Under the pieces are notes generated by a model, which was given only the letters and a program-made list of their open reading frames with translations, searched no databases and was not told the origin of the DNA. A program made the translations under genes and the position numbers. From Mesorhizobium sp. (GTDB lineage Bacteria; Pseudomonadota; Alphaproteobacteria; Rhizobiales; Rhizobiaceae): a stretch of DNA of 64,000 nt. The stretch covers positions 1 to 64,000 of the forward strand of contig SUGL01000009.1 in assembly GCA_004963905.1 (NCBI GenBank). Reading direction: 5' to 3'. Position 1 is the stretch's first letter; each line of letters begins with the position of its first letter. Below, piece after piece: positions 1-64,000 of this stretch.

Positions 1-2
1 CC

Positions 3-230
3 TGGGACGTGGTGAAGCCCGGCACGTTGTCGATCAGTTGGAAGGAAACCGGCGGACCAGAGGTGAACGAGCCGACGAAAAGAAGTTTTGGAACGACTTT
101 CATCCAGCAGAGCTTACAGCACGAACTCAGAGGAAGTGCCGAATTATACTTCAGGTCCACTGGGTTGGAGTGCCAAATTGAGGTTCCTTTGCCCAGCCTT
201 CGAGCCGTTACCCAGCCAAGCATGAAATGA
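3..230 (+). CDS. HWE-family sensor histidine kinase, C-terminal fragment cut by the left edge
   Basis: Only the last 75 or so residues are in the window, open to the left edge. They match the end of the ATPase domain of HWE kinases: a glycine/proline stretch (ETGGPEV), the G2-like FGTTFIQQSLQHELRG, and a closing strand CQIEVPLPS. HWE kinases phosphorylate response regulators or PhyR in the alphaproteobacterial general stress response. The stop codon overlaps the start of a degenerate response regulator, the usual kinase-regulator order. The sensor domain is outside the window, so the signal cannot be named. The fragment itself shows no internal break. Confidence 0.7.
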   Translation, partial: WDVVKPGTLSISWKETGGPEVNEPTKRSFGTTFIQQSLQHELRGSAELYFRSTGLECQIEVPLPSLRAVTQPSMK

Positions 231-449
231 ACAAGAGTGCTCCACGGTGCGGCCTGCGCATCCTCGAACGCAGCTTTCCGCTCGCCGAGCATCTCGCGGC
301 CCGCGACGTGCCTTTTGTCTTCCTCACCGGCTATGACAGCGCCACGATCTTTCCCGATCGGTTCCAGGATTCGCCGAGACTGTCGAAGCCCGTCGACACC
401 AAGACGCCGATCGAGGCTGGTCGCGCGCATTGGCCACCACAAGCATTGA
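227..449 (+). pseudogene. Response regulator receiver remnant, N-truncated and frameshifted
   Basis: The segment AEHLAARDVPFVFLTGYDSA followed by RLSKPVD is the second half of a stand-alone receiver domain, with the conserved Lys-Pro. The first half, including the phosphoacceptor Asp, is missing directly after the start overlapping the kinase. Near 417 a one-base shift is needed to reach the likely natural C-terminus (VARIGHHKH, TGA at 447-449). In the unshifted frame translation runs on into the downstream sigma factor, giving an artificial 334-aa reading frame. I infer an in-frame deletion plus a frameshift in a kinase-linked regulator. Confidence 0.6.
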
Positions 450-573
450 AGCGTCGCGGCGCTCTGCGTCTAGCAACTTCGGTTCCCAGCCATTGCCGAG
501 GCAGCGCAATGCCTCGCTCGAACGGCCCTGCAATCCATGGCCAAAGGGCGAGCGTGCAAGTTCGTTTCGAACA

Positions 574-598
574 GGAACGTTCGTCATTGTCACGCATT
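574..598 (+). promoter_or_regulatory. Weak EcfG/RpoE2-type promoter before the sigma gene
   Basis: GGAAC, a 16-nt spacer, then CATT, which fits the looser rhizobial form GGAAC-N18-TT but not the stricter CGTT. It lies 45 nt before the preferred GTG start of the sigma factor, so self-activation is possible. Confidence 0.35.
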
Positions 599-643
599 GT
601 CCCTGATCAATGTCCATCAACTCTCTCTGCTGGGGTTCGAACC

Positions 644-1231
644 GTGTTACCCAAAGGCCATGCAGCGCCCGACTGCGTACCAGGGGAAGAAATCGCCATT
701 GTCGACCTCATCCCTGCCTTGCGCGCTTTTGCGCGGACTTTTTGCCGTATGCCTGATGATGCCGACGACCTGGTGCAGGAGACATTGACCAAGGGGCTTG
801 CCAACTTGGACAAGTTCGAGCCGGGAACGCGCTTGAAGTCCTGGCTTTTCACAATCATGCGCAACACGCATTATACACGCGTCAGGGCGGCTGTTAGAGA
901 AGCACCCGGGTTGCTTGGCTGCGCCTCCAGCCGGCCGATATCCGAAGCTTCCCAGGACTGGTCCATGCGCAGCGTGGAAGTTTACGAAGCAATCCAGAAA
1001 CTTCCAGCGCACCAGCGCGAAGTATTGACGTTAATCGGCGTACTGGGCGTCAGCTACGAGGAAACAGCTGAGATATGCGATTGCGCCATAGGAACGGTGA
1101 AAAGCCGCCTCAGCCGAGCGCGTGCGGCCGTTCTGGAACTGCTTGATGAAAGCTCACCGCAAGCGCTGGTCGAAAGACGTGATCATCTCCCGCAAGACAG
1201 CCTGGACCGAGGCGCTGACAGCCGCCGATGA
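644..1231 (+). CDS. ECF sigma factor, EcfG-like (sigma-70 family)
   Basis: About 195 aa. Sigma region 2 shows ALRAFARTF, DDADDLVQETL and PGTRLKSWLFTIMRN. Region 4 shows LPAHQREVLTLIGVLG, SYEETAEICDCAIGTVKSR and LSRARAAV. This is the layout of ECF sigmas of the EcfG/RpoE2 class, which direct the general stress response at GGAAC promoters. The start is uncertain: GTG at 644 gives the family length, while ATG at 509 with GAGG upstream would add about 45 non-conserved residues. The frame is open back into the response-regulator remnant, which I read as accidental. Many GGAAC elements in this window are plausible targets. Confidence 0.75.
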   Translation: MLPKGHAAPDCVPGEEIAIVDLIPALRAFARTFCRMPDDADDLVQETLTKGLANLDKFEPGTRLKSWLFTIMRNTHYTRVRAAVREAPGLLGCASSRPISEASQDWSMRSVEVYEAIQKLPAHQREVLTLIGVLGVSYEETAEICDCAIGTVKSRLSRARAAVLELLDESSPQALVERRDHLPQDSLDRGADSRR

Positions 1232-1240
1232 GCGCATGCG

Positions 1241-1417
1241 TCAGTCCTGGGGAGCGCAACGACGCTTCTGGATCAGCGCATTCTGCAACTCGATCGCGAG
1301 CTTGGTCAGGCGATCGGGGACCTTCTCCCGCTCGATTTCGTTCAACAACGCTGCAATCTCTTGGTCTATGCTCAGGCTTTCCTGGCCGGTGAGATCGCGT
1401 TGGCTCGGACGAGACAT
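1241..1417 (-). CDS. Small protein with a NepR-like two-helix pattern
   Basis: A 58-aa protein convergent with the ECF sigma gene. It has the order helix (DQEIAALLNEIERE), VPDR, helix (LTKLAIELQNALIQKRR). NepR anti-sigma factors, which bind EcfG until PhyR~P removes them, share a helix, a [VIL]PDR turn and a second helix, and sit beside ecfG. Resemblance and position suggest the same role, but the match is short and the orientation is not the usual one (nepR normally precedes ecfG on the same strand). An in-frame ATG five codons upstream is an alternative start. Confidence 0.5.
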   Translation of the reverse strand: MSRPSQRDLTGQESLSIDQEIAALLNEIEREKVPDRLTKLAIELQNALIQKRRCAPQD

Positions 1418-1606
1418 GGGACTCTCTAGCAACTGTGGTCTCTTCGAAATTCACTGAGACCATAGACGGCAGGAGTTTGCAAGGCGCCTCCGGCCGCCGA
1501 TTGGCTTCAGCTCCGCGCAGATCTTGGGCGGAGAGAAAACCCTTTGCTTGACCTCAATACCTGATCCCTGGCGAGTCTGCCAAGTCTTATGACTGTCGGT
1601 GCAAGC

Positions 1607-1825
1607 TCAGTCGTCGAGGAGCCGGTTTGCTGCGTGGTCCTGATACTGATCGGACTTGATCCGATTGCTGTCGAGGCCGCGTTGTTTCGTATGCTGCTTC
1701 TTATCCCGGTTCGAAAGGACGTCATTCTCACCAAGCTTATCTTTCGAAATCCTCGTCTTCGCCCCGGTCCCTGAGCCTTTGCCCTGACTGCCGCGGCCCA
1801 TGTGCTTCTTGCCACCGGTTGCCAT
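1607..1825 (-). CDS. Small basic hydrophilic protein, conserved hypothetical
   Basis: A 72-aa protein rich in Gly, Lys, Asp and Gln (MATGGKKHMGRGSQGKGSGT near the N-terminus, DQYQDHAANRLLDD at the end). No membrane segment, signal or catalytic motif. A strong AGGAG ribosome site precedes the ATG. Similar short proteins are common in Mesorhizobium as far as I recall; their function is unknown. An EcfG-type element lies upstream, so stress induction is likely. Confidence 0.7.
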   Translation of the reverse strand: MATGGKKHMGRGSQGKGSGTGAKTRISKDKLGENDVLSNRDKKQHTKQRGLDSNRIKSDQYQDHAANRLLDD

Positions 1826-1873
1826 CTTCTTCTCCTGGAACTGCCTGCCTTAGCGCAAGTGGTCTGGCGTCCC

Positions 1874-1898
1874 AACTTCGCTCTGTCGGTTATGTTCC
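1874..1898 (-). promoter_or_regulatory. EcfG-type promoter for the 1825 gene
   Basis: On the minus strand: GGAAC, 16 nt, AGTT. The -10-like element is 48 nt upstream of the ATG. The element overlaps the 3' end of the methyltransferase gene, so the small gene can be read separately from the glycan operon. Confidence 0.5.
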
Positions 1899-2798
1899 GC
1901 CGGTATGACGAATAAGAAACGCGATGCCGTCCCAAAGATTGAAAGGCAACTCGCCGTCAACCACGACGTCCATCGCATATGTACGGGCGAGATGGCGGAC
2001 TTCGGACGAATCGACGGCCGGCGACATGCGGTATGAATAGTTGAGAATTGCCGCCAGCCCTCCTGGCCGCAACACGCGTGCAATTTCGCTGAAATGCCGC
2101 TCGGCGACGCCGGCCAGGACCAGGTAGGGGAAGCTGTCAACCGCCAGGACGCAATCGAAGCCGGCCTCACCGAATGTGGCAAGATCGAGGCCCGAGGTCT
2201 GGCGGAACTCCACGTTGCCCAGACCGGCGCAACGTCGGCGCGCGATAGCAATCATCCTGGAGGAGATGTCGATGCCGACTATACGCTCGGTCCTTGCGTG
2301 GAGCGCAAGTTCGAAGCGGCCGATGCCGCAACCGATATCGAGTATTGTCTTTCCTGCGCCCGTAAAGGCTTGTCGCTCCAGCCACGATGCGATCTCGGCT
2401 GTTGCGGTCAGAAGTTTTTCGTCATCGCCAAGGGACGAGAGCTGGCAACTGGCAGCCGGAGAAATGGCGACCGCCCGGTCAAAGCCCTCAGCCAGCCGGA
2501 TCACAGCCATCTCACAGGTTTCGTCGTCGAGGCGAGCATGATGCACGGAAGCTGCCGTCGCCCGGAGATTGTCAAAAGCATCCGAGTTGCCCGACAAAAG
2601 CGCGGCTATGGCCTCGAGCCAGTCTCTGCTGTGGGCGGCATTTGCAAGCATGTCCAATGCGATGTTCGCCAATCCTTGCGCGTGAATGTCCGTCTTGACG
2701 GCCAGTCTGGCGACCGCGACGTCCGTCGACAGGCCACTCGCCATGCAGTTCTCGAGAATGCGTCTGGCGGTCATCTTCTGATCTTCGACTATGGTCAC
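1890..2798 (-). CDS. Class I SAM-dependent methyltransferase (last gene of glycan run)
   Basis: About 302 aa. SAM motif I is ILDIGCGIGRFELAL near residue 150, followed by IVGIDIS (motif II region), FDCVLAVDSFPYL and ARVLRPGG. The first 130 residues are a helical region of unknown role. I chose GTG at 2798 because it forms a GTGA overlap with the upstream acetyltransferase stop, as elsewhere in this operon; an ATG at 2774 is the alternative. It probably methylates a sugar or another glycan-pathway intermediate; the acceptor cannot be read from sequence. Confidence 0.8.
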   Translation of the reverse strand: MTIVEDQKMTARRILENCMASGLSTDVAVARLAVKTDIHAQGLANIALDMLANAAHSRDWLEAIAALLSGNSDAFDNLRATAASVHHARLDDETCEMAVIRLAEGFDRAVAISPAASCQLSSLGDDEKLLTATAEIASWLERQAFTGAGKTILDIGCGIGRFELALHARTERIVGIDISSRMIAIARRRCAGLGNVEFRQTSGLDLATFGEAGFDCVLAVDSFPYLVLAGVAERHFSEIARVLRPGGLAAILNYSYRMSPAVDSSEVRHLARTYAMDVVVDGELPFNLWDGIAFLIRHTGGT

Positions 2799-3781
2799 GG
2801 CGCAGCGCTCCGGGTCCAGACCCTTTGCACGGTCCACCGGTCGACCGCTCCCCAGCCATACTTGTAGCTCTCGCGGCCGCGCAGAAAATCGAATTCCCGT
2901 GCCCCCTCGCGAGCGGCTTCGCCAATGGCCTTGCCGATCAGGATCGCGCCAGGGCTCTCATCGGCATAGGCCGGATCGTATCCACCGAGATAGGCGTAGG
3001 CGCGGCCACGGTGATGAAAACCGTAGTATGCTCCGACGACAGCACCGTCGATCCCGATCAGCCAGCATCGCGCCAGTCCGTTTGCAATGAGGCGAGGCAG
3101 GGCCATCCGATGGAATCGAAGAGCGGCGCCGGTCAGCACGCCCTGTCCGCTCCACCGGGCGCCGTGCAGTCTGGCCAGCTGAGCGACGAATGTCTCGGGG
3201 TCGGCCTCGCTCCGCCCGATAGATACACGTCCTCGTCGTTGCGCGGCCCTCTGGGCGCGGCGCAGTTGCCGTCTTCGCCGGGCCGGGATCGGGCTTGCAG
3301 CCGTCTCACAGCTCGCGAGCGAGAGCACTGGGCAAGCGGCATGGTCGCATGACCGCGTCTCCTCCACGTTCGGCAGCGCGAGGCTGAGAGAGGCAGCCCC
3401 AGCCGGCAGGTCCGGCAGGATCCATTGCCACCATTGGAGCGACAGCGCTGCCTCGGCGATGGCGGCGCTTGTCGCTGCCTCTTGGCCGGGCATGCACAGA
3501 ATATCGAGGTAGTCGCTCAGCGAGATTCCGACCGGCAGCAGGCGCCAGCCGCAAGCATGCGCTTCCAGGTATAGAGGTGCCAGTCCAACGAGATCATTTC
3601 CGCTCCACACGGCGATGGTACGAAGATCACCCGGTGAGAATGTCCGCCACCATGGCAAGAGCCAGGAGGGTGACTGGAATGGCGTCGCGGAAACGCTCTG
3701 CGACCAAAGTTGCCACCAATGCCGCTCGAGATCGTCGAATGCGCCTCGATCCCGAACAATGATGACGCGCAGGCCGCTCAC
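2795..3781 (-). CDS. GNAT acetyltransferase of the CelD/BcsL type
   Basis: About 328 aa. It begins VIIVRDRGAFDDLERHWWQL and carries the FQSPSWLLPWW stretch and a C-terminal GNAT core (GAYYGFHHRGRAYAYLGGYD, then FDFLRGRESYKYGWG) typical of the CelD-like Acetyltransf_6 group linked to polysaccharide synthesis. Chosen start GTG makes a GTGA overlap with the preceding glycosyltransferase. Likely role: acylation of a sugar amine or hydroxyl in the cytoplasm. In context with the PIG-L deacetylase two genes upstream, a deacetylate-then-reacylate step is conceivable, but this is inference. Confidence 0.75.
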   Translation of the reverse strand: MSGLRVIIVRDRGAFDDLERHWWQLWSQSVSATPFQSPSWLLPWWRTFSPGDLRTIAVWSGNDLVGLAPLYLEAHACGWRLLPVGISLSDYLDILCMPGQEAATSAAIAEAALSLQWWQWILPDLPAGAASLSLALPNVEETRSCDHAACPVLSLASCETAASPIPARRRRQLRRAQRAAQRRGRVSIGRSEADPETFVAQLARLHGARWSGQGVLTGAALRFHRMALPRLIANGLARCWLIGIDGAVVGAYYGFHHRGRAYAYLGGYDPAYADESPGAILIGKAIGEAAREGAREFDFLRGRESYKYGWGAVDRWTVQRVWTRSAAP

Positions 3782-4842
3782 CGGGCGGCTCCCAGCCGGC
3801 AGTGCCGGGCGCCGAGCTTCGCCAACGCGCGGTAGGTATCCAAATAGGCCGAAACCATGCGGTCGAGCGAAAACCGCTCTCGCGCCTCTGCCCGGCATGT
3901 TTCATTGTCGAGGTCGGCCGAGGCAATGATTGCCCCCGCCATCTCGTCGGTATCGTTGACAAGAAAACCGGTCTTGCCGTGTTCGACGACATCGGGCAGG
4001 GCGCCGTTCGGGAAGGCCACGACCGGCGTGCCGCAGGCGAGGGCTTCCATGGCAACCAGCGAGCTCGTTTCGGCGGCAAGGCTCGGGATGAGCAGGCAGC
4101 GGGCGGCATTGAGAAGCCGCCGCTTGGCGGAAAAGCCGAGCGGCCCGAGGAAGCGCCGCCGCCTGTCGAGGCGCGGCTCCACTTGGTCAGCAAAATATTG
4201 GGCATGGGTCTGGTAGGGATAGATCTGACCGCCGATCGCAAGCGGCACGGCGGCACGTATGGCGGCGTCGATCGCCAGATGGATGCCCTTTTCCGGGCAA
4301 ATCCGGCTCAGCACGAGCGCGAAATCGCGCCGCGACCGCCGCTCCTGCAGTGCATCCATGTCGACGCCGTTTGGGATGGGCTTGATCAGCCGCGACCCAG
4401 CCGGCGCGGTTTCTTGCTGCGCCTTCGAGACAGCGTGCAGCCACAGATCTTCACGGCTTGGCATCAGCACGTGTGAGGAATACCAGGCGAGCGGCAGGTG
4501 CAGCGTCACCAGTGTCGGACCGTCGTCGGGAAGATATGCGTCGAAATCGATGCCATGAAGGTGAACGACGTCGACCGGCCAGCGCGCCCGCGCGGCTGCG
4601 ATCGCCGCGCGATGCGCACGTTGCGCGCGGCTCTTTGCCGCCTCGTCGAGCGCGCCCTTTTCGGCAGGCGTCTCAAAAAGCGTCCCAACCGCGCTGGAAC
4701 CCTGGCAGGCGACGACGATGGAATGATGGCCTTGCCGCACCAGCGCACGATCCAGCATCGACAGCACCTGCTCGGCGCCGCCGACCGCATCGATGCCGAC
4801 GGGCGCAAGTGGGTAGGCGACGTTGAGCACGGTGAGCGTCAT
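3778..4842 (-). CDS. Glycosyltransferase, family 4 (GT-B fold)
   Basis: A 354-aa GT4 enzyme. N-terminal acceptor domain: VGGAEQVLSMLDRALVRQGH, DVVHLHGIDFDAYL. C-terminal donor domain: IPNGVDMDAL, LSRICPEKGIHLAIDA, and the E-x7-E type segment near ETSSLVAMEALACGTPVVAF. Retaining transfer from a nucleotide sugar to an acceptor is the family reaction. The ATGA overlap with the PIG-L deacetylase upstream suggests coupled translation. Donor and acceptor unknown; GT4/PIG-L pairs elsewhere (GPI and mycothiol pathways) use GlcNAc and inositol, an idea supported here by ino1 at the head of the run. Confidence 0.9.
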   Translation of the reverse strand: MTLTVLNVAYPLAPVGIDAVGGAEQVLSMLDRALVRQGHHSIVVACQGSSAVGTLFETPAEKGALDEAAKSRAQRAHRAAIAAARARWPVDVVHLHGIDFDAYLPDDGPTLVTLHLPLAWYSSHVLMPSREDLWLHAVSKAQQETAPAGSRLIKPIPNGVDMDALQERRSRRDFALVLSRICPEKGIHLAIDAAIRAAVPLAIGGQIYPYQTHAQYFADQVEPRLDRRRRFLGPLGFSAKRRLLNAARCLLIPSLAAETSSLVAMEALACGTPVVAFPNGALPDVVEHGKTGFLVNDTDEMAGAIIASADLDNETCRAEARERFSLDRMVSAYLDTYRALAKLGARHCRLGAAR

Positions 4843-5684
4843 GGTTGATCGAGCCGAAGCTCCTCATGCGCGGCCGCCGCGGCGCTCAGCCACGTCGAGG
4901 GCTCAAACCCCAGCGGCAGCGACTGATAATAAAGCCTGCCGTTGTTGGGCAATGCACGGAAGTCGTAGGCGGGCGCGATGCGAAACCGCTCGATCGGCCC
5001 GAAGAACGGTGCAAGCGTGCGCCGCTGCGTCCTGAAGCTGGCCAACATGGCCTTCTTGCGCATAAAGGCCGGTTCGGTCAGGCAGACGTCGATGCGATCG
5101 GTTGCGGGATGATCGGCGAAATTCTGGAAGATCGGGCCGTCTGCTCCAGTGGCGTAGAAGGCCATTTCGATGATTGCGGGAGCCGGGCACCTTTGGCGGC
5201 GCAGCACATGGCAAGCCGCATGGACTGCAAAGGCGGTGGCGTCGTGATCCGGATGTCCCCCTTCGAAGGGGTGCGTGCAGACAAAGCGCGGTTCGGCGGC
5301 TGAGAAGAGCCAGATCAGTTCCTGCGCGACCGCGACAAGATGCATGGCCGCTTCCGAATCGGGATGGTCGAGGCCGGTCAGGTTAGCGGAGGACAGGCCC
5401 GCCACCGACAAAGCAGCCGTCAATTCGCCGTGGCGGGCATAAGCGTATTCTTGCCATGTCTCGAAGCCATGAGCCCGCGCATCGGCAAGGTTGCGCGGCG
5501 CTCCGTCCGTGACATGCACGATCCGGCATGTGGGCAGCCCGGCAAGATGGCCGCCGATGCCGATCGTTTCGTCATCCGGGTGCGCCACGACAATCATGAT
5601 GCCGGCGCCAGGAGCGCTCCGCTTGCCAGTCACCAGCGCGGCGAATTCGGCCAGCACCTGCGACGGTTGATCGGCGCGCGACAT
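4839..5684 (-). CDS. PIG-L / LmbE-family deacetylase
   Basis: About 281 aa with the zinc-binding AHPDDETIG motif near residue 36 and HPFEGGHPDHDATAFAVHAA in mid-protein, both diagnostic of the PIG-L family (GlcNAc-PI de-N-acetylase, MshB, BshB). The expected reaction is hydrolysis of an N-acetyl group from an amino sugar conjugate. The start (MSRADQ) lies 7 nt after the stop of the hydrolase gene. Soluble, no signal. Works on a sugar-linked substrate made by the run, by inference. Confidence 0.88.
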   Translation of the reverse strand: MSRADQPSQVLAEFAALVTGKRSAPGAGIMIVVAHPDDETIGIGGHLAGLPTCRIVHVTDGAPRNLADARAHGFETWQEYAYARHGELTAALSVAGLSSANLTGLDHPDSEAAMHLVAVAQELIWLFSAAEPRFVCTHPFEGGHPDHDATAFAVHAACHVLRRQRCPAPAIIEMAFYATGADGPIFQNFADHPATDRIDVCLTEPAFMRKKAMLASFRTQRRTLAPFFGPIERFRIAPAYDFRALPNNGRLYYQSLPLGFEPSTWLSAAAAAHEELRLDQP

Positions 5685-5691
5685 GATGACC

Positions 5692-6627
5692 TCATGCGGC
5701 CGAGGCCCGCCGCATCGGCATCGCGTCACATTGCACGCCCGGCGCGTAGCGGCCGATCATGGCAGCACAGAACTCGGCGAATTCTTCGGGCACCTGTGGC
5801 GGGCTGGTATGATGAGGCTGCAGGCCGCGATGTTCGGGCGTGAAGCAAAAGGTGACGGTGACATCGAAATCGGCAAGCGCTTCCATCTGGCGGTCGAACC
5901 AGTCCAGGGCGTTTGGCCTGAAGCTGTCGGCCCAGGATAGGCCGGTGCGCAGATTTGTGACACCCAGCCGCTTCATCCACGCGACGGCCTCGTTCAGCCG
6001 GTGGTCCTCGAAATGGAACCACTGGACCAAGCCCATCGCCGGAGTGTAGCGCACGAACTCCTCGAGAGCGGGCTTGGGCGTGCCGTCCTCACGCAGCAGA
6101 CCCATGTAGAAATGGCGGTAGTAGGAGGAGCCTTCCGCCTCGCGATGCCGCGTCGTCGCTCCCCACGCATGTGGCAGATCGTAGAGGCTGTACCACTGGA
6201 TGCGGGGCGCCTTGCCAAGCAGCAGCTCCGCCGTACGGCGCAGGCCCCATAGCTGGACCTCCTCGGCGCCGAAACTCGACACGCCGGCTTCGCTGATCCA
6301 GATCGGCAGATCCGTGACTTCGGCGATATCACCCAGCTTTTGCGGCCATTCATGCATCTGCCAAAGGTTCCAGTCGAGTGGAAAGCCATGCACGGCCACG
6401 GCATCGACATGGTCCAGCACGCCGTACCCCTTCATCAGCGACATGAAGCCGGCATCGATCGGCGAAATGCCGCCAAGGACCCTGGTGATTTCCGGGTTCT
6501 GGAGCCCGATGGCGTCGGCAGCAAGGATCGCCATGCGGGCGAAGCGGCTCCAGTCGGCATCGAGTTCGGGATCCCAATGCGACTTGTTGTTGGGCTCGTT
6601 CCAGATCATGGCGGCTTCAATCATCAT
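5692..6627 (-). CDS. Glycoside hydrolase-like protein (GH39/clan A type barrel)
   Basis: About 311 aa. Starts MMIEAAMIWNEPNNKSHWD, where the Asn-Glu-Pro supplies a clan-A type acid/base Glu, and later has LPIWISEAGVS whose Glu is in the place of the nucleophile. VDAVAVHGFPLDWNLW and IQWYSLYDL are barrel strands. The family cleaves glycosidic bonds; a protein this short without a signal peptide inside a synthesis operon may instead be a cytoplasmic trimming or transglycosylase-like enzyme. A GGAAG ribosome site precedes the double ATG, which lies inside the end of the upstream gene. Confidence 0.65.
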   Translation of the reverse strand: MMIEAAMIWNEPNNKSHWDPELDADWSRFARMAILAADAIGLQNPEITRVLGGISPIDAGFMSLMKGYGVLDHVDAVAVHGFPLDWNLWQMHEWPQKLGDIAEVTDLPIWISEAGVSSFGAEEVQLWGLRRTAELLLGKAPRIQWYSLYDLPHAWGATTRHREAEGSSYYRHFYMGLLREDGTPKPALEEFVRYTPAMGLVQWFHFEDHRLNEAVAWMKRLGVTNLRTGLSWADSFRPNALDWFDRQMEALADFDVTVTFCFTPEHRGLQPHHTSPPQVPEEFAEFCAAMIGRYAPGVQCDAMPMRRASAA

Positions 6628-7372
6628 TTCTTCCTTTCGCAGGGTAGACCGCACCCGCCGGTTCGCCGCAGGCACGGCAGAAATAGACCTCGTCCTCCGG
6701 CCGGAGCAGGATCTCGAATCCGGCGCTGCGCAACATTGCCTCGGTGCAGCCACGGTTCGGGATCCACCAGTTGGTCGGGTCGTCGGCATAGCTGTGTTCG
6801 ATGAAGTGCAGCTTCGGGAACTCAGGTCGATCGAACAGTTCATGGGTCCAGAAATGATAGTTCTGTTCGAGCGCGGGGACCTCGCTGCTGCCGCGTTGCA
6901 TCGACTGGAAGATCATCAGATCCCGCGCGACGTGCTGGCGGATCAGATCGAGCGCCAGCAACGGGTGGCGAAGGTGGTAGAGCACGCCCATGAAGAGCAC
7001 GATGTCGAAGGTCTCCCCGAGGGCGCCGACGTCATAGACCGACAGCTCACGGAACTCGATGTCGCAGTCGGCGATTTCGGCGGCGAAACGCGCCTGCGTC
7101 AGATAGCTCACGTCGAAGTCGATGCCGAGCACGCGATCGGCGCCCCGCTTCTTCATTTCGATCGAGTAGAAGCCGGCATTGCACCCGATGTCGAGGACTG
7201 ACTTGCCCGACAGATCGGCAGGGATCGCATCCGCGAATTTGCGCCATTTGATCAAAGGGTAGTTGCCCAGAAAATGATCAGGGGCGGTTTGGATACCGGC
7301 CAGTTCCATGTTATGAAACCAAGGCCCCAGCGCGTCGATGCGGCGGCGTATTTCCGCGTCGGAATGCAGCAT
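6617..7372 (-). CDS. Class I methyltransferase of the Rta_06860 / TIGR04290 type
   Basis: About 251 aa. SAM motif SVLDIGCNAGFYSIEMKKRG, then RVLGIDFDVSYL, LFMGVLYHLRHPLLALDLI and DPTNWWIPNRGCTEAMLRSAGF. This matches what I remember of TIGR04290, a methyltransferase family found with the B12 radical SAM glycan cassette of rhizobia; the accession should be checked. ATG at 7372 is chosen since AAGGAGG is 6 nt upstream; the TTG two codons earlier would have no room for it. It follows the nucleotidyltransferase by 2 nt. Confidence 0.8.
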   Translation of the reverse strand: MLHSDAEIRRRIDALGPWFHNMELAGIQTAPDHFLGNYPLIKWRKFADAIPADLSGKSVLDIGCNAGFYSIEMKKRGADRVLGIDFDVSYLTQARFAAEIADCDIEFRELSVYDVGALGETFDIVLFMGVLYHLRHPLLALDLIRQHVARDLMIFQSMQRGSSEVPALEQNYHFWTHELFDRPEFPKLHFIEHSYADDPTNWWIPNRGCTEAMLRSAGFEILLRPEDEVYFCRACGEPAGAVYPAKGRNDD

Positions 7373-7374
7373 GA

Positions 7375-8178
7375 TCAACCTCCTTCGCCTGGCAAGGAAG
7401 GTACCTGGGAGTGCCTCGTGGGCGCGAACATGGGCGCCTCTTCGTCGTCTTGCGCGTCAGCGCTTTCAAGCAGCCGGAGCGCCGTGCGGTAGCCGTTGAG
7501 CGTGCCGACGTCGACATAAGCGGTGCCTGCCTTGACGCCCCAGGCTTCACCACCCGCGGCCAGATAGGCATTGACAAGCGTGCCGAAGTACTCGTCGCAG
7601 CCGTCCCGCTCACGCCACAGTGCTACGAGCTTGTGAAAGATGTGGCCCGGCATCTTGAACGCGCCCCAAACCCAGTCCGTGGCCGCGTCCGGCCGCTTGA
7701 CCTGGACCTCCTCGACGCGGTCGTGCGGACCGACGACCACGGCATCGAAAAGCTCCGGCCGCTCCACTGGAAACAAAAGAAAGGACAGTCGATCGTCCGG
7801 AAGACGGCAAAAGCCGTCCTCTGGAAACCAGATCGTATCCGGCAGGCCAATCAGGACCGTCTCTTGCGGCGCGACGAGAGGGGCGGCGCGGAAGATCGCG
7901 TCACAAAGGCCGACCGGAGAGGGTTGAGCCACGAAGATCGAGGCCGCGCTGTCATAACCGGCGGCATAATATTCGAGGATGTCCGACTTGCCCGAGCCGA
8001 TGATGAAGCAGATCCTGTCGACGCCGTTGCGCACCATTCGGCGCACCAGATATTCGCTGACCGCGCAGGGACGTTCGGTCTGCCCATCCATCCGGCTCCC
8101 CACCGGCAGCAGCTCCTTCGAAAAACCCAATGGCTGAATGCGGCTGCCTCGCCCGGCGGCCGGCACGATACCCAACAT
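7375..8178 (-). CDS. Sugar-1-phosphate nucleotidyltransferase
   Basis: About 267 aa. N-terminal MLGIVPAAGRGSRI followed by FSKELLPVG is the nucleotide- and Mg-binding signature of RfbA/GalU-like enzymes; VLIGLPDTIWFPEDGF carries the metal-ligand Asp. The end, AYVDVGTLNGYRTAL, is also typical. It should make an NDP-sugar from NTP and a sugar phosphate for the glycosyltransferases. ATG overlaps the stop of the CgeB gene upstream (ATGA). Sugar specificity unknown. Confidence 0.85.
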   Translation of the reverse strand: MLGIVPAAGRGSRIQPLGFSKELLPVGSRMDGQTERPCAVSEYLVRRMVRNGVDRICFIIGSGKSDILEYYAAGYDSAASIFVAQPSPVGLCDAIFRAAPLVAPQETVLIGLPDTIWFPEDGFCRLPDDRLSFLLFPVERPELFDAVVVGPHDRVEEVQVKRPDAATDWVWGAFKMPGHIFHKLVALWRERDGCDEYFGTLVNAYLAAGGEAWGVKAGTAYVDVGTLNGYRTALRLLESADAQDDEEAPMFAPTRHSQVPSLPGEGG

Positions 8179-9275
8179 CAGATGGCTTCCCTCATTGGCT
8201 CGGTTGCTGATCCTGCCGCGTCGTTCAGGATCCGGTCCAGCTCGGTGGCGCGGTGCGCCGATGTGTGTTCGTCGAGAACGCGTTCGCGAGCTCGGCGGCG
8301 CAGCGCCTCGAGCTCGCCGTCCGACAGATCGAGCGCGGCGACCACATCGTCGGTGCAATGCGCAAGCAGGATCTCGCTGCCCGGCTCGAAGAAGCTGTCC
8401 AGCCCGGGCCAGTCGTCGGAAATGATCGCTGCGCCGCAGGCTGCCGCTTCGAACAGTCGGCCCGATGGGCACCAGCCCTTGCGCGCCATCGCCTCGCGGG
8501 TGACGTTCAAGGTGAGGCGCGACGAGCAGAAGAAGGCGGGATGGTCGGCAGGCGGCAGATGCCTGACAAAGAAGATGTTGTCGCGCCATGGGAACTCCAC
8601 GGGGTACTGCGCGCCACCGATGACGAAGCGGCGATCCGGCATCTGGACAGCAGGCGCGAGGAGCAGTTTTTCGACACCTTGTTGGCGATCCGCGGCATAG
8701 GTCCCCAGGTAAGACAGATCGCCCGCAAATTCGGCCCTGGGCTGCGACGGCCGATGGTGATTGGGGTCGACATGGCCGTAGAGCGGCAGGATGTGACGCG
8801 CGCCCAGCGTCGTCTTCAGCGCCTCGACGGCAGGACCGCCCGTATAGCTCAGCACCAGGTCGAAGTCGCGAAGACCTTCAGGGTCGAAATAGGGCGGGAG
8901 GTCGCCTTGTTCGATCCTGCTCAAGGTGACCGCAGTATCGAGGTCGTAGAATACCTTCAGCCCCTGACAACTGTCCTGGGCAAGCCGTGAGGCTTCGACG
9001 GCATCCGCGCAATACGAAGTCACGATCACCACGTCCGCCTGTTGGATCGCATTCGCCGCCGCATGGCGCACGCCCTTCCAATCCGGATAGATCACCACCT
9101 CGCCGCCGTCGAGCCGGTCGAGATCCCTTGCGCGGGCATAGTAGGGGGTGTCGCGCTCAAAGAAGCTGATGCCCCAGCCGAGCTGCGCCAGGGCGCGTAT
9201 CAGGCCGCGCCAGAGCGTGGCATGTCCGTTCCCCCAGGAGGAGGTGACGGTGAGGCCGAAGATCACCATGCGCAT
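8178..9275 (-). CDS. CgeB-family glycosyltransferase (copy 1)
   Basis: A 365-aa protein with TSSWGNGHATLWRGLIRALA at the N-terminus, a central DLSYLGTYAADRQ, and a C-terminal Glyco_trans_1_2 type domain: LTLNVTREAM, GRLFEAAACGAAIISDDWPG. CgeB-like proteins are GT-B glycosyltransferases named for a Bacillus spore-coat maturation gene. It is closely related to the copy at 19193, sharing SSWGNGHAT and the same domain spacing, so the two runs hold paralogs. Donor and acceptor unknown. Confidence 0.8.
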   Translation of the reverse strand: MRMVIFGLTVTSSWGNGHATLWRGLIRALAQLGWGISFFERDTPYYARARDLDRLDGGEVVIYPDWKGVRHAAANAIQQADVVIVTSYCADAVEASRLAQDSCQGLKVFYDLDTAVTLSRIEQGDLPPYFDPEGLRDFDLVLSYTGGPAVEALKTTLGARHILPLYGHVDPNHHRPSQPRAEFAGDLSYLGTYAADRQQGVEKLLLAPAVQMPDRRFVIGGAQYPVEFPWRDNIFFVRHLPPADHPAFFCSSRLTLNVTREAMARKGWCPSGRLFEAAACGAAIISDDWPGLDSFFEPGSEILLAHCTDDVVAALDLSDGELEALRRRARERVLDEHTSAHRATELDRILNDAAGSATEPMREAI

Positions 9276-9288
9276 CGCGCAGCCCCCG

Positions 9289-9885
9289 TCAGGCGAGTTC
9301 GTTCAGACGAATGAGCTTCGAGCCCCAGTCGCCATGGACGATGGTGGTGATCGAGGCGGGCTCAATGTCGAAACGAAAACAGTCGCCAAGTTGAAGGGTA
9401 AGGACCTTGCACACAGCGGCCTTGATGACGTCCGCGTGGCTGATCAGCGCCACGCATCGGTTTGGGTTTTGTTGACGCAACGCATCCATCAGACCGATGA
9501 CCCGCTGCTGCGTGTCGTGCATGGTCTCGCCGCCTGGCGTGCGGGCGTTCTGTCGCTGGTCGTTCCAGATATGCCAGTTGGCATCACCGTTGAGCTCTTC
9601 GAACGTTTTGCCCGACCATGCGCCATAGTCGATTTCGTCCAATTCCTGGCGGATGGAGATCTGCTCGAGCTCGCAGGCGACGGCGATCGGTTTCGCTGTT
9701 TCCAATGTACGCTTGCGAGGGCTGCTCAGCATTGCGGCAAGCGGTTCCCTCGCCATGCGGCGTGCCAGGTGCCGCGCTTGTGCCTGCCCGGCGCGACAGA
9801 GCTTGACGTCCTCCAGGCGGCCGGCCAGATAGCGGTCGACGTTGTCATACGCGGCATGCCGGATGAGGAAGAAGGTCGTGGTCAT
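9289..9885 (-). CDS. Histidine phosphatase (phosphoglycerate mutase-like)
   Basis: A 198-aa protein with the RHA phosphohistidine motif at residues 9-11 ([10 protein letters not shown]), [14 protein letters not shown], the catalytic-domain Glu-Ile-Asp-Tyr-Gly-Ala-Trp-Ser-Gly and the second His in [12 protein letters not shown]. The superfamily dephosphorylates small molecules. It follows ino1 directly with an ATGA overlap, so removal of phosphate from inositol phosphate or a phosphorylated glycoside is an attractive inference. Confidence 0.85.
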
Positions 9886-10985
9886 TCCGCGGCATCGAGC
9901 ATCGGCTCGTCCCTGCCGGCTATGAAGGCGAGCGTGCGCAGGCGGGCCTCAGCGTCGGTGAACTGCTCCGGTGGCGACTTCATGAAATAGCTGCAAGGCC
10001 CCGTGAGCGCCCCGGCAATGCCGCGATCGATTGCAAGCTTGGCGCAGCGCACCGCGTCTATCACCACGCCGGCGGAGTTGGGCGAATCCCAGACTTCCAG
10101 CTTGAGCTCGGCATTCAGCGGCACGCCGCCGAACGTCGTGCCTTCGAGGCGGATATAGGCCCATTTGCGGTCGGTGAGCCAAGGCACGTGGTCGCTCGGT
10201 CCTACATGGATGTTACCCGGTTCGAGCGGAACATCGATCTGGCTGGTGACGGATTGCGTCTTGGAGATCTTCTTTGATTCCAGCCGCTCGCGCTCCAGCA
10301 TGTTGAGGAAGTCCGTGTTGCCGCCGAAATTGAGCTGGTAGGTGCGGTCGATGCGCACCCCGCGTTCCCGGAAAAGATTGGCGAGCAGCCGGTGAACGAT
10401 GGTGGCGCCGACCTGGCTCTTGATGTCGTCGCCGACAAGGGGCAGGCCGCGCTCTTCGAAACGCCGACGCCATTCCGGCCGCGAAGCAATGAAGACAGGT
10501 ATGCAGTTGACGAACGCGCATCCGGCCGCCAAGGCGCACTCGGCATAGAAGTGGGTGGCCGCTTCCGATCCAACCGGCAGATACGAGACGAGCACCTCAG
10601 TCCCGCTCTCGCGAAGGCTCGCGGTCACGTCGGCGACGGGTTCGTCCGCTTGCTCGATCTGGTCGCGCAGATACTTGCCGATGCCATCAAGCGTCGGCCC
10701 GCGTTCCACGCGCACGCCGATCGGCATCACATCGGCGAAACGGAAGGTGTTGTTCGGGGCGCTGTAGATTGCTTCGGCCACATCACGCCCGACCTTGCTC
10801 TTCGCGACGTCGAAGGCGCAGACGACCTCGACGTCTTCGACATGATAGCCGCCGAGATCGGCATGCATCAGTCCCGGGATGGGCTCGTTGCTTCTTGCCT
10901 GGCGATAGTGGGTGAGGCCTTGCACAAGGGAGGACGCGCAATTGCCGACGCCGACGATGCCGATGCGAACCTTTTTCGATGTCAC
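9882..10985 (-). CDS. ino1: Inositol-3-phosphate synthase
   Basis: About 367 aa, the length of prokaryotic Ino1. The NAD site is [15 protein letters not shown]; other family blocks are [43 protein letters not shown] and [13 protein letters not shown]. It converts glucose-6-phosphate to 1L-myo-inositol-1(3)-phosphate using NAD. GTG start preceded by GAGGCGG. It heads the ten-gene minus run and has its own EcfG-type promoter. An ino1 in a glycan run suggests that inositol is part of the product. Confidence 0.9.
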
Positions 10986-11028
10986 GAGACCGCCGCCTCT
11001 GCTGTTGGAGGTAAGTTTCTCGCCGCCG

Positions 11029-11053
11029 AACTGGGAGCAGCCAGGAATGTTCC
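11029..11053 (-). promoter_or_regulatory. EcfG-type promoter for the ino1 run
   Basis: Minus strand GGAAC, 16 nt, AGTT; the -10-like element is 44 nt before the ino1 GTG. Only about 100 nt away a similar element faces the opposite way toward the cytochrome genes, forming a divergent stress promoter pair. Confidence 0.55.
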
Positions 11054-11155
11054 TTGAGAGCCGTAAAAATCGCTGAACCGGCCGCCGATCGATGCTCCCG
11101 AGGCCGCGTTGTCGCTGAACCGCCCGCAAGACGCCGCGTTTGCCGCCGGGGAAAT

Positions 11156-11181
11156 GGAACCTCGCCTACCCATCCCAAGTT
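11156..11181 (+). promoter_or_regulatory. EcfG-type promoter for the cytochrome operon
   Basis: GGAAC, 17-nt spacer, AGTT; ends 20 nt before the first cytochrome ATG. Divergent with the ino1 promoter. Confidence 0.5.
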
Positions 11182-11201
11182 AAAGCGCGGGAGGCAAAAT
11201 C

Positions 11202-11657
11202 ATGTCGGCAAATTTCGGCCTCTCCCTTCTGACGTTCACCGCTTTAAGGCTTCTCGCAAGCTGCGGTGGCGGGGCAGCATCACAGGAGCTGGAGCGTCAG
11301 CGCGCGATGGCCCTCGACCCTCCGATCGCTCCCGCAACCCCAACCGCACAGTTCCAGGGACCAACTGAACCTCGACTTGCGCCCGACAGCGGGCTGGCGC
11401 TGTTCCTGCGCAACGGATGCGGCGCATGCCATGCCATAAGAGGCACCGATGCGCGTGGGACGATTGCTCCGGACCTTTCCCACGTCGGATCGCGAACAGC
11501 GATCGGCGCCGGAGTCTTGCCGAACACCGAAGAAGCCATTGAACGGTTCATCGCTCGTCCTGACCTGGTGAAACCGGGCGTGAAAATGCCGGCGTTCGAT
11601 ATGCTTCCGCGGGCCGAAATCCAGGCGATCGCGAGATATCTGAAGGCCTTGCAGTGA
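11202..11657 (+). CDS. Monohaem cytochrome c, probable lipoprotein
   Basis: A 151-aa protein. A short hydrophobic leader ends in LLASC, a plausible lipobox. The haem site is CGACH (residues about 74-78), with ALFLRNG before it and a probable Met ligand in KMPAFDMLP. It would carry electrons on the outer face of the inner membrane. The gene starts the oxidase island, and its stop overlaps a possible start of the next cytochrome (TGATG). The likely partner is the CtaC-D-E oxidase downstream. Confidence 0.85.
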   Translation: MSANFGLSLLTFTALRLLASCGGGAASQELERQRAMALDPPIAPATPTAQFQGPTEPRLAPDSGLALFLRNGCGACHAIRGTDARGTIAPDLSHVGSRTAIGAGVLPNTEEAIERFIARPDLVKPGVKMPAFDMLPRAEIQAIARYLKALQ

Positions 11658-11746
11658 TGTCGGGGGCTCGTTCTCATACCCGGGCAAGGCCGTCCAATAC
11701 CGCTTCAAATGCAGAAGACGACATCGGCAGGGTGGCAAACGAACCG

Positions 11747-12823
11747 ATGATGATACGGCTGAAGCATGTCGTCTACGGCGCGGTCGGTTTGCCTGTTGTC
11801 ATATTGTTGGGAGCGTGGATCGGTTTTTTCAATGTGGGCGCCAGCACCGGACATTGGAAGGTGACCGCTTGGTTTCTGGAACTCGCCATGCGCTCGGCCG
11901 TGCGCACTTATGCCTTGGCGGTGAATGCCCCCCAAACTCTCGACGGGCGGGGCCTGCCGGCGGCGGCCGCGCATTTTGCGCGGGGCTGCGCGATCTGCCA
12001 CGGTGCACCTGGCGAGCCACGCTCGCCGGCGGTGCTGCGCATGCTTCCGCAACCGCCGGATCTGGCACCGAGGGTCGGAGATTGGACTGACGCCCAGCTG
12101 TTTCGCATCGTCAAACATGGAATAAGGTTCACCGGCATGCCCGCCTGGCCGGCCCGCGACCGTGACGACGAGGTCTGGGCAATGGTCGCTTTCCTGCGGG
12201 AACTCCCAAATCTCGATGCGAACGAATTTCGCACGCTTGCCTTCAATGGGGGCCAGGCAACCAGCAGCGATCGGCAACCTGACACTCCAGGCGCTCTGCG
12301 CGACTGCGCGCGCTGCCACCGAACTGACGGCAAGGGCAGCGGTGGTCTCGTGCCGTCACTGGCCGGGCAGAAGCAAGCCTACCTGTTCGCCAGCCTCCAG
12401 TCCTTTGCCAGAGGCGACCGCACGAGCGGCTTCATGGCTCTGCCGGTGACCGGCGTCACAGCTGACGAAATGGCCGCGCTTTCCCGACATTTCGCAGCCC
12501 AGCCGCCGGTCTTGGGGAATCGCGATCAAGTTCCGGCGCCGACGATCGAAAAGGGGCAGCATATCGCCGAGGTCGGAATCCCGGAAAAGAACGTGCCTGC
12601 CTGTTCCGGCTGCCATGTCGGACCCGACAGAAATCCTATCTACCCGCGCCTTGATGGTCAGCAGGCCGCCTATCTCGAAGAACAATTGAAGCTTTTCCGG
12701 TCCGAGAGCCGAGGCGGCACTCAATTTTGGCGCATCATGGCGACCGCGGCACAACGCCTATCGGACGAGGAGATCCGAGCGGTATCGGAATATTTCGCCA
12801 CGCGTTCTGAAGGGTCTCGATGA
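11747..12823 (+). CDS. Membrane-anchored trihaem cytochrome c
   Basis: About 358 aa. It begins MMIRLKHVVYGAVG with one N-terminal membrane helix, then three haem sites: CAICH, CARCH and CSGCH, each heading a cytochrome-c fold of roughly 100 residues (closing motifs include GIRFTGMPAW and GFMALPVTGV). A translation start at 11657 that overlaps the previous stop is possible, but adds 30 poorly conserved residues. Similar proteins serve as electron-entry subunits for oxidases or dehydrogenases. With the monohaem lipoprotein it could pass electrons to the CuA site of CtaC. Confidence 0.8.
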   Translation: MMIRLKHVVYGAVGLPVVILLGAWIGFFNVGASTGHWKVTAWFLELAMRSAVRTYALAVNAPQTLDGRGLPAAAAHFARGCAICHGAPGEPRSPAVLRMLPQPPDLAPRVGDWTDAQLFRIVKHGIRFTGMPAWPARDRDDEVWAMVAFLRELPNLDANEFRTLAFNGGQATSSDRQPDTPGALRDCARCHRTDGKGSGGLVPSLAGQKQAYLFASLQSFARGDRTSGFMALPVTGVTADEMAALSRHFAAQPPVLGNRDQVPAPTIEKGQHIAEVGIPEKNVPACSGCHVGPDRNPIYPRLDGQQAAYLEEQLKLFRSESRGGTQFWRIMATAAQRLSDEEIRAVSEYFATRSEGSR

Positions 12824-12900
12824 ACGATCCGCACGCCGTGGAGACCCGAGGCTGTGCGGGCCAGGGATGGTCTGACCAGGCGCGGTCGAGATCAGCTCAA

Positions 12901-12925
12901 GGAACTTTATTGTTTTTTGCCAGTT
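12901..12925 (+). promoter_or_regulatory. Possible EcfG-type promoter upstream of ctaC
   Basis: GGAAC, 16 nt, AGTT on the plus strand, about 360 nt before the proposed ctaC start. No other plus-strand gene lies between. It may drive the oxidase genes with a long leader, or be chance. Confidence 0.4.
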
Positions 12926-13064
12926 CAAACACCGCACGGACGGCTCACCTGAGGGATAGCCGACTGAAGCAATCCTCCTGGTGAAGCCACGCTGAATGGA
13001 ATCCTGGCCGCCTGACGAGATACGGAATTTCAGGGCCGGCAAATGCCCCCGACGTTCGTTGCAT

Positions 13065-13181
13065 CTATGGCGCGTAGATGCCGCAAAACAGAAGAACGCC
13101 GCCAATCAGACAAAAGGCAAACAGCGTCGCGACATAAAACCCGGGCTCGCGGAAAATCCTGGTGTCACGTTCGAGACTCAC
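13065..13181 (-). CDS. 38-aa single-helix membrane protein inside the oxidase island
   Basis: A short reading frame on the strand opposite to the oxidase genes. It starts at GTG with AAAGGAGG 7 nt upstream, one of the best ribosome sites in the window. The product has a charged start (SLERDTRIFREPG) and one helix (FYVATLFAFCLIGGVLLFCG), ending IYAP. A GGAAC-N17-TGTT promoter lies upstream. Size, helix and place beside an aa3-type oxidase suggest a small oxidase-associated or stress membrane protein; function unknown. Confidence 0.7.
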   Translation of the reverse strand: MSLERDTRIFREPGFYVATLFAFCLIGGVLLFCGIYAP

Positions 13182-13214
13182 CGCTCTGCCTCCTTTGCGC
13201 TGGATGAAGCCAAC

Positions 13215-13240
13215 AACACCCAACAGCATCGGAGAGTTCC
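13215..13240 (-). promoter_or_regulatory. EcfG-type promoter for the 38-aa protein
   Basis: Minus strand GGAAC, 17 nt, TGTT, ending 33 nt before the GTG start. Confidence 0.5.
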
Positions 13241-13286
13241 GGATGCCGTCGCTTCCCCGCTTTTGGAACGCGAAAGGATTGGGACA

Positions 13287-14078
13287 TTGTTGCCCGGTCT
13301 TGCGGTGATCCTTGTCGGCTCAGCCTTTCTCCCCGGCTGCGCCGGCGTTCAGTCAGCCCTCGATCCGCATGGCGAGCAGGCCGACACGCTGGCTTTTCTG
13401 TTCTGGACGTTCACGGCCGTGCTCGGACTGGTCTGGCTGGTCACCATGGCCGGCCTGCTCTTCGCGCTGACGCGCCCGCGAGGCGGTCGCGACGAACCTG
13501 CCGAAGCGCATCCAGCCGTCAAACGGCCGATGCTTGCAGCCTTTGCCGCGATGCTGGCCTCGAGCGCCATCGTTCTCTGCGGCTTGACGGTGCTCAGCTT
13601 CGGCGGACAAAGGGTGATTTTCGAAAGTGCAGCGCTGGGTTCGCCGACAATCTCGGTCACCGGACACCAGTGGTGGTGGCAGGTCCGCTACGAAGGAGAC
13701 GATGGCTTCGAGACGGCAAACGAGATCCGCATCCCGGTTGGCAGCCCGGTCGACATCAAGCTCGCCACGGCCGATGTCATTCACTCGTTCTGGATACCGA
13801 GCCTAGCCGGCAAGCTCGACCTCATCCCCGGCAAAGTAAACGAGCTCCAGATCGAGGCGAGCAAACCTGGCATTTACCGCGGTCAGTGTGCCGAATTCTG
13901 CGGTCAGCAGCATGCGCACATGGCTATCTTCGTGGTGGCAATGGAGCCGAACGAATTCGAACGCTGGCGCACCAATCAAGCCGCGCCGGCAAAGCTGGCG
14001 GCTCGTCTTGCGAGGCAAGGTGTTGTTGCTAGCGCACGATCGCCTGCGTTGGCCGCTCTGCCGGAGAGATCGCAATGA
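13287..14078 (+). CDS. ctaC: Cytochrome c oxidase subunit II
   Basis: About 263 aa. A lipoprotein-like leader (LPGLAVILVGSAFLPGC) is followed by two membrane helices, the aromatic block GHQWWWQVRYEG, DVIHSFWIPSLAGK, and the CuA site CAEFCGQQHAHM with its two Cys, His and Met. It receives electrons from cytochrome c. No ATG is available in frame near the leader; TTG at 13287, preceded by GAAAGG, is my best start, while an ATG at 12996 would add an unrelated 97 residues across the opposite-strand small gene. No haem c domain is fused. Confidence 0.85.
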   Translation: MLPGLAVILVGSAFLPGCAGVQSALDPHGEQADTLAFLFWTFTAVLGLVWLVTMAGLLFALTRPRGGRDEPAEAHPAVKRPMLAAFAAMLASSAIVLCGLTVLSFGGQRVIFESAALGSPTISVTGHQWWWQVRYEGDDGFETANEIRIPVGSPVDIKLATADVIHSFWIPSLAGKLDLIPGKVNELQIEASKPGIYRGQCAEFCGQQHAHMAIFVVAMEPNEFERWRTNQAAPAKLAARLARQGVVASARSPALAALPERSQ

Positions 14079-15988
14079 GCCCGGCGGTCGAGGATTCTCA
14101 CCAGATCCATGATACCGACCTGGGCGACGAGGAGCTGCGCGCAAGGCTGAATAGGACCTGGGGCACGCCCGGCGGCCTGATCGGCGTTCTCTCGACGGTC
14201 GATCATAAGATTATCGGCATCCGTTATGCCGTGACCGCCTTCCTCTTCCTGTTGGCCGGCGGCGTCCTGGCGATCATCATGCGGCTGCAGCTTGCGCGGC
14301 CAGACAGTCATCTCGTCGACGCCGAGCTCTACAACCAGCTTTTCACCATGCACGGCACGACGATGATGTTTCTGTTCGGGGTGCCGGTCGGCGAGGCGTT
14401 CGCCATCTATCTGGTGCCGCTCATGGTCGGCACCCGCAACATTGCCTTTCCGCGCCTCAACGCCTTCTCCTACTATGTGTATCTTTTCGGCGGCCTGATG
14501 TTGTGGGGCGGTTTCGCTTTGAGCATCCGCCCCGATGTCGGCTGGTTCTCTTACGTGCCGCTGGCAAACCTGGATTTCACACCAGGCAAAGGGCCCGACT
14601 ACTGGGCGCAGATGATCACCTTTACCGAAGTCGCCGCGCTCGCGGTGTCGGTGGAGATCGTCGTCACGGTCCTTAAGCAGCGCGCGCCGGGCATGACGCT
14701 CGACCGTATTCCGCTCTTTGTGTGGACGATGCTTGTGCATTCCTTCATCATCATCTTCGCCATGCCGGCGGTCATGCTCGCTTCGTCGATGCTGATCATG
14801 GACCGGCTGGTCGGCACGCAGTTTTTCAATGCCGATGCGGGCGGGGACCCGCTGCTTTGGCAGCACCTTTTCTGGTTCTTCGGCCACCCAGAAGTCTACA
14901 TCATCTTCCTGCCTGGAACCGCGTTCGTATCGGCGATCGTTGCAACATTCTCACGACGGCCGATCTTCGGCTACCTGCCGATGGTGCTGTCGCTGATCGC
15001 GATCGGCTTTCTGTCCTTTGGCCTGTGGGTTCACCACATGTTCGTGACCGGCCTGCCGCAGGTGGGCGCGGCATTCTTTACCGCCTCCAGCATGGCGATC
15101 GCCATTCCGAACGGCGTCCAGATATTCTGCTGGATCGCGACGCTATGGGACGGCAAGCCGGTGCTCAAGACACCGCTCATTTTCGTGCTCGGTTTTTTCT
15201 TCATCTTTGTCGCCGGCGGGCTCTCGGGCGTCATGCTGGCGTCGGTCCCGATCGATACGCAGGCGCACGACACCTATTTCGTCGTCGCCCATTTCCACTA
15301 TGTGCTGATTGGCGGCACGGTCTTTCCCCTTGTCGCGGCGGTCTACTACTGGTTCCCGAAAGTCGCGGGCCGGCTAATGGACGAGCAGCTCGGCAAATGG
15401 CAGTTCGCCCTTGCCTTCATCGGCTTCAACACCGCTTTCTTCCCCATGCACCTGCTCGGCCTGCTCGGCATGCCGCGCAGGATCTACACCTATCCCGCAG
15501 AGATGGGCTGGGGCGGGCTCAACCTGCTCGCCAGCGCCGGTGCGCTGCTGTTTTTTGCCAGCTTCCTGCTCATGATTTACAACATGGTCACCAGCGCCCG
15601 CTCAGGCGCCGCTGCCGGCGACAATCCCTGGGATGCCGATACGCTGGAGTGGGCGACCACATCGCCACCCCAGCCGCACAATTTCGACCGCATTCCCTGC
15701 ATCGCAAGCGGCTCGCCGCTATGGCATCAGGTCGACGGCAAGGCGGTGATCGGTGGACTCAAGACCGATGAGCGTGAACTCGTCGTGACGACTATCACCG
15801 AGGCCCGACCCGACATTCGCGAAGAATCGCCGGCACCCTCGATTTGGCCTTTTCTGGCTGCGCTCGCTACCGCCGTTTCCTTCATCGGTTCGATCTATAC
15901 GCCATGGGCGATTACGTGGGGTTCGCCTCTCCTCGCCATTGTGCTGGTCGCCTGGTTCTGGCCGAAAACCATCGAGGAAAACGTCTAG
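14075..15988 (+). CDS. ctaD: Cytochrome c oxidase subunit I, variant lacking the usual D- and K-channel residues
   Basis: A 637-aa haem-copper subunit I. Metal and cross-link residues are present: an HGTT block for the low-spin haem, GHPEVY, HHMF and the HFHYV block. Aligned with the orthodox copy at 45807, the D-channel block [10 protein letters not shown] reads TRNIAFPRLN (Asp to Asn), and the K-channel block PTGVKVFSW reads PNGVQIFCW (Lys to Gln). The C-terminus has about two additional helices (SIWPFLAALATAVSFIGSIY). The start overlaps ctaC by ATGA. Reduces O2 at the inner membrane; proton pumping efficiency may differ. Confidence 0.9.
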   Translation: MSPAVEDSHQIHDTDLGDEELRARLNRTWGTPGGLIGVLSTVDHKIIGIRYAVTAFLFLLAGGVLAIIMRLQLARPDSHLVDAELYNQLFTMHGTTMMFLFGVPVGEAFAIYLVPLMVGTRNIAFPRLNAFSYYVYLFGGLMLWGGFALSIRPDVGWFSYVPLANLDFTPGKGPDYWAQMITFTEVAALAVSVEIVVTVLKQRAPGMTLDRIPLFVWTMLVHSFIIIFAMPAVMLASSMLIMDRLVGTQFFNADAGGDPLLWQHLFWFFGHPEVYIIFLPGTAFVSAIVATFSRRPIFGYLPMVLSLIAIGFLSFGLWVHHMFVTGLPQVGAAFFTASSMAIAIPNGVQIFCWIATLWDGKPVLKTPLIFVLGFFFIFVAGGLSGVMLASVPIDTQAHDTYFVVAHFHYVLIGGTVFPLVAAVYYWFPKVAGRLMDEQLGKWQFALAFIGFNTAFFPMHLLGLLGMPRRIYTYPAEMGWGGLNLLASAGALLFFASFLLMIYNMVTSARSGAAAGDNPWDADTLEWATTSPPQPHNFDRIPCIASGSPLWHQVDGKAVIGGLKTDERELVVTTITEARPDIREESPAPSIWPFLAALATAVSFIGSIYTPWAITWGSPLLAIVLVAWFWPKTIEENV

Positions 15989-16585
15989 ATGGCCCGCAGC
16001 GTCGTCGATGTCTCTGGCTTGCCGACCTATGCCTTCGGCTCGCGTGTCACTCCCTGGTGGGGGACTTTCTCGTTCTGTCTGCTGGAGGGAACCGGCTTCG
16101 CACTCGGCATCGGCGGCTATCTCTACCTGGCCGTCACCAACACGCATTGGGCGAAGGACGCCGTTCCTTTGAGCCTGGCCTGGTCCGCGCTCTTCACGCT
16201 CCTCCTCATTGCAAGTGCCTTGCCAAATTTCCTGATCAAGCGGGCGGCGACGCGAGAAAATTTGCGGGCGGTGCGCCTGCTGCTGGTTGTCATGAGCTCT
16301 GTTGGTCTGGTGCTTATCTGGCTGCGCATCTTGGAATTTTCAGCCTTGCCGGTCCGCTGGAGCGACAATGCGTACGGTTCCTTCGTCTGGCTTCTGCTCG
16401 GCCTGCATGGTGTTCACGTGCTAACCGACGTTGCCGATACGCTCGTTCTCACCGTGCTGATGTTCACGCGGCACGGGACGGGCAAACGCTTCAGCGATGC
16501 TGAGGACAATGCATTCTACTGGTACTTCGTCGTGCTGTCGTGGCTGCCGCTGTATGCGGTGCTATATTGGCTGCCGAGGCTCTGA
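15989..16585 (+). CDS. ctaE: Cytochrome c oxidase subunit III
   Basis: A 198-aa protein with about five membrane helices, the WWGTFSFCLLEGTGFALGIG block and a C-terminal half WLLLGLHGVHVLTDVADTLV and EDNAFYWYFVVLSWLPLYAV, the latter equivalent to the conserved W-H-F-VD-W end of subunit III. Shorter than the seven-helix form, as in some caa3-like oxidases. It begins immediately after the ctaD stop. Confidence 0.85.
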   Translation: MARSVVDVSGLPTYAFGSRVTPWWGTFSFCLLEGTGFALGIGGYLYLAVTNTHWAKDAVPLSLAWSALFTLLLIASALPNFLIKRAATRENLRAVRLLLVVMSSVGLVLIWLRILEFSALPVRWSDNAYGSFVWLLLGLHGVHVLTDVADTLVLTVLMFTRHGTGKRFSDAEDNAFYWYFVVLSWLPLYAVLYWLPRL

Positions 16586-17526
16586 TGCTGCTTGTTCGCG
16601 CCGCTTTCGAGGCGCTGTTGCTCAGAGTGCTCGTTGCGGTGCCGTGGATGGCGCCGGCCGTAGCCGTCGCGCATGCCGCCCACCAGGAGACTGGCGCCGG
16701 ATCCGTCTTTGGCGCGACCGACATACCGCTGGGCATGGTGTTGGTACTCTATATCGCCGGCCTTGCACGGCTTTGGCGACACGCGGGAGCGGGGCACGGC
16801 ATTTTATGGTGGCAACTGACCTGCTTCGCGACGGGGTGGGCGTTGCTCGTTGCGGGTCTCAGCTCGCCGCTTCATGAATTGGGCGAGCGGCTCTTTGCGG
16901 CTCATATGATCGAGCACGAAGTGTTAATGCTCGCAGCGGCTCCTGCGCTTGTGCTGTCGAGACCGCTCGGCGCGATCTTTTGGGCATTCCCGCTCGCCAT
17001 CCGGCGGCGCCTTGCCGGCGCGATACGATGGCCGCCTTTGCGAATGACATGGCGCAGCCTGACCGAGCCGGCCTCCGCGACGATCCTGCATGGCCTCGCC
17101 ATCTGGCTGTGGCATATACCGGCCCTGTTCAACGCCGCGCTTGCAAGCGAGCCGGTGCATTGGCTGCAGCACTTCAGCTTCCTGGCAAGCGCGCTGCTCT
17201 TCTGGTGGGCCTTGCTCAATGGCCGCACGCGCCGCAGAGATCATGGCGCCGCGGTGTTTTATCTGTTCTTCACCTCCATGCACTGCGGCCTGCTCGGGGC
17301 GATTTTGGCCCTGTCGAAGAACGAGATCTTCGTTGGAAACGATTCGGCAGCGCCGCAATGGAACCTGACGGCTGTTGAAGACCAGCAGCTTGGTGGCTTG
17401 ATCATGTGGGTGGGCGCCAGCGCGTTCTATTTGGCGGCAGCGTTGATCCTGGCGGCGCTATGGATCGGAAGCGGATCCTCCGCACGGCCAAAGGTCGGCG
17501 GCAGCGCGAAATCCAACCGGAATTGA
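16585..17526 (+). CDS. ctaG: CtaG-type cytochrome oxidase assembly protein (caa3_CtaG)
   Basis: About 313 aa with roughly seven helices. Family blocks include SSPLHELGERLFAAHMIEHE, ILHGLAIWLWHIPALFNAAL, HWLQHFSFLASALLFWWALL and FFTSMHCGLLGAILALS; the many His near helix ends may bind copper. This is the Bacillus-type CtaG, different from the Cox11-type CtaG of proteobacteria. ATG overlaps the ctaE stop (TGATG). Probably helps load CuB of this oxidase. Confidence 0.85.
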   Translation: MLLVRAAFEALLLRVLVAVPWMAPAVAVAHAAHQETGAGSVFGATDIPLGMVLVLYIAGLARLWRHAGAGHGILWWQLTCFATGWALLVAGLSSPLHELGERLFAAHMIEHEVLMLAAAPALVLSRPLGAIFWAFPLAIRRRLAGAIRWPPLRMTWRSLTEPASATILHGLAIWLWHIPALFNAALASEPVHWLQHFSFLASALLFWWALLNGRTRRRDHGAAVFYLFFTSMHCGLLGAILALSKNEIFVGNDSAAPQWNLTAVEDQQLGGLIMWVGASAFYLAAALILAALWIGSGSSARPKVGGSAKSNRN

Positions 17527-17605
17527 CGCCGAACCGATTGTTGCCGCCGATGCGTGCACTCGCAGATCACTTGCCATGTGCGGCCAAGCAGCGGCCAGTT
17601 GGGCC

Positions 17606-17764
17606 TCAGAGCCGGCCCATGAGCGCCATGATCACCAGGACGATGAGGATGACGCCGACCAGGCCTGAAGGCCCATAGCCCCACCCCGACGAATATGGCC
17701 AGGTCGGGATCGAACCGATCAACAGCAGGATGAGAATAACAATGAGGATCGTGCCGATGCTCAT
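17606..17764 (-). CDS. DUF3309-type 52-aa membrane protein
   Basis: Begins MSIGTILIVILILLLIGSIP followed by TWPYSSGWGYGPSG and a second helix (LVGVILIVLVIMALMGRL). This two-helix pattern with the central TWPYS-WGYGPSG loop is characteristic of DUF3309. Function unknown, often described as stress-related. AAAGGGGAA gives a good ribosome site. Convergent with ctaG. Confidence 0.85.
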   Translation of the reverse strand: MSIGTILIVILILLLIGSIPTWPYSSGWGYGPSGLVGVILIVLVIMALMGRL

Positions 17765-17854
17765 GTCGGTTCCCCTTTACTGATAAGGTTGCTCGGACTG
17801 CGCGGCGTTGGTCATATGTGCGATTTTCTCGATCATTTCATTGAGCCCAGGGGC

Positions 17855-18040
17855 TTAGTCCAGTCTGCGCAGCATGTCAGCTTCCTGTTCTAGGATGCTG
17901 GCGACTTCTTCGCGTTGAAGATGCGTCAGCATCAGGCTGACGCAGCATTCGAGATACGTGATTGAGGCGCGCCGCAGGAACGCGGCCGTTTCCATGGCCG
18001 CCATCTGCTCGATGTCCTTGGCTGGTCGCTTCGACTGCAC
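17855..18040 (-). CDS. Small protein of unknown function (61 aa)
   Basis: GTG start with GGAGG 8 nt upstream. The product is amphipathic and helical, with METAAFLRRASITYLECCVS, THLQREEVASILEQEADMLR and ending RLD. Not recognised. It overlaps, in another frame, the C-terminal tail of the SDR gene at 17877. Its own EcfG-type promoter and strong ribosome site argue that it is the true gene and the tail is not. Confidence 0.6.
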   Translation of the reverse strand: MQSKRPAKDIEQMAAMETAAFLRRASITYLECCVSLMLTHLQREEVASILEQEADMLRRLD

Positions 18041-19169
18041 GACTGCGTCCTCCGTGCCGGTTATCGGCCCCAACCACAATCTCGGTCGGATGTTCCGCTT
18101 CGGCGAAAAGAACGCGTGAAGCATCGGAGTTCTCAGGACCAGAGGTCCCGGACTTGCTCGCGCCGCGCCCGTCTATCACGCCAGCCGGCGGCGGCGTTGC
18201 TTTGTTGTCACCATTGACGAAGTAGGCGAGCGTTCGCAGCAAACCCTGCCGGAGGGGCACCTTGGCCGACCAGCCAAGAAGCGCTTTCGCGCGAGACGTG
18301 TCGGGGCGTCGACGGCGAGGATCATCTTGCGGCAAAGGCAGGAACTTCACGGGCGACTTGGTGCCCGTCAGTTCCCTCACCAGGCCGGCCAACTCGAGTA
18401 TGGTGAATTCTCCGGGATTTCCCAGGTTGATCGGCTGGCGCGGATTGGGTTCGATGTCCATGAGCCGCAACAGGCCTTCGACCAAGTCGGTGACGTAGCA
18501 GAAAGACCGCGTTTGCCGGCCATCCCCGAATATCGTCAGCGGCTGCTTTTCAAGGGCCTGCATGACAAGATTCGAGACGATGCGGCCATCGGCGCGGTCC
18601 ATTCTTGGGCCATAAGTGTTGAAGATGCGGGCGACGCGGACGTCGGCCTTGTCGGCTCGCACATAATCGAAGCAGAGCGTCTCGGCGGTGCGCTTGCCTT
18701 CGTCGTAGCAGGCGCGCGGCCCGGTGCAGTTCACATGGCCGAGATAGTCCTCGTGCTGCGGATGCTTTTCGGGGTCACCATAGACTTCGCTCGTCGATGC
18801 CTGCAGGAACCGTGCTCCGTCGAGAACGGCGAGCTCGAGCAGATTGAGCGTACCGATGACGCAGGTGCGCGTGGTATGAACGGGATCGGCCTGGTAACGG
18901 GGCGGCGAGGCCGCGCATGCCAGGTTGAAAACACGATCGACCGGCTCACCGAGTTCGAGCGGGCTGCAGATATCCTGCTCCATCAGTCGGAAACGCGGTT
19001 GGCCCATAAGCGACGTGATGTTCTCCACTCGGCCGGTCAGAAAGTTGTCGATACAGATCACGCGATAGCCGCTGCTAAACAGGGCCTCGCATAGATGCGA
19101 ACCGAGGAAACCGGCACCGCCGGCGACGAGCGCCGTTCGTGTCTGTTGGGCCTTTCTTGATCGCCGCAT
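17877..19169 (-). CDS. UDP-glucuronate decarboxylase-like SDR with an unusual C-terminal extension
   Basis: The first 310 or so residues match UDP-xylose synthase: AGGAGFLGSHLCEAL, ICIDNFLTGRVEN, FNLACAASPPRYQADPVHT, catalytic YDEGK, RIFNTYGPRMDRADGR, IFGDGRQTRSFCYV. It should convert UDP-glucuronate to UDP-xylose with bound NAD. After RTLAYFVNGDN the frame continues for about 110 residues of low-complexity Arg/Gly/His sequence with no family counterpart, overlapping another gene. I suspect a lost stop codon or frameshift near 18180-18210. AGGAG supports ATG at 19169; ATG at 19196 would overlap the CgeB stop. Confidence 0.82.
   Translation of the reverse strand: MRRSRKAQQTRTALVAGGAGFLGSHLCEALFSSGYRVICIDNFLTGRVENITSLMGQPRFRLMEQDICSPLELGEPVDRVFNLACAASPPRYQADPVHTTRTCVIGTLNLLELAVLDGARFLQASTSEVYGDPEKHPQHEDYLGHVNCTGPRACYDEGKRTAETLCFDYVRADKADVRVARIFNTYGPRMDRADGRIVSNLVMQALEKQPLTIFGDGRQTRSFCYVTDLVEGLLRLMDIEPNPRQPINLGNPGEFTILELAGLVRELTGTKSPVKFLPLPQDDPRRRRPDTSRAKALLGWSAKVPLRQGLLRTLAYFVNGDNKATPPPAGVIDGRGASKSGTSGPENSDASRVLFAEAEHPTEIVVGADNRHGGRSRAVEATSQGHRADGGHGNGRVPAARLNHVSRMLRQPDADASSTRRSRQHPRTGS
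18072..18096 (-). promoter_or_regulatory. EcfG-type promoter for the 61-aa protein
   Basis: Minus strand GGAAC, 16 nt, GGTT, ending 31 nt before the GTG. It lies inside the 3' extension of the UDP-xylose synthase-like frame. Confidence 0.5.
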
Positions 19170-19192
19170 CTCTTTGTTCTCCTGTGTGCCTG

Positions 19193-20293
19193 TCATGCTG
19201 CACTTTCGACATTCAGATCGAGCACTCGTCCTGGCTGCGTCAGCACGGACGTGAATTCTCGTGCGCGAGCGGCTCCGGTGTGCCTTGCCATAACCAGCGA
19301 ATGAGCCTGCCTGGCCATCATGAGCCTGGCGCGGTTGGACCGCCCGAGAAGAATTGCGATCACATCCTGCGCGCAGCCGGCCGTCTCTATCGCCGAGGCC
19401 GGAAAGAAACAGTCGAGGCCGGGCCATTGATCGCTGATGATCGGCGTCCCGCATGCCGCGGCTTCGAAGAGCCGCACGCTGGGCGACCACCCGGCTGCGA
19501 CCATCGAAGTGCGTGTCACGTTCAGCGTATAGCGCTGTCGGCTAAAGAAACCCGCATGCTCGGCAGGCGGCAGGTGCTCGATCCGCTCGACATTGTCGGG
19601 CCAGGCGATCTCGCGCGGGTATTGCGAGCCCGCCACGACGAAGCGCCGATCGGGGAGCCGACGCGCAGGCTCAAGCAGAAGCGCTTCCAGGGTCCGTTGC
19701 CGGTCCGGACTATAGGTACCGAGATAGCCCAGATCCCATTCGATGACATTTCGGTTTCGATAGTGCCGCTCGGGATCGACGGCGCAGTAGAGCGGTTCCG
19801 CTCGACGTGCGCCGAACTCGAGCTCCAGGCGTTCGAGCGTCGGTCCGCCCGTGAAGGAGAAATAGACGTCGAAATAGGGGATCTGCCGGCGGGCGAGATA
19901 GTCGCAATCATCTTCGGCAACCCTGGCCAGCGTCACCGGCGTGTCGATGTCATAAAAGCAGAATTGCCCGGTGCAGACCGAGGCGAGGTCGTCGATGACC
20001 GCCCTGCCTTCAGGCACGAACGAGCCGACGACTACGACATCGGCCTGCTGAAGGTCACGTTGATGGTTGCGACGCAGCTCGTTGACGGTGTCGTAATAGC
20101 GCAAGTCACAGAAATCGGGATCGCGCAGGTCGCGGTGATGCGCATACCAGGGCACGTCGCGCTCGAGAAACGTCACACGATGTCCGAGCTTGTTGAGCGC
20201 CCGCAGCAGCCCCCGAAAAGTCGTCGCATGGCCGTTGCCCCAGGAAGAGGACAAGGAAAGACCCAGGAACACGATGTCGAGTGTTTTCGTCAT
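19193..20293 (-). CDS. CgeB-family glycosyltransferase (copy 2)
   Basis: A 366-aa GT-B protein: LSLSSSWGNGHATTFRGLLR, YFSFTGGPTLERLELEFGAR, WDLGYLGTYSPDRQRTLEAL, LNVTRTSMVAAGWSPSVRLF, AACGTPIISDQWPGLDCFF. It is the nearest relative of the copy at 8178 in the other run. Soluble, no signal peptide. Sits between the SDR and another CgeB gene, with an ATGA overlap upstream. Confidence 0.8.
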   Translation of the reverse strand: MTKTLDIVFLGLSLSSSWGNGHATTFRGLLRALNKLGHRVTFLERDVPWYAHHRDLRDPDFCDLRYYDTVNELRRNHQRDLQQADVVVVGSFVPEGRAVIDDLASVCTGQFCFYDIDTPVTLARVAEDDCDYLARRQIPYFDVYFSFTGGPTLERLELEFGARRAEPLYCAVDPERHYRNRNVIEWDLGYLGTYSPDRQRTLEALLLEPARRLPDRRFVVAGSQYPREIAWPDNVERIEHLPPAEHAGFFSRQRYTLNVTRTSMVAAGWSPSVRLFEAAACGTPIISDQWPGLDCFFPASAIETAGCAQDVIAILLGRSNRARLMMARQAHSLVMARHTGAARAREFTSVLTQPGRVLDLNVESAA

Positions 20294-21384
20294 TCTGCGG
20301 CCTCCACGCGAAGGCGCTCGAAATGCGCCTTGAAGATAGCGTCAACCAGTTCAGCCCTCAGTGCGTAGGTATGCTCAGCCAGAACGCGCCGAAGCGCCGC
20401 CGCGCCGATCGCTTTCGCCCGCCGCGGGGTGAGCGTGCGCATGATCTCGGCGACATCGGCGCCGTCCCGCGCGACCAGGATTTCCTCGCCCGGCGCCAGG
20501 AACATCTCGATGCCGGCCCAGGCATCCGTGATGAGGCATGCACCGGCGCCTGCCGCTTCAAAGACCCGCGTTGCCGGCGAAAAGCCATTGCTGGCCATGC
20601 TGTCGCGGCTGATGTTCAGCACCGCCTTGGGCGTGACATTGAAGGCATTGTGATCGCGTGTGCCGACATGGCCGAGCCAGGAGACATTCGCAGGCAGCAG
20701 TTTGTCGCCCCAGCCGGCCCCGCCGAGCAGGAAGCGTTGGCCGGACAAAGCCTCGGCGGGCTCGAGGAAGAAGGATTCGACCCGCGTCTCGCGGTCCGGC
20801 AGGCGATTGCCAAGGAAGGCGAGATCACAGGCAAAGCGGTCTTCCAGCGCGACCGGGTGATGCGTTTCGGGATCGAGCGCGTTATAGATCGGCACGCATT
20901 CGGCCGCGCCAAGAGCGCGATAATGCCATACCACGGGATCGCCGCCGCCATAGGTCAGCACGAGGCCGATCCTTTTCAGCGCCGCGTGGAGAGGATGATC
21001 GGGAGCATCGCGCAGTTCAGCAAGAGTTGCCGGGGCGTCGACGTCCCAAAACACCGTCAGCGCGTTGCTCCCGGAATGCTCTAGCACGGCTCGCAACAGG
21101 GCCTCGTCTTCGAAGCCGACGCCGCTCGCCTTGACGACGATATCGGCCTCAGCGGCGCGGGAGGCAGCTTCCATCAGCGCATCCGGCGTCGCCTCGTAGA
21201 CGACGACGTCGCACCACTCGGGGATCTCGATGTCGCGGTGCTTCTGCCGGTCGAAGGCATTCGGCTCATAAAAGACGATCTCGTAGCCGCGCCGCGAAAG
21301 CGCCTTCAGCAGACCACGGTAATAGGTGGCGGCGCCGTTCCAGTAGGATGACAACAGGCTGGATCCGTAAAAGGCGATTTTCAT
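20290..21384 (-). CDS. CgeB-family glycosyltransferase (copy 3)
   Basis: About 364 aa. IAFYGSSLLSSYWNGAATYY at the start, CDLAFLGNRLPDRETRVESF in the middle, then LNISRDSMASNGFSPATRVF and AGAGACLITDAWAGIEMFLA. Related to copies 1 and 2 but more distant. Start (MKIAFY) overlaps the preceding stop by ATGA. Transfers a sugar from an unknown donor. Confidence 0.8.
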   Translation of the reverse strand: MKIAFYGSSLLSSYWNGAATYYRGLLKALSRRGYEIVFYEPNAFDRQKHRDIEIPEWCDVVVYEATPDALMEAASRAAEADIVVKASGVGFEDEALLRAVLEHSGSNALTVFWDVDAPATLAELRDAPDHPLHAALKRIGLVLTYGGGDPVVWHYRALGAAECVPIYNALDPETHHPVALEDRFACDLAFLGNRLPDRETRVESFFLEPAEALSGQRFLLGGAGWGDKLLPANVSWLGHVGTRDHNAFNVTPKAVLNISRDSMASNGFSPATRVFEAAGAGACLITDAWAGIEMFLAPGEEILVARDGADVAEIMRTLTPRRAKAIGAAALRRVLAEHTYALRAELVDAIFKAHFERLRVEAAE

Positions 21385-22511
21385 GCGGCAGCCTCCTTTG
21401 CTGTCGTGCGGTCGAGCGCAGAGCGATTGCCGCACGCGGCAAGTATGTCGAACAGTTCGTCGGCGCGGCGCCGGCAGGTGTGCCGCGCGAGAATTGTTTC
21501 CAGGCCGGCTGCCGTCAGCGCCTTCGCAAGCTCCGCGTCATGCAGCACGTCGCGCAGGCGCTGCCGCATCTCGGCGCCGTCGCGAGCGAACAGGAAATCC
21601 TTGCCCGGACGGAACAGCCCTTCGATGTCCGGCCAGGGTGCCGAGATCAAAGGGATGCCGCAGGCCAATGCCTCAAACATCCGGATTGTCGGAATTCCGG
21701 CCAGCTGTTCCCGATAGGGTCGGCGCGGAATGTGCACCGTGACACGATGCTGCGCGAACACCTTGGGGACGTCGGCATTGGCGAGCCAACCCTGGTAGCT
21801 GAGACCAGCATTGGCCAGCGCTGCCCGTGCTTGTGCAGGGTAGCGCACGCCGTGAACGGTTCCCGACAGGCCAAGCGCACGCGCCGGCTCGACAAGGAAC
21901 TCCTGGATTTCGGCGCTGCGCTCCTCATCGCCCCAGTTGCCGACCCAGACCAGATCCGACTCGGCATCGACATCGAAAGAAGGCTTGAACAACCGTTCGT
22001 CCGCTGCTTCGTGCCAGGTAAAGACCCGTCTAGCCCAGCCGGCCCGAAGGTAGCTCTCCCGCAATGCCTCGCCGAACACCAAGACGCCGTCATAATGTTC
22101 AAGGTTCAGTGTCGAGATCCACTGCGCGGCCGATACGGCGCGGTGATGCGTGTCGTGGAACAAAAGGGTGAAGCTGCCACCGTTGAGCTTGGCCCGCCCG
22201 ATACGGGCGACGATGTCGGAATCTGTCCACTCATGAACTATCACCACGTCCGCGTCCGCAATCCACGCTTCGTGATCGAAGGACCCATCGTAGGTCACCG
22301 GCATCAGCTCGGGAAAATCCTTCCTGAAGCGCTCGACGGCGAAGGGGCCCTGCTCGGCGAGCAGGTTCGAACGGCTCCATCCGTCCGCCGGCTCGAGCGC
22401 CAATGCGTGGTGCCCGCGCGCGATGAGCTCGCGCATGACGCCGCGTTGGAAATGCGCATTGCCATGGTTCCAGTCGGAGACGAGGGAATGGGTGTAGAAT
22501 ACGAATCGCAT
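21381..22511 (-). CDS. CgeB-family glycosyltransferase (copy 4)
   Basis: A 376-aa protein beginning MRFVFYTHSLVSDWNHGNAH. Domain blocks: FTLLFHDTHHRAVSA, DLVWVGNWGDEERSAEIQEF, VTVHIPRRPYREQLAGIPTI, MFEALACGIPLISAPWPDIE. The YTHS-DWNHGNAHF start differs from the WNGA/WGNGHA form of the other copies, suggesting a different donor or acceptor. Two nt separate it from the GT4 gene upstream. Confidence 0.8.
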   Translation of the reverse strand: MRFVFYTHSLVSDWNHGNAHFQRGVMRELIARGHHALALEPADGWSRSNLLAEQGPFAVERFRKDFPELMPVTYDGSFDHEAWIADADVVIVHEWTDSDIVARIGRAKLNGGSFTLLFHDTHHRAVSAAQWISTLNLEHYDGVLVFGEALRESYLRAGWARRVFTWHEAADERLFKPSFDVDAESDLVWVGNWGDEERSAEIQEFLVEPARALGLSGTVHGVRYPAQARAALANAGLSYQGWLANADVPKVFAQHRVTVHIPRRPYREQLAGIPTIRMFEALACGIPLISAPWPDIEGLFRPGKDFLFARDGAEMRQRLRDVLHDAELAKALTAAGLETILARHTCRRRADELFDILAACGNRSALDRTTAKEAAA

Positions 22512-22513
22512 GG

Positions 22514-23614
22514 TCAGTGTCCCGCGACGGCCATCGCCGCCCGATCGTAGATTTCAATCATCGCCGCTGCCTGAGCCGACAGCGAAAATCGGCGCGCGCG
22601 CCGAGCGGCACGCCGGCCAAATTGGCGTCGCAGGTCCGCGTCGCTGGCCAGGCGAGAGATGCATTGGGCAAGCGCGTAAGGATCGTGCATATCGAAGAAC
22701 ATGGCAGCGCCGCCCCAGATCTCGCGGTAGGTCGCAATATCGGCGAGCACCAACGGTGTGCCCGACAGCGCGGCTTCCAAGGCGGCTAGCCCGAAAGGCT
22801 CATAGATGGATGGCGACACGAATATGCCGGCTCGAGCCATCAGCCGACGCGCCTCGGCATGGCCGAGCGGGCCAAGCGAGACGCAATGATCCAGGCAAGC
22901 CCGCTGTCCGTCCGTTCCCACAAGGGGGCCGGCTGCATAGACCGGCCATTCGGTGATCGCAGCGGCGGCATCGAGCAGCTTCGCGTTCTTGCCATCGTCC
23001 CACCAGCGAGCGGCAGCGAGAGCGAACGATTCGCGACGAGATCCGACCTGGCCCGGCAGGGCGCCGTTGTGGACGACGCGCAGGCGCGCGATCGGGCCAT
23101 AGCAGGCCTCGAGCATGCTCGCATGGCTTCGGCTAGGCGCCACGACCATCCCGGCGCGATCGAACCCTGCTCTGTTGCGATGCTTTTGCCATGCCCAGTC
23201 GGCGGCCACGACTTGGCTGCGCACCGCATGCAGCCATGTCACGACGCAGGAATGCGAGACCACCACGATGGGGCAGAGCAGATCGAGGCCGGCCGCCTGC
23301 GCCGGCGCGTTGAGATGAACCAGATCGACGGCACAGGCCGCTGCAAGGGCGTTGAGCTCGTCAGGAAGGCGCTCGAGATCGCTTTCGTCGCGCGTCATCC
23401 AGTCCGGCGGTGTCTCAAGCCATGCCAGCGTTGCGAAGGCTTGCGCCTCCTGAGCCTGCTCTGGCGATGGCTCTGGCCCCAGCCCGGCAAGCACGATCGT
23501 GTCGCCCCGGGCGGCAAGCTCGCGCGCCAGATCCAGCGAATAGCGCCAGACCCCACCGACGGCGTCGGTGGTCATCAGGACCCGCCTTGGCCGATGGATC
23601 AACGATTGCAGCAT
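22514..23614 (-). CDS. Glycosyltransferase, family 4
   Basis: A 366-aa GT4: TTDAVGGVWRYSLDLARELA in the acceptor domain, VHLNAPAQAAGLDLLCPIVV, VVAPSRSHASMLEACYG, VVHNGALPGQVG, and the donor-domain IFVSPSIYEPFGLAALEAAL with its E-P-FG motif. Start overlaps the end of the radical SAM gene by 16 nt. Part of the glycan run; acceptor unknown. Confidence 0.88.
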   Translation of the reverse strand: MLQSLIHRPRRVLMTTDAVGGVWRYSLDLARELAARGDTIVLAGLGPEPSPEQAQEAQAFATLAWLETPPDWMTRDESDLERLPDELNALAAACAVDLVHLNAPAQAAGLDLLCPIVVVSHSCVVTWLHAVRSQVVAADWAWQKHRNRAGFDRAGMVVAPSRSHASMLEACYGPIARLRVVHNGALPGQVGSRRESFALAAARWWDDGKNAKLLDAAAAITEWPVYAAGPLVGTDGQRACLDHCVSLGPLGHAEARRLMARAGIFVSPSIYEPFGLAALEAALSGTPLVLADIATYREIWGGAAMFFDMHDPYALAQCISRLASDADLRRQFGRRAARRARRFSLSAQAAAMIEIYDRAAMAVAGH

Positions 23615-24891
23615 GAGGACTCCAACTCAGCCAGCGCGCGCGGACGCTGGTCCTGGATGTCGCTGAATGTCCGGAACGAGGCGAGGTAGTGCTCGTGCGC
23701 CCGCTCCCAGGCGAAATCGTCGGGTTCGCCCCACAGCTCGCGGTAGCTGGGCGAGCTTGGATAAGGATAGAGCGGCACCGGCTCGTTGGCCCAGACGCCG
23801 TTGTCGATGAGGTGCTTGCGCCAATAGTCCACCAGCGCCGGGTCGTCCTCTACCACGCCGATCAGATTGGCCTGGACGAAAGGAACGTGACGCCGGGCAT
23901 CGACCAGCAGCGCCGCCAGTTCCTCGGTGCCCAGCCGGCAGCGTTTTGCCAGCATTTCGCGGCCCTCGACAGTCAGGCTTTCGAGGCCGGCTTCGATCGA
24001 GACGCAGCCGGCCTCGCCCAACAGTTCCAGCAGCTCCGGCTTCCACAAATCGATGCGCGTCTGGACGCCGAATTGAACGTCGCGGTCAATCAATGCCTGG
24101 AGCAGCGCCCTCTGGGGCAGAAAGATTTCGTCGATGAAGTAGATATACCTGACGCCCTGCGCGATCAGGCCGTCGATCTCGGCAACCACGGCGTCATGGT
24201 TCCTGCGGCGATAAGCATCGCGAAAATCGATCTTGGCGCAGAAGCTGCAATTGTAGGGGCAGCCCCGGGATGCCTCGACTTCCGCGCCGGCTCCCTTCTG
24301 GCAGGCCTCGAAGCGGTGATGATGATGGGCGTGGGCAGCGATCCAGTCCGACGGCCAATGCAGCGCAGGGTGATCGACAAAACCGCTGACGCTTGCGCCT
24401 CCGTTGCTGGTTGGAACGCCGCCCTCGATCCGGCAGGTATGGGAAACGGTGCTCCAGTCGCGCTGTCCTGCAAGCTCCGCCACCACCTCCTCGCATTCGC
24501 CGCGCACGACGATGTCGACGCCAAGCTTGCGCAGCGTGGGGGCCGGCGTTGCCGAGCCATGCGGGCCAACGGCGACGGTGCGGCCGCCGCGCCCGGCGAG
24601 ATCGCCCAGGAACTCTGCCGGAACCCGCAGTTCCGGCGGCGCGCAGCGCCAAAACAGGTAAGTCGGCGCAGTCGTCAGCACAGTCATGTCGGGCCCGAAC
24701 GCCGCCACGCGCTCCGCGAGCGCTGCGTTCTCGAGACCCTGCAACTGTCCATCCAGCATCAGCACCTCGTGGTGTCGCTCTTCGAGCAGGGCCTTGCAAT
24801 AACCGAGCTCCAGCGGCAGATGCGGCTGGCGGCAGCCGAAGTAGATGCTGTGCTCATACGTCCAGTGCGGGTTTACCAGTGCGACTTTCAT
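23599..24891 (-). CDS. B12-binding-domain radical SAM enzyme of the rhizobial glycan cassette
   Basis: About 430 aa. N-terminal B12-binding-like Rossmann domain (MKVALVNPHWTYEHSIYFGC, VLMLDGQLQGL, DMTVLTTAPTYLFWRC), then the radical SAM cluster site in EASRGCPYNCSFCAK (C-x3-C-x2-C), YIYFIDEIFLP, and GCVSIEAGLESLT. It resembles what I recall as TIGR04295, a B12/radical SAM protein of a rhizobial oligosaccharide gene set, to be confirmed. Possible reactions are C-methylation or radical rearrangement of a sugar or lipid. Start MKVAL makes an ATGA overlap with the SDR. Confidence 0.85.
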   Translation of the reverse strand: MKVALVNPHWTYEHSIYFGCRQPHLPLELGYCKALLEERHHEVLMLDGQLQGLENAALAERVAAFGPDMTVLTTAPTYLFWRCAPPELRVPAEFLGDLAGRGGRTVAVGPHGSATPAPTLRKLGVDIVVRGECEEVVAELAGQRDWSTVSHTCRIEGGVPTSNGGASVSGFVDHPALHWPSDWIAAHAHHHHRFEACQKGAGAEVEASRGCPYNCSFCAKIDFRDAYRRRNHDAVVAEIDGLIAQGVRYIYFIDEIFLPQRALLQALIDRDVQFGVQTRIDLWKPELLELLGEAGCVSIEAGLESLTVEGREMLAKRCRLGTEELAALLVDARRHVPFVQANLIGVVEDDPALVDYWRKHLIDNGVWANEPVPLYPYPSSPSYRELWGEPDDFAWERAHEHYLASFRTFSDIQDQRPRALAELESSCCNR

Positions 24892-25955
24892 GCAACGTAC
24901 CTCGCGGCTTCGGGGCGCGGCTGAAGACGGTGCCGCAGCAGCCAGCTGGCCAATTCTGAGACACCTTCGCGCCATGGCACGCGCGCCCGCCAGCCGAGGG
25001 CGGTCTCCAGCTTGCGGGTGTCAGCGACGAAAAAGGGCTGGTCGCCGGTGCGTTCCTGACCGTGGCCCACCACGATGTCGCGCCCGGTCATGACGGCGAT
25101 CTCCGACAACAGCGCGCGCAGGCTGACGGCGTTGTGCGGTCCGCCGCCGAGGTTGAACGCCTGGCCCTTGAGGTCCTCGATCTTGGCCAGCACGCCTCGA
25201 TAGGCGGCAACCGCATCGGACACGTGCAGGATGTCGCGCACCTGTTTGCCGTCGCCGTAGATCGTGATGGGCCGGCCGCTGAGCGCACTCAGCAGAAAAT
25301 GCGCGACCCAGCCCTGGTCCTCGGTGCCGAACTGACGAGGTCCGTAGATGCAGCTCATGCGCAGCACCGCTGTCGGCAGGGCATAGGACTTGGCATAGTC
25401 GAGGACATACTGATCCGCCGCGCCCTTTGAGCAGCCGTATGGCGTGCAGAAGTCGAGCCCGATCGTCTCATCCACTCCATGGATGCGGATGGCGTCATCG
25501 GCGGGTTCGCAGCGATCGTCGGCTTCCCGCACAGCGATCTGGGGCAAGCTGCCATACACCTTGTTGGTGCTGGCGAAGACCACCGGCACGCTCGCCTGGC
25601 GAGCAGCTTCGAGCACGTTGAACGTGCCGTTCAGATTGATATCGAGGTCTTCGGCGGGATCGTGCAGGCTTGTGGTTACAGCTGTCTGCGCGGCCAGATG
25701 GAAGATCGCCCTGGCCGGTGTAAGGACCGAAGCAAGCTTGCTGCGGTCGCGTATATCGACGGTCTGCACGCTAACAAGACTGCCGTGTTTCCGCGCCAGC
25801 CATTCAAGGTTCTGCTCGACGCCGTGACGGCTGAAATTGTCGATGACCAGCACCGGCTCGCCATCCGATAACAGGCTGTCGGCCAGATTTGATCCTATGA
25901 AGCCGCTGCCGCCGATAACGGCCACCGGGGCCTTGTCGCGATGCGGGTGCCTCAT
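24888..25955 (-). CDS. NAD-dependent sugar epimerase/dehydratase (extended SDR)
   Basis: About 355 aa. GGSGFIGSNLADSLL NAD site, DNFSRHGVEQNLEWL, FHLAAQTAVTTSLHDPAEDL, catalytic YGCSK, VLRMSCIYGPRQFGTEDQGW, IYGDGKQVRDILHVSD. The RHG..QNLEWL and RQFGTEDQGWVAHF blocks are like CDP-paratose 2-epimerases (CDP-tyvelose pathway), but the true NDP-sugar cannot be told. Overlaps the next epimerase stop by ATGA. Confidence 0.85.
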   Translation of the reverse strand: MRHPHRDKAPVAVIGGSGFIGSNLADSLLSDGEPVLVIDNFSRHGVEQNLEWLARKHGSLVSVQTVDIRDRSKLASVLTPARAIFHLAAQTAVTTSLHDPAEDLDINLNGTFNVLEAARQASVPVVFASTNKVYGSLPQIAVREADDRCEPADDAIRIHGVDETIGLDFCTPYGCSKGAADQYVLDYAKSYALPTAVLRMSCIYGPRQFGTEDQGWVAHFLLSALSGRPITIYGDGKQVRDILHVSDAVAAYRGVLAKIEDLKGQAFNLGGGPHNAVSLRALLSEIAVMTGRDIVVGHGQERTGDQPFFVADTRKLETALGWRARVPWREGVSELASWLLRHRLQPRPEAARYVA

Positions 25956-27058
25956 GATACCAGCCCCCGCTCTTCGAGCTCGCGCTTCATGTCGCCGCTC
26001 CGATCGATGGCGACGCTGTTGCGAACCCATGCCGCGAATTCATCGAGTGAATTCTCCAGCCCGTGGCCTGGCTCGAAACCGAGCAGCTCGCGCGCTTTGC
26101 CGATATCGGCGAAGCAGTTTCGGATGTCGCCGGAGCGTGCCTTGCCAAGAATTTCGGGCGGCCGCTTCGCAATGCCCATCGCCTCGGCAAGCAAGCGGGC
26201 GACCTCGCTGATTGCGTAGGATCGCCCGCTGCCGATATTGATGGCGTGGCCGGCCGCCTGTCGCTGCTCCAGCGCCAGCCGGAAAGCGCGGGCAACGTCG
26301 CGCACATGGACGAAGTCGCGTCTTTGCTTGCCGTCCTCGAACACCATCGGTCGTTTGCCGTTGGCAAGGCGCGCGGCGAAGTTGGCGAGCACGCCGGTGT
26401 AGGGATTGGCGAGCGCTTGTCCGGCGCCGAAGACGTTGAACAGGCGCAAGGCCACGGCATCGATGTCGTAGGCCTGGCCGAAGATCAGCACCGCACGCTC
26501 CTGAGCATACTTGGTCAGCGCGTAAATCGAAGCGAGATCAGGCCGCTTCTCCTCGTCCGTGGGGACCGGTGACAGGCGTTCGCCGGCCGGCGACAGCAGA
26601 TCCCATTGGCCATTCCTGATATCGCTTGGCTTGCGACGGGCACCGTCGACGCGCCGCCCGTCGCGTGTCTCGTAGAGGCCTTCGCCGTAGATACTCATCG
26701 ACGACGCCACGACAATCCGTTCGACCGGTCTCTTGATCAAAGCCTCCAGCAGCGTCGCGGTGCCGAGATCGTTGGCGCCGACGTAGCGGGCGATCTCGTA
26801 CATGGATTGGCCGACGCCGACCTCGGCAGCGAGATGGATCACGCCGTCGGCATCCGAAAGCGAAGGTGCGATTGCGTCTTGGTCGCGCACATCGCCTTTT
26901 GTCAGCTCGGCGCCAGCCGGGATGGTGATGGCTTCACTGCCGTGTACCTGCTCCAGGAGCGCGTCCAGGATGCGCACCTCATAACCATGTTCGATGAGTT
27001 CCTGGGCGACATGCCGGCCGATAAAACCGCAGCCCCCGGTTACCAGTACACGTTTCAC
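25952..27058 (-). CDS. NAD-dependent nucleotide-sugar epimerase (extended SDR), first gene of run
   Basis: About 368 aa. VLVTGGCGFIGRHVAQELIE, HLAAEVGVGQSMYEIARYVG, SSMSIYGEGLY, catalytic YALTK, LRLFNVFGAGQALANPYTGV, FEDGKQRRDFVHVRDVA. The NPYTGV segment is common in 4-epimerases acting on UDP or dTDP sugars. An internal insertion (RRKPSDIRNGQWDLL) is unusual. Start GTG at 27058 has AAGGAG 5 nt upstream. Heads the eight-gene run and has a candidate stress promoter. Confidence 0.87.
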   Translation of the reverse strand: MKRVLVTGGCGFIGRHVAQELIEHGYEVRILDALLEQVHGSEAITIPAGAELTKGDVRDQDAIAPSLSDADGVIHLAAEVGVGQSMYEIARYVGANDLGTATLLEALIKRPVERIVVASSMSIYGEGLYETRDGRRVDGARRKPSDIRNGQWDLLSPAGERLSPVPTDEEKRPDLASIYALTKYAQERAVLIFGQAYDIDAVALRLFNVFGAGQALANPYTGVLANFAARLANGKRPMVFEDGKQRRDFVHVRDVARAFRLALEQRQAAGHAINIGSGRSYAISEVARLLAEAMGIAKRPPEILGKARSGDIRNCFADIGKARELLGFEPGHGLENSLDEFAAWVRNSVAIDRSGDMKRELEERGLVS

Positions 27059-27092
27059 GATAACTCCTTGCCGATTTGGCATTGGGCTCCCG

Positions 27093-27117
27093 AACTGCGG
27101 GACAAAAGGTTTGTTCC
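27093..27117 (-). promoter_or_regulatory. EcfG-type promoter for the eight-gene glycan run
   Basis: Minus strand GGAAC, 16 nt, AGTT, 34 nt before the GTG of the first epimerase. Back-to-back with the consensus plus-strand element at 27187. Confidence 0.5.
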
Positions 27118-27186
27118 CTGCTTCAACAAAGTTCTCGCTGCCGTGCTTCACCGAACAAAGTGGAGGCTTAGTCGCCGCACAAACTT

Positions 27187-27211
27187 GGAACATTGCCCTT
27201 TGCGCGCCGTT
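27187..27211 (+). promoter_or_regulatory. EcfG-type promoter, consensus match
   Basis: GGAAC, 16-nt spacer, CGTT: the full EcfG consensus. Ends 32 nt before the ATG of the 88-aa gene. Confidence 0.78.
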
Positions 27212-27243
27212 AGGGCCGTCCCCGCGACGAGAAAGGGATAGCC

Positions 27244-27510
27244 ATGTCAGAGGCCAAGACGACCACCAATCACGATGAAATCCGCAGTTGGGTTGAAGAA
27301 AGGGACGGCCGCCCCGCAGTCGTTCGCACGAAAGGCCCAGGCGGCATCCTGCGCATCGACTTCGGCGAGCCGGAGGAGGCGCTCGAACCCATCGGGTGGG
27401 ATGAGTTCTTCCGGATATTCGAGGAAAACGATCTTGCCTTTCTCCACCAGGACGAGGCCGGAGATGGCAGCCGCTTCAACAAGTTCGTCGAGCGCAGCCG
27501 GAAGGGCTGA
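27244..27510 (+). CDS. Small acidic conserved hypothetical protein, stress-regulated
   Basis: An 88-aa soluble protein: TNHDEIRSWVEERDGRPAVV, then GGILRIDFGE, and IGWDEFFRIFEENDLAFLHQ. This DEIR-W-E..G-PA / WDEFF pattern belongs to a short rhizobial family sometimes mislabelled as a glucan branching enzyme fragment; actual function unknown. A perfect EcfG-type promoter precedes it. Confidence 0.8.
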   Translation: MSEAKTTTNHDEIRSWVEERDGRPAVVRTKGPGGILRIDFGEPEEALEPIGWDEFFRIFEENDLAFLHQDEAGDGSRFNKFVERSRKG

Positions 27511-27635
27511 CCCGCGCCGGCATCGGCTGTCGGCCGCCTACAGGATAAAGGGTGCTACCGGCAGCCGGCGTTTGCCGCAGCCAAACTGCGCACCACGTTG
27601 TGTTCAAGACTTTGAGACCGGAGGCAGCCCCTGCC

Positions 27636-27661
27636 GGAACCATTTTCGAAATTCGGCCGTT
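27636..27661 (+). promoter_or_regulatory. EcfG-type promoter, consensus match
   Basis: GGAAC, 17-nt spacer, CGTT, ending 25 nt before the ATG at 27687. Confidence 0.75.
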
Positions 27662-27686
27662 CCGGCGTGAGTGCGCAGGATCCGTC

Positions 27687-27926
27687 ATGGGACTGTTTTC
27701 CGATCTGAACAAGAAGCTCGCCGAGAACATCTACACGCACGGCAGTTACCTGACCGATCCGAGCGCCGATCTGCCGCGGCGGGTCGAGGAGACGGTCGAT
27801 CTCCTCATGCCGTTCATCCAGCCGGAGGCGCGCGAGGAGGTGAGGCTACAGATTCTAGGCGTCATCCACGAGCACTTATACGATGAGCCCGAGCTTGGAT
27901 CGGAAAATCCAGCCGCCGGGGATTGA
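27687..27926 (+). CDS. Small conserved hypothetical protein (79 aa)
   Basis: Starts MGLFSDLNKKLAENIYTHGS and continues with PRRVEETVDLLMPFIQPEAR, then HEHLYDEPELG. Soluble, mostly helical, acidic C-terminus. Not recognised. The ATG is preceded by AGGAT and the consensus promoter; an earlier in-frame start at 27552 would place the promoter inside the gene and is rejected. Likely a general-stress protein by regulation only. Confidence 0.7.
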   Translation: MGLFSDLNKKLAENIYTHGSYLTDPSADLPRRVEETVDLLMPFIQPEAREEVRLQILGVIHEHLYDEPELGSENPAAGD

Positions 27927-28216
27927 GAGCTCGTTCTTGCAACGATCGACTGCGTGTGTCCGGCAGCGGCTCGGCTGATCGATCCGCGCCTGTGCCGAAC
28001 CCCGCCATCTTCATCCAGCCTGCTGCGCAGGGTTGACAGCCGGTTCTGGTGATCACCCACCGGTAGCCCGCCGGTCGGCGGATCCCCCAAAAGGCCCTGG
28101 CCGCGAACAGCTGGATGGCTTTGCTTCCTCTTTCGACACGCTCGGAGGCGAAGGGGAAGGGGCAGCCCCCTGCGGTCAGCTAGGGCGAGCCGCAGCGGTC
28201 CGAACGGACCTCGGCG

Positions 28217-28447
28217 CTAGCTGACGTCAACGACTTTTCGTTTCTTCCTCCTCGACGGCGGCTTGGCTTTTGCAGCGACAGGACGCGGCTTTCCCACCGA
28301 CATGGCGGCGAGACGCTCATCGCGCAGCCGGGCCGTCTTTGCCTCGCGTGCCAGGCGTTCCGTTTCGAGCAGTGCACGCGCCGTGATCGAGGTGCGTTCA
28401 CGCCTTTCCCTGTTATCTTCCGCTCGGTCACGGTCATTCCAAACCAT
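28217..28447 (-). CDS. Small basic protein of unknown function (76 aa)
   Basis: Begins MVWNDRDRAEDNRERRERTS; a helical centre (ARALLETERLAREAKTARLR) and a Lys/Arg-rich tail (PPSRRKKRKVVDVS) suggest nucleic-acid or membrane-surface binding. No known domain. The frame is open far upstream, but the EcfG-type promoter 21 nt before this ATG fixes the likely start. Ribosome site is poor (GGTGG adjacent to the ATG). Confidence 0.5.
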   Translation of the reverse strand: MVWNDRDRAEDNRERRERTSITARALLETERLAREAKTARLRDERLAAMSVGKPRPVAAKAKPPSRRKKRKVVDVS

Positions 28448-28467
28448 CCACCGTTGCAGGCGTATCC

Positions 28468-28492
28468 AACTTGCCCGACGGCCTGTTGTTCC
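28468..28492 (-). promoter_or_regulatory. EcfG-type promoter for the 76-aa basic protein
   Basis: Minus strand GGAAC, 16 nt, AGTT, 20 nt before the ATG. Confidence 0.5.
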
Positions 28493-28594
28493 GAACGACT
28501 TTGGCTGTGGCGCCGGTTCTGCATGGAGTGTGTGGCGAATTCGAATATGCCGGGCGCAGCCCTTGTCGGAAGCTCGATGTTTCCGCGTTCCGCA

Positions 28595-28619
28595 GGAACA
28601 TCGATGCCGCCTGTCGGTT
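28595..28619 (+). promoter_or_regulatory. Possible EcfG-type promoter upstream of the AI-2E family permease
   Basis: GGAAC, 16 nt, GGTT, about 160 nt before the permease ATG. The whole 28448-28781 stretch has no convincing gene and seems to be a divergent promoter region. Confidence 0.4.
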
Positions 28620-28781
28620 CGGTACGCGGCGGCATCGTGATCGTGTCCCGGTCGGGGTCGCTCATTTTCGACAAAGCCGGGCCGGCGACTCCGGCGGGCC
28701 TGTCGTTCTGTCGGCGCCAGGATCTCGACAGGATCGATGAACCGCAAAGGAGCGACCAAGTCGTAACAGCAAAAGCCAGGC

Positions 28782-29984
28782 ATGAGCACCAACAGCGGAT
28801 CACAAAGGAGCGCGTCTACACCAAAAATGCAGGCAAAGATTTCAATACCGAACGGACGACCTGAGCTCGAGCAGTCGTCATCGGCTGCTGCGGGCAAAAC
28901 TGAGCCCAATGCGCAGCCAGCCACAGGCACGCACGCAACGCGATTGTTGCGGATGGTGACATTCTTCACAGGTGGCCTCTTCCTTCTGGCGATCCTGGCC
29001 GCATCGTTCGCGGCGAGCGCCATCGTGCTTCCGATCGTGCTTGCCGTCGTCCTCAAGTTGCTACTGCAGCCCGTCGTCAGCCTGCTGGAACGCTTCTTTG
29101 TGCCCAGAGCCCTGGGAGCGATCTTGCCGATCGCCCTGGTGGTCGCGATCTTGGTCGGACTTGTGGCCGCCTTGTCCGAGCCCGCGGCGACATGGGCTCA
29201 GAAGCTGCCCCAGGGCGTGCCGAGGCTGGAGGCGCATTTGGCGGTTCTGAGCGGTCCGATGCACAAGTTGCAAGGCGCCCTCCAGGTCGCGGAGGAAATC
29301 GCAAACGCGCCCCCGCAAGGGCGCACCACAGTAGCGGTACGCAGCGATCTCGGTCTTGCCGGGGCATTGTTCGCCGGGACAAAAGCCGTTCTGGACGGGT
29401 TGTTCACGACCGTCCTGGTGCTTTATTTTCTCCTGCTGTCGGGCGACACCTTCCTTCGGCGTCTGGTCGAGGTCCTGCCGAATTTCCGCGACAAGCGACA
29501 GGCCGTCGAGATCTTCCAGCAGATCGAAGGCGACATATCCATGTATCTGCTGACCATAACGGTCATGAATACCGCCGTTGGCATCGCCACCGCCGGAGTG
29601 ATGTATCTATGCGGGATCGGCGACGTGCTGTTGTGGGGAACCACGGCGTTTCTGCTCAATTACGTGCCGTTCTTGGGTCCTCTCTTCGGAGTTGGTATTT
29701 TTCTCTTGGTAGGGTTGCTCGGGTTTGACAATCTGTGGTGGGCGCTGCTTCCGCCGGCGCTGTATTTTCTGGTTCATTTCATCGAAGGAGAGACGCTCAC
29801 GCCTCTCCTTCTGGCGCACCGCTTCACCTTGAATCCCGTTCTTGTCGTCCTGTCATTGATATTCTGGTTTTGGATGTGGGGGGCACCGGGAGCACTTTTG
29901 GCGTTCCCGCTGCTCGCCATCCTCAAGATCGTTTCCGACCGGCTGTCTTCGCTGAGAGCTTTGGGCCATTTCCTTGAAAAGTAA
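28782..29984 (+). CDS. AI-2E family transporter (PerM/YdiK-like membrane protein)
   Basis: A 400-aa protein with a 50-residue hydrophilic N-terminus and about eight helices. Blocks typical of the family: AIVLPIVLAVVLKLLLQPVV near the first helices, VLVLYFLLLSGDTFLRRLVE, NYVPFLGPLFGVGIFLLVGL, LVHFIEGETLTPLLLAHRFT with the conserved E-x4-TP, and LNPVLVVLSLIFWFWMWG. Members export small molecules or act as Na+/H+ or autoinducer exporters; substrate unknown. A second in-frame ATG (MQAKIS) lies 15 codons in. Confidence 0.87.
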   Translation: MSTNSGSQRSASTPKMQAKISIPNGRPELEQSSSAAAGKTEPNAQPATGTHATRLLRMVTFFTGGLFLLAILAASFAASAIVLPIVLAVVLKLLLQPVVSLLERFFVPRALGAILPIALVVAILVGLVAALSEPAATWAQKLPQGVPRLEAHLAVLSGPMHKLQGALQVAEEIANAPPQGRTTVAVRSDLGLAGALFAGTKAVLDGLFTTVLVLYFLLLSGDTFLRRLVEVLPNFRDKRQAVEIFQQIEGDISMYLLTITVMNTAVGIATAGVMYLCGIGDVLLWGTTAFLLNYVPFLGPLFGVGIFLLVGLLGFDNLWWALLPPALYFLVHFIEGETLTPLLLAHRFTLNPVLVVLSLIFWFWMWGAPGALLAFPLLAILKIVSDRLSSLRALGHFLEK

Positions 29985-30267
29985 TGAGGCTAAATGACTG
30001 CTGCCAAGGCGTCATCTGGCATCGCATTCGAGCCATACTCAGGCTGAAATCGATGTGATCGCGGTCGTGCGGGGAGTGAGGGCCTTCACGCTGCTGCACC
30101 GGTCAAGGCCCCCCAAATTTCCGGCGCAAAGCTCTTCGCCCACAGCCGAACCGCAGGGGACGGTCTATCCTCCGTCATCGTGCCATTTCCGGTCCTTCGT
30201 CTCGCGCAAAAGCCGCACGATCGCATCGACTGGGGACGGATCGTTCGCCGGATGTGATCCGGGAGGC

Positions 30268-30350
30268 AAAGTTGTGACTCTGGCCCTTCGGATCAATTGG
30301 AATTTCAGGCAATTTTTTTAGCGAGATATTAAAGACCCAAAGTTGTGACT
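30268..30350 (+). repeat. Direct repeat AAAGTTGTGACT, two copies 71 bp apart (start to start)
   Basis: Exact 12-nt copies at 30268-30279 and 30339-30350 in non-coding DNA. May be a tandem regulator site or a duplication scar. Confidence 0.6.
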
Positions 30351-30500
30351 TTCCCGAGAAGGTTTTCAAGGCGCGGTTTTCGACCTGCAAGAATAGGTTC
30401 GGTGGCGCTTCGGCCGAGCAAGTCCATCTCGCGACGCACCAGCTATTCAAACGGCTGTGAACCGTGCTTCGAAATCAAGCCAAAAGCAAGGTCTGTACCT

Positions 30501-30542
30501 AGCAGAAATAATGCACTGAAATCCCATTTAATTTCGTTTGAC
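30501..30542 (+). promoter_or_regulatory. 42-bp LysR-regulon block, copy A
   Basis: Contains AATGC at 30510-30514 and TTTCGTTTG near the right end. Aligned without gaps it is identical to copy B at 30 of 42 positions. It points toward the operon starting at 30666, ending 123 nt before it. Confidence 0.6.
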
Positions 30543-30665
30543 GAACAGAACTGTCCCCTGCTTGCTAGCAGGGCGCGAACAGGCCGTGCCAGCAACTAAA
30601 ATCGCATTTTTTTGCCGGTCTTGCAGATTTCGGCCATCGCGATTCTGATTCAACAAGGAGTTATC

Positions 30666-31082
30666 GTGGTGAAAAAGCTTGCCCTCGCAGTAGTCGTGAC
30701 AATGGCCAGTTCGTCTTGCGCTATGGCGGCGAATGAGGTCACAAAGTCTCCGCCAGCTGCTCCTTACGAACAGGTCAGCAAGCTCGTGAAATTGCCCGAC
30801 TTCCTCCCCGGCATGGGCGAGCTCTTCGTTGACCCGACTACATTGCCGGCGGGTCCGTTCCTTGCCTACGACCACCATGGCAAGCTCGTCAGCACCATTT
30901 ACATGCTACCGATCAAGGAACTCAGTCCGGACAAGCGTTTTGACAACCTCGCGGCGCCCGGAGGCAATGTCGACCATGTCGACGTCTACTACAACGCTGG
31001 CCATCCTGGGGTCCCAGAGCCACATGTCCACGTCGTGCTGTGGCATGTCCCGGTCGCTGACGAAGCGCGGGTCGCGAAATGA
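30666..31082 (+). CDS. Secreted TTHB210-like (DUF5602) domain protein
   Basis: About 138 aa. Signal peptide (KKLALAVVVTMASSSCAMA, cleavage after AMA). Mature part: LPDFLPGMGELFVDPTTLPA, GPFLAYDHHGKLVSTIYMLP, DHVDVYYNAGHPGVPEPHVH and VLWHVP. Periplasmic. The His-rich end (HPGVPEPHVHV) looks metal-binding. The pattern agrees with what I recall as the TTHB210-like family, whose function is unknown. GTG start with AAGGAG upstream. First gene of an operon with a cupredoxin; regulated, by inference, through block A. Confidence 0.7.
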   Translation: MVKKLALAVVVTMASSSCAMAANEVTKSPPAAPYEQVSKLVKLPDFLPGMGELFVDPTTLPAGPFLAYDHHGKLVSTIYMLPIKELSPDKRFDNLAAPGGNVDHVDVYYNAGHPGVPEPHVHVVLWHVPVADEARVAK

Positions 31083-31600
31083 GCCTCACACGCCGTGAGA
31101 TACTGGGCGCGGGCGGCGGTCTCGCCGCCCTCTCGCTTTCTTCTTTGGCGGTGTGGGCCGGCGAGATCGTCGAAATCGAAATGCAAGGGCGCGACGACGG
31201 TTCACACGTCTGGTTCGACCCGATCGGAATTCTGATCAAACCAGGTCAAACGGTGCGCTGGACCAATCTCAATCCTGGCAATTCGCACACGACGACGGCG
31301 TATAGTCCGGCAAACTTCGGGCGGCCTTTTCGAATGCCCAAGGCAGCGAAATCGTGGGACTCCGACTATCTCCTGCCTAACGAGACCTTTTCGGTTACCT
31401 TCGCCGAACAGGGTGTCTATGACTATTTCTGCATTCCGCATGAGCATGCTGGAATGGTCGGCCGCATCATTGTCGGCGCACCCGAGACGAACGGCTGGAC
31501 TAAACTTGCCGGGGCGAACGGCGACCTCCCGGAGGAGGCCCTCAAGGCGTTTCCGACCGTCGAAGACATCATGGCGAAAGGGATCGTCCGGCATGCCTAG
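31079..31600 (+). CDS. Tat-exported cupredoxin (plastocyanin-like)
   Basis: A 173-aa protein. Twin-arginine leader SLTRREILGAGGGLAALSL. Cupredoxin fold with type 1 copper ligands visible: His in NPGNSHTTTAY and the loop FCIPHEHAGM (Cys, His, Met). A 35-residue tail follows. It should shuttle electrons in the periplasm. ATGA overlap with the previous gene. A partner could be the GMC dehydrogenase or the oxidase; neither is proven. Confidence 0.87.
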   Translation: MSLTRREILGAGGGLAALSLSSLAVWAGEIVEIEMQGRDDGSHVWFDPIGILIKPGQTVRWTNLNPGNSHTTTAYSPANFGRPFRMPKAAKSWDSDYLLPNETFSVTFAEQGVYDYFCIPHEHAGMVGRIIVGAPETNGWTKLAGANGDLPEEALKAFPTVEDIMAKGIVRHA

Positions 31601-31607
31601 GCCATGC

Positions 31608-32570
31608 ATGACAGATACAACTATCAGTGACGGGAGAACCGAACACGACGATGCGAGCAGGAGCACGAGTTCCTGGCCGTCGTCAGTTATCGATCGATTG
31701 GGGGCGACCTTCATGGCGGGAAATATTTTTCCGAGCGAGACTCAATCACCATCCCACATGGAGCACGACGAGAGCGCTCATGTGTCGGAGATGCCTCTCG
31801 GAGTTCGAACTGCTGCCCAACAACGTGAGCGTGCGACGCATCGGCTTGCCGCTATGGGCGAGATGACTGGCGGCATTGCCCACGATTTCAGAAACCTCCT
31901 GGCGGTAATCGAATCCGGCCTGAGGCTTGCCGAGAAACGAGCCGACGAGCCCGAGAGAGTGCGGGCCTACATTGCGGCGGCGCGGGAAGGGATCGCTCGG
32001 GGGATCGAGCTGACCTCTCAGCTGCTCGCCTTCGCAAAGCATCAGGAACTCGATGCCCACGCCGGCGACTTGAATGAGTTCCTGAGGTCTTTCGAGCCTT
32101 TTCTCAGGTATGGCGCGGGACCAGACGTCAACGTCAAGCTCGAACTTGGTTCCGATATCCCGCACTGCCTGATCGATCCCGCATTTTTAGACGCAGCCGT
32201 GCTCAATCTCGTCATCAATGCGCGCGACGCCATGCCAAATGGCGGCGAGATCCGGGTCATCACCGGGCGATGGGTGCAGGCGACCGCGTCACCTGATCCG
32301 CCCGGGCCGGGAACCTACGCATACGTTCGCGTCAAAGACAACGGTTGCGGCATGCCTTCGGAGGTTCTGAAAAAGGCATTCGATCCCTTCTTCACGACAA
32401 AGGGCGAGAAGGGCACAGGAATAGGACTGTCGCACGTGCAGGCATTGGCGCAGATGGTTGGCGGCCAGATCCGCATCGCGAGCGAACGGGGTGTTGGAAC
32501 AACAGTCGACCTACTATTCCCGTCAATCCAACCGGAGGCCGACGCTTCGTCAAGAATGCCTATGGATTGA
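31608..32570 (+). CDS. Soluble sensor histidine kinase
   Basis: About 320 aa. A 90-residue N-terminus with no recognised sensor domain is followed by the H-box MGEMTGGIAHDFRNLLAVIE, N-box VLNLVINARDAMPNGGEIRV, G1 VKDNGCGM, F-box KKAFDPFFTTK and G2 GTGIGLSHVQALA. No membrane helix. No response regulator is adjacent, so its target is elsewhere. Start uncertain; ATG at 31608 is the first after the cupredoxin stop. Its 3' end overlaps the convergent LysR gene by 11 nt. Confidence 0.8.
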   Translation: MTDTTISDGRTEHDDASRSTSSWPSSVIDRLGATFMAGNIFPSETQSPSHMEHDESAHVSEMPLGVRTAAQQRERATHRLAAMGEMTGGIAHDFRNLLAVIESGLRLAEKRADEPERVRAYIAAAREGIARGIELTSQLLAFAKHQELDAHAGDLNEFLRSFEPFLRYGAGPDVNVKLELGSDIPHCLIDPAFLDAAVLNLVINARDAMPNGGEIRVITGRWVQATASPDPPGPGTYAYVRVKDNGCGMPSEVLKKAFDPFFTTKGEKGTGIGLSHVQALAQMVGGQIRIASERGVGTTVDLLFPSIQPEADASSRMPMD

Positions 32571-33414
32571 CGTCGCCGCCTACAACGGCATGCAGCCCCG
32601 CCAAGGCAGGACCTGCCACGCTCTCATCGGCATTTGCGGACTGCACCGCATAGACCGGATAGGAGAACTGCGGCATTTCGGGTACGAGGCGAAGCCGCCC
32701 CGCGGCAATGTGGGACAGAACGACGCTCATCCTGAAATACCCGGAGCCGCCAGCCGCAAGAATGTAGCTGAGCGCGAGCGGACCGAGATCAAAATAAAGA
32801 TCCGGCGCGGCCTCCGGAAAGTTGATCCCATGGTGAAGCGTGAAATCCGGTCCCCAGTCCATATACACATAGTCTGACCTGTCCGGCAGATGTGCTTCTT
32901 CGAGATCCGTCGTTACGAGCACCAGTTTCTCTTCCGTGAGCAAGTCGATCTTCAGGCCGGGCCTATGCTGCGGCGCGTACATGATTGCTATGTCGACAGT
33001 TCCGGACGCTACTTGATTGATCAAATCCTGGGGCACGTCGACGTGCACCCGAAGCGCAATATCCTGAAGCGAGCGGCGCATCCACCGGACCCAATCGAGC
33101 AGAAGGGGTTGCGCAAGGCTGACTTCGCTGCCGACCGTTAGAACGGCCCGACGTCCCGGAGGCACGGCAACCTGATGAAGTGTGCGTTGCCATAACTGGA
33201 CGAACATCGGCGCGTGGCGCAGGAACTGCTCCCCAGCCGGTGTGAGCGAGGCCCCGCCTTTATGCCGGACAAAAAGCGACCGGCCCAGCTGCTGCTCAAG
33301 ACTGCGGATACGCGCGCTCACGGTCGTCTGCGCGACGTTGAGCCGCTCCGAAGCCCGAATGAAACTTCCGGTCGAAACGATCTCGATGAAAGTACGGGCA
33401 AGCTCGATATCCAT
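32560..33414 (-). CDS. LysR-family transcriptional regulator 1
   Basis: A 284-aa LysR regulator: N-terminal winged helix MDIELARTFIEIVSTGSFIR, RLNVAQTTVSARIRSLEQQL and LFVRHKGGASLTPAGEQFL, then the effector domain. It is clearly paralogous to the LysR at 48288: both have DIxxARTF, a YVYxDWGP segment and LGPLxLSYILxAGGxGYF in the effector domain. Divergent from the subunit 3/GMC operon, with block B only 10 nt before its ATG, so it probably represses itself and activates the GMC operon. Confidence 0.9.
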   Translation of the reverse strand: MDIELARTFIEIVSTGSFIRASERLNVAQTTVSARIRSLEQQLGRSLFVRHKGGASLTPAGEQFLRHAPMFVQLWQRTLHQVAVPPGRRAVLTVGSEVSLAQPLLLDWVRWMRRSLQDIALRVHVDVPQDLINQVASGTVDIAIMYAPQHRPGLKIDLLTEEKLVLVTTDLEEAHLPDRSDYVYMDWGPDFTLHHGINFPEAAPDLYFDLGPLALSYILAAGGSGYFRMSVVLSHIAAGRLRLVPEMPQFSYPVYAVQSANADESVAGPALAGLHAVVGGDVNP

Positions 33415-33423
33415 GAGCGAGAT

Positions 33424-33465
33424 AGCATAAAAATTGCGTTCAAATGTCAATCAAATTCGTTTGCC
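33424..33465 (+). promoter_or_regulatory. 42-bp LysR-regulon block, copy B
   Basis: Carries CATAAAAATTGC on the left and AAATTCGTTTGCC on the right, and lies between LysR1 and the divergent dehydrogenase operon. 33 of 42 positions match copy C without gaps. CAAA-N4-TTTG inside it is a short inverted repeat. Confidence 0.7.
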
Positions 33466-33604
33466 AAATAGATTGCACTCCTAATACGCTCCTTAGAAAT
33501 CCACGAGGCTTAGCGCTGAATGCTGCGCAGCGCCCGGTCGGAGCAGGCTCAAGCCTTCTCCGTCCTCGCTCATCGTTTTGCCTGCAGCGTCAACAGGAGA
33601 AATC

Positions 33605-34366
33605 ATGGCGACGAGAGAGAAGAGTAGCCGGGGCGATGTAGGGCGCCGTGACTTTCTGAAGCTGTTCGGCGCGGCTGGGGCGGCAGCGGGTACCCTGCCG
33701 CTTGGCGGATCAGCATCGGCGGACGAAATCATGGCCGCGGCCACCACAGATGCGAAACATCGTCACGCCGCCGCCGAACCTCATGCCGGGAGCCCTGGCT
33801 ACGAATTCTTCAATGTCGACGAATCCGCCTTCGTCGAAGCGGCGGTCGACACGCTTATTCCCAGCGATGCAACTGGCCCCGGCGCCAAGGAACTCGGCGT
33901 GGCGACGTACATCGACCGGCAGATGGCCGGCGGATACGGCAAGGGCGACCGCCTGTATCTGGAAGGGCCGTTTGGCGAGGCTACGCCCGAGCAGGGCTAT
34001 CAACTCGCGATGACGCCCTCGGAGTTGATCCGGGCGGGCATCGCCGACGTCAATGCCGTCGTGCAGAAAAGCCACAAGAGCAGCTTCGCGGCCCTTGAGG
34101 CAAAGGATCGCGCTGCGGTGATGGCCGACCTTGACGGCAAGAAGACTGAGCTTCCGACTGTGCCGACCGCAACCTTCTTCGGTCTCCTGCTGCAGCTCAC
34201 GATCGAGGGCTATTTCGCGGACCCCATGTATGGCGGAAACAAGGACGCGGCTGCCTGGAAGATGATCGGCTTCCCCGGCGCGGATGCCATGTACACGGAC
34301 AAGATCGAACCGTTTCGGAACAGGCCATACAAGGCTGAACCGAAGGGCATCCAGGACCTGACTTGA
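33605..34366 (+). CDS. Gluconate 2-dehydrogenase subunit 3-like protein, Tat-exported
   Basis: About 253 aa. Tat leader with RRDFLKLFGAAGAAAGTLP. The mature part has FFNVDESAFVEAAVDTLIPS, GPGAKELGVATYIDRQMAGG, TFFGLLLQLTIEGYFADPMY and GGNKDAAAWKMIGFPG, the standard blocks of the small subunit of flavin-dependent membrane dehydrogenases. It carries the folded GMC subunit across the membrane. CAGGAG precedes the ATG. First gene of the operon under block B. Confidence 0.87.
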   Translation: MATREKSSRGDVGRRDFLKLFGAAGAAAGTLPLGGSASADEIMAAATTDAKHRHAAAEPHAGSPGYEFFNVDESAFVEAAVDTLIPSDATGPGAKELGVATYIDRQMAGGYGKGDRLYLEGPFGEATPEQGYQLAMTPSELIRAGIADVNAVVQKSHKSSFAALEAKDRAAVMADLDGKKTELPTVPTATFFGLLLQLTIEGYFADPMYGGNKDAAAWKMIGFPGADAMYTDKIEPFRNRPYKAEPKGIQDLT

Positions 34367-34393
34367 TCGGCGGAAGAAGAAGGAGACTTTGCC

Positions 34394-36163
34394 ATGGCCA
34401 CCAAACTGAACCCGGTCGATGTCCTGATTGTCGGTCTTGGGTGGACTGGCGGCATCATTGCCAAGGAGCTTGCGTCCACCAAGCTGAAGATCGTCGCCCT
34501 TGAGCGGGGAGGCCCGCGCGACACCAATCCGGACTTCATCGACCCTGAAATCCATGACGAACTGCGCTACGCCGCCCGCTACGACCTCATGCAGAACGTG
34601 CGGCGGGAAACCATCACATTCCGCAATAATGAATCGCAAACGGCGCTACCTATGCGTCAACTCGGCTCATTCCTGCCCGGCCAGGGCGTCGGCGGCGCCG
34701 GCGTGCACTGGAACGGCGTCACCTGGCGCTGGCTCGAATGGGATCACCAGGCGCGGAGCCGGACGATCGACAAGTACGGCGAAAAGATCATCCCCTCGGA
34801 TATGCACCTGCAGGACTGGCCGATCACCTATGACGATCTCGAACCCTATTACGACAAGTTCGAAAAGACCTGCGGCACCTCCGGCAAGGCCGGCAATCTT
34901 AACGGCAGGAAAATCGACGGTGGCAATATCTTCGAGGGATCGCGAAAGGAAGAATACCCCAATCCGCCAATGACTGCCGCGCAAAGCATGGTGATGTTCG
35001 AGAAGGCGGCCCGCAATCTCGGCTACCATCCTTTTCCCAATCCCTCGTCCAACGCGTCGCGCGATTATGTCAATCCCGATGGCGTGGCCTTCGGCCAATG
35101 CCACTATTGCGGCTTCTGCGAGCGCTTCGGCTGCGAGGCGAATGCCAAGGCCAGCCCCCATTTCACCGTCATTCCGCTGGCGCTGAAGAACTCGAATTTC
35201 GAACTGCGCACAAATTCGATCGTGCTGAAGGTCAATCTCGATTCGACCCGCAAGAAGGCGGTCAGCGTCACCTATCTCGACGCACGCGGGCGCGAATTCG
35301 AACAGCCTGCCGACCTGATCATCCTGTCGGCCTATGCGCTCGGCAACGTCAACCTGCTGCTGCAGTCGGGTATTGGCGTGCCCTACGACCCGGCAACGGG
35401 CAAGGGCGTGGTCGGCCGCAACTATGCCTATCAGTGCGGCGGCGGGGCTACCGCATTCTTCGACAAGAAGACCGTTCTGAATCGTTTCATGGGCGCCGGC
35501 GCGCTCGGCACCTGCATGGATGATTTGAACGGCGACAACTACGATTTCGTGAAGGCCGGCTACATCGGCGGAGGCGGCATCAGTTGCAGCAACTCGGGCG
35601 CTCGGCCCATCCAGTCGCACCCTACTCCACACGGCACGCCGCGTTGGGGCTCCGAATGGAAGAAGGCAGTGGTCGACAACTATGACCACGCGGCCAGCGT
35701 TGGCAATCAAGGCGCCGTGATGGCCTACAGACAGAACTATCTGAGCCTCGATCCGACCTATACCGACATCTTTGGACGTCCTCTCATGAGGATGACGTTC
35801 GATTTCCAGGATAACGAGATAAAGCAGATGAACGGTCAGGCCGACATCTGCGTGAAGATTGCCAAGGAGATGGGTGCGACCAAGGTCGATCGCACCATTC
35901 CGCCCGTGCCCTATTCCATCGTACCTTACCAGAGCACGCACAACACAGGCGGCGCAGTTTTCGGAGCCGATCCAAGCACCAGCGTCCTGAACAAATATCT
36001 TCAGGTCTGGGATGTCCCGAACGTATTCGTCACCGGCGCTTGCGTGTTTCCCCAGAACGCCGGGAAGAATCCGACCGGACCAGTAGGCGCTCTTGCGTAT
36101 TGGGCAGTGGACGCAATCAAGAACCAGTATCTGAAGAACCCCGGCCCACTGGTTCCCTCCTGA
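34394..36163 (+). CDS. GMC-family FAD oxidoreductase (gluconate/polyol dehydrogenase-like large subunit)
   Basis: A 589-aa GMC enzyme. FAD site VLIVGLGWTGGIIAKEL, the Cys-rich QCHYCGFCERFGCEANAKAS, and the C-terminal active-site region STHNTGGAVFGADPSTSVLN and NPTGPVGALAYWAVDAI with His and Asn. No own signal peptide; exported with the Tat subunit 3. It oxidises a sugar, sugar acid or polyol in the periplasm and passes electrons to cytochrome c. Substrate not determined. Confidence 0.88.
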   Translation: MATKLNPVDVLIVGLGWTGGIIAKELASTKLKIVALERGGPRDTNPDFIDPEIHDELRYAARYDLMQNVRRETITFRNNESQTALPMRQLGSFLPGQGVGGAGVHWNGVTWRWLEWDHQARSRTIDKYGEKIIPSDMHLQDWPITYDDLEPYYDKFEKTCGTSGKAGNLNGRKIDGGNIFEGSRKEEYPNPPMTAAQSMVMFEKAARNLGYHPFPNPSSNASRDYVNPDGVAFGQCHYCGFCERFGCEANAKASPHFTVIPLALKNSNFELRTNSIVLKVNLDSTRKKAVSVTYLDARGREFEQPADLIILSAYALGNVNLLLQSGIGVPYDPATGKGVVGRNYAYQCGGGATAFFDKKTVLNRFMGAGALGTCMDDLNGDNYDFVKAGYIGGGGISCSNSGARPIQSHPTPHGTPRWGSEWKKAVVDNYDHAASVGNQGAVMAYRQNYLSLDPTYTDIFGRPLMRMTFDFQDNEIKQMNGQADICVKIAKEMGATKVDRTIPPVPYSIVPYQSTHNTGGAVFGADPSTSVLNKYLQVWDVPNVFVTGACVFPQNAGKNPTGPVGALAYWAVDAIKNQYLKNPGPLVPS

Positions 36164-36167
36164 GGCT

Positions 36168-36209
36168 AGGTCTGCCGGATCCAGGTCCCGGTTTGGATCC
36201 GGCAGACCT
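36168..36209 (+). terminator. Perfect 15-bp inverted repeat after the GMC gene
   Basis: AGGTCTGCCGGATCC, 12-nt loop, and its exact complement. No clear T tract follows (GGGCGTGTTTCG), so it may stabilise or attenuate the mRNA rather than end it fully. The cytochrome c gene starts 77 nt later. Confidence 0.6.
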
Positions 36210-36285
36210 GGGCGTGTTTCGAACCCGATATTGTCCTGGGCGGGTCCGGCTGGAATCAGCCCTTAGCTCATTGAAAGAAGCAAAC

Positions 36286-36693
36286 ATGAAATCGACCATG
36301 CTTGGATTGACGACCGCGATTCTCACCGCAGTCGGCTCGGCCCATGCACAGGACCCATCTCCTGGCAACGCCGAAGCCGGTGCCGTTGTCTTCAAGAGGT
36401 GCATGGCCTGCCACAGGGTCGGCCCTGACGCAAAGAACGGGGTAGGTCCGGTCTTGAACGGGGTCGTCGGCCGAGCGGCCGGCACGTATCCGGGCTACAG
36501 CTATTCCGCAGCGAACAAGAATTCGGGTCTGACCTGGGATGAACCGACGCTGACGACCTATTTGCGCGCGCCGCGCAAACTGGTGCCAGGCACAAAGATG
36601 ACATTCGCCGGTCTCAGCAAGGACCAGGACGTCGCTGATGTGATCGCCTATCTGAAACAGTTCAACGCCCAAGGACAAAAGGCCGCCCCCTGA
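36286..36693 (+). CDS. Periplasmic class I cytochrome c (cytochrome c2/c550-like)
   Basis: About 135 aa. Signal peptide MKSTMLGLTTAILTAVGSAHA, haem site CMACH, GVGPVLNGVVGRAAGTYPGY, sixth ligand Met in VPGTKMTFAGL, closing helix VADVIAYLKQF. A typical soluble electron carrier. Position suggests it takes electrons from the GMC dehydrogenase to an oxidase. Confidence 0.9.
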   Translation: MKSTMLGLTTAILTAVGSAHAQDPSPGNAEAGAVVFKRCMACHRVGPDAKNGVGPVLNGVVGRAAGTYPGYSYSAANKNSGLTWDEPTLTTYLRAPRKLVPGTKMTFAGLSKDQDVADVIAYLKQFNAQGQKAAP

Positions 36694-36734
36694 GTCAGGG
36701 AGCGACCTGTCCCGGCTTTGCAAAGCACAATCTT

Positions 36735-36956
36735 ATGAAGTTCGTCCTGCATCAGGGACTGGGGCATTCCACGGTCCACCACATCGGCGACTACCTGCGC
36801 AGTCATGGCACCGGCCGTCACTGGATCGAGCGGTACCGCGGCGACATCTTCGTGTTCGTGTCGGATGCAGCCGACGAGGCAATCCTCAGAAACGAATTTT
36901 CCAGCCTTCTCGATGCTGTCGGCGACACGCAGACGAACGGGGCACCACGTCGATGA
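36735..36956 (+). CDS. Small hypothetical protein coupled to DUF488
   Basis: A 73-aa protein: MKFVLHQGLGHSTVHHIGDY, LRSHGTGRHWIERYRGDIFV, SDAADEAILRNEFSSLLDAV. Soluble. Not recognised. Its stop overlaps the next start (ATGA), which supports translation. No clear ribosome site. Confidence 0.5.
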   Translation: MKFVLHQGLGHSTVHHIGDYLRSHGTGRHWIERYRGDIFVFVSDAADEAILRNEFSSLLDAVGDTQTNGAPRR

Positions 36957-37324
36957 GCGGAAAAATGTTCAACGAGAGAGTAAAGTTGAAGCGGGCATAT
37001 GAGACCCCTGTTGCTGACGATGGCACGCGGGTGTTGGTTGACCGGCTTTGGCCGCGCGGGGTCAAGAAGACCGAAGCCGCCATCGACTATTGGATGAAAG
37101 AACTCGCGCCAAGCACCGAGCTTCGCAAATGGTTCGGACACGATCCAGCCCGCTGGGATGAATTCCGCCGGCGATACGCGGCGGAAATCCATCAGCATCG
37201 CGATGAACTCGGCCAGTTGCGCAGCCTCATGCAGGAGGGTGCCGTCACACTCGTCTTCTCAGCTCATGACGAGGCCCACAACGATGCCGTCGTCCTCAGA
37301 GAGATTTTGCTGGGATATCGATAG
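36953..37324 (+). CDS. DUF488 family protein
   Basis: A 123-aa protein with the DUF488 blocks [60 protein letters not shown] and [20 protein letters not shown]. Function unknown for the family. The cytoplasmic gene is unrelated in sequence detail to the longer DUF488 protein at 49188. Confidence 0.85.
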
Positions 37325-37473
37325 AGACAGTCGCGTCGCTGTGCACTGCCATTGCCTCCAAAGACATTGGGCGTGCGATCACGACAGCGAGATCAAAGTC
37401 AACTTTCTGGAACCAAACTAAAGAGATCCTCATCGAAGCATCGATGGACACGTTCACGTTGAGGAGAAAAACG

Positions 37474-38130
37474 ATGAAATTCTTCGTCGATACCGCCGAT
37501 ATATCTGAAATTCGCGAGCTTGCTGCTGCTGGTTTTCTCGACGGGGTGACCACGAACCCCTCTCTTGTCGCAAAGACGGGCCGGCCGATCAGGGACGTGA
37601 TCAAGGAGATTTGCCAGACAATCGAGGGTCCGGTTTCAGCCGAAGTCACAGCGACCGACTTCGACGGCATGATCGCCGAGGGAGCGCGTTTGGCTGACAT
37701 CGCCGCCAACGTGGCCGTCAAGGTGCCGTCGACCTGGGATGGGTTCAGGGCTTGCCGGGCGCTCGGCCAGCTCGGACACAAGGTCAACGTCACACTGTGT
37801 TTTTCAGCCAACCAGGCGCTGCTCGCGGCCAAGGCCGGCGCGACCTTCATTTCGCCGTTCGTCGGCAGGCTCGACGACATCGGCTTGGACGGCATGGAAC
37901 TGATCCGAGAAATTCGCACGATCTACGACAACGACAATTCCTTCGCGACGGAAATCCTCGCGTCTTCAATTCGCACACCCCTCCATGTCAAGCAGGCGGC
38001 GATGGCAGGCGCCGATGTCGCGACCGTACCGCCCGCGGTGCTCAAAAACCTTGCCAAACATCCGCTCACCGACAAGGGTCTGGCATCCTTTCTTGCCGAC
38101 TGGAGCAAGACCGGGCAAGCGATCCTGTAA
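37474..38130 (+). CDS. Fructose-6-phosphate aldolase / small transaldolase
   Basis: A 218-aa TIM barrel, the length of the FSA/TalC group. [33 protein letters not shown], the Schiff-base Lys in [27 protein letters not shown] and [10 protein letters not shown]. It catalyses either transaldolase transfer or cleavage of fructose 6-phosphate; sequence alone does not separate the two. GAGGAG precedes the ATG. The next regulatory block (C) starts 24 nt after its stop. Confidence 0.87.
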
Positions 38131-38153
38131 GGGCACGCGGCCGGTCGGCCCCT

Positions 38154-38195
38154 ATCATAAAAATTGCTCGCAACTGCCGATTAAATTCGTTTGCA
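38154..38195 (+). promoter_or_regulatory. 42-bp LysR-regulon block, copy C
   Basis: CATAAAAATTGC then AAATTCGTTTGC in the same spacing as copy B. Ends 108 nt before the Rieske-FAD reductase ATG. Confidence 0.7.
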
Positions 38196-38303
38196 GGATG
38201 TCTGGAGTGGCGAGAAACTGTCGCTGAATTCCTATGATTAAAGAACTCCAGCTTCTCGACCGCACAAGACGCTTCCGATTCTGGAGCGCCAAGGGAGAAG
38301 GCA

Positions 38304-39839
38304 ATGGCCCAAGACCAAAGTAAGCCGACTGGACCGGATTTGAGGCAAGGCATCGCGCATGCCGACCTTCCCGACGGCGGCAAGCTGGTCGGCCGATGTG
38401 GCGACGACCAGGTGCTTCTGGTGCGTCGCGGAACCGAGGTATTCGCCGTCGGCGCGACCTGCACGCATTATGGCGGGCCGCTCGTCGACGGCCTTGTGGC
38501 GGACGATACCGTCCGCTGCCCTTGGCACCACGCGTGCTTCGATTTGCGAACAGGCGAAGCGCTGCGCGCTCCCGCATTCAATCCTCTTGGCTCATGGGCC
38601 GTCGAGCAGCGGGATGGCCGGATATTTGTCGGCGAGAGGCTCAAAAGGGCGACCTCAAAACCGCGCTCCGGGGGCCTCGGCCAGACGCCTGAGAAACTCG
38701 TCATCGCAGGCGGCGGCGCGGCGGGTTTCGCAGCCGCCGAAATGCTACGGCGCGAACAGTTCCAGGGCAGCATCGTCATGCTCAGCGACGACCAAACGCC
38801 GCCAGTCGACCGGCCGAACCTATCCAAGGACTACCTTGCCGGAAAGGCCCCGGAAGACTGGATTCCACTGCGCGGGGAGAAATTCTATTCCAAGAACAAC
38901 ATCGACCTGCGTCTCAAGACGGAAGCCGTCCACGTCGACGCCCGTTCGCGGCAGGTGGTCCTCGCGGATGGAGGAAGGATCCCCTATGACAGACTTCTGC
39001 TTGCGACGGGCGCGGAACCCGTCCGCCTGACCATCCCCGGCGCCGACCTGCCGCACGTTCACACGTTGCGCTCGTTCGCAGACTGCAAGGCGATCATCGA
39101 GCAGGCCGCCACAGCAGGTCGCGCGGTCGTGCTTGGCGCCAGTTTCATAGGGCTCGAGGTTGCCGCCGCTCTGCGCGCGCGCAATATCGAAGTTCATGTC
39201 GTGGCGCCGGAGAAGCGCCCCATGGAGCGGGTACTGGGTCCGCAAATGGGCGACTTCATCCGCGCTCTGCATGAAGAGCACGGTGTCGTGTTCCATCTGG
39301 AGGACACAGCGAGCAGCATCGAAGCCAAGAAGGTAAACCTCAGCAGTGGCGGCGCCTTGGCGGCAGATTTCGTTGTGGCCGGCGTCGGCGTAAGGCCGCG
39401 CACCAGGCTTGCCGAAGCGGCAGGGCTGACCATCGACCGCGGCATCGCCGTCAACGCCTTCCTGGAAACGAGCGAGCCGGAGATCTTCGCGGCCGGCGAC
39501 ATTGCGCGGTGGCCAGATCCCCACAGCGGCGAGAACATTCGCGTCGAGCATTGGACGGTTGCTGAAAGACAGGGGCAGACGGCGGCGCTCAACATGCTCG
39601 GACATCGCGAGAAATTCGTCGCGGTGCCGTTCTTCTGGAGCCAGCACTACGATGTTCCCATCAATTATGTCGGCCATGCCCGGCAATGGGACGAGATCGC
39701 GGTCGACGGCGACATTGCTGCCAAGGACTGCCTGCTGCGCTTCAAGCGCAAGGGGCGTACGCTGGCCGTCGCTTCAATCTTCCGCGACATCGAAAGTCTG
39801 AAGGCCGAGGTGGAAATGGAACGTCAAATGGCAACCTAG
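38304..39839 (+). CDS. Rieske [2Fe-2S] and FAD-dependent NAD(P)H oxidoreductase fusion (AIF-like)
   Basis: A 511-aa protein. Residues 1-110 are a Rieske domain with CTHYGGPL and CPWHHACF as cluster ligands. Then a pyridine-nucleotide oxidoreductase: FAD site VIAGGGAAGFAAAEML, NAD site VVLGASFIGLEVAAAL, FAD-closing FAAGDIARWP, and a C-terminal reductase domain. Resembles ferredoxin-type reductases of dioxygenase systems and AIFM3. Cytoplasmic. No oxygenase is nearby. Expected to move electrons from NAD(P)H to an unknown acceptor. Confidence 0.87.
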   Translation: MAQDQSKPTGPDLRQGIAHADLPDGGKLVGRCGDDQVLLVRRGTEVFAVGATCTHYGGPLVDGLVADDTVRCPWHHACFDLRTGEALRAPAFNPLGSWAVEQRDGRIFVGERLKRATSKPRSGGLGQTPEKLVIAGGGAAGFAAAEMLRREQFQGSIVMLSDDQTPPVDRPNLSKDYLAGKAPEDWIPLRGEKFYSKNNIDLRLKTEAVHVDARSRQVVLADGGRIPYDRLLLATGAEPVRLTIPGADLPHVHTLRSFADCKAIIEQAATAGRAVVLGASFIGLEVAAALRARNIEVHVVAPEKRPMERVLGPQMGDFIRALHEEHGVVFHLEDTASSIEAKKVNLSSGGALAADFVVAGVGVRPRTRLAEAAGLTIDRGIAVNAFLETSEPEIFAAGDIARWPDPHSGENIRVEHWTVAERQGQTAALNMLGHREKFVAVPFFWSQHYDVPINYVGHARQWDEIAVDGDIAAKDCLLRFKRKGRTLAVASIFRDIESLKAEVEMERQMAT

Positions 39840-39925
39840 CAAGCACCCTCTGGCACTCCAATCCGAAAAGAGCGCGGCCAGAAATAGCGAAGCGGAATTT
39901 GATTGTGATTGAAAGGAGTTCGACT

Positions 39926-40222
39926 ATGTCCACAATGCAGCAGGACCTTAGAGTCAGCACCGGGTTTCGCACTGCTGCGCCCGCCAAGCATCATTCAAGA
40001 ATCGTGAAATTCGTCGACGAGGCGGCCAAGCAATCTGCCAACGAGGCGCCGACCTCAGTTGAAATCTTCTCAGATAGTGGCCGCTGGTACTGCCGGGTTC
40101 GTAGGGGCGATGAAACGACCCGTCCGATGGGTCCCTATACCAAGCAACAGGCTGAGCGGATCCAGGAGGCTCGCAGACTGTTGATCGCAAAAAGAGGAAC
40201 CGCTCGGATCATTTTCGAGTAA
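39926..40222 (+). CDS. Small hypothetical protein (98 aa)
   Basis: MSTMQQDLRVSTGFRTAAPA leads into VKFVDEAAKQSANEAPTSVE, IFSDSGRWYCRVRRGDETTR and QQAERIQEARRLLIAKRGTA. Soluble, basic. GAAAGGAG precedes the ATG, a strong start. Not recognised. Follows the Rieske gene by 86 nt. Confidence 0.65.
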   Translation: MSTMQQDLRVSTGFRTAAPAKHHSRIVKFVDEAAKQSANEAPTSVEIFSDSGRWYCRVRRGDETTRPMGPYTKQQAERIQEARRLLIAKRGTARIIFE

Positions 40223-40315
40223 GCGAGGAGCCCGCCATCGCGCCGGCCGGGTGCGTTCAGTACGAGGATCGTTCAGGCAGATATCATCCGGCATACATTA
40301 ACCAGGGAGAAAGCC

Positions 40316-41521
40316 ATGTCGATGAACACCTTGCGGCTTATCGGCGCCCTTTTCGGAGCCGTCGCCCTTTCTAGCGCGCCGGCCGTGGCGGAAGATCTTG
40401 TCCTGGGCGCCTCGGTGCAGCTTACTGGCCCGGTGGCCAATACCGGGCGCTACTACAAGGATGCCTACGAATTCACCATCGACAAGATCAATGAAGCCGG
40501 TGGCGTCAAAGTCGGCGACAAACAGTACAAGCTGGCGCTCAAGCTCTACGACAACCAGTCAGACGTAAACCTGTCGGTGCGGCAGTACACTCAGCTTATC
40601 ACTCAGGACAAGGTCAACCTGCTGCTCGGGCCGTTCGCCAGCAACTTCGCACTGGCCGATTCGGCTATTTCGGAAAAGTACCAGGTTCCCATGGTCCAGG
40701 GAGGAGGCGCTTCGGACCAGATTTTCTCGCGCAATTTCAAATACATCTTCGGGACGTTGGCGCCGGCGAGCAACTACTTCGGCTCCACCGTCGCGATGAT
40801 GAAAGAACTCGATCCCCTGCCGAAGTCGGTGGCGTTGCTCTACGCCGACGACTCCTTTGACGTGTCTGTGGCCGAGGGCGCGCGGCCGCTGCTCAGGAAT
40901 GCCGGCTTCACCATCGCGCTGGACGAGCGCTACACCTCGAACGCCAGCGACTTCAATTCGCTGCTCTCGCAAGTCAAGAACGCCAATGTCGATGCCGTGT
41001 TGATGGCGGGGCACGAAACAGAGATCCTGAACTTCGTGCGGCAGGCCAAGAGCCTTTCGGTGGCGCCAAAGCTCTATTCCTTCACCGTCGGCGTGCCGAG
41101 CGAGGATTTTCGCAAGGCCCTTGGCAAGGATGCCGACTACGCATACGGCATGACCGCCTGGCTGCCGTCGACCGATCTCAAGGACAGATGGTTCGGCGAT
41201 GCCGCCGCTTTCGCCGAGGCCTACAAGGCCAAGTACGGCTATGCGCCCGACTATCACGCCGCTTCTGGCGCTGCCGACGTCGAGGCCCTCGCACAAGCGG
41301 TCGAGGCCGCAGGTACGATCGATCCCAAGGCGGTGCGCGACGCTATCGCCAAGTTGAACTTCGACAGTCTTTACGGCGCCGTCGCCTTTGGCAAAAACGG
41401 CCAGATCAACCTGGCGCAGACGGTCGTCCAGATCCAAGACGGCAATCTCGCGGCAGTCTACGGCGGCAAGGGCTTCATCGAAAAGCCGAAATATCCGATG
41501 CCGACATGGGACGCGCGTTGA
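40316..41521 (+). CDS. ABC transporter substrate-binding protein, HAAT (branched-chain amino acid/amide) family
   Basis: A 401-aa periplasmic protein: signal [20 protein letters not shown], then [60 protein letters not shown] and [14 protein letters not shown], typical of Peripla_BP_6. Binds an amino acid, amide, urea-like or aromatic compound. Leads the permease and ATPase genes on the same strand. Confidence 0.9.
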
Positions 41522-41639
41522 GGGTACGACACTAACGGATGTCGGCCGGTTCGCCGGGTTGACACCTATCCCAAGGGCGGCGGCGCAACGAACTTGAGAC
41601 GCGCGCCGACTGGGAGAGAAAGTACGAGGGACCGACGGC

Positions 41640-42503
41640 TTGGATCTACTCGCACAAGTCCTTGTCAACGGCATTCTCTTGGGCGGGCTCTACGCGACCA
41701 TGGCGCTGGGGCTCGCTCTCGTCTGGGGCGTGCTCAACATCGTCAATCTCGCCCATGGCGCTTTCATAATGCTGGGGGCCTATCTGTCATGGTATCTCTT
41801 CCAATGTCTCGGGATTGATCCATTTCTTGGCCTGCCGATAACCGCGATCGTTATGTTCGGGGTTGGATACGCCGTGCAGCGGGGCATACTAAACCTCATC
41901 GTGCGCGCGCCGATGTTCAACACGCTGCTGGTGACCTTCGGCTTGGAGGTTGTGCTGACCTATCTGGCGCAACTGGCCTTCTCTGCAGATTTTCGCACCA
42001 TCAACCCATCCTACTCCGGTTCGAACGTCGCGATCGGTCCCGTCGTCGTTCCGATCGTGCGATTAGCCGCCTTTGGCGTCGCCATCTTGCTCGCCGTCAT
42101 GATGTGGCTGTTCCTGCTGAGGACGAGGCTCGGCCGCGCTATCCGCGCCACTGCGCAGAACCTCGTCGCAGCTCGGCTCTACGGTGTCGAGCCACGCCAT
42201 CTCTACGCCACGACCTTCGGCCTCGGGATCGGCCTGGCTGGCATCGCCGGCGGTCTTTACGGCACGGTTTCGCAGATCAATCCCTATATCGGCGCAACGT
42301 TGACGGCGAAGTGCTTCGCTATCGCCATCATCGGCGGCCTCGAAAACCCGCTCGGCGTGATTGTCGGCGGACTCGTTCTCGGTATCATCGAATCGCTTGC
42401 CATTCTTTATGTCGGCGCCACCTTCGGCGATGTTGCCAGCTTTGGGGTGCTGGTGCTGGTGCTCATTGTCAGGCCGAGCGGCCTTCTCGGGAGGACGACA
42501 TGA
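41640..42503 (+). CDS. livH: HAAT-family ABC transporter permease, LivH type
   Basis: A 287-aa membrane protein with about eight helices: VNGILLGGLYATMALGLALV, NIVNLAHGAFIMLGAYLSWY, IRATAQNLVAARLYGVEPRH and AIIGGLENPLGVIVGGLVLG. Begins at TTG (MDLLAQ), with GAGG upstream. Pairs with LivM. The symbol marks the type, not the substrate. Confidence 0.88.
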   Translation: MDLLAQVLVNGILLGGLYATMALGLALVWGVLNIVNLAHGAFIMLGAYLSWYLFQCLGIDPFLGLPITAIVMFGVGYAVQRGILNLIVRAPMFNTLLVTFGLEVVLTYLAQLAFSADFRTINPSYSGSNVAIGPVVVPIVRLAAFGVAILLAVMMWLFLLRTRLGRAIRATAQNLVAARLYGVEPRHLYATTFGLGIGLAGIAGGLYGTVSQINPYIGATLTAKCFAIAIIGGLENPLGVIVGGLVLGIIESLAILYVGATFGDVASFGVLVLVLIVRPSGLLGRTT

Positions 42504-43450
42504 ACAGTGCGATCCGCATCGCCGTCGCCCTGCTGGCGGTTGTTGCCCTCGCGGCTCTGCCCTGGTTCGCCTCGGACGTTATCGTGCAATTCGGCATTTC
42601 GACGCTGCTGCTCGCGGTGCTGGCGCAAGGGTGGAACATCATCGGCGGCTATACCGGCTATCCTTCCTTCGGCAATTCCACCTTCTTCGGCCTGGGTGCC
42701 TACGGCGTGGCGGTTGCCATGGTGCAATGGAACATGCCGTTCTGGGTCGGCATGGTCTTCGGCACCGCGATGGCGGTCAGCTTTGCCATCCTACTTGGTC
42801 TGCCGGTGCTCCGGCTGAAGGGGCATTATTTCGCCATCGCCACGCTGGCGCTGGCGCAGGTGGTTGCCGCGATCGTCTCCAACATCCCGCTTTTCGGCCA
42901 AAATATCGGCCTGGTCCTGCCGCCGGTCAACAATGACGCGATGTTCTACGAACTGTCGCTCGCGCTGCTGCTGATGGCGACCCTCACCGTCTGGTGGCTG
43001 ACGCGCAGCCGTTTCGGCTTCGGCCTTATCGCCATCCGCGAGAACGAGGAGGGTGCGGCCGTGATGGGCGTCAACACCACGCTCTACAAGGTGATGGCGT
43101 TTGCGCTTTCAGGCTTGTTCTCATCGCTCGCCGGCGGCATTCAGGCCTATTGGATTACCTTCCTCGATCCAGCTAGCGCCTTCGACATCAGCCTGAACGT
43201 CAAGATGATAATCATGGCCGTGTTCGGCGGCCCGGGAACCGTGCTCGGTCCGATCGTGGGGGCCGTCGTCCTCTCCGCCGTCTCGGAAATCCTTTCCAGC
43301 GAAGTGACCAACGCCGCGGGGCTGTTCTTCGGCATCGTCGTGGTGGCCGCAGTCGTGCTGATGCCGCGCGGACTTGCCGACATCGTCCACCACTTCCGCA
43401 AATACGGTTGGCGCTATTTCGTGCAAAACATCAGGGCGCACCGCATATGA
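42500..43450 (+). CDS. livM: HAAT-family ABC transporter permease, LivM type
   Basis: A 316-aa membrane protein: GWNIIGGYTGYPSFGNSTFF, LKGHYFAIATLALAQVVAAI, IRENEEGAAVMGVNTTLYKV, VFGGPGTVLGPIVGAVVLS. ATGA overlap with livH. Last 20 residues are hydrophilic and may contact the ATPases. Confidence 0.88.
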   Translation: MNSAIRIAVALLAVVALAALPWFASDVIVQFGISTLLLAVLAQGWNIIGGYTGYPSFGNSTFFGLGAYGVAVAMVQWNMPFWVGMVFGTAMAVSFAILLGLPVLRLKGHYFAIATLALAQVVAAIVSNIPLFGQNIGLVLPPVNNDAMFYELSLALLLMATLTVWWLTRSRFGFGLIAIRENEEGAAVMGVNTTLYKVMAFALSGLFSSLAGGIQAYWITFLDPASAFDISLNVKMIIMAVFGGPGTVLGPIVGAVVLSAVSEILSSEVTNAAGLFFGIVVVAAVVLMPRGLADIVHHFRKYGWRYFVQNIRAHRI

Positions 43451-44181
43451 GCGCGATCCTGGAAATTGTTCACGTGACGCGACGCTTCGCGGGGCTGGTC
43501 GCCGTCAACGATGTCAGTTTCGCGCTCAACGAGGGCGAGATCCTGGGAGTCATCGGTCCGAACGGCGCCGGCAAGACCACGCTGGTCGGCCTCATCAGCG
43601 GAACGCTGCCGCCGAGTTCGGGCGACATCATCTTCAAGGGACGCTCCGTTACGTCGCTGCCGGCCTTCCGACGCGCGCGACTCGGCATCGGCCGCACCTT
43701 CCAAATCATGCGTCCCTTTCCCGGCCTGTCGGTGCTCGACAACGTCGCTGTCGGCGCCCTATTCGGCTACGGAAGGGGCACTCCCGATCTCGAGGAAGCG
43801 CGCCAAAAGGCGCGCCGCAACCTCGAATTCGTGGGTCTGAGCCGGTTCGCCGATCATTTGGCCGACGAGTTGGGCGGACCTGGTCGCAAGCGTCTCGAAC
43901 TCGCCAAGGCGCTCGCCATGGAGCCGAAGCTCCTGCTTTGCGACGAGGTGATGGCCGGCCTCAACCACGTCGAGATCGACGAAGTAATCGGCGTTATCCG
44001 CAAGGTGCGCGATTCGGGCATCACCATCCTCGTCATCGAGCACGTCATCAAGGCGATCAAGAGCCTTTCCGATAGGCTGCTTGTGATCCATCACGGCGAG
44101 AAGATCGCCGACGGCGTACCCGACGCAGTTTTGTCGGACAAGACAGTGGTCGAGGCCTACCTCGGCAAGAGGCGGGCATGA
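43447..44181 (+). CDS. livG: HAAT-family ABC ATPase, LivG type
   Basis: A 244-aa ATPase. Walker A GPNGAGKTT, Walker B LLLCDEVMAGLN, switch His in VIEHVIKAIKSL. The signature region reads LGGPGRKRLELAKAL instead of LSGGQ; this variant is seen in a subset of LivG proteins. ATGA overlap with livM. Confidence 0.88.
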   Translation: MSAILEIVHVTRRFAGLVAVNDVSFALNEGEILGVIGPNGAGKTTLVGLISGTLPPSSGDIIFKGRSVTSLPAFRRARLGIGRTFQIMRPFPGLSVLDNVAVGALFGYGRGTPDLEEARQKARRNLEFVGLSRFADHLADELGGPGRKRLELAKALAMEPKLLLCDEVMAGLNHVEIDEVIGVIRKVRDSGITILVIEHVIKAIKSLSDRLLVIHHGEKIADGVPDAVLSDKTVVEAYLGKRRA

Positions 44182-44912
44182 GCGCGGCAGGGAAAGGCAC
44201 CGATGGCGCGCTGCTCAGGGTCTCCGGCCTCGGTGCCGGCTATGGCGGTATGCCGGTGCTGGACAGTGTTTCGCTCGAGGTGCGCCCGGCCGAGATCGTC
44301 GCGGTGGTCGGTTCCAACGGCGCCGGCAAGACGACCCTGCTGCGCGCGCTATCGCGCGTCATTGCCGCGACGGGTCAGATCGAGTTCAAGGGCCAGGACC
44401 TTGTGCCTATGACGGCGGACCAGGTGTTCTGCGAGGGTCTCGTCCAGGTGCCGGAAGGCCGGCAACTTTTCGACCGGATGACCGTAGAGGATAATCTCCT
44501 GATGGCCGCCGATCGCCGTTCCGACAAGGCTGTCGCCCTTGAGGATCTAAGACGCATGTATGCGCTGTTTCCTCGCCTTGGCGAACGGCGACGGCAGCTT
44601 GCCGGCTCGATGTCGGGCGGAGAGCAGCAGATGTGCGCCATGGCGCGAGCCCTTATGGCGCGGCCAATTCTGCTCGCGATCGACGAGATGAGCCTTGGTC
44701 TTGCTCCTGTGGTGATCGAGCAGTTGATGGAAGTGCTGGCGAGAATCCGCGACGAGGGAGTAACCGTGCTTCTGGTCGAGCAGGATGTGCATCTCGCACT
44801 TTCAGTTGCCGATCGCGGTTATGTGATGGAAACCGGCCGCATCGTGCACGAAGGCGCGGCCAGCGACCTGATTGACGATCCGGCAGTGCGAAAGGCCTAT
44901 CTGGGGCTCTGA
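44178..44912 (+). CDS. livF: HAAT-family ABC ATPase, LivF type
   Basis: A 244-aa ATPase. Walker A GSNGAGKTT, VQVPEGRQLFDRMTVEDNLL, signature SMSGGEQQMCAMARALM, Walker B LLAIDEMSLGLAP, switch VLLVEQDVHLAL. ATGA overlap with livG. Completes a five-gene importer. No terminator with a T tract seen; a GC hairpin lies at 45051. Confidence 0.88.
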   Translation: MSAAGKGTDGALLRVSGLGAGYGGMPVLDSVSLEVRPAEIVAVVGSNGAGKTTLLRALSRVIAATGQIEFKGQDLVPMTADQVFCEGLVQVPEGRQLFDRMTVEDNLLMAADRRSDKAVALEDLRRMYALFPRLGERRRQLAGSMSGGEQQMCAMARALMARPILLAIDEMSLGLAPVVIEQLMEVLARIRDEGVTVLLVEQDVHLALSVADRGYVMETGRIVHEGAASDLIDDPAVRKAYLGL

Positions 44913-45050
44913 CTGGGTATAGAGTCCGGTCGCTCTGCATCATGCGCAGCGCCCATTCATGGGCTGCATAGGCTTTGGTCAGCGTCCTCGAGTGAGGTTT
45001 CATCAACACGCATCACCCATCGCGTGAAACTAGGCTGTGTTAATGTCGGG

Positions 45051-45079
45051 CGGGCGTGACCGCCGCCGCGCCACGCCCG
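45051..45079. terminator. GC-rich hairpin between convergent livF and Tim44-like genes
   Basis: CGGGCGTG and CACGCCCG separated by 13 nt. Could end transcription from either side; no U-run, so weak. Confidence 0.35.
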
Positions 45080-45147
45080 GCATTCGAGGTTGACCGCCCC
45101 AAATTCGAATAGCCTGTCAGGCAAGTTCATCGAAGTTGCATATACGG

Positions 45148-45765
45148 TTAGTGGCCTTCGGTGGCGATTAACATCCAGTTGCGGTTCGTCGACGGGGTTC
45201 CACTGGCGAACGTCCAGGTATCGATCACAGCGACGACCTGCCGGGGGTCGCCGGCGACGATCGCGTCGTTGGCCGAGCGTGTGACGCTGACCACGTCGGA
45301 AACGTACCGAACAACAATCTTGGCGATGCCGTACTCCTCGAAAGCGTCGACGACTTTGGCTTCGCGCGTACCGATGAAGGTGAGCTGCAGTACCTCCTGC
45401 CGATCCTGGCGTCCTGCGATCTCTCGCCCGAACGCGTCAAATACCTCAGGCCCGACAAGGTGTCTCAAAGCCTGGATGTCGCTGTCCGCATAGGCGCGCA
45501 GGATGGCCTCATAGGCCCTCCTGGCGCCGTGCAGGAATGCGGGGAGGTCGAACTTAGGGTCGACCTCCCGAAGCGCATCCAGGGGCGTGTCCACCGAGGA
45601 CGTGTGTTCGACGCTTCCGTCCCGCCGCGCCGGCTTCGCCGCTCGCTTGGCCCTCTCGTCGTTCCAGCGCGACAGGAGCTGGCTCCAGCTGCTGATCATC
45701 GCCCAATAGAAGGCGATGATCACGACGAGCAGGATTTGGCTGTTCGGATCTGTAGTCTCGTTCAT
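45148..45765 (-). CDS. Tim44-like domain protein
   Basis: A 205-aa protein. N-terminal helix ILLVVIIAFYWAMISSW, a linker, then the Tim44 domain: DPKFDLPAFLHGARRAYEAI, LRHLVGPEVFDAFGREIAGR, IGTREAKVVDAFEEYGIAKI, DTWTFASGTPSTNRNWMLIA. Members are inner-membrane proteins of unknown bacterial role, sometimes near export or respiratory genes. The start lies 41 nt after the stop of the oxidase subunit gene, so co-transcription is likely. Confidence 0.8.
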   Translation of the reverse strand: MNETTDPNSQILLVVIIAFYWAMISSWSQLLSRWNDERAKRAAKPARRDGSVEHTSSVDTPLDALREVDPKFDLPAFLHGARRAYEAILRAYADSDIQALRHLVGPEVFDAFGREIAGRQDRQEVLQLTFIGTREAKVVDAFEEYGIAKIVVRYVSDVVSVTRSANDAIVAGDPRQVVAVIDTWTFASGTPSTNRNWMLIATEGH

Positions 45766-45806
45766 GGCATCCACCCGACGGCTTTCGTCGAAGCATGCAG
45801 TCCCGC

Positions 45807-47402
45807 TCAGCGGATGCGGGGCAGCTTTTCCCATTGATGGAAGGGAGGAGGCGAGGGCAGCTGCCACTCGAGCGTGGTTGCTCCTTCGCCCCACGGGTTG
45901 GCGCTGGCCGGGCGCTTGCGACTGAAAGCTTCCGCGACCGCGACGAAGAAGATGATCAGCCCGGCGGTCGAGATGTAGGATCCTATCGACGCGATAAAAT
46001 TCCAGCCCGCGAAGGCGTCGGGATAGTCGGCGTAGCGGCGCGGCATGCCGGCCATACCGAGGAAATGCTGCGGGAAGAAGACGAGATTGACGCCGATGAA
46101 CATCGTCCAGAAATGCAGTTTTCCCAAGACTTCGCTGTACATGTAGCCGGTCATCTTCGGGAACCAGTAATAGAAGCCCGCGAATATGGCGAATACGGCG
46201 CCGAGCGACAGCACGTAATGGAAGTGGGCGATCACGAAATAGGTGTCGTGCAGCGAGCGGTCGATACCGGGGCTGGCGACCATGATCCCAGTGACGCCGC
46301 CGATGGTGAAGAGCAGGACGAAGCCGGTCGCCCACAGCATCGGCGTCTTGAACTCGATCGACCCGCCCCACATGGTGGCCAGCCACGAAAACACCTTCAC
46401 GCCCGTGGGGACGGCGATGACCATCGAGGCGAAGGCGAAGTAGCGCTGGCTGTCGAGGGAGATGCCGGTCGTATACATATGATGCGCCCATACGAGGAAG
46501 CCGATTACGCCGATCGCCACCATCGCATAGGCCATGCCGAGATAGCCGAAGATCGGCTTCTTGGCGAAGGTCGAGATGACGTGGCTGATGATGCCGAAGC
46601 CGGGCAGGATCATGATGTAGACCTCCGGGTGACCGAAGAACCAGAACAGATGCTGGTAGAGGATCGGGTCGCCGCCGCCGTCGGGAACGAAGAATGTCGT
46701 GCCGAAGTTGCGGTCCGTGAGCAGCATCGTGATCGCGCCGGCCAGCACCGGCAGCGACATCAGCAGCATGAAGGCGGTCACCAGCATAGCCCAGGCAAAG
46801 AGGGGCATCTTGTGCATTGTCATGCCCGGCGCGCGCATGTTGAGGATCGTGGTGATGAAGTTGATCGCGCCGAGGATCGATGATGCTCCCGCAAGGTGGA
46901 TCGAAAGAATGACGAGGTCGACCGCGGGGCCCGGTTGACCGGAGGTCGAAAGCGGCGGGTAGAGCGTCCAGCCGCCGCCATGGCCAAGCGTGCCTGGCGC
47001 TCCCGGCACGAACATCGAGGTGATGAAGAGGATGAACGACGCGACTAGCAGCCAGAACGAGATGTTGTTCATGCGTGGAAACGCCATGTCGGGCGCGCCG
47101 ATCATGATCGGAACCATCCAGTTGCCGAAGCCGCCGATCAATGCCGGCATCAGGACGAAAAAGATCATGACAAGGCCGTGAGAGCTGACGACGACGTTGT
47201 AGGCCATCGGATCGCTGAATATCTGTAGCCCGGGCTCCTGGAGCTCCATCCGGATCAGCACCGAAAGCGCGGTGCCGAGTATCCCCGCCATGATCGAGAA
47301 CAGCAGATAGAGCGTCCCAATATCTTTGTGGTTGGTCGAGTACACCCACCGAACGAGAAACCGGGGCTTATGGTCATCGAACGTTGTTGCTCGGTTCGAC
47401 AT
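45807..47402 (-). CDS. ctaD: Cytochrome c oxidase subunit I (aa3 type), orphan copy
   Basis: A 531-aa orthodox A-type subunit [21 protein letters not shown] (D channel Asn and Asp), [33 protein letters not shown] (K-channel Lys), [16 protein letters not shown]. No subunit II or III gene is beside it, unlike the island copy at 14075, so partners must be elsewhere. It serves here as a built-in control showing which residues the island copy lacks. Confidence 0.92.
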
Positions 47403-47505
47403 GGTGCTCTCCTGCCTTTCATTCAGGCAAGCAGGATGGTTGCCGCGATGGACGGCGTTCAGTCGTCGTCACGATCGGGAACCAGGCGCTGTCTGCTTCG
47501 TGTTT

Positions 47506-48168
47506 TCAGTCGTCCGTGACGATTACGTCCATCGGAATGTCGTGGGGCTGCGGACGGATCGTTCGGAGCCGGCTTCCCGCGTAACCCACTCCGACCACCA
47601 GCGGCCGCCTGCGCATCGCGGCGAGCGTTCTGTCGAAGAAGCCGCCGCCATATCCCAGGCGGTAGTTCGCTCCGTCGAAGCCGACCACAGGTGCGATCAC
47701 GACATCCGGCTGGACCGATGGCCCGCGTGAGGGAACCAGGATGTTCCACACGCCGCGCTCGAGCGGGTCGCCCGGCCGCCAGACGCGGAATTCCAGCGGC
47801 CAGCCTTTCCTGATGACAACGGGAAGCGCGATCCTGCCGCCGCGTTCGATGATCTTGATCGCCCAATTGCGAAGGTCGGGCTCGCCGCGGAACGGCCAAT
47901 AGCCGCTGACGATGCGCCCGCTGACCTTGCCGATAGCAAGATCGAGGCGCGAAGCGATGCGGTCCGACCTGCCCTTCCTCTCATCGGCGTCGATGGCGAG
48001 GCGCTCCTCGATCAGCCTCTGCCGCTCCGCCTTGCGCCAGCGTGAGACGTCGCTCCAGGCCTCACCTGGTTCCGGCTGCGTGCCATCCTCGGGAGAAAAC
48101 TCATGCGCGAAGCAAGGCGGGGATGCGTATTCGTGGATTTCAGGGTCCAGGTGTCTCTTCTCGGCCAT
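47506..48168 (-). CDS. 5-formyltetrahydrofolate cyclo-ligase
   Basis: A 220-aa protein of the MTHFS family: VSGYWPFRGEPDLRNWAIKI, IALPVVIRKGWPLEFRVW, and YRLGYGGGFFDRTLAAMRRR, the phosphate-binding YGGGFFDR motif. It converts 5-formyl-THF to methenyl-THF with ATP. The first 40 residues (EIHEYASPPCFAHEFSPEDG) are an extension not needed for the core. LysR2 lies divergently and block D points at this gene, so LysR control of one-carbon flux is possible. Confidence 0.88.
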   Translation of the reverse strand: MAEKRHLDPEIHEYASPPCFAHEFSPEDGTQPEPGEAWSDVSRWRKAERQRLIEERLAIDADERKGRSDRIASRLDLAIGKVSGRIVSGYWPFRGEPDLRNWAIKIIERGGRIALPVVIRKGWPLEFRVWRPGDPLERGVWNILVPSRGPSVQPDVVIAPVVGFDGANYRLGYGGGFFDRTLAAMRRRPLVVGVGYAGSRLRTIRPQPHDIPMDVIVTDD

Positions 48169-48230
48169 CGCCAGCTCCGTATCCGTGCGCCCGACACGTT
48201 TGCTGGAACGTGCTCCGCGGGAAACAGGAA

Positions 48231-48272
48231 GGCAAACGGAATTAAATGCTGTATGAGTGCAAAATTATTGTA
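48231..48272 (-). promoter_or_regulatory. 42-bp LysR-regulon block, copy D
   Basis: On the minus strand: TTTTGC on the left, AATTCCGTTTGCC on the right, matching copy B at 26 of 42 ungapped positions. It ends 62 nt before the cyclo-ligase ATG and begins 15 nt before the LysR2 GTG, the same geometry as copy B. Confidence 0.55.
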
Positions 48273-48287
48273 TTCATGGAGGAGCCG

Positions 48288-49133
48288 GTGGACATCGATC
48301 GCGCGCGCACGTTCCTTGAAATCGTCAATTCGGGCAGTTTCCTGAAGGCTGCGGATCGCCTTCATGTGACGCAGACAACCGTGAGCGCGCGCATCCGCAC
48401 TCTGGAGGAGGAGCTCGGACGTCAGCTCTTCATTCGCAACCGCAATGGCGCGCAGCTGACGCCGGCAGGGCGCGAGTTCGAGCGGTACGCCCAATCATTC
48501 GTGCAGATCTGGGAACGGGCCAGGCACCAGCTCGCCATACCGTCGGGCCGCACGAGCGTCGTCGCGCTGGGCGGCGAACTCAGCCTATGGAACCCGCTTC
48601 TGCTGGACTGGCTGGTCTGGATGCGCAAGGTGAGGCCCGAAATCGCCATCCATGCACAGGTCGGCGTGCCAGACCAGCTCATCGAGCAGCTCAGGACCGG
48701 GGTCCTGGATATCGCGGTGCTTTACGCGCCCAAGATGTTGCCGGGTTTCCGGGTGGAGCTGCTTGTCGAGGAGCAGCTCGTCCTGGTCCGTACGACCGAC
48801 AGAGACGGAGAATCGGCCGGCTCCAAGCACTATGTGTATGTCGACTGGGGGCCGCTGTTTGCGGCCCAGCATGATGCCAGTTCCTCCGCCTTTGGCGAAC
48901 CAGGATTGATGGTCGGCCTCGGGCCACTCGGGCTGAGCTACATCCTGCGCGCCGGTGGCATGGGATATTTCCGCAGGGGTGCCGCGGCTCCTTATATGGA
49001 AACGGGACAGCTGGAGGTCGTGGAAGGTGCGCCGGAATTCACCTATCCGGCCTATGCAGTCTATCCGGAGGCAAGCGAGGCGCGAGCCGACGTGCAGGAG
49101 GCGCTGCGCGGTCTGAAGGAAGTTGTGAAATGA
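48288..49133 (+). CDS. LysR-family transcriptional regulator 2 (paralog of regulator 1)
   Basis: A 281-aa LysR: VDIDRARTFLEIVNSGSFLK, HVTQTTVSARIRTLEEELGR, RQLFIRNRNGAQLTPAGREF, effector domain with YVYVDWGPLFAAQHDAS and GLGPLGLSYILRAGGMGYFR. GTG at 48288 aligns with the ATG of regulator 1 and has GGAGG just upstream; the ATG at 48276 contains that ribosome site and is less likely. Both regulators probably read the same 42-bp block. Confidence 0.9.
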   Translation: MDIDRARTFLEIVNSGSFLKAADRLHVTQTTVSARIRTLEEELGRQLFIRNRNGAQLTPAGREFERYAQSFVQIWERARHQLAIPSGRTSVVALGGELSLWNPLLLDWLVWMRKVRPEIAIHAQVGVPDQLIEQLRTGVLDIAVLYAPKMLPGFRVELLVEEQLVLVRTTDRDGESAGSKHYVYVDWGPLFAAQHDASSSAFGEPGLMVGLGPLGLSYILRAGGMGYFRRGAAAPYMETGQLEVVEGAPEFTYPAYAVYPEASEARADVQEALRGLKEVVK

Positions 49134-49187
49134 CCCAGGCGCGAAGCCACGTGGCTGGGTAGATGGATCGCCACGGACTGACTGAAC

Positions 49188-49733
49188 ATGCCTTATCCAT
49201 TTTACACCATCGGTCACTCGACCAGGTCGATTGCGGAATTCGTTGCCCTGCTGCGCGTTGGAGAAGTCGCCCTGGTGGTCGATATAAGGACGGTCAGACG
49301 ATCAGGGGCGAACCCGCAATTCAACAGCGAGGTGCTTCCGGAAAGCCTTGCAGCCTTCGGCATCGGTTATGAATACATTGCTGAGCTTGGTGGTCTGCGC
49401 GGCAAGGCACACGACATTCCCCCGACGCTCAACGCATTCTGGATCAACCAGAGTTTTCACAACTACGCCGACTACGCGCTGTCGGCTGAGTTTCATGACG
49501 GCTTGAACCGGCTCGTTTCCCTCGGCAGGCAGCGGCGGTGTGCCGTCATGTGCTCGGAAACGCTCTGGTGGCGCTGTCACAGGAGAATCGTGGCTGACTA
49601 TCTCATCAGCCACGGCGAAACCGTTTTCCATCTGATGGGCCACGACAAGGTCGTGCCTGCGAAACTCACCAGCGGCGTGACGACGAGGGTCGATGGAATG
49701 CTTGTCTACCCGCCGTCACCGCTTTCGGGATAG
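49188..49733 (+). CDS. DUF488 family protein (longer form)
   Basis: A 181-aa protein starting MPYPFYTIGHSTRSIAEFVA; VVDIRTVRRSGANPQFNSEV, YIAELGGLRGKAHDI, AVMCSETLWWRCHRRIVADY with conserved Cys-x-Glu and Cys-His, and VFHLMGHDKVVPAKLT. The C-x-E/C-H pair suggests metal or nucleic-acid binding; function unknown. Convergent with the Rnk-like gene. Confidence 0.85.
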   Translation: MPYPFYTIGHSTRSIAEFVALLRVGEVALVVDIRTVRRSGANPQFNSEVLPESLAAFGIGYEYIAELGGLRGKAHDIPPTLNAFWINQSFHNYADYALSAEFHDGLNRLVSLGRQRRCAVMCSETLWWRCHRRIVADYLISHGETVFHLMGHDKVVPAKLTSGVTTRVDGMLVYPPSPLSG

Positions 49734-49741
49734 TCGGTTTC

Positions 49742-50305
49742 TCAGGCGGCCGACGGGCCTGGGTCGTCGAACCCGGTGTCGAAGGCCGCCGCGAGCTTGT
49801 TCTGAGCCTCATCGTGCGGTTCCTCGGAACGATGGACCACGCGCAGACCCGGTCCGCCCAATCGGTACGAGCCCGGCGCAGCACCTCCCGCCAGCTTCAG
49901 CCTCTGGCGCCTTGCGGCCTCTGGTTGATAAACCACTTCATGCACGGTAAGCGTTTCAAGGCTGCCGTCCGCTGTCGGGATGGACATGGACTGACCCTCG
50001 GCCAGGCCGAGCAGCGCCAGGCCACGCGCATTGGTAATAGGCAAAAGCATGCCAACCAGACCGCGCATGTGGTCGTGTGCGACGATGCGGGTTTCGGCAG
50101 GGCCGTCGTTCACCCGATAAGCCACGCGGCTGCTGAGCGTCACGACGTTTGCCGGGATGTCTTCTCGAAACATTACAACTGCGCTCGAAATCTTCCGTTG
50201 AAGAATACTCGAGAAGATCTCGTCGCGAATCGGATGGCGCTCCCGTATTACCTCAAGAATCGTGTAGTCCTTGGTGGTCAGTTGGCAGCTATCGATAGTA
50301 GGCAT
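49742..50305 (-). CDS. Rnk/GreA C-terminal domain protein
   Basis: A 187-aa protein: DYTILEVIRERHP at the N-terminus, then VVTLSSRVAYRVNDGPAETR, LPITNARGLALLGLAEGQSM, LTVHEVVYQPEAARR, the FKBP-like GreA/GreB C-terminal fold without the coiled-coil finger of GreA. A 40-residue tail is disordered. Rnk-like proteins bind RNA polymerase. Next to a true Rnk homolog on the same strand. Confidence 0.8.
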   Translation of the reverse strand: MPTIDSCQLTTKDYTILEVIRERHPIRDEIFSSILQRKISSAVVMFREDIPANVVTLSSRVAYRVNDGPAETRIVAHDHMRGLVGMLLPITNARGLALLGLAEGQSMSIPTADGSLETLTVHEVVYQPEAARRQRLKLAGGAAPGSYRLGGPGLRVVHRSEEPHDEAQNKLAAAFDTGFDDPGPSAA

Positions 50306-50467
50306 GACACGTCTCCAGCCGGGCCTGTGAAAGGGGATCCGGCAACAAGCAATTGATCGGGTGGTGGAAGCTACCCCTGCGCCGGACGAGGATAGGCCGG
50401 CCCAGGGGTCAGACTCCCGCGATCAGGCTACCTGCATGATTGAGGAGACGGACGGCGACACCCATGT

Positions 50468-50932
50468 CTAGAGGCTCTCAGCAACCGCAGGAGACACAGG
50501 TGCAAGCCGATCGGCTGTATCGCCCTCCGGGGCGGGCTGGCTCACGGCTAGCACCAACAGTTCGTGCCGACGCCCGTCTCGGGCGGTCCAGGTGATGGAC
50601 TGGCCAGCCGATAGGCCAATCAGAGCAGTGCCAATCGGCGTAAGGATTGAAACCTTGCTTGCAGAGATGTCAGCGTCGCCCGGATAAACCAGCGTGACCG
50701 TTTTCCGATCGCCGGTATCGGGCTTGAACGTCACGGTCGATCCCATGCGGACGGTGCCGGCGGAGACCCAGCCATCGGCGACGACGCGCGCACGCTCAAG
50801 TTCGGCAAGCAGTTCATCGGACGCTTCTGGGTTTCGTGCGGCCACGGTGCTCGCGAGCGCCGATAAACGCGCATGATCCGACCGCGAGATGCGGATGTTC
50901 GGCTTACGCTGGGTTTTCGTGTTGTGCTGCAT
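50468..50932 (-). CDS. rnk: Regulator of nucleoside diphosphate kinase (Rnk)
   Basis: About 154 aa: NIRISRSDHARLSALASTVA, ASDELLAELERARVVADGWV, VRMGSTVTFKPDTGDRK, VTLVYPGDADISASKVSILT, PIGTALIGLSAGQSITW. This is the normal Rnk layout: short N-terminal coiled coil and GreA-type C-domain. Binds RNA polymerase and affects Ndk levels in other bacteria. Starts at 50944 (MRIQ) or 50932 (MQHN) are both possible. Confidence 0.85.
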   Translation of the reverse strand: MQHNTKTQRKPNIRISRSDHARLSALASTVAARNPEASDELLAELERARVVADGWVSAGTVRMGSTVTFKPDTGDRKTVTLVYPGDADISASKVSILTPIGTALIGLSAGQSITWTARDGRRHELLVLAVSQPAPEGDTADRLAPVSPAVAESL

Positions 50933-51235
50933 TTGAATTCTCATAATTTTTAGTGGCGCAGCCGTCATCGAGTTGTCGAAACTGGCCAATTCGGGAAGAT
51001 TTTTTGCTCGAGCGGCGATGCCTGGGACGTGCAGCCCCGCGGATCATTCCATGTCGTTGGAAGTCATGCCCCTCGGCTCGGGGCACATGACGGCCGAGCC
51101 GGGGGCTACGATCCCGCGATGGGGCAAGCCCGAAAAAGAAAATCGCAAATAATTTTAGCGTCAGCGTTCATAACGCTATAATTGGGGAAGCAATCCCGGA
51201 AGTCAAGATGAGCCCTCAGCTACGCCAGTCTTGAG
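50933..51235. other. AT-rich intergenic region with a small perfect inverted repeat
   Basis: No gene seen. AGCGTT-CAT-AACGCT at 51163-51177 sits in the most A/T-rich part, likely a promoter or operator region for the minus-strand rnk gene. Confidence 0.4.
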
Positions 51236-51442
51236 CTATTCGGGACGAACACCGAGCAACGTATTTATCACCAGTTCCCTTCCGGCCCTGTTTATGCCGG
51301 TTCCGCGCGGTCTTTCTTCCGCCAGCCCGAGGGAGACGAGGCGTTCGGCCAGCGCCTTCGATAGAGCCGGATAGGGTCCGCGATTCATGCGCTTAAGCGC
51401 CGTCTGCTCCTCCTCGGTGAGATCACCCCACATAACCTTCAT
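51236..51442 (-). CDS. Small hypothetical protein (68 aa)
   Basis: MKVMWGDLTEEEQTALKRMN, then RGPYPALSKALAERLVSLGL and AEERPRGTGINRAGRELVIN. The helix-turn-helix-like pattern ending in a wing (RPRGTGINRAGRELV) recalls short winged-helix proteins in rhizobia. AAGGAG gives a strong start. Function unknown. Confidence 0.7.
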   Translation of the reverse strand: MKVMWGDLTEEEQTALKRMNRGPYPALSKALAERLVSLGLAEERPRGTGINRAGRELVINTLLGVRPE

Positions 51443-51542
51443 GATGGTCTCCTTGCTTGCACCTGGTCAGCCAATGCGGGATTCTGAAATTGTCCATCGA
51501 CGGGCTGCGACCGGGAATTCGTCGATCTTCGGAGACCTGAGC

Positions 51543-51841
51543 CTATGGAACGGCGTCTGTTCCGACGATGCCGCCCTCATTCTCCAGAACGCCGATCCGC
51601 CTGACCTCCGAACGGTTGAGTTTCAGGCGAACGCCGATGCCGCCGCCGTTCTCGGCAATGAAAACGGCGCCGGCCTTTTCGAGCGCGGTCTGCAGCGTGT
51701 CGCAGATGTCCCGGTCGGGAGGGTGATCCGACGCTCGAATTCTTCGATGACCAACGCATCCACACCTGAATTGCTGGCGAGCTTTTCGCGGGTCCATTCG
51801 ACCAGCGCGCGAGCGGCGCGGCATTGGGCACCAGTGATCAT
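51543..51841 (-). pseudogene. XRE-type helix-turn-helix regulator, frameshifted
   Basis: The N-terminal half in one frame reads MITGAQCRAARALVEWTREK then VDALVIEEFERRI, a known short XRE pattern. The C-terminal half in another frame reads PDRDICDTLQTALEKAGAVF, IAENGGGIGVRLKLNRSE. The two halves together form one family protein; the shift lies near 51718 in a CCCGACCGGG stretch. The length is not a multiple of three. Confidence 0.7.
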
Positions 51842-52227
51842 CGTAAGGTCCCCTTTCAGAGCTTGCGGGTGTAGCGTCGCCGTATGCTGAAAGCCACGAC
51901 GCTCCTGGGCACGACGGCTTCACCCGTCAAAATGGATACTGAATTCGATAAAGGGAAGGGCCGATGGCCACTCGCCGACATCGAAAACATAAAGCAAAAA
52001 AATTATGCTGAAGCGGCAATAAATTTCTTTTGTTTTGCATCAACGAAAGAGCGAAGGTTAGTCACCGTCTGGGATCGATGCTGATGATTGAAGGCGACGA
52101 GGTGCGACACATCTTGCGGAAGGCGCGGTGAGGCCCGCAGAGGATGGACAGGTCCATACGCGATAACCACACGGTCCTTCCGTGGCCAGGCATTCGGTTA
52201 CCCGGCAGAGCGCGGGCGCTCATCGCA
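51842..52227. other. Intergenic region with an A/T-rich core
   Basis: No convincing gene. Positions 51985-52050 are unusually A/T rich for the window, with TTTTGC and AATAAATTTC segments that loosely recall the 42-bp block but with one base different spacing. Probably the promoter of the CBS-globin operon. Confidence 0.35.
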
Positions 52228-52917
52228 ATGGATGTCATGTCCTCACCAGTCGTCGCGGTCGGACCGGACAGTACATTGGACGAAGTCTGCGACCTCCTTG
52301 TCGCGCGTGATATGAGCGCGGTCGCGGTCATCGACCAGGGCGTTCTGCTCGGTATCGTAAGCGAGGAAGACCTGATCCACAGGGCGGAAATCGGAACAGC
52401 CGCCCCGCGTCGCACCTGGTGGTCCAGGCTCTTCGGCGGCAACACGGCGCTGGCGGCGGAATACGTGAAGTCTCACTCCGTCCATGTGACGGACGTCATG
52501 ACCCGGCAGGTGGCCACCGTTTCGCTGGGCACCCCGATCGACGAAATCGCGGCACTGCTTGACGTCAGGCAAGCCCGGCGCGTCTTTGTCATCAACAGCG
52601 AACGCGTCGTCGGGATCATCGCCCGGGCGGATTTGGTGCGTGCGCTGGTTTCCGTCAGGAAGAGCCTGCCTCGCCCGGTTTCGTTCCGTGACGATGCCAG
52701 TATCAGGAAGGAAATTGTCGGTGCCTTGCGGTCCGAAGCATGGCCATCCATCGGCGAAGCCGACGTGATGGTCACCAACGGGGTGGTCGCCTTGTGGGGC
52801 GGTTATCTGTCGGAACAGGAACGGAAGGCATCGCTCGTTCTGGCCGAGAACACCGCCGGCGTTCGGGCGGTGGATGATCACCGCGTTCCGCTCGACATTG
52901 CCTACGCGATGGTTTGA
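52228..52917 (+). CDS. CBS-pair and BON domain protein
   Basis: About 229 aa. Two CBS motifs (DVMSSPVVAVGPDSTLDEVC and DVMTRQVATVSLGTPIDEIA, each followed by a VxGIxxxxDL strand) and a C-terminal BON domain (RKEIVGALRSEAWPSIGEAD, GVVALWGGYLSEQERKA). CBS pairs bind adenine nucleotides; BON binds lipids or membranes. The start is unclear and may be 10-20 codons upstream. Leads an operon with globin and ferredoxin. Confidence 0.85.
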   Translation: MDVMSSPVVAVGPDSTLDEVCDLLVARDMSAVAVIDQGVLLGIVSEEDLIHRAEIGTAAPRRTWWSRLFGGNTALAAEYVKSHSVHVTDVMTRQVATVSLGTPIDEIAALLDVRQARRVFVINSERVVGIIARADLVRALVSVRKSLPRPVSFRDDASIRKEIVGALRSEAWPSIGEADVMVTNGVVALWGGYLSEQERKASLVLAENTAGVRAVDDHRVPLDIAYAMV

Positions 52918-52939
52918 AGGCCTGAAAGGGATTGAACCA

Positions 52940-53350
52940 GTGAACGTCGACGTGAACGATGCTGCCGCGGTCTCCGAACAGCAGATACGTCTCCTCGTGG
53001 ACCTGTTCTACGACAAGGTTCGCGCCGACCCCGATCTGGGTCCGATTTTCGAGCGCGTTATCAAGGACGAGTGGGGACCGCATTTGCAGAAGATGTACGA
53101 CTTCTGGTCGTCGGTGATGCTGACCACGGGGCGCTACAAGGGCCAACCTGTCGTGGCCCACAAGCGCATCGAAGGGTTGGAGATTGGCCTTTTCGATCGC
53201 TGGCTGGCCTTGTTCGGCGAGAGTTGCGACGAACTGCTGGACGAAACGACCGCTGGACTTTTCTGGCTGAAGGCTGTCCGCATCGCAGAAAGCCTCAAGT
53301 TCGCTCTGTTCTACCGCCCGGGTCGACCGTGGCCGATGGGCGCCGCATGA
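52940..53350 (+). CDS. Group III truncated haemoglobin
   Basis: A 136-aa globin: [60 protein letters not shown], and [15 protein letters not shown]. His in [10 protein letters not shown] is near the expected proximal position. The group binds O2 or NO. GTG start with AAAGGG. 22 nt after the CBS gene. Confidence 0.87.
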
Positions 53351-53688
53351 CGTTCGTGGTCACCGACAACTGCATCAAGTGCAAGTACATGGACTGCGTC
53401 GAGGTCTGCCCCGTCGACTGTTTCTACGAGGGCGAGAACATGCTCGTCATTCATCCGGACGAGTGCATCGACTGCGGCGTTTGCGAGCCGGAATGTCCTG
53501 CCGAGGCAATCTTTCCGGACACCGTGCCCGGCCTTCAGGATTGGCTGGTGCTGAACGCGGAGTACGCGTCGGCGTGGCCGAACATTACAGTCAAGCGCGA
53601 TCCGCCCGTGGATGCGAAGGTGTTCGACGGCGAAGCGGACAAGTTCCCACGATACTTCTCTCCCAATCCCGGGCAGGGAGACCTATGA
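53347..53688 (+). CDS. fdxA: Seven-iron ferredoxin FdxA
   Basis: A 113-aa protein. [17 protein letters not shown] supplies the N-terminal cluster ligands, [12 protein letters not shown] the second, and the 50-residue tail ([20 protein letters not shown]) is typical. ATGA overlap with the globin gene, so the two may be functionally linked; it passes low-potential electrons. Confidence 0.92.
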
Positions 53689-55706
53689 ACGCAGCCATCG
53701 GACAGGCTTTCCCGCTGTATCTGGGCATCGATACGGGCGGCACCTACACCGATGCCGTACTGTGGTCCGAAGCCGCGGGCATCGTCGCCAAGGCCAAGTC
53801 GCTGACGACCCGGCATGACCTCGCCGAAGGTATCGCCGGCGCTGTCGATGCGGTCCTCGGCGACGCAGCCATTTCTCCCGCGGCGATCAAGCTGGTGTCG
53901 ATGTCGACCACGCTCGCCACGAACGCGCTGATCGAAGGGCAGGGCGGCCGGGTCGCGCTGGTGATGATCGGCTTCGCCGAAGACGATCTTGCCCGAAGCG
54001 GGTTGGCAAAGGCGTTGGGTTCCGATCCCGTCGTTTTTTGCCCAGGCGGGCATGACGTTCACGGCGATCCGCGTCCGCTTGCGCTGGATGCTCTGGCGGA
54101 GGCATTGCCCGATCTTGCCGATACGGTTTCAGGCATCGCCGTGGCTTCCTATTTCGCGGTTCGCAATCCCGAACACGAGACTGCGGCGCGCGAGCTTATC
54201 CGCGAACGTGCCGGACTTCCGGTAACCTGCTCGCATGAACTGTCGTCGAAGCTCGGTGGGCCGCGCCGCGCGCTGACGACGCTTCTCAACGCGCGCCTCA
54301 TCTCCATGATCGCCCGCCTTATCGATGCCACCGAGGGCTTCCTCGAAAAGCGCGGCATCGCGGCGCCGCTGATGATGGTGCGCGGCGACGGCACGTTGGT
54401 CACCACGAAATTTGCCCGAGCCCGGCCGATCGAGACCATCCTCTCCGGCCCGGCCGCCAGCCTGGTCGGAGCGCGGTATCTGACGGACCTCGATGATGCG
54501 GTGATTTCCGACATCGGCGGCACGACCACGGATATCGCCGTTCTGGAAGGCGGCCGCCTGCGGCTCGATCCCGAAGGCGCGACCGTCGGCGGCCTGCGAA
54601 CAATGGTCGAGGCTGTCGCCATGCGCACCTTCGGCCTCGGGGGAGACTCGGAAGTTTCGCTTCAGGAGCGGTCGCTGACCTCGGCGATCGTGCTCGGGCC
54701 GCGCCGACTCGTGCCGCTGGCGCTCGCCGCGGTGGAGCATGGCGATATCGTGCGCAAGGATTTGCAGCGCCAATTGCTCAAGCCCACCACCAGCCGGCTT
54801 GATGGCCGCTTTGCCTTGCGCACGGGTGTTCCAGACCGCTTCGCCGCTGGCCTGACGACCACGGAGGCGCGGCTTTACGCCGGTATCTCGGCTATTCCCG
54901 CCGCGCTCGACGAACTGCTGATGTCGACGTCACAGGTCGCGACGCTCAATCGCCTGGTCGCGCGCGGGCTGGTGCATATCGTCGGCTTCACACCGTCCGA
55001 CGCGGCTCACGTGCTCGACCGGCAGGCCAACTGGGACCCTGCCGCCGCCCGATTGGGCGCCGAGTTGTTTGCGCGCAGGCGCGACGGCCAGGGGCATCGC
55101 ATTGCGAAAGACGCGGACACATTTTCCGAGATGGTTCTCGCCTGCGTCACCCGGCGTTCGGCCGAAGCCGTTCTGGAAACAGTCTTTGCCGAGGATGGGC
55201 TGGATGGCGGCGTCTCCGTTGCCAATCCGCTGGTCCAGAGGGCGGTTCGTCGGCGAGGCGGAATGGCACGGCTGTCGATCGTGCTCGACCGGCCGGTGAT
55301 CGGCCTCGGGGCCTCCGCATCGCTCCACTATGCCGGCCTGCCACCCCTGATCGGCAATGACTGCCATATCGCCGAGCACGCCGACGTGGCAAATGCGCTG
55401 GGTGCCGTCGTCGGGCAGGTGCGCATGTCGGCGGAAGCACGCGTCAGCCAGCCGGAGATCGGGCTCTTCCGGCTGAATTCCGGCGAGCGGCTGGACGACT
55501 TCGACACCGAGGACGAAGCGATGGCCGCCGCCGAGGCCCATGTTCGCTTCCTGGCGGCAAGTCTTGCCGAGCGTGCAGGCACCGATCAGCCCCGAATCGA
55601 GACCGCGCGGCAGATCAAGGTGGCGACGATCGAGGGCGAGCGCAGTTTCGTCGAGGCCATCGTGGTGGCGACCGCCACCGGGAGGCCACGTATCGCGTCT
55701 GCCTGA
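53685..55706 (+). CDS. Hydantoinase/oxoprolinase-family protein
   Basis: A 673-aa protein. ASKHA-type site [20 protein letters not shown] at the start, [31 protein letters not shown] in the second lobe, [13 protein letters not shown]. It resembles HyuA-type ATP-dependent amidohydrolases (5-oxoprolinase, N-methylhydantoinase). A partner HyuB subunit was not found in the window. ATGA overlap with fdxA. Substrate unknown. Confidence 0.85.
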
Positions 55707-56076
55707 GCCTAGGATCGAAGCCTTGCTGTTCGACTGAAGGTTAGAGCGAACTATCCGCGTCCTCTGGGCGGGTGTTGCTCTGCATGCGCTGTCCGACATA
55801 GGAGCTGTCGTGATTTTCGGGTTTCTTTGGCTTTCTGGTTTAGCGGTTGCCGGATCAGTGCTTCTTCGCCATCACCATTTGCTTCTTCACTGCCGTTCCA
55901 GCCAGTCGGAAGTCCGCGACGCCGACGTAGACCGTTCGCCACGACAGAGTAGGGACCTTCAGCGAAATTCAATGACGTGTCAGGCGAGGGGGTGTATCGA
56001 GAGAGCGGTGCGCTCGTGCCGCCGCGGACGGTCCGTCTCTAACTGATCCGTAGCAACTCGCCATCCGACTTTCTCG

Positions 56077-56098
56077 GGAGCGGCCGTTTGGCCGCTCC
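56077..56098 (+). terminator. Perfect 9-bp stem hairpin with GTTT loop
   Basis: GGAGCGGCC, GTTT, GGCCGCTCC. No T run downstream. Lies 370 nt after the hydantoinase gene and 190 nt past the end of the small membrane protein gene. Confidence 0.45.
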
Positions 56099-56223
56099 AA
56101 GTACACAACATTGGTTTTTATTACAAAACTTGGCTCTCCGACCAGAATGGATTTTGTGTCGCCACAGCTGGCGGACAAACTTAATAAGGCTCGCCATCGA
56201 AAGTAGACTTCCTGAGCCGCCAA

Positions 56224-56241
56224 ACCCGCATCGAGGCGGGT
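56224..56241 (+). terminator. 6-bp hairpin followed by GTTT
   Basis: ACCCGC, 6-nt loop, GCGGGT, then GTTTCCC. Weak terminator candidate. Confidence 0.35.
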
Positions 56242-56291
56242 GTTTCCCAGTGGAAGCGCCGTTTCGAACCGCCTCACCGTGCCATCCAGGA

Positions 56292-56612
56292 TCAACCAAT
56301 CACGGCCGCGACCAGGAAGGCGATGGCCGCCAGACACACGAGCGCCGCGATGACCAGCACCGGCCCATTCCTGCCTGGCTGGAGGCCGGACGCGTTCTCG
56401 GGGCGGCGCATTGCGTTGGCGAAGCTCGCCTGGTTGGTGAAATTTGAATCATGCCGGGCTGGGGCACCGGCCGAACTTGCGGAATCTCCTGCTTCAGCGT
56501 CCGTTTCCTGAGGCGCGGCAGCCGGATCGAATCCGGGTGTCTTGTCTTGAGTTCTGCCTTCCTGGATTTCGCCTCGATCCTCGGCGGGTGTTCGCTTGCT
56601 CGATGAGATCAT
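56292..56612 (-). CDS. Small protein with C-terminal membrane anchor (106 aa)
   Basis: Hydrophilic Glu/Asp/Ala-rich N-terminus (ISSSKRTPAEDRGEIQEGRT, DKTPGFDPAAAPQETDAEAG) and one C-terminal helix (VLVIAALVCLAAIAFLVAAV). AAGGAG 7 nt before the ATG. Tail-anchored topology. Function unknown; an EcfG-type promoter is present. Confidence 0.7.
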   Translation of the reverse strand: MISSSKRTPAEDRGEIQEGRTQDKTPGFDPAAAPQETDAEAGDSASSAGAPARHDSNFTNQASFANAMRRPENASGLQPGRNGPVLVIAALVCLAAIAFLVAAVIG

Positions 56613-56633
56613 TGGACAACTCCTTCGCAACCA

Positions 56634-56658
56634 AACATCTGTCCGGCGTTGCTGTTCC
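56634..56658 (-). promoter_or_regulatory. EcfG-type promoter for the 106-aa membrane protein
   Basis: Minus strand GGAAC, 16 nt, TGTT, ending 21 nt before the ATG. Confidence 0.5.
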
Positions 56659-56694
56659 AACGGATTTCTGGAAGGCGAAGGAGAACTCCGCGGC

Positions 56695-56973
56695 GTGGGA
56701 ATTCGTATCGTGCGTGCCGGCCGCTATGACAGCGACGAAGTCGAGTGGGCGGAACCTTTCCAATCCGACAGCTTTTACCTTCATCATTTTGAAGATGACA
56801 GGGCGGCGATGCAGGTTCTCGAGACGGAAATACATGCCGGACTGAAAGCTACGGCGCTCGGCGAGAAGATTACCGTCACAAGGGTATTGTCCGATCCTCG
56901 ACTGACGCTGATGACGCCGTACCTGTCGGCCACGCCAAGAGAGAGAGCTGGTTGTGTGCGGTGCCTTCGATGA
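56695..56973 (+). CDS. Possible small hypothetical protein (92 aa)
   Basis: GTG start with AAGGAG 11 nt upstream. IRIVRAGRYDSDEVEWAEPF, QSDSFYLHHFEDDRAAMQVL and ETEIHAGLKATALGEKITVT have the acidic, mixed composition of a real protein. Divergent from the 56612 gene. Not recognised; the C-terminus is odd (RAGCVRCLR). Confidence 0.4.
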   Translation: MGIRIVRAGRYDSDEVEWAEPFQSDSFYLHHFEDDRAAMQVLETEIHAGLKATALGEKITVTRVLSDPRLTLMTPYLSATPRERAGCVRCLR

Positions 56974-58084
56974 TATGCGAGAGCGAAATCCATCCGGAGG
57001 ACCGCAGTCGCAGCTTCGTTAGACCCGCCGACGCGGCCTTAAAGACCGCTCTCTTCACGGTCGAACATCGCGGCGGCGGCAATGTGGTGCACTCAAACGG
57101 CGTGAAAATTGCCGACCCTGGCGGCCGCGCATGACGAGGTGCTGCGGTCGGGTCGACCTGCTCAACGCACCGGCGAAACCCATGTGGGCCGGCAGCGGAA
57201 AGATCGCCCCGTCAGTCGATTTCGATGAGGCAAGACGCGAAAAGGCGGCGGCGGGATGAGGACCGCGGGCCGCGCATCACACGAAAGGCCATACGATGCT
57301 CCCCTTCCTATCGCTGGACATGCTGGCGGCTCCCAGAGGCGACGGCCTGCACCCCAAGCTTGCCCACATTTTAAGGTCGCGTATTGCTTTGAGCGCGCCT
57401 GGCGTGGTTGTGCTCTGCCGAGCCCGAGGTGACCTGGCCCAGGCAGGTCCAAATCCGGTCGGCAATGTTGACGAGGCGCCGCGAAAGGACGTCCTTCGCT
57501 TTCCCGACCGGCAAATCCCCAAGGTCCGGCGCCGGAAGGGCTAAACCGGGCGCCAACTGCTCTTGGCGGCCGCTCCGCCGAAAATCGGTATTTTGTGAGC
57601 CTCTCAGGCAAAAAGCCAAGCAAGCAAGCCATGAGGGTGTCCCTGGCAATGATCGTTGAAGACGGGTGATCTGATCGTTTCGGACGTGGCGAAAAGAATA
57701 GATGGAAATTGGGTTCGCGTGGCCTGGGTCGCCTCCGAGCGGGCAGCCGAAACGGAGTTGGCACACAACGGCGGGATGTGACTGTCCTCGATGGCCAATT
57801 GCTGAACAGGCAGCGCGATTTTGCCGCCGGCCGCCTCAAGACCCAGAATGTGCCTTCATGGCGCATTCGGGTTACGGTCCCTACGTTTCAAGCCCTGTCT
57901 TGCACGATGCGCCAATGGTTTCGAAGCCAGTGGCGATCCAGGATCTGGTCAGGAGCCGATCAAACGACAAACGCGCCGCCTTGTAATCGGGCTTGCGAAC
58001 CGATCCGTGTGCCGGCCTGCTTGCACGCAACCGGCCGATATTTTGTCGGCCCGGCGATCGCGATCACGAATTCCATCTTCCTCC

Positions 58085-58109
58085 GGAACATTGAGGAGGC
58101 CTGTCAGTT
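58085..58109 (+). promoter_or_regulatory. Possible EcfG-type promoter
   Basis: GGAAC, 16 nt, AGTT, about 145 nt before the next gene. May be chance. Confidence 0.35.
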
Positions 58110-58167
58110 CTGTGCTGTGCAGGCACCGCGCTTGGCGCCTGCCGAAGATCGGTGGGCAACACTGATC

Positions 58168-58200
58168 GGCCCGCGCCCCCTGGTCATCTGGGCGCGGGCC
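58168..58200 (+). terminator. Perfect 11-bp GC-rich hairpin
   Basis: GGCCCGCGCCC, 11-nt loop, GGGCGCGGGCC. Lies between the candidate promoter and the gene at 58254, so it could be a leader structure or the end of an upstream transcript. Confidence 0.5.
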
Positions 58201-58253
58201 TGCGGGCCTTTCGCCACGCCGACCGGTCAGATGAGTATGGACGGGAGCCAGTC

Positions 58254-58679
58254 ATGAAACATCAAACGATCGACCAACTGCACGCAATCGCGGACATAAA
58301 ACCGCTCGCGCCCCTAGGGACGAAGACTGAAAAGATCCAAAGATGGGCAGAACTGCTCGAACGCAATCCATCGCGCTGCCTCTTGGCGCTCACCGGCACC
58401 GAATATCTCTATCCAGGCATGCGGCTGGAAGCACGGGCGGCAGGATCCCCGCTTACGGTTGCCTTCGAGGATCCGCTGCTCAGGGCGTCAGGCTTGCAGT
58501 CCGACACCTACGGAGAAGCCAGGCGCTTCTTTGAACTCTCTGAGTGGGAGCTGCATGAAATTGTCTGCAGCTGCCATGCCGGCGCAACCATGCAGGCCAG
58601 TTGGGCTGCCGCACGTGTGCGCAGGACCATCACCGGCAATCGTGTTTTGGCCTGGCTGAGAAGTCGTTTTGTGCACTGA
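58254..58679 (+). CDS. Conserved hypothetical protein (141 aa)
   Basis: HAIADIKPLAPLGTKTEKIQ, RWAELLERNPSRCLLALTGT, VAFEDPLLRASGLQSDTYGE, ARRFFELSEWELHEIVCSCH. The FFELS..ELHEI-C-CH pattern is, as I recall, present in several rhizobial proteins without known function; Cys-x-Cys-His may bind metal. GGGAG precedes the ATG. Soluble. Confidence 0.7.
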   Translation: MKHQTIDQLHAIADIKPLAPLGTKTEKIQRWAELLERNPSRCLLALTGTEYLYPGMRLEARAAGSPLTVAFEDPLLRASGLQSDTYGEARRFFELSEWELHEIVCSCHAGATMQASWAAARVRRTITGNRVLAWLRSRFVH

Positions 58680-59186
58680 CGGAAAACGGTCGGCAGGCGA
58701 TTGTTGTGACAGTCGCCGGCAGCGCACAACGTCAATGCAGATCCTCTTGATGGGTCGAGCTTGCCCATAGTCCCGCTCAGCCGATCGGCGGTGTCTGTTG
58801 CGCTGGCTTTCCTTCGTCCTTGCACCGAACCCTCTGCAAGGCGGTTCGACCAGCCGACCCGAAGCACACCCATCGAAAATCGGCGGCCGTGCCGCCGTCG
58901 AGGCAGAAGCGAAAATGCATCGTCCGATACAAATGGCCTCGGCCTCTGATTGAGGTTTGCGCAAGGGACGCGTCGAAAATTGGGCGTGCTGCCTCCCGTG
59001 CGCCGATGGCTATATCCCGATAGCCGCTGAGGAATGCGAACGGCATGTTTCGACGGATCGGCTCGCCCTGTGCTCCACCGTATGCGGAGTACAGACCAGA
59101 TAACGGCGCGTGGAAGGCACAAATGGGAATTTTGGCAGCATGAAAGACGCGACAGCGCGCGCAGGTCGGAGCCGGAGCGCAGCCAA
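58680..59186. other. Intergenic region, no gene seen
   Basis: About 500 bp. Frames on both strands lack ribosome sites and family motifs. Confidence 0.4.
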
Positions 59187-59789
59187 ATGCTGAATGATCC
59201 GATGGTGCTCATTCTCATGTATTTCGTATTGCCAGTGTGGCTGACAGCCGGATTTGCCGACTGGCTCTGCCATCGCGCGACGCACATCGAATCCACCACA
59301 GGAGCAAAGGAATCGCTTATCCATCTGCTGATGTTCGCGGAAGTCGGCGTTCCACTGCTCGCGGCAATGTTCTTGGAGGTCAATGCCTTGATCATCGCCG
59401 TGATGATGATCGCATTTGTCGTTCATGAAGCGACCGCGATATGGGACGTACGCTACGCGACCACCGCGCGTACGGTAAGCCCGATCGAACAGCACGTGCA
59501 CAGCTTCCTGGAGATGATCCCGCTGATGGGACTTGTCAGCGTGGTTTCGCTGCACTGGGGTCAGTTCCTTGCGCTGTTTGGCGTTGGGCCCGAGTCGGCT
59601 CGCTTCGACTTCGCCTGGAAACGGCAGCAGCTGCCGGTGGCTTACATCGCGACCGTCATGACCGTGATCCTGCTCTTCGAACTCCTGCCCTACTTGGAGG
59701 AGTTCTTCAGAGGCCTGCGAGCCAACTCCGGCCGGTTGGTTCCTCCCAAGGCGAGGCGAAGCAAGCCTGGCGAGACGGCAACCCGCTGA
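59187..59789 (+). CDS. Polytopic membrane protein with conserved His motifs
   Basis: A 200-aa protein with about five helices: MVLILMYFVLPVWLTAGFAD, WLCHRATHIESTTGAKESLI, FVVHEATAIWDVRYATTART and SPIEQHVHSFLEMIPLMGLV. His residues in HRATHIE, HEATAIWD and EQHVHSF recall fatty-acid-hydroxylase-type di-iron membrane proteins, but the fit is loose. ATG at 59187 is the first in the hydrophobic part; no strong ribosome site. Confidence 0.65.
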   Translation: MLNDPMVLILMYFVLPVWLTAGFADWLCHRATHIESTTGAKESLIHLLMFAEVGVPLLAAMFLEVNALIIAVMMIAFVVHEATAIWDVRYATTARTVSPIEQHVHSFLEMIPLMGLVSVVSLHWGQFLALFGVGPESARFDFAWKRQQLPVAYIATVMTVILLFELLPYLEEFFRGLRANSGRLVPPKARRSKPGETATR

Positions 59790-59820
59790 GGAAAAAGGAG
59801 GTCGCGTTCAGGCTCTCTTT

Positions 59821-59958
59821 TCAGCCGCCCTGGTTGAGCGCATGCGGCGCAGGCTGCTGGCCGGGTGGGTGCCTGGTATCCCGACCGGCCCAGACCCAGA
59901 CGGCGGCCAGTGCGAGGACGACTACTAGGATCGTGAGCCATGCAAACATCCGAGGCAT
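59821..59958 (-). CDS. 45-aa single-helix membrane protein
   Basis: GGAGG 7 nt before the ATG. One helix (MFAWLTILVVVLALAAVWVW) then a short periplasmic or cytoplasmic tail (DTRHPPGQQPAPHALNQGG). Function unknown. Convergent with the 59187 gene; 24 nt after the DUF2934 gene stop on the same strand, so possibly co-transcribed. Confidence 0.65.
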   Translation of the reverse strand: MPRMFAWLTILVVVLALAAVWVWAGRDTRHPPGQQPAPHALNQGG

Positions 59959-59982
59959 CGGAAATCCTCCGCTGTAGGCTTC

Positions 59983-60186
59983 CTAGCCGCCCGGCTTGTT
60001 CGTGTTTGGATCCGAAGCGACGCCAACTGCCGGATCCGGCGCAATCGGACCTCGCTCTGCCTCCGAGCCTTCAGATTCGATCTCCTGGACCGCCCGATCC
60101 CAATGCTCCTGCTGGCGCCCTTTCGGTCGCCACTCACGCTCCCAGATCTGATGGGCACGCCGTTTGATCTGTTCTTCCCTGTCCAT
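59983..60186 (-). CDS. DUF2934 protein
   Basis: A 67-aa protein: MDREEQIKRRAHQIWEREWR, PKGRQQEHWDRAVQEIESEG. The IKRRAHQIWE-EG/RP-G-Q--HW pattern is the DUF2934 signature. Acidic disordered tail. GAGGAGG 8 nt before the ATG fixes the start. Family often linked to stress; role unknown. Confidence 0.85.
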   Translation of the reverse strand: MDREEQIKRRAHQIWEREWRPKGRQQEHWDRAVQEIESEGSEAERGPIAPDPAVGVASDPNTNKPGG

Positions 60187-60279
60187 GGCTGCTGCCTCCT
60201 CGTGCCGCCTCGCCATTTGTTCGCTTAATCGGGGAGCCCGGAATTTGTTCCACCTATCAGTGGAGCCGCCAAGATGCCG

Positions 60280-60304
60280 GGAACGCTGCCGCCATGATGT
60301 TGTT
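60280..60304 (+). promoter_or_regulatory. EcfG-type promoter
   Basis: GGAAC, 16 nt, TGTT, 26 nt before the ATG at 60331. Confidence 0.5.
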
Positions 60305-60330
60305 ATCCTTAGGATCACCCGGAGAAAGTC

Positions 60331-60642
60331 ATGAGCAAGGAACAGAACCGCCGCGAAACGGGCGCCAGAAAGTATCCGGCAAACCCCGATCCGGACCCCT
60401 CGGACCGCTTTTCGCAGACTGCGGCCAACAATGAAAAGCCTCACGATCGATTTGGCCTCTCCCGCAAACGCGACGAGGTGGAAGACAAGACCCGCCAGGC
60501 CGAAGGGCAGAATCCTCCGGGCCGAGCGGCGCCCACTCCGGAGACGGAAAAGCGTGCACGCACGCCGGCAGGGGGGCATTCTCGTGAGCCAAAGGCATCC
60601 AAAGCCGTTCGTCGGCGTGATGCCTTTGAAAAGAAGTCATAG
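60331..60642 (+). CDS. Small hydrophilic, probably disordered protein (103 aa)
   Basis: MSKEQNRRETGARKYPANPD, NEKPHDRFGLSRKRDEVEDK, ETEKRARTPAGGHSREPKAS. Rich in Arg, Lys, Glu, Pro and Asn, no hydrophobic core: a hydrophilin-like composition. CGGAG before the ATG. Convergent with another such protein. Stress-type promoter upstream. Confidence 0.65.
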   Translation: MSKEQNRRETGARKYPANPDPDPSDRFSQTAANNEKPHDRFGLSRKRDEVEDKTRQAEGQNPPGRAAPTPETEKRARTPAGGHSREPKASKAVRRRDAFEKKS

Positions 60643-60661
60643 CGCCTTTGGCGAAAGGACA

Positions 60662-60865
60662 TCACTTGTTCGTTCGAACCTTCTGCCGCGGGTTGATCCC
60701 TCCGGCATCGCTGGTGTCATTCCCGACGTCACCTTCGATCGTATTTTCGCCTCGCTCCAATTCGTCGCCCTCCTTGGCTGTGCCCTTGGATGTTCCGATG
60801 CCGGGATCGCTGCCGATATCGGCGTCGCTGGGTTTTTTCGATTTCGGATGCTGGCTTCTGGTCAT
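60662..60865 (-). CDS. Small hydrophilic, Gly/Asp-rich protein (67 aa)
   Basis: MTRSQHPKSKKPSDADIGSD, PGIGTSKGTAKEGDELERGE, NTIEGDVGNDTSDAGGIN. Disordered, acidic. GAGGAA before the ATG. The GENTIEGDV-ND segment recurs in short rhizobial proteins as I recall. Own EcfG-type promoter. Function unknown. Confidence 0.7.
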   Translation of the reverse strand: MTRSQHPKSKKPSDADIGSDPGIGTSKGTAKEGDELERGENTIEGDVGNDTSDAGGINPRQKVRTNK

Positions 60866-60899
60866 GGGGCGATTCCTCATGCGGGTATCATGCTTCACG

Positions 60900-60924
60900 A
60901 ACCATAAGACGCGCGGAAGGTTCC
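60900..60924 (-). promoter_or_regulatory. EcfG-type promoter for the 67-aa protein
   Basis: Minus strand GGAAC, 16 nt, GGTT, 34 nt before the ATG. Lies just past the stop of the fusion gene. Confidence 0.5.
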
Positions 60925-60946
60925 GTATCAGTGGAGTGCTTACAGG

Positions 60947-62950
60947 CTAGACGCCGAAGGGGTAGGTCTCCGGGACGCCGCTCGCCGCATGCTGCAACCC
61001 CAGCGGCATCACAGCGGTGGTTTCATCGAACCACACGAAGGCATCGAATTGCTGGGGCAGGGAGGCGTCGGCATAGTGGCTGTGCAGTTCGGTTTCAGGC
61101 CTGTAGATCACGCCGATGAAGCGCTCGAGCCGACGTTCGGTCAGCCGCTCCCGAAGAGCCGGATCGCCCCCAAGATCGAGCAGGAATCGCGCGACGCCGC
61201 TGTCATGGCAAAGCCGTTCATAGCTGTTCTCGAGCGAAAGCCGCACGGACATGACCTCCATCTCGCCGTCCCAGTTCTTTGCCGCTGCAACCGTGCCGGC
61301 ATGCGTGCCGAAGCCGATGAGGGCCGCGTCACCGCCGAAGCGCTGCCGGCAGAGCTGGCCGATATTCACTTCGTCTCTGACGATTCCCATTTCTGTGAAG
61401 CGCGCATCCCCGATATGGGAGTTGTGCGCCCAGACCACGGCCTTGGCATCGGGGGAACGTGCCTCCAGGATATGTTGCAATGTCTCGAACATATGCGTGT
61501 CGCGCAGGTTCCAGGATTGCGCGCCGCCATAGTACATTGCGCGATAATAATGCTCGGCGGCGGCGATCAGCCGGGCATTTTGCGCGGCGTCGAAAAGATC
61601 CTCGTCCTCCTGGACGGCGCCATCGAGCTGCCTCGCCAGCATGTCGCGGCATTGCCGCAGCACCGCCGCCTCGCATTCGCGATAACCTCTGGTGAGCGCG
61701 GCCCGACCATAGGTTGACGGGTCGTGCTGCCAAGGCGTCAGGCAGCCATAGCGTTCGCGAGCAATTCTTGCCGCATCCGGGTCTGCGCGGTCGAGATATT
61801 CCAGCACCGCGGCGATGGAAGCGCGCATGTTGTAGATGTCGAGCCCATAAAAGCTCGTCCGGCCCGCGGTTGTTTCGACCTTCTCGTTGTGGCCCCGCAG
61901 CCATTCCACAAAGGCCGCGAACTCGGCATTGCGCCACATCCAGGTGGGGAAACGCTGGAACGGCCGCTCGGCTGAGGCCGAAGGCTGGCGGTGACGTACA
62001 TAGCGGTCGATCGCCGCGGCATCGGGCCAGTCGGCTTCAGCCGCGACAATCGTGAAGCCATGTTTCTCGATCAGCCTTCTGGTGATCCAGGCCCGCGCCC
62101 GATAGAATTCGGACGTGCCATGGCTGGCTTCGCCAAGCAGCACCACTCGCCGATCCGCAAAGCGATCGAAGGCCTCGGCGAAGGAGGGATGATCGAATTC
62201 CGGAAGCGGTGCGGCTGCCGCGGCGATCATTTGCGGCAGGCCGGGCGAACGCAAAGATGGAAAAACGCGCCCGGGCCCCATCTGGCTGTCCTCCCGCCAG
62301 CCCGCTTCGCCGATCAAGGGGACAAAGCGCACCCCGCCCAAATCTTCTTCGCTGTAAGTGGACGCGCCGGTGCGGACGACCTTGAGCAGGCGCTGCTCAT
62401 CAGGGTCTTCCCCAACCGGTATGACGAGCTTGCCCCCGACATCCAGCTGCTGCTGCAGCGCCAGCGGCGCGCCCGGTCCGCTCGCCGCAACGACGATGGC
62501 ATCGAAGGGCGCCGCTTCTGCCCAGCCGTTGCTGCCGTCGCCAGAACGCACCTCGATGTTGCGATAGCCGAGTTTGTCGAAGCGCCGTCTCGCGGTCTCG
62601 GCCAGACTCGCGTGCCGCTCGATCGTATAGACACGATCCACGATGCGGCTCATCACTGCGGCGGCGTAGCCGGAGCCTGTTCCCACCTCGAGAACCCGAT
62701 CGCCGCGGCCGATCTCAGCCATTTCGAGCATAAACGCGACGATGTAAGGCTGCGATATGGTCTGGCCCTCGGCAATCGGCAGGGGCCCATCCTCATAGGC
62801 AAACTCCTCGAAACCAGGATCCACGAAAGCTTCGCGCGGCACCTCGCGCATCGCTTGCAGGATCTCGCGATCATGAATACCGCGGCGGCTGAGATGGACA
62901 TCGACCATTCGGCGACGTTCGCGGGACAGGTCGAGCATTTGCAACCTCAT
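60947..62950 (-). CDS. Protein-L-isoaspartate O-methyltransferase fused to erythromycin-esterase-like domain
   Basis: A 667-aa two-domain protein. Residues 1-215 are PCMT: REAFVDPGFEEFAYEDGPLP, GQTISQPYIVAFMLEMAEIG, VLEVGTGSGYAAAVMSRIVD, VGGKLVIPVGEDPDEQRLLK. From about 245 an EreA/B-like domain: VVLLGEASHGTSEFYRARAW, VAAEADWPDAAAIDRYV, FYGLDIYNM, VVWAHNSHIGDARFTEMG, with conserved His and Glu. The first half repairs isoaspartyl damage; the second hydrolyses an unknown ester. The same fusion exists in other Rhizobiales, to my knowledge. Cytoplasmic. Confidence 0.9.
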   Translation of the reverse strand: MRLQMLDLSRERRRMVDVHLSRRGIHDREILQAMREVPREAFVDPGFEEFAYEDGPLPIAEGQTISQPYIVAFMLEMAEIGRGDRVLEVGTGSGYAAAVMSRIVDRVYTIERHASLAETARRRFDKLGYRNIEVRSGDGSNGWAEAAPFDAIVVAASGPGAPLALQQQLDVGGKLVIPVGEDPDEQRLLKVVRTGASTYSEEDLGGVRFVPLIGEAGWREDSQMGPGRVFPSLRSPGLPQMIAAAAAPLPEFDHPSFAEAFDRFADRRVVLLGEASHGTSEFYRARAWITRRLIEKHGFTIVAAEADWPDAAAIDRYVRHRQPSASAERPFQRFPTWMWRNAEFAAFVEWLRGHNEKVETTAGRTSFYGLDIYNMRASIAAVLEYLDRADPDAARIARERYGCLTPWQHDPSTYGRAALTRGYRECEAAVLRQCRDMLARQLDGAVQEDEDLFDAAQNARLIAAAEHYYRAMYYGGAQSWNLRDTHMFETLQHILEARSPDAKAVVWAHNSHIGDARFTEMGIVRDEVNIGQLCRQRFGGDAALIGFGTHAGTVAAAKNWDGEMEVMSVRLSLENSYERLCHDSGVARFLLDLGGDPALRERLTERRLERFIGVIYRPETELHSHYADASLPQQFDAFVWFDETTAVMPLGLQHAASGVPETYPFGV

Positions 62951-62982
62951 TTGATCAGGAGCCGCAAGCGTTTGCGGCTAGC

Positions 62983-64000
62983 TCATCGCCCGGCCTCCAT
63001 CATCGTCTTGGCCGGCTCTCGCGCGACGTTTGCCTCAATCAGTTCATGTCCAGGGGTCTTCGGCAGCGCCTTGCGGAAATTCCTGGCATAATCAGGCGGC
63101 ATTTTTGGCGGGATCATCGGCTCGTAGGCATCGACGAGCGCCTGGACGACGACCGGCCCATCGGCGGCGAAGGCCTCGTCGAGGACGCGCTCGACCTCGT
63201 CGGCGCGCTCGATACTGAAACCTTTGCCGCCCATCGCCTCGGCGGCCTTGGCAAAATCGATCGGCTGCAATTCGCAGCCGAATTGCGGATTGCCGAGGAA
63301 CATCATCTGCTCCCAGGCGATCTGGTTCAGCATGTTGTTCTTGATGACCAGGAGCTTCAGCGGAATGCCGTAGCGCACGGCTGTCGAGAACTCGCCGAGC
63401 TGCATGGCAAACCCGCCGTCCCCCACAATTGCAGCGATCGGCCGGTCGGGAAACGCAATACCGGCCGCGATTGCGTAGCTCAGGCCGCAGGCCATGGAGG
63501 CCAGCGCGCCGGAGACGCCGAAAGACTGCCCGTTGCGCAAATCGACATGGCGTGCGGCAAGTTCGGTATTCTGGCCGGAATCGACAGCCAATATCGTGTT
63601 GTCAGCCAGTCGTTCGCCGAATGCGCGAGCGATCAATTGCGGTTTGAGCGGGTGGCCTTCGCCGTCCTCCGATAAGCGCATCATCTTTCTCCATTCCTGC
63701 ATCCTGGTCCGCGCCGCGGCCAGGAACGCGCCGTCGGCTTTCGGCTTGAGCTTCAGGTTAAGGGCGCGAAGCGTTTCGGCTGCATCGCCAACCAGGCCGG
63801 CCTCGACCGGGAACCGCAAACCAATGCGCTGCGCGTCGCAGTCTATCTGAACGCCGCGCGCCTGCCCCCGCTTCGGATAATATTCGATATAGGGAAAGGT
63901 CGAGCCGACGATGAGGAGGGCGTCGCAGCTTTCCATCGCTTCCTGCGAGGGCAGGGTACCCAGGATGCCGATGCCGCCGGTCGTGTAGGGATGGTCGTCC
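62983..64000 (-). CDS. Thiamine-pyrophosphate enzyme (pyruvate oxidase/acetolactate synthase-like), 5' end cut by window edge
   Basis: The C-terminal 338 or so residues are visible. FAD/nucleotide-type middle domain (SCDALLIVGSTFPYIEYYPK), then the TPP domain with GDGGFAMQLGEFSTAVRYGI and the Asn-Asn of KNNMLNQ, and QALVDAYEPMIPPKM at the end. The reading frame is open past the right edge with DDHPYTTGGIGILGTLPSQE preceding, a PoxB-like block. Likely pyruvate or 2-oxo acid decarboxylation. The fusion gene starts 32 nt downstream on the same strand. Confidence 0.85.
   Translation of the reverse strand, partial: DDHPYTTGGIGILGTLPSQEAMESCDALLIVGSTFPYIEYYPKRGQARGVQIDCDAQRIGLRFPVEAGLVGDAAETLRALNLKLKPKADGAFLAAARTRMQEWRKMMRLSEDGEGHPLKPQLIARAFGERLADNTILAVDSGQNTELAARHVDLRNGQSFGVSGALASMACGLSYAIAAGIAFPDRPIAAIVGDGGFAMQLGEFSTAVRYGIPLKLLVIKNNMLNQIAWEQMMFLGNPQFGCELQPIDFAKAAEAMGGKGFSIERADEVERVLDEAFAADGPVVVQALVDAYEPMIPPKMPPDYARNFRKALPKTPGHELIEANVAREPAKTMMEAGR

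Follow-up and report, generated by a model that had tools for sequence, protein, structure and literature searches.

A 42-bp block stands in one fixed register at five promoters of the window, by which we mean the whole 64,000-nucleotide stretch analysed here (Mesorhizobium sp., GCA_004963905.1, contig SUGL01000009.1, positions 1-64,000, forward strand), and judged from its sequence it is very probably bound by sister LysR regulators that the same cluster encodes. The whole regulon in this genome would consist of these five promoters, which lie within ~21.5 kb and precede respiratory, redox and periplasmic genes. We consider it highly likely that each block serves a small HdfR-like subfamily of LysR proteins as tetramer operator and is fused, always in the same register, to its target's core promoter. 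The copies are:

30501..30542, + strand: site A, predicted operator before the TTHB210/DUF5602-like, cupredoxin and sensor kinase genes (pattern, model, footprint)
33424..33465, + strand: site B, predicted operator between LysR-B and the Gluconate_2-dh3/GMC/cytochrome c operon (pattern, model, footprint)
38154..38195, + strand: site C, predicted operator (pattern, model, footprint)
48231..48272, - strand: site D, predicted operator between LysR-D and the cyclo-ligase/ctaD operon (pattern, model, footprint)
51993..52034, + strand: site E, predicted operator (pattern, model with E 0.0128, footprint)

The preliminary description had placed such 42-mers at four promoters; sites A to D are indeed found there, with the common TGC, C..T and AA.T.CGTTTG that it listed, but the count was too low, as the fifth and weaker copy, site E, had been overlooked. 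The ungapped identities it gave, 33/42 for B-C, 30/42 for A-B and 26/42 for B-D, hold as well (the remaining pairs are A-D 29/42, A-C 28/42 and C-D 24/42), and the register is fixed in that alignments shifted by offsets of up to 4 reach at most 17/42. When the window was scanned with copy B, site E matched at 29/42 positions, while the best non-site positions were the reverse complement of B itself (24/42) and then one of 23/42.

The genes behind the blocks, with names for site E's operon taken from an equivalent annotated plasmid, are:

30612..31082, + strand, likely start near 30669: TTHB210-like (DUF5602) secreted protein (PF18197, E 1.6e-07; DUF5602 in the orthologous plasmid annotation)
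31079..31600, + strand: cupredoxin (PF00127)
33578..34366, + strand, likely start near 33605: gluconate 2-dehydrogenase subunit 3-like protein (PF13618)
34394..36163, + strand: GMC oxidoreductase (weak NCBIfam GMC-type matches only)
36130..36693, + strand: cytochrome c, frame as translated (PF00034; NF043008 below cut-off)
38304..39839, + strand: Rieske-FAD reductase (PF00355, PF07992)
45807..47402, - strand: CtaD, cytochrome c oxidase subunit I (TIGR02891, 731.8 bits, above the cut-off of 670.75)
47506..48168, - strand: 5-formyltetrahydrofolate cyclo-ligase (PF01812; TIGR02727 above cut-off)
52144..52917, + strand: CBS-BON protein (PF00571, PF04972), followed by a truncated globin and then an FdxA-like ferredoxin

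A link to one-carbon metabolism had been proposed from the cyclo-ligase, and this part of the earlier reading is weak: on the equivalent annotated plasmid the cyclo-ligase is the first gene of an operon that also contains an orphan ctaD and a gene for a Tim44-like protein. Because the cyclo-ligase operon holds ctaD and the fifth operon carries CBS-BON, truncated-globin and ferredoxin genes, the targets seem to share a respiratory or redox theme.

The block is rare. The pattern CANNAANNNTGCNNNNANNNNNCNNTNAANTNCGTTTG, with up to 3 mismatches allowed, has 5 matches in the whole genome of 7,056,689 bp, all of them inside the window, and the same pattern read backwards has 1. A sequence model (R1) built from 43 of 84 picked sites, all from other genomes, recovers the same five sites genome-wide with E values from 8.9e-10 to 0.0128, the sixth-ranked match having an E value of 2.54. 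All five genome matches fall within one cluster. When 189 other alphaproteobacterial genomes were scanned with the model first, under stricter filters by which weak matches are lost, one genome gave a match, 164 bp from a LysR gene whose product is 49-51% identical.

At orthologous genes the block is 77-89% identical, compared with 26-44% in the preceding 60 bp. With sites grouped by target gene, the block and upstream values are 0.87 against 0.26-0.34 for site A, 0.87 against 0.42-0.44 for B, 0.83 against 0.28-0.36 for C, 0.89 against 0.30-0.40 for D and 0.77 against 0.33-0.42 for E.

Two LysR genes lie in the cluster:

32560..33414, - strand: LysR-B, HdfR-like (PF00126, PF03466; HdfR model E 2.8e-34, 118.8 bits, cut-off 240)
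48288..49133, + strand: LysR-D, HdfR-like, 50% identical to LysR-B (Pfam and HdfR model)

Both proteins have the LysR-type architecture, an N-terminal HTH_1 and a C-terminal LysR_substrate domain above gathering scores in about 280-300 aa, and their recognition helices are nearly identical (QTTVSARIR). Their reported proximity to two of the blocks was borne out: block B is 9 nt from the LysR-B start at 33414 (-) and block D is 15 nt from the LysR-D GTG at 48288 (+), for which an in-frame ATG at 48276 is an alternative start. The predicted operator is adjacent and divergent to the regulator gene, as in LysR operators.

This linkage extends well beyond the window. Using a matrix trained on Mesorhizobium sites, we found a site at most 170 bp upstream of the HdfR-like LysR gene in 50 of 80 loci (the top-ranked 80 among 271, with seven kept in whose contigs equal those of training loci by length, L094, L095, L098, L100 and L103-L105), every one in the same orientation, while the reversed matrix gave 0/80; matches of at least 14 bits over these loci numbered 180, against 3 with the reversed matrix. 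Upstream sites occur in 34 of the 64 loci not named Mesorhizobium, and by class of LysR identity in 25/26, 14/18, 9/21 and 2/15; the 30 loci lacking one include 13 of the 15 in the 40-50% identity class. The table of 178 sites, from which the training-locus contigs were left out, was made with a crude gene caller, and 84 of its 178 downstream ORFs match no window protein. Across 150 genomes, 28 of 29 LysR genes at least 50% identical have the block 11-27 bp before their start on the opposite strand, the sole exception being the LysR-B gene of genome G036. Among 90 same-genus genomes, all 21 with LysR-B/D (at least 47% identity) carry block sites at up to 2 mismatches, 2 (G002 and G057) have a site and no LysR-B/D, and 67 have neither; 45 of 46 same-genus genomes with only a 34-39% LysR homolog are without the block at the same threshold, in keeping with an element peculiar to the subfamily. 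Part of this co-occurrence is plain linkage, since sites and LysR genes travel as one cluster. Given the co-occurrence in 21/21 genomes and the upstream position in 28/29 cases, the proposal of a LysR regulon, with the block as the regulatory element of a single LysR subfamily, is supported, and its description as unrecognised fits the literature, as we found no account of it among open-licence papers.

Whether the two LysR proteins read one regulon is less clear. Each may instead read its own module, LysR-B acting on A and B (and C) and LysR-D on D and E (and C), a reading to which we give a little less than an even chance. With site classes in same-genus genomes assigned by eye, site A is present in 11/11 LysR-B genomes and 0/10 genomes with LysR-D alone, a B-type site precedes LysR-B in 10/11 LysR-B genomes and site D is present in 17/18 LysR-D genomes. 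Overall, A and B go with LysR-B and the pair D and E with LysR-D, and C occurs with either. Genomes G015 and G019, which have LysR-B only, retain just A and B. However, tracking of sites with either LysR is expected in any case because the modules are physically linked, and the near-identity of the recognition helices also argues against separate modules. Furthermore, the C site of G089, a genome with LysR-D only, equals that of the window, which has both LysRs, over 38 bp, and in G052, where LysR-B is intact but LysR-D reduced to a remnant, site D still stands ahead of ctaD.

The block runs directly into a predicted core promoter. The TTG that closes the block opens a -35, and a -10 (nAnnnT) follows 17 bp on in 56 of 91 non-redundant sites, compared with a mean of 4.9 and a maximum of 12 in the shuffled control; the fixed place is occupied in 15/26 Mesorhizobium sites and in 41/65 sites of other loci. 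The arrangement is that of a sigma-70 promoter (-35 TTG.., -10 with A at the second and T at the sixth place, spaced 16-18 bp). In the window 3/5 sites show the -10 at 17 bp, while site A lacks the A and site B fits at 18 bp. The preliminary description did not mention this locking of block and promoter.

30538..30566, + strand: site A predicted core promoter, -35 TTGACG 30538-30543, 17 bp, weak -10 CTTGCT 30561-30566
33461..33490, + strand: site B predicted core promoter, -35 TTGCCA 33461-33466, 18 bp, -10 TACGCT 33485-33490
38191..38219, + strand: site C predicted core promoter, -35 TTGCAG 38191-38196, 17 bp, -10 GAAACT 38214-38219
48207..48235, - strand: site D predicted core promoter, -35 TTGCCT 48235-48230, 17 bp, -10 CACGTT 48212-48207
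52030..52058, + strand: site E predicted core promoter, -35 TTGTTT 52030-52035, 17 bp, -10 GAAGGT 52053-52058

A block whose end resembles the TTG of a -35, followed by a -10 at a set distance, might chiefly serve as promoter for one specific sigma factor and be no LysR operator, and some relatives (14/104 loci, in other Mesorhizobium among them) do have an ECF-type sigma gene within the cluster or next to it; such a gene is also annotated on the equivalent plasmid. We nevertheless regard this as very unlikely: some 38 bp ahead of the -35 are conserved, the -10 resembles a weak sigma-70 element in which only two of six places are kept, the only sigma gene found in the window is 29% identical and 50 kb off, and the sites are marked by LysR starts and not by sigma genes, in loci that were themselves chosen by LysR. 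That the five similar copies within one cluster come from the spread of a mobile or repeat element is rejected as wholly implausible, since the model search finds no further copies in the genome, the flanks are unrelated while orthologous sites are conserved across species, and on the equivalent annotated plasmid 5/5 sites are intergenic and directed at a CDS start. The LysR regulon is well supported because rarity, conservation at orthologs, linkage to LysR in one orientation and promoter register all point to it.

Within the block, dyads are centred at 6, 17, 19.5 and 30.5, with a direct-repeat period of 11/22. The single best dyad was equalled in 234 of 2000 column permutations, while the third and fourth best are rare (1/2000 each). 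The classic T-N11-A box is kept in no register, its best joint frequency being 0.29, compared with 0.80 for T-N13-A and 0.89 for CA-N7-TG. With a transcription start 7 nt downstream of the predicted -10, dyads would lie near -65, -54 and -40. We propose that one LysR dimer would sit on the left arm, GCA-N7-TGC, centred ~-65 from the predicted transcription start, and a second on either of the overlapping dyads to the right (centres ~-54 and ~-40), while the TTG at the right end of the operator would double as the start of the -35, 17 bp from the weak sigma-70-type -10. Effector binding might then shift the second dimer and so allow RNA polymerase to use the weak promoter, and the left side of the operator, 8-27 bp before the LysR starts, could provide autoregulation.

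On this predicted start the layout would resemble the tetramer operators of OccR, IlvY and OxyR, which span ~40-60 bp with overlapping inverted repeats and a divergent regulator gene, and have the distal repeat near -65 and the proximal part at -35 (PMC5002191, PMC8407307). The published positions are -64 and -33 for two OccR repeats, a third one lying in the interval, and ~-65 for the LysR box (PMC5002191, PMC8407307), and it is noted that spacing varies in some LysR boxes (PMC8407307). In contrast to these operators, the block with its promoter holds a fixed, ungapped register over ~65 bp including the -10 and has no T-N11-A in a kept register, and its proximal dyad would lie at ~-40 rather than at -33.

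The best full-length NCBIfam match of both regulators is HdfR of Escherichia coli and Salmonella (E 4.2e-37 for LysR-D), to which they are 30-31% identical and whose gene likewise lies next to a divergent gene; at 118.8 bits (LysR-B) and 128 bits (LysR-D) they stay below the HdfR equivalog cut-off of 240. The known HdfR targets, std and maoP, are unrelated to the genes behind the block. In E. coli, the matrix gives the interval between hdfR and maoP a score of only 11.1; its reversed form attains 17.9 at another place within these 6 kb. A gapped alignment was matched by 5 of 1000 shuffles. We do not claim that E. coli HdfR shares the operator, because the matrix result is negative with a higher reversed control and the alignment is weak.

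Because relatives of these LysRs in other bacteria have the same block beside them, a gene-control system is indicated. For this LysR group we obtain a strong model of the binding site that can be used computationally, and the 91 distinct natural promoters of equal geometry make the sliding-dimer model of LysR activation testable. A single regulon would tie together orphan genes: the orphan ctaD and those for the CBS-BON, HPP-CBS and TTHB210-like proteins, the GMC dehydrogenase and the Rieske-FAD reductase. More tentatively, and somewhat short of an even chance, these may be the marks of an ancient, undescribed LysR subfamily whose range extends from rhizobia and Acetobacteraceae as far as Pseudomonas, Verticiella and Variovorax. 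Its rigid ~65 bp operator-promoter cassette would hold three dyads, spaced by roughly a helical turn and leading straight into the -35, and one half-site would be common to regulator and RNA polymerase; Mesorhizobium would use this cassette 5-8 times in one transferable cluster, as a self-contained respiratory or redox response read jointly by two sister regulators.

Re-reading the sequence confirmed both the positions and the mutual matches reported in the preliminary description for four ~42-bp blocks, which we treat as putative LysR operators, and an additional, weaker copy (site E) was found:

Site A, 30501-30542 (+), before the TTHB210/DUF5602-like and cupredoxin genes
Site B, 33424-33465 (+), before subunit 3/GMC/cytochrome c, adjoining LysR-B
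Site C, 38154-38195 (+), before the Rieske-FAD reductase gene
Site D, 48231-48272 (-), before cyclo-ligase and ctaD, adjoining LysR-D
Site E, 51993-52034 (+), before the CBS-BON gene

A pattern of 19 fixed letters, with at most three mismatches allowed, matched the 7.06-Mb genome five times, always inside the window (reversed pattern, one match), and a sequence model from 43 foreign-genome sites recovered the same five, the next match having an E of 2.54. The LysR regulon they were proposed to define stands as a predicted, local one of five genomic sites.

Over 178 sites, the letters kept are CA (places 1-2), TG (10-11), A (17), CA (23-24) and TT C.TTTG (31-38). The dyads are centred at 6, 17, 19.5 and 30.5, and direct repeats recur with periods of 22 and 11. 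The best single dyad is not unusual (equalled in 234 of 2000 column permutations); the third- and fourth-best are rare (1/2000 each), and four this good are unusual. T-N11-A is not kept across sites; CA-N7-TG is kept at 0.89 and T-N13-A at 0.80. Aligning 91 sites with non-redundant downstream sequence revealed two further letters, A (place 60) and T (64), 17 bp past the TTG at 36-38; these are the two best-kept letters of a sigma-70 -10. Both occur in 56/91 sites (1000 shuffles: mean 4.9, maximum 12). Sites C, D and E fit this 17-bp register, whereas in site A the A is missing and in B the fitting distance is 18 bp. With a transcription start 7 nt past the -10, the dyads would lie at -65, -54 and -40.5. 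Among published LysR operators, that of OccR has its repeats at -64 and -33, a weaker one standing between them (PMC5002191); others pair a box near -65 with a proximal site covering the -35 and -10 (PMC8407307).

The relatives are Mesorhizobium. Among 90 same-genus genomes, the source counted, a site (at most two mismatches) is present in 23 and LysR-B or LysR-D (at least 47% identity) in 21, all within the 23; G002 and G057 have a site and neither LysR at that identity. These orphan sites lie at L189 6832 in G002, adjoining two GreA-type genes, and at L190 7092 in G057. A 34-39% LysR homolog is the sole relative in 46 genomes, 45 of them without a site; such homologs occur in many block-less Mesorhizobium, and a third LysR, 38% identical, lies at G000:C55:56329-57156 (-). 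Blocks are kept upstream of orthologs in relatives: identity by target-gene group is 0.77-0.89 in the block versus 0.26-0.44 in the preceding 60 bp, and 0.40-0.73 in the following 20 bp. Part of the cluster is doubled in G027 (L081 and L082 on C22, L083 on C5), each contig carrying LysR-D as well as sites of types C, D and E. G036 carries eight pattern matches in ~61 kb (L077-L080, G036:C1:665696-726313), including sites preceding a BON protein gene and a flavodoxin-FAD reductase gene.

With site classes assigned by eye, site A occurs in 11/11 LysR-B genomes and 0/10 LysR-D-only genomes, site C in 9/11 and 3/10, and site D in 17/18 LysR-D genomes. Two LysR-B genomes without LysR-D (G015, G019) retain sites A and B alone. 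G052 has an intact LysR-B and, directly before ctaD, an intact D-type site beside LysR-D remnants, which are short fragments (L191, G052:C220, 7776-7962 and 7982-8021). The recognition helices of LysR-B and LysR-D are closely alike, and the two regulators probably cross-read the sites.

Beyond the genus, a site of at least 20 bits within 170 bp upstream of the LysR gene was found in 50 of 80 loci (the best 80 of 271, picked by LysR-B), in one orientation throughout, and in 34/64 of those without a Mesorhizobium name; the reversed matrix gave none in the same 80. Sites of at least 25 bits occur anywhere in the locus in 68/80. One Variovorax and one Aminobacter plasmid likewise carry a site preceding LysR. 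When the search began with the site model rather than with LysR, 189 further alphaproteobacterial genomes, evenly sampled, gave a single match; it lies 164 bp away from a LysR that shares 49-51% identity with LysR-B and LysR-D.

The cluster of Mesorhizobium sp. B2-1-8 is carried on a 494-kb plasmid, where 5/5 sites are intergenic and directed at an annotated CDS in an incomplete gene table. The plasmid annotation gives these operons:

DUF5602, cupredoxin, kinase
TAT/subunit 3, cytochrome c, others
FAD oxidoreductase
cyclo-ligase, ctaD, Tim44-like
hypothetical, CBS, group III truncated hemoglobin, FdxA, hydantoinase

CtaD (window 45807-47402) seems to stand without subunits II and III, and the equivalent plasmid region of that table names neither beside it. 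The B2-1-8 cluster has folE and a gene for an RNA polymerase sigma factor as neighbours (L171 66-1461); tblastn with the sigma protein did not find the gene in the window.

Across the 178 sites, 84 downstream genes matched no window protein; the others matched Rieske-FAD (21), CBS (19), cyclo-ligase (15), TTHB210 (14), subunit 3 (14), COX1 (4) and a few others. Among examples tested elsewhere, sites are linked to COX1 in Hyphomicrobium and Pseudomonas, an XdhC-type gene in three loci, a flavodoxin-FAD reductase in two, an HPP-CBS gene in Pseudomonas japonica and Verticiella, and a cyclopropane synthase-like gene in Herminiimonas.

The operator-promoter system is of an already known kind; the local regulon itself, earlier called unrecognised, is without a description in the open-licence papers searched. 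Based on these sequence comparisons, we conclude that the blocks are a real, well-kept putative LysR operator fused to the promoter of its target, and we suggest that the common theme of the target genes is respiratory and redox.
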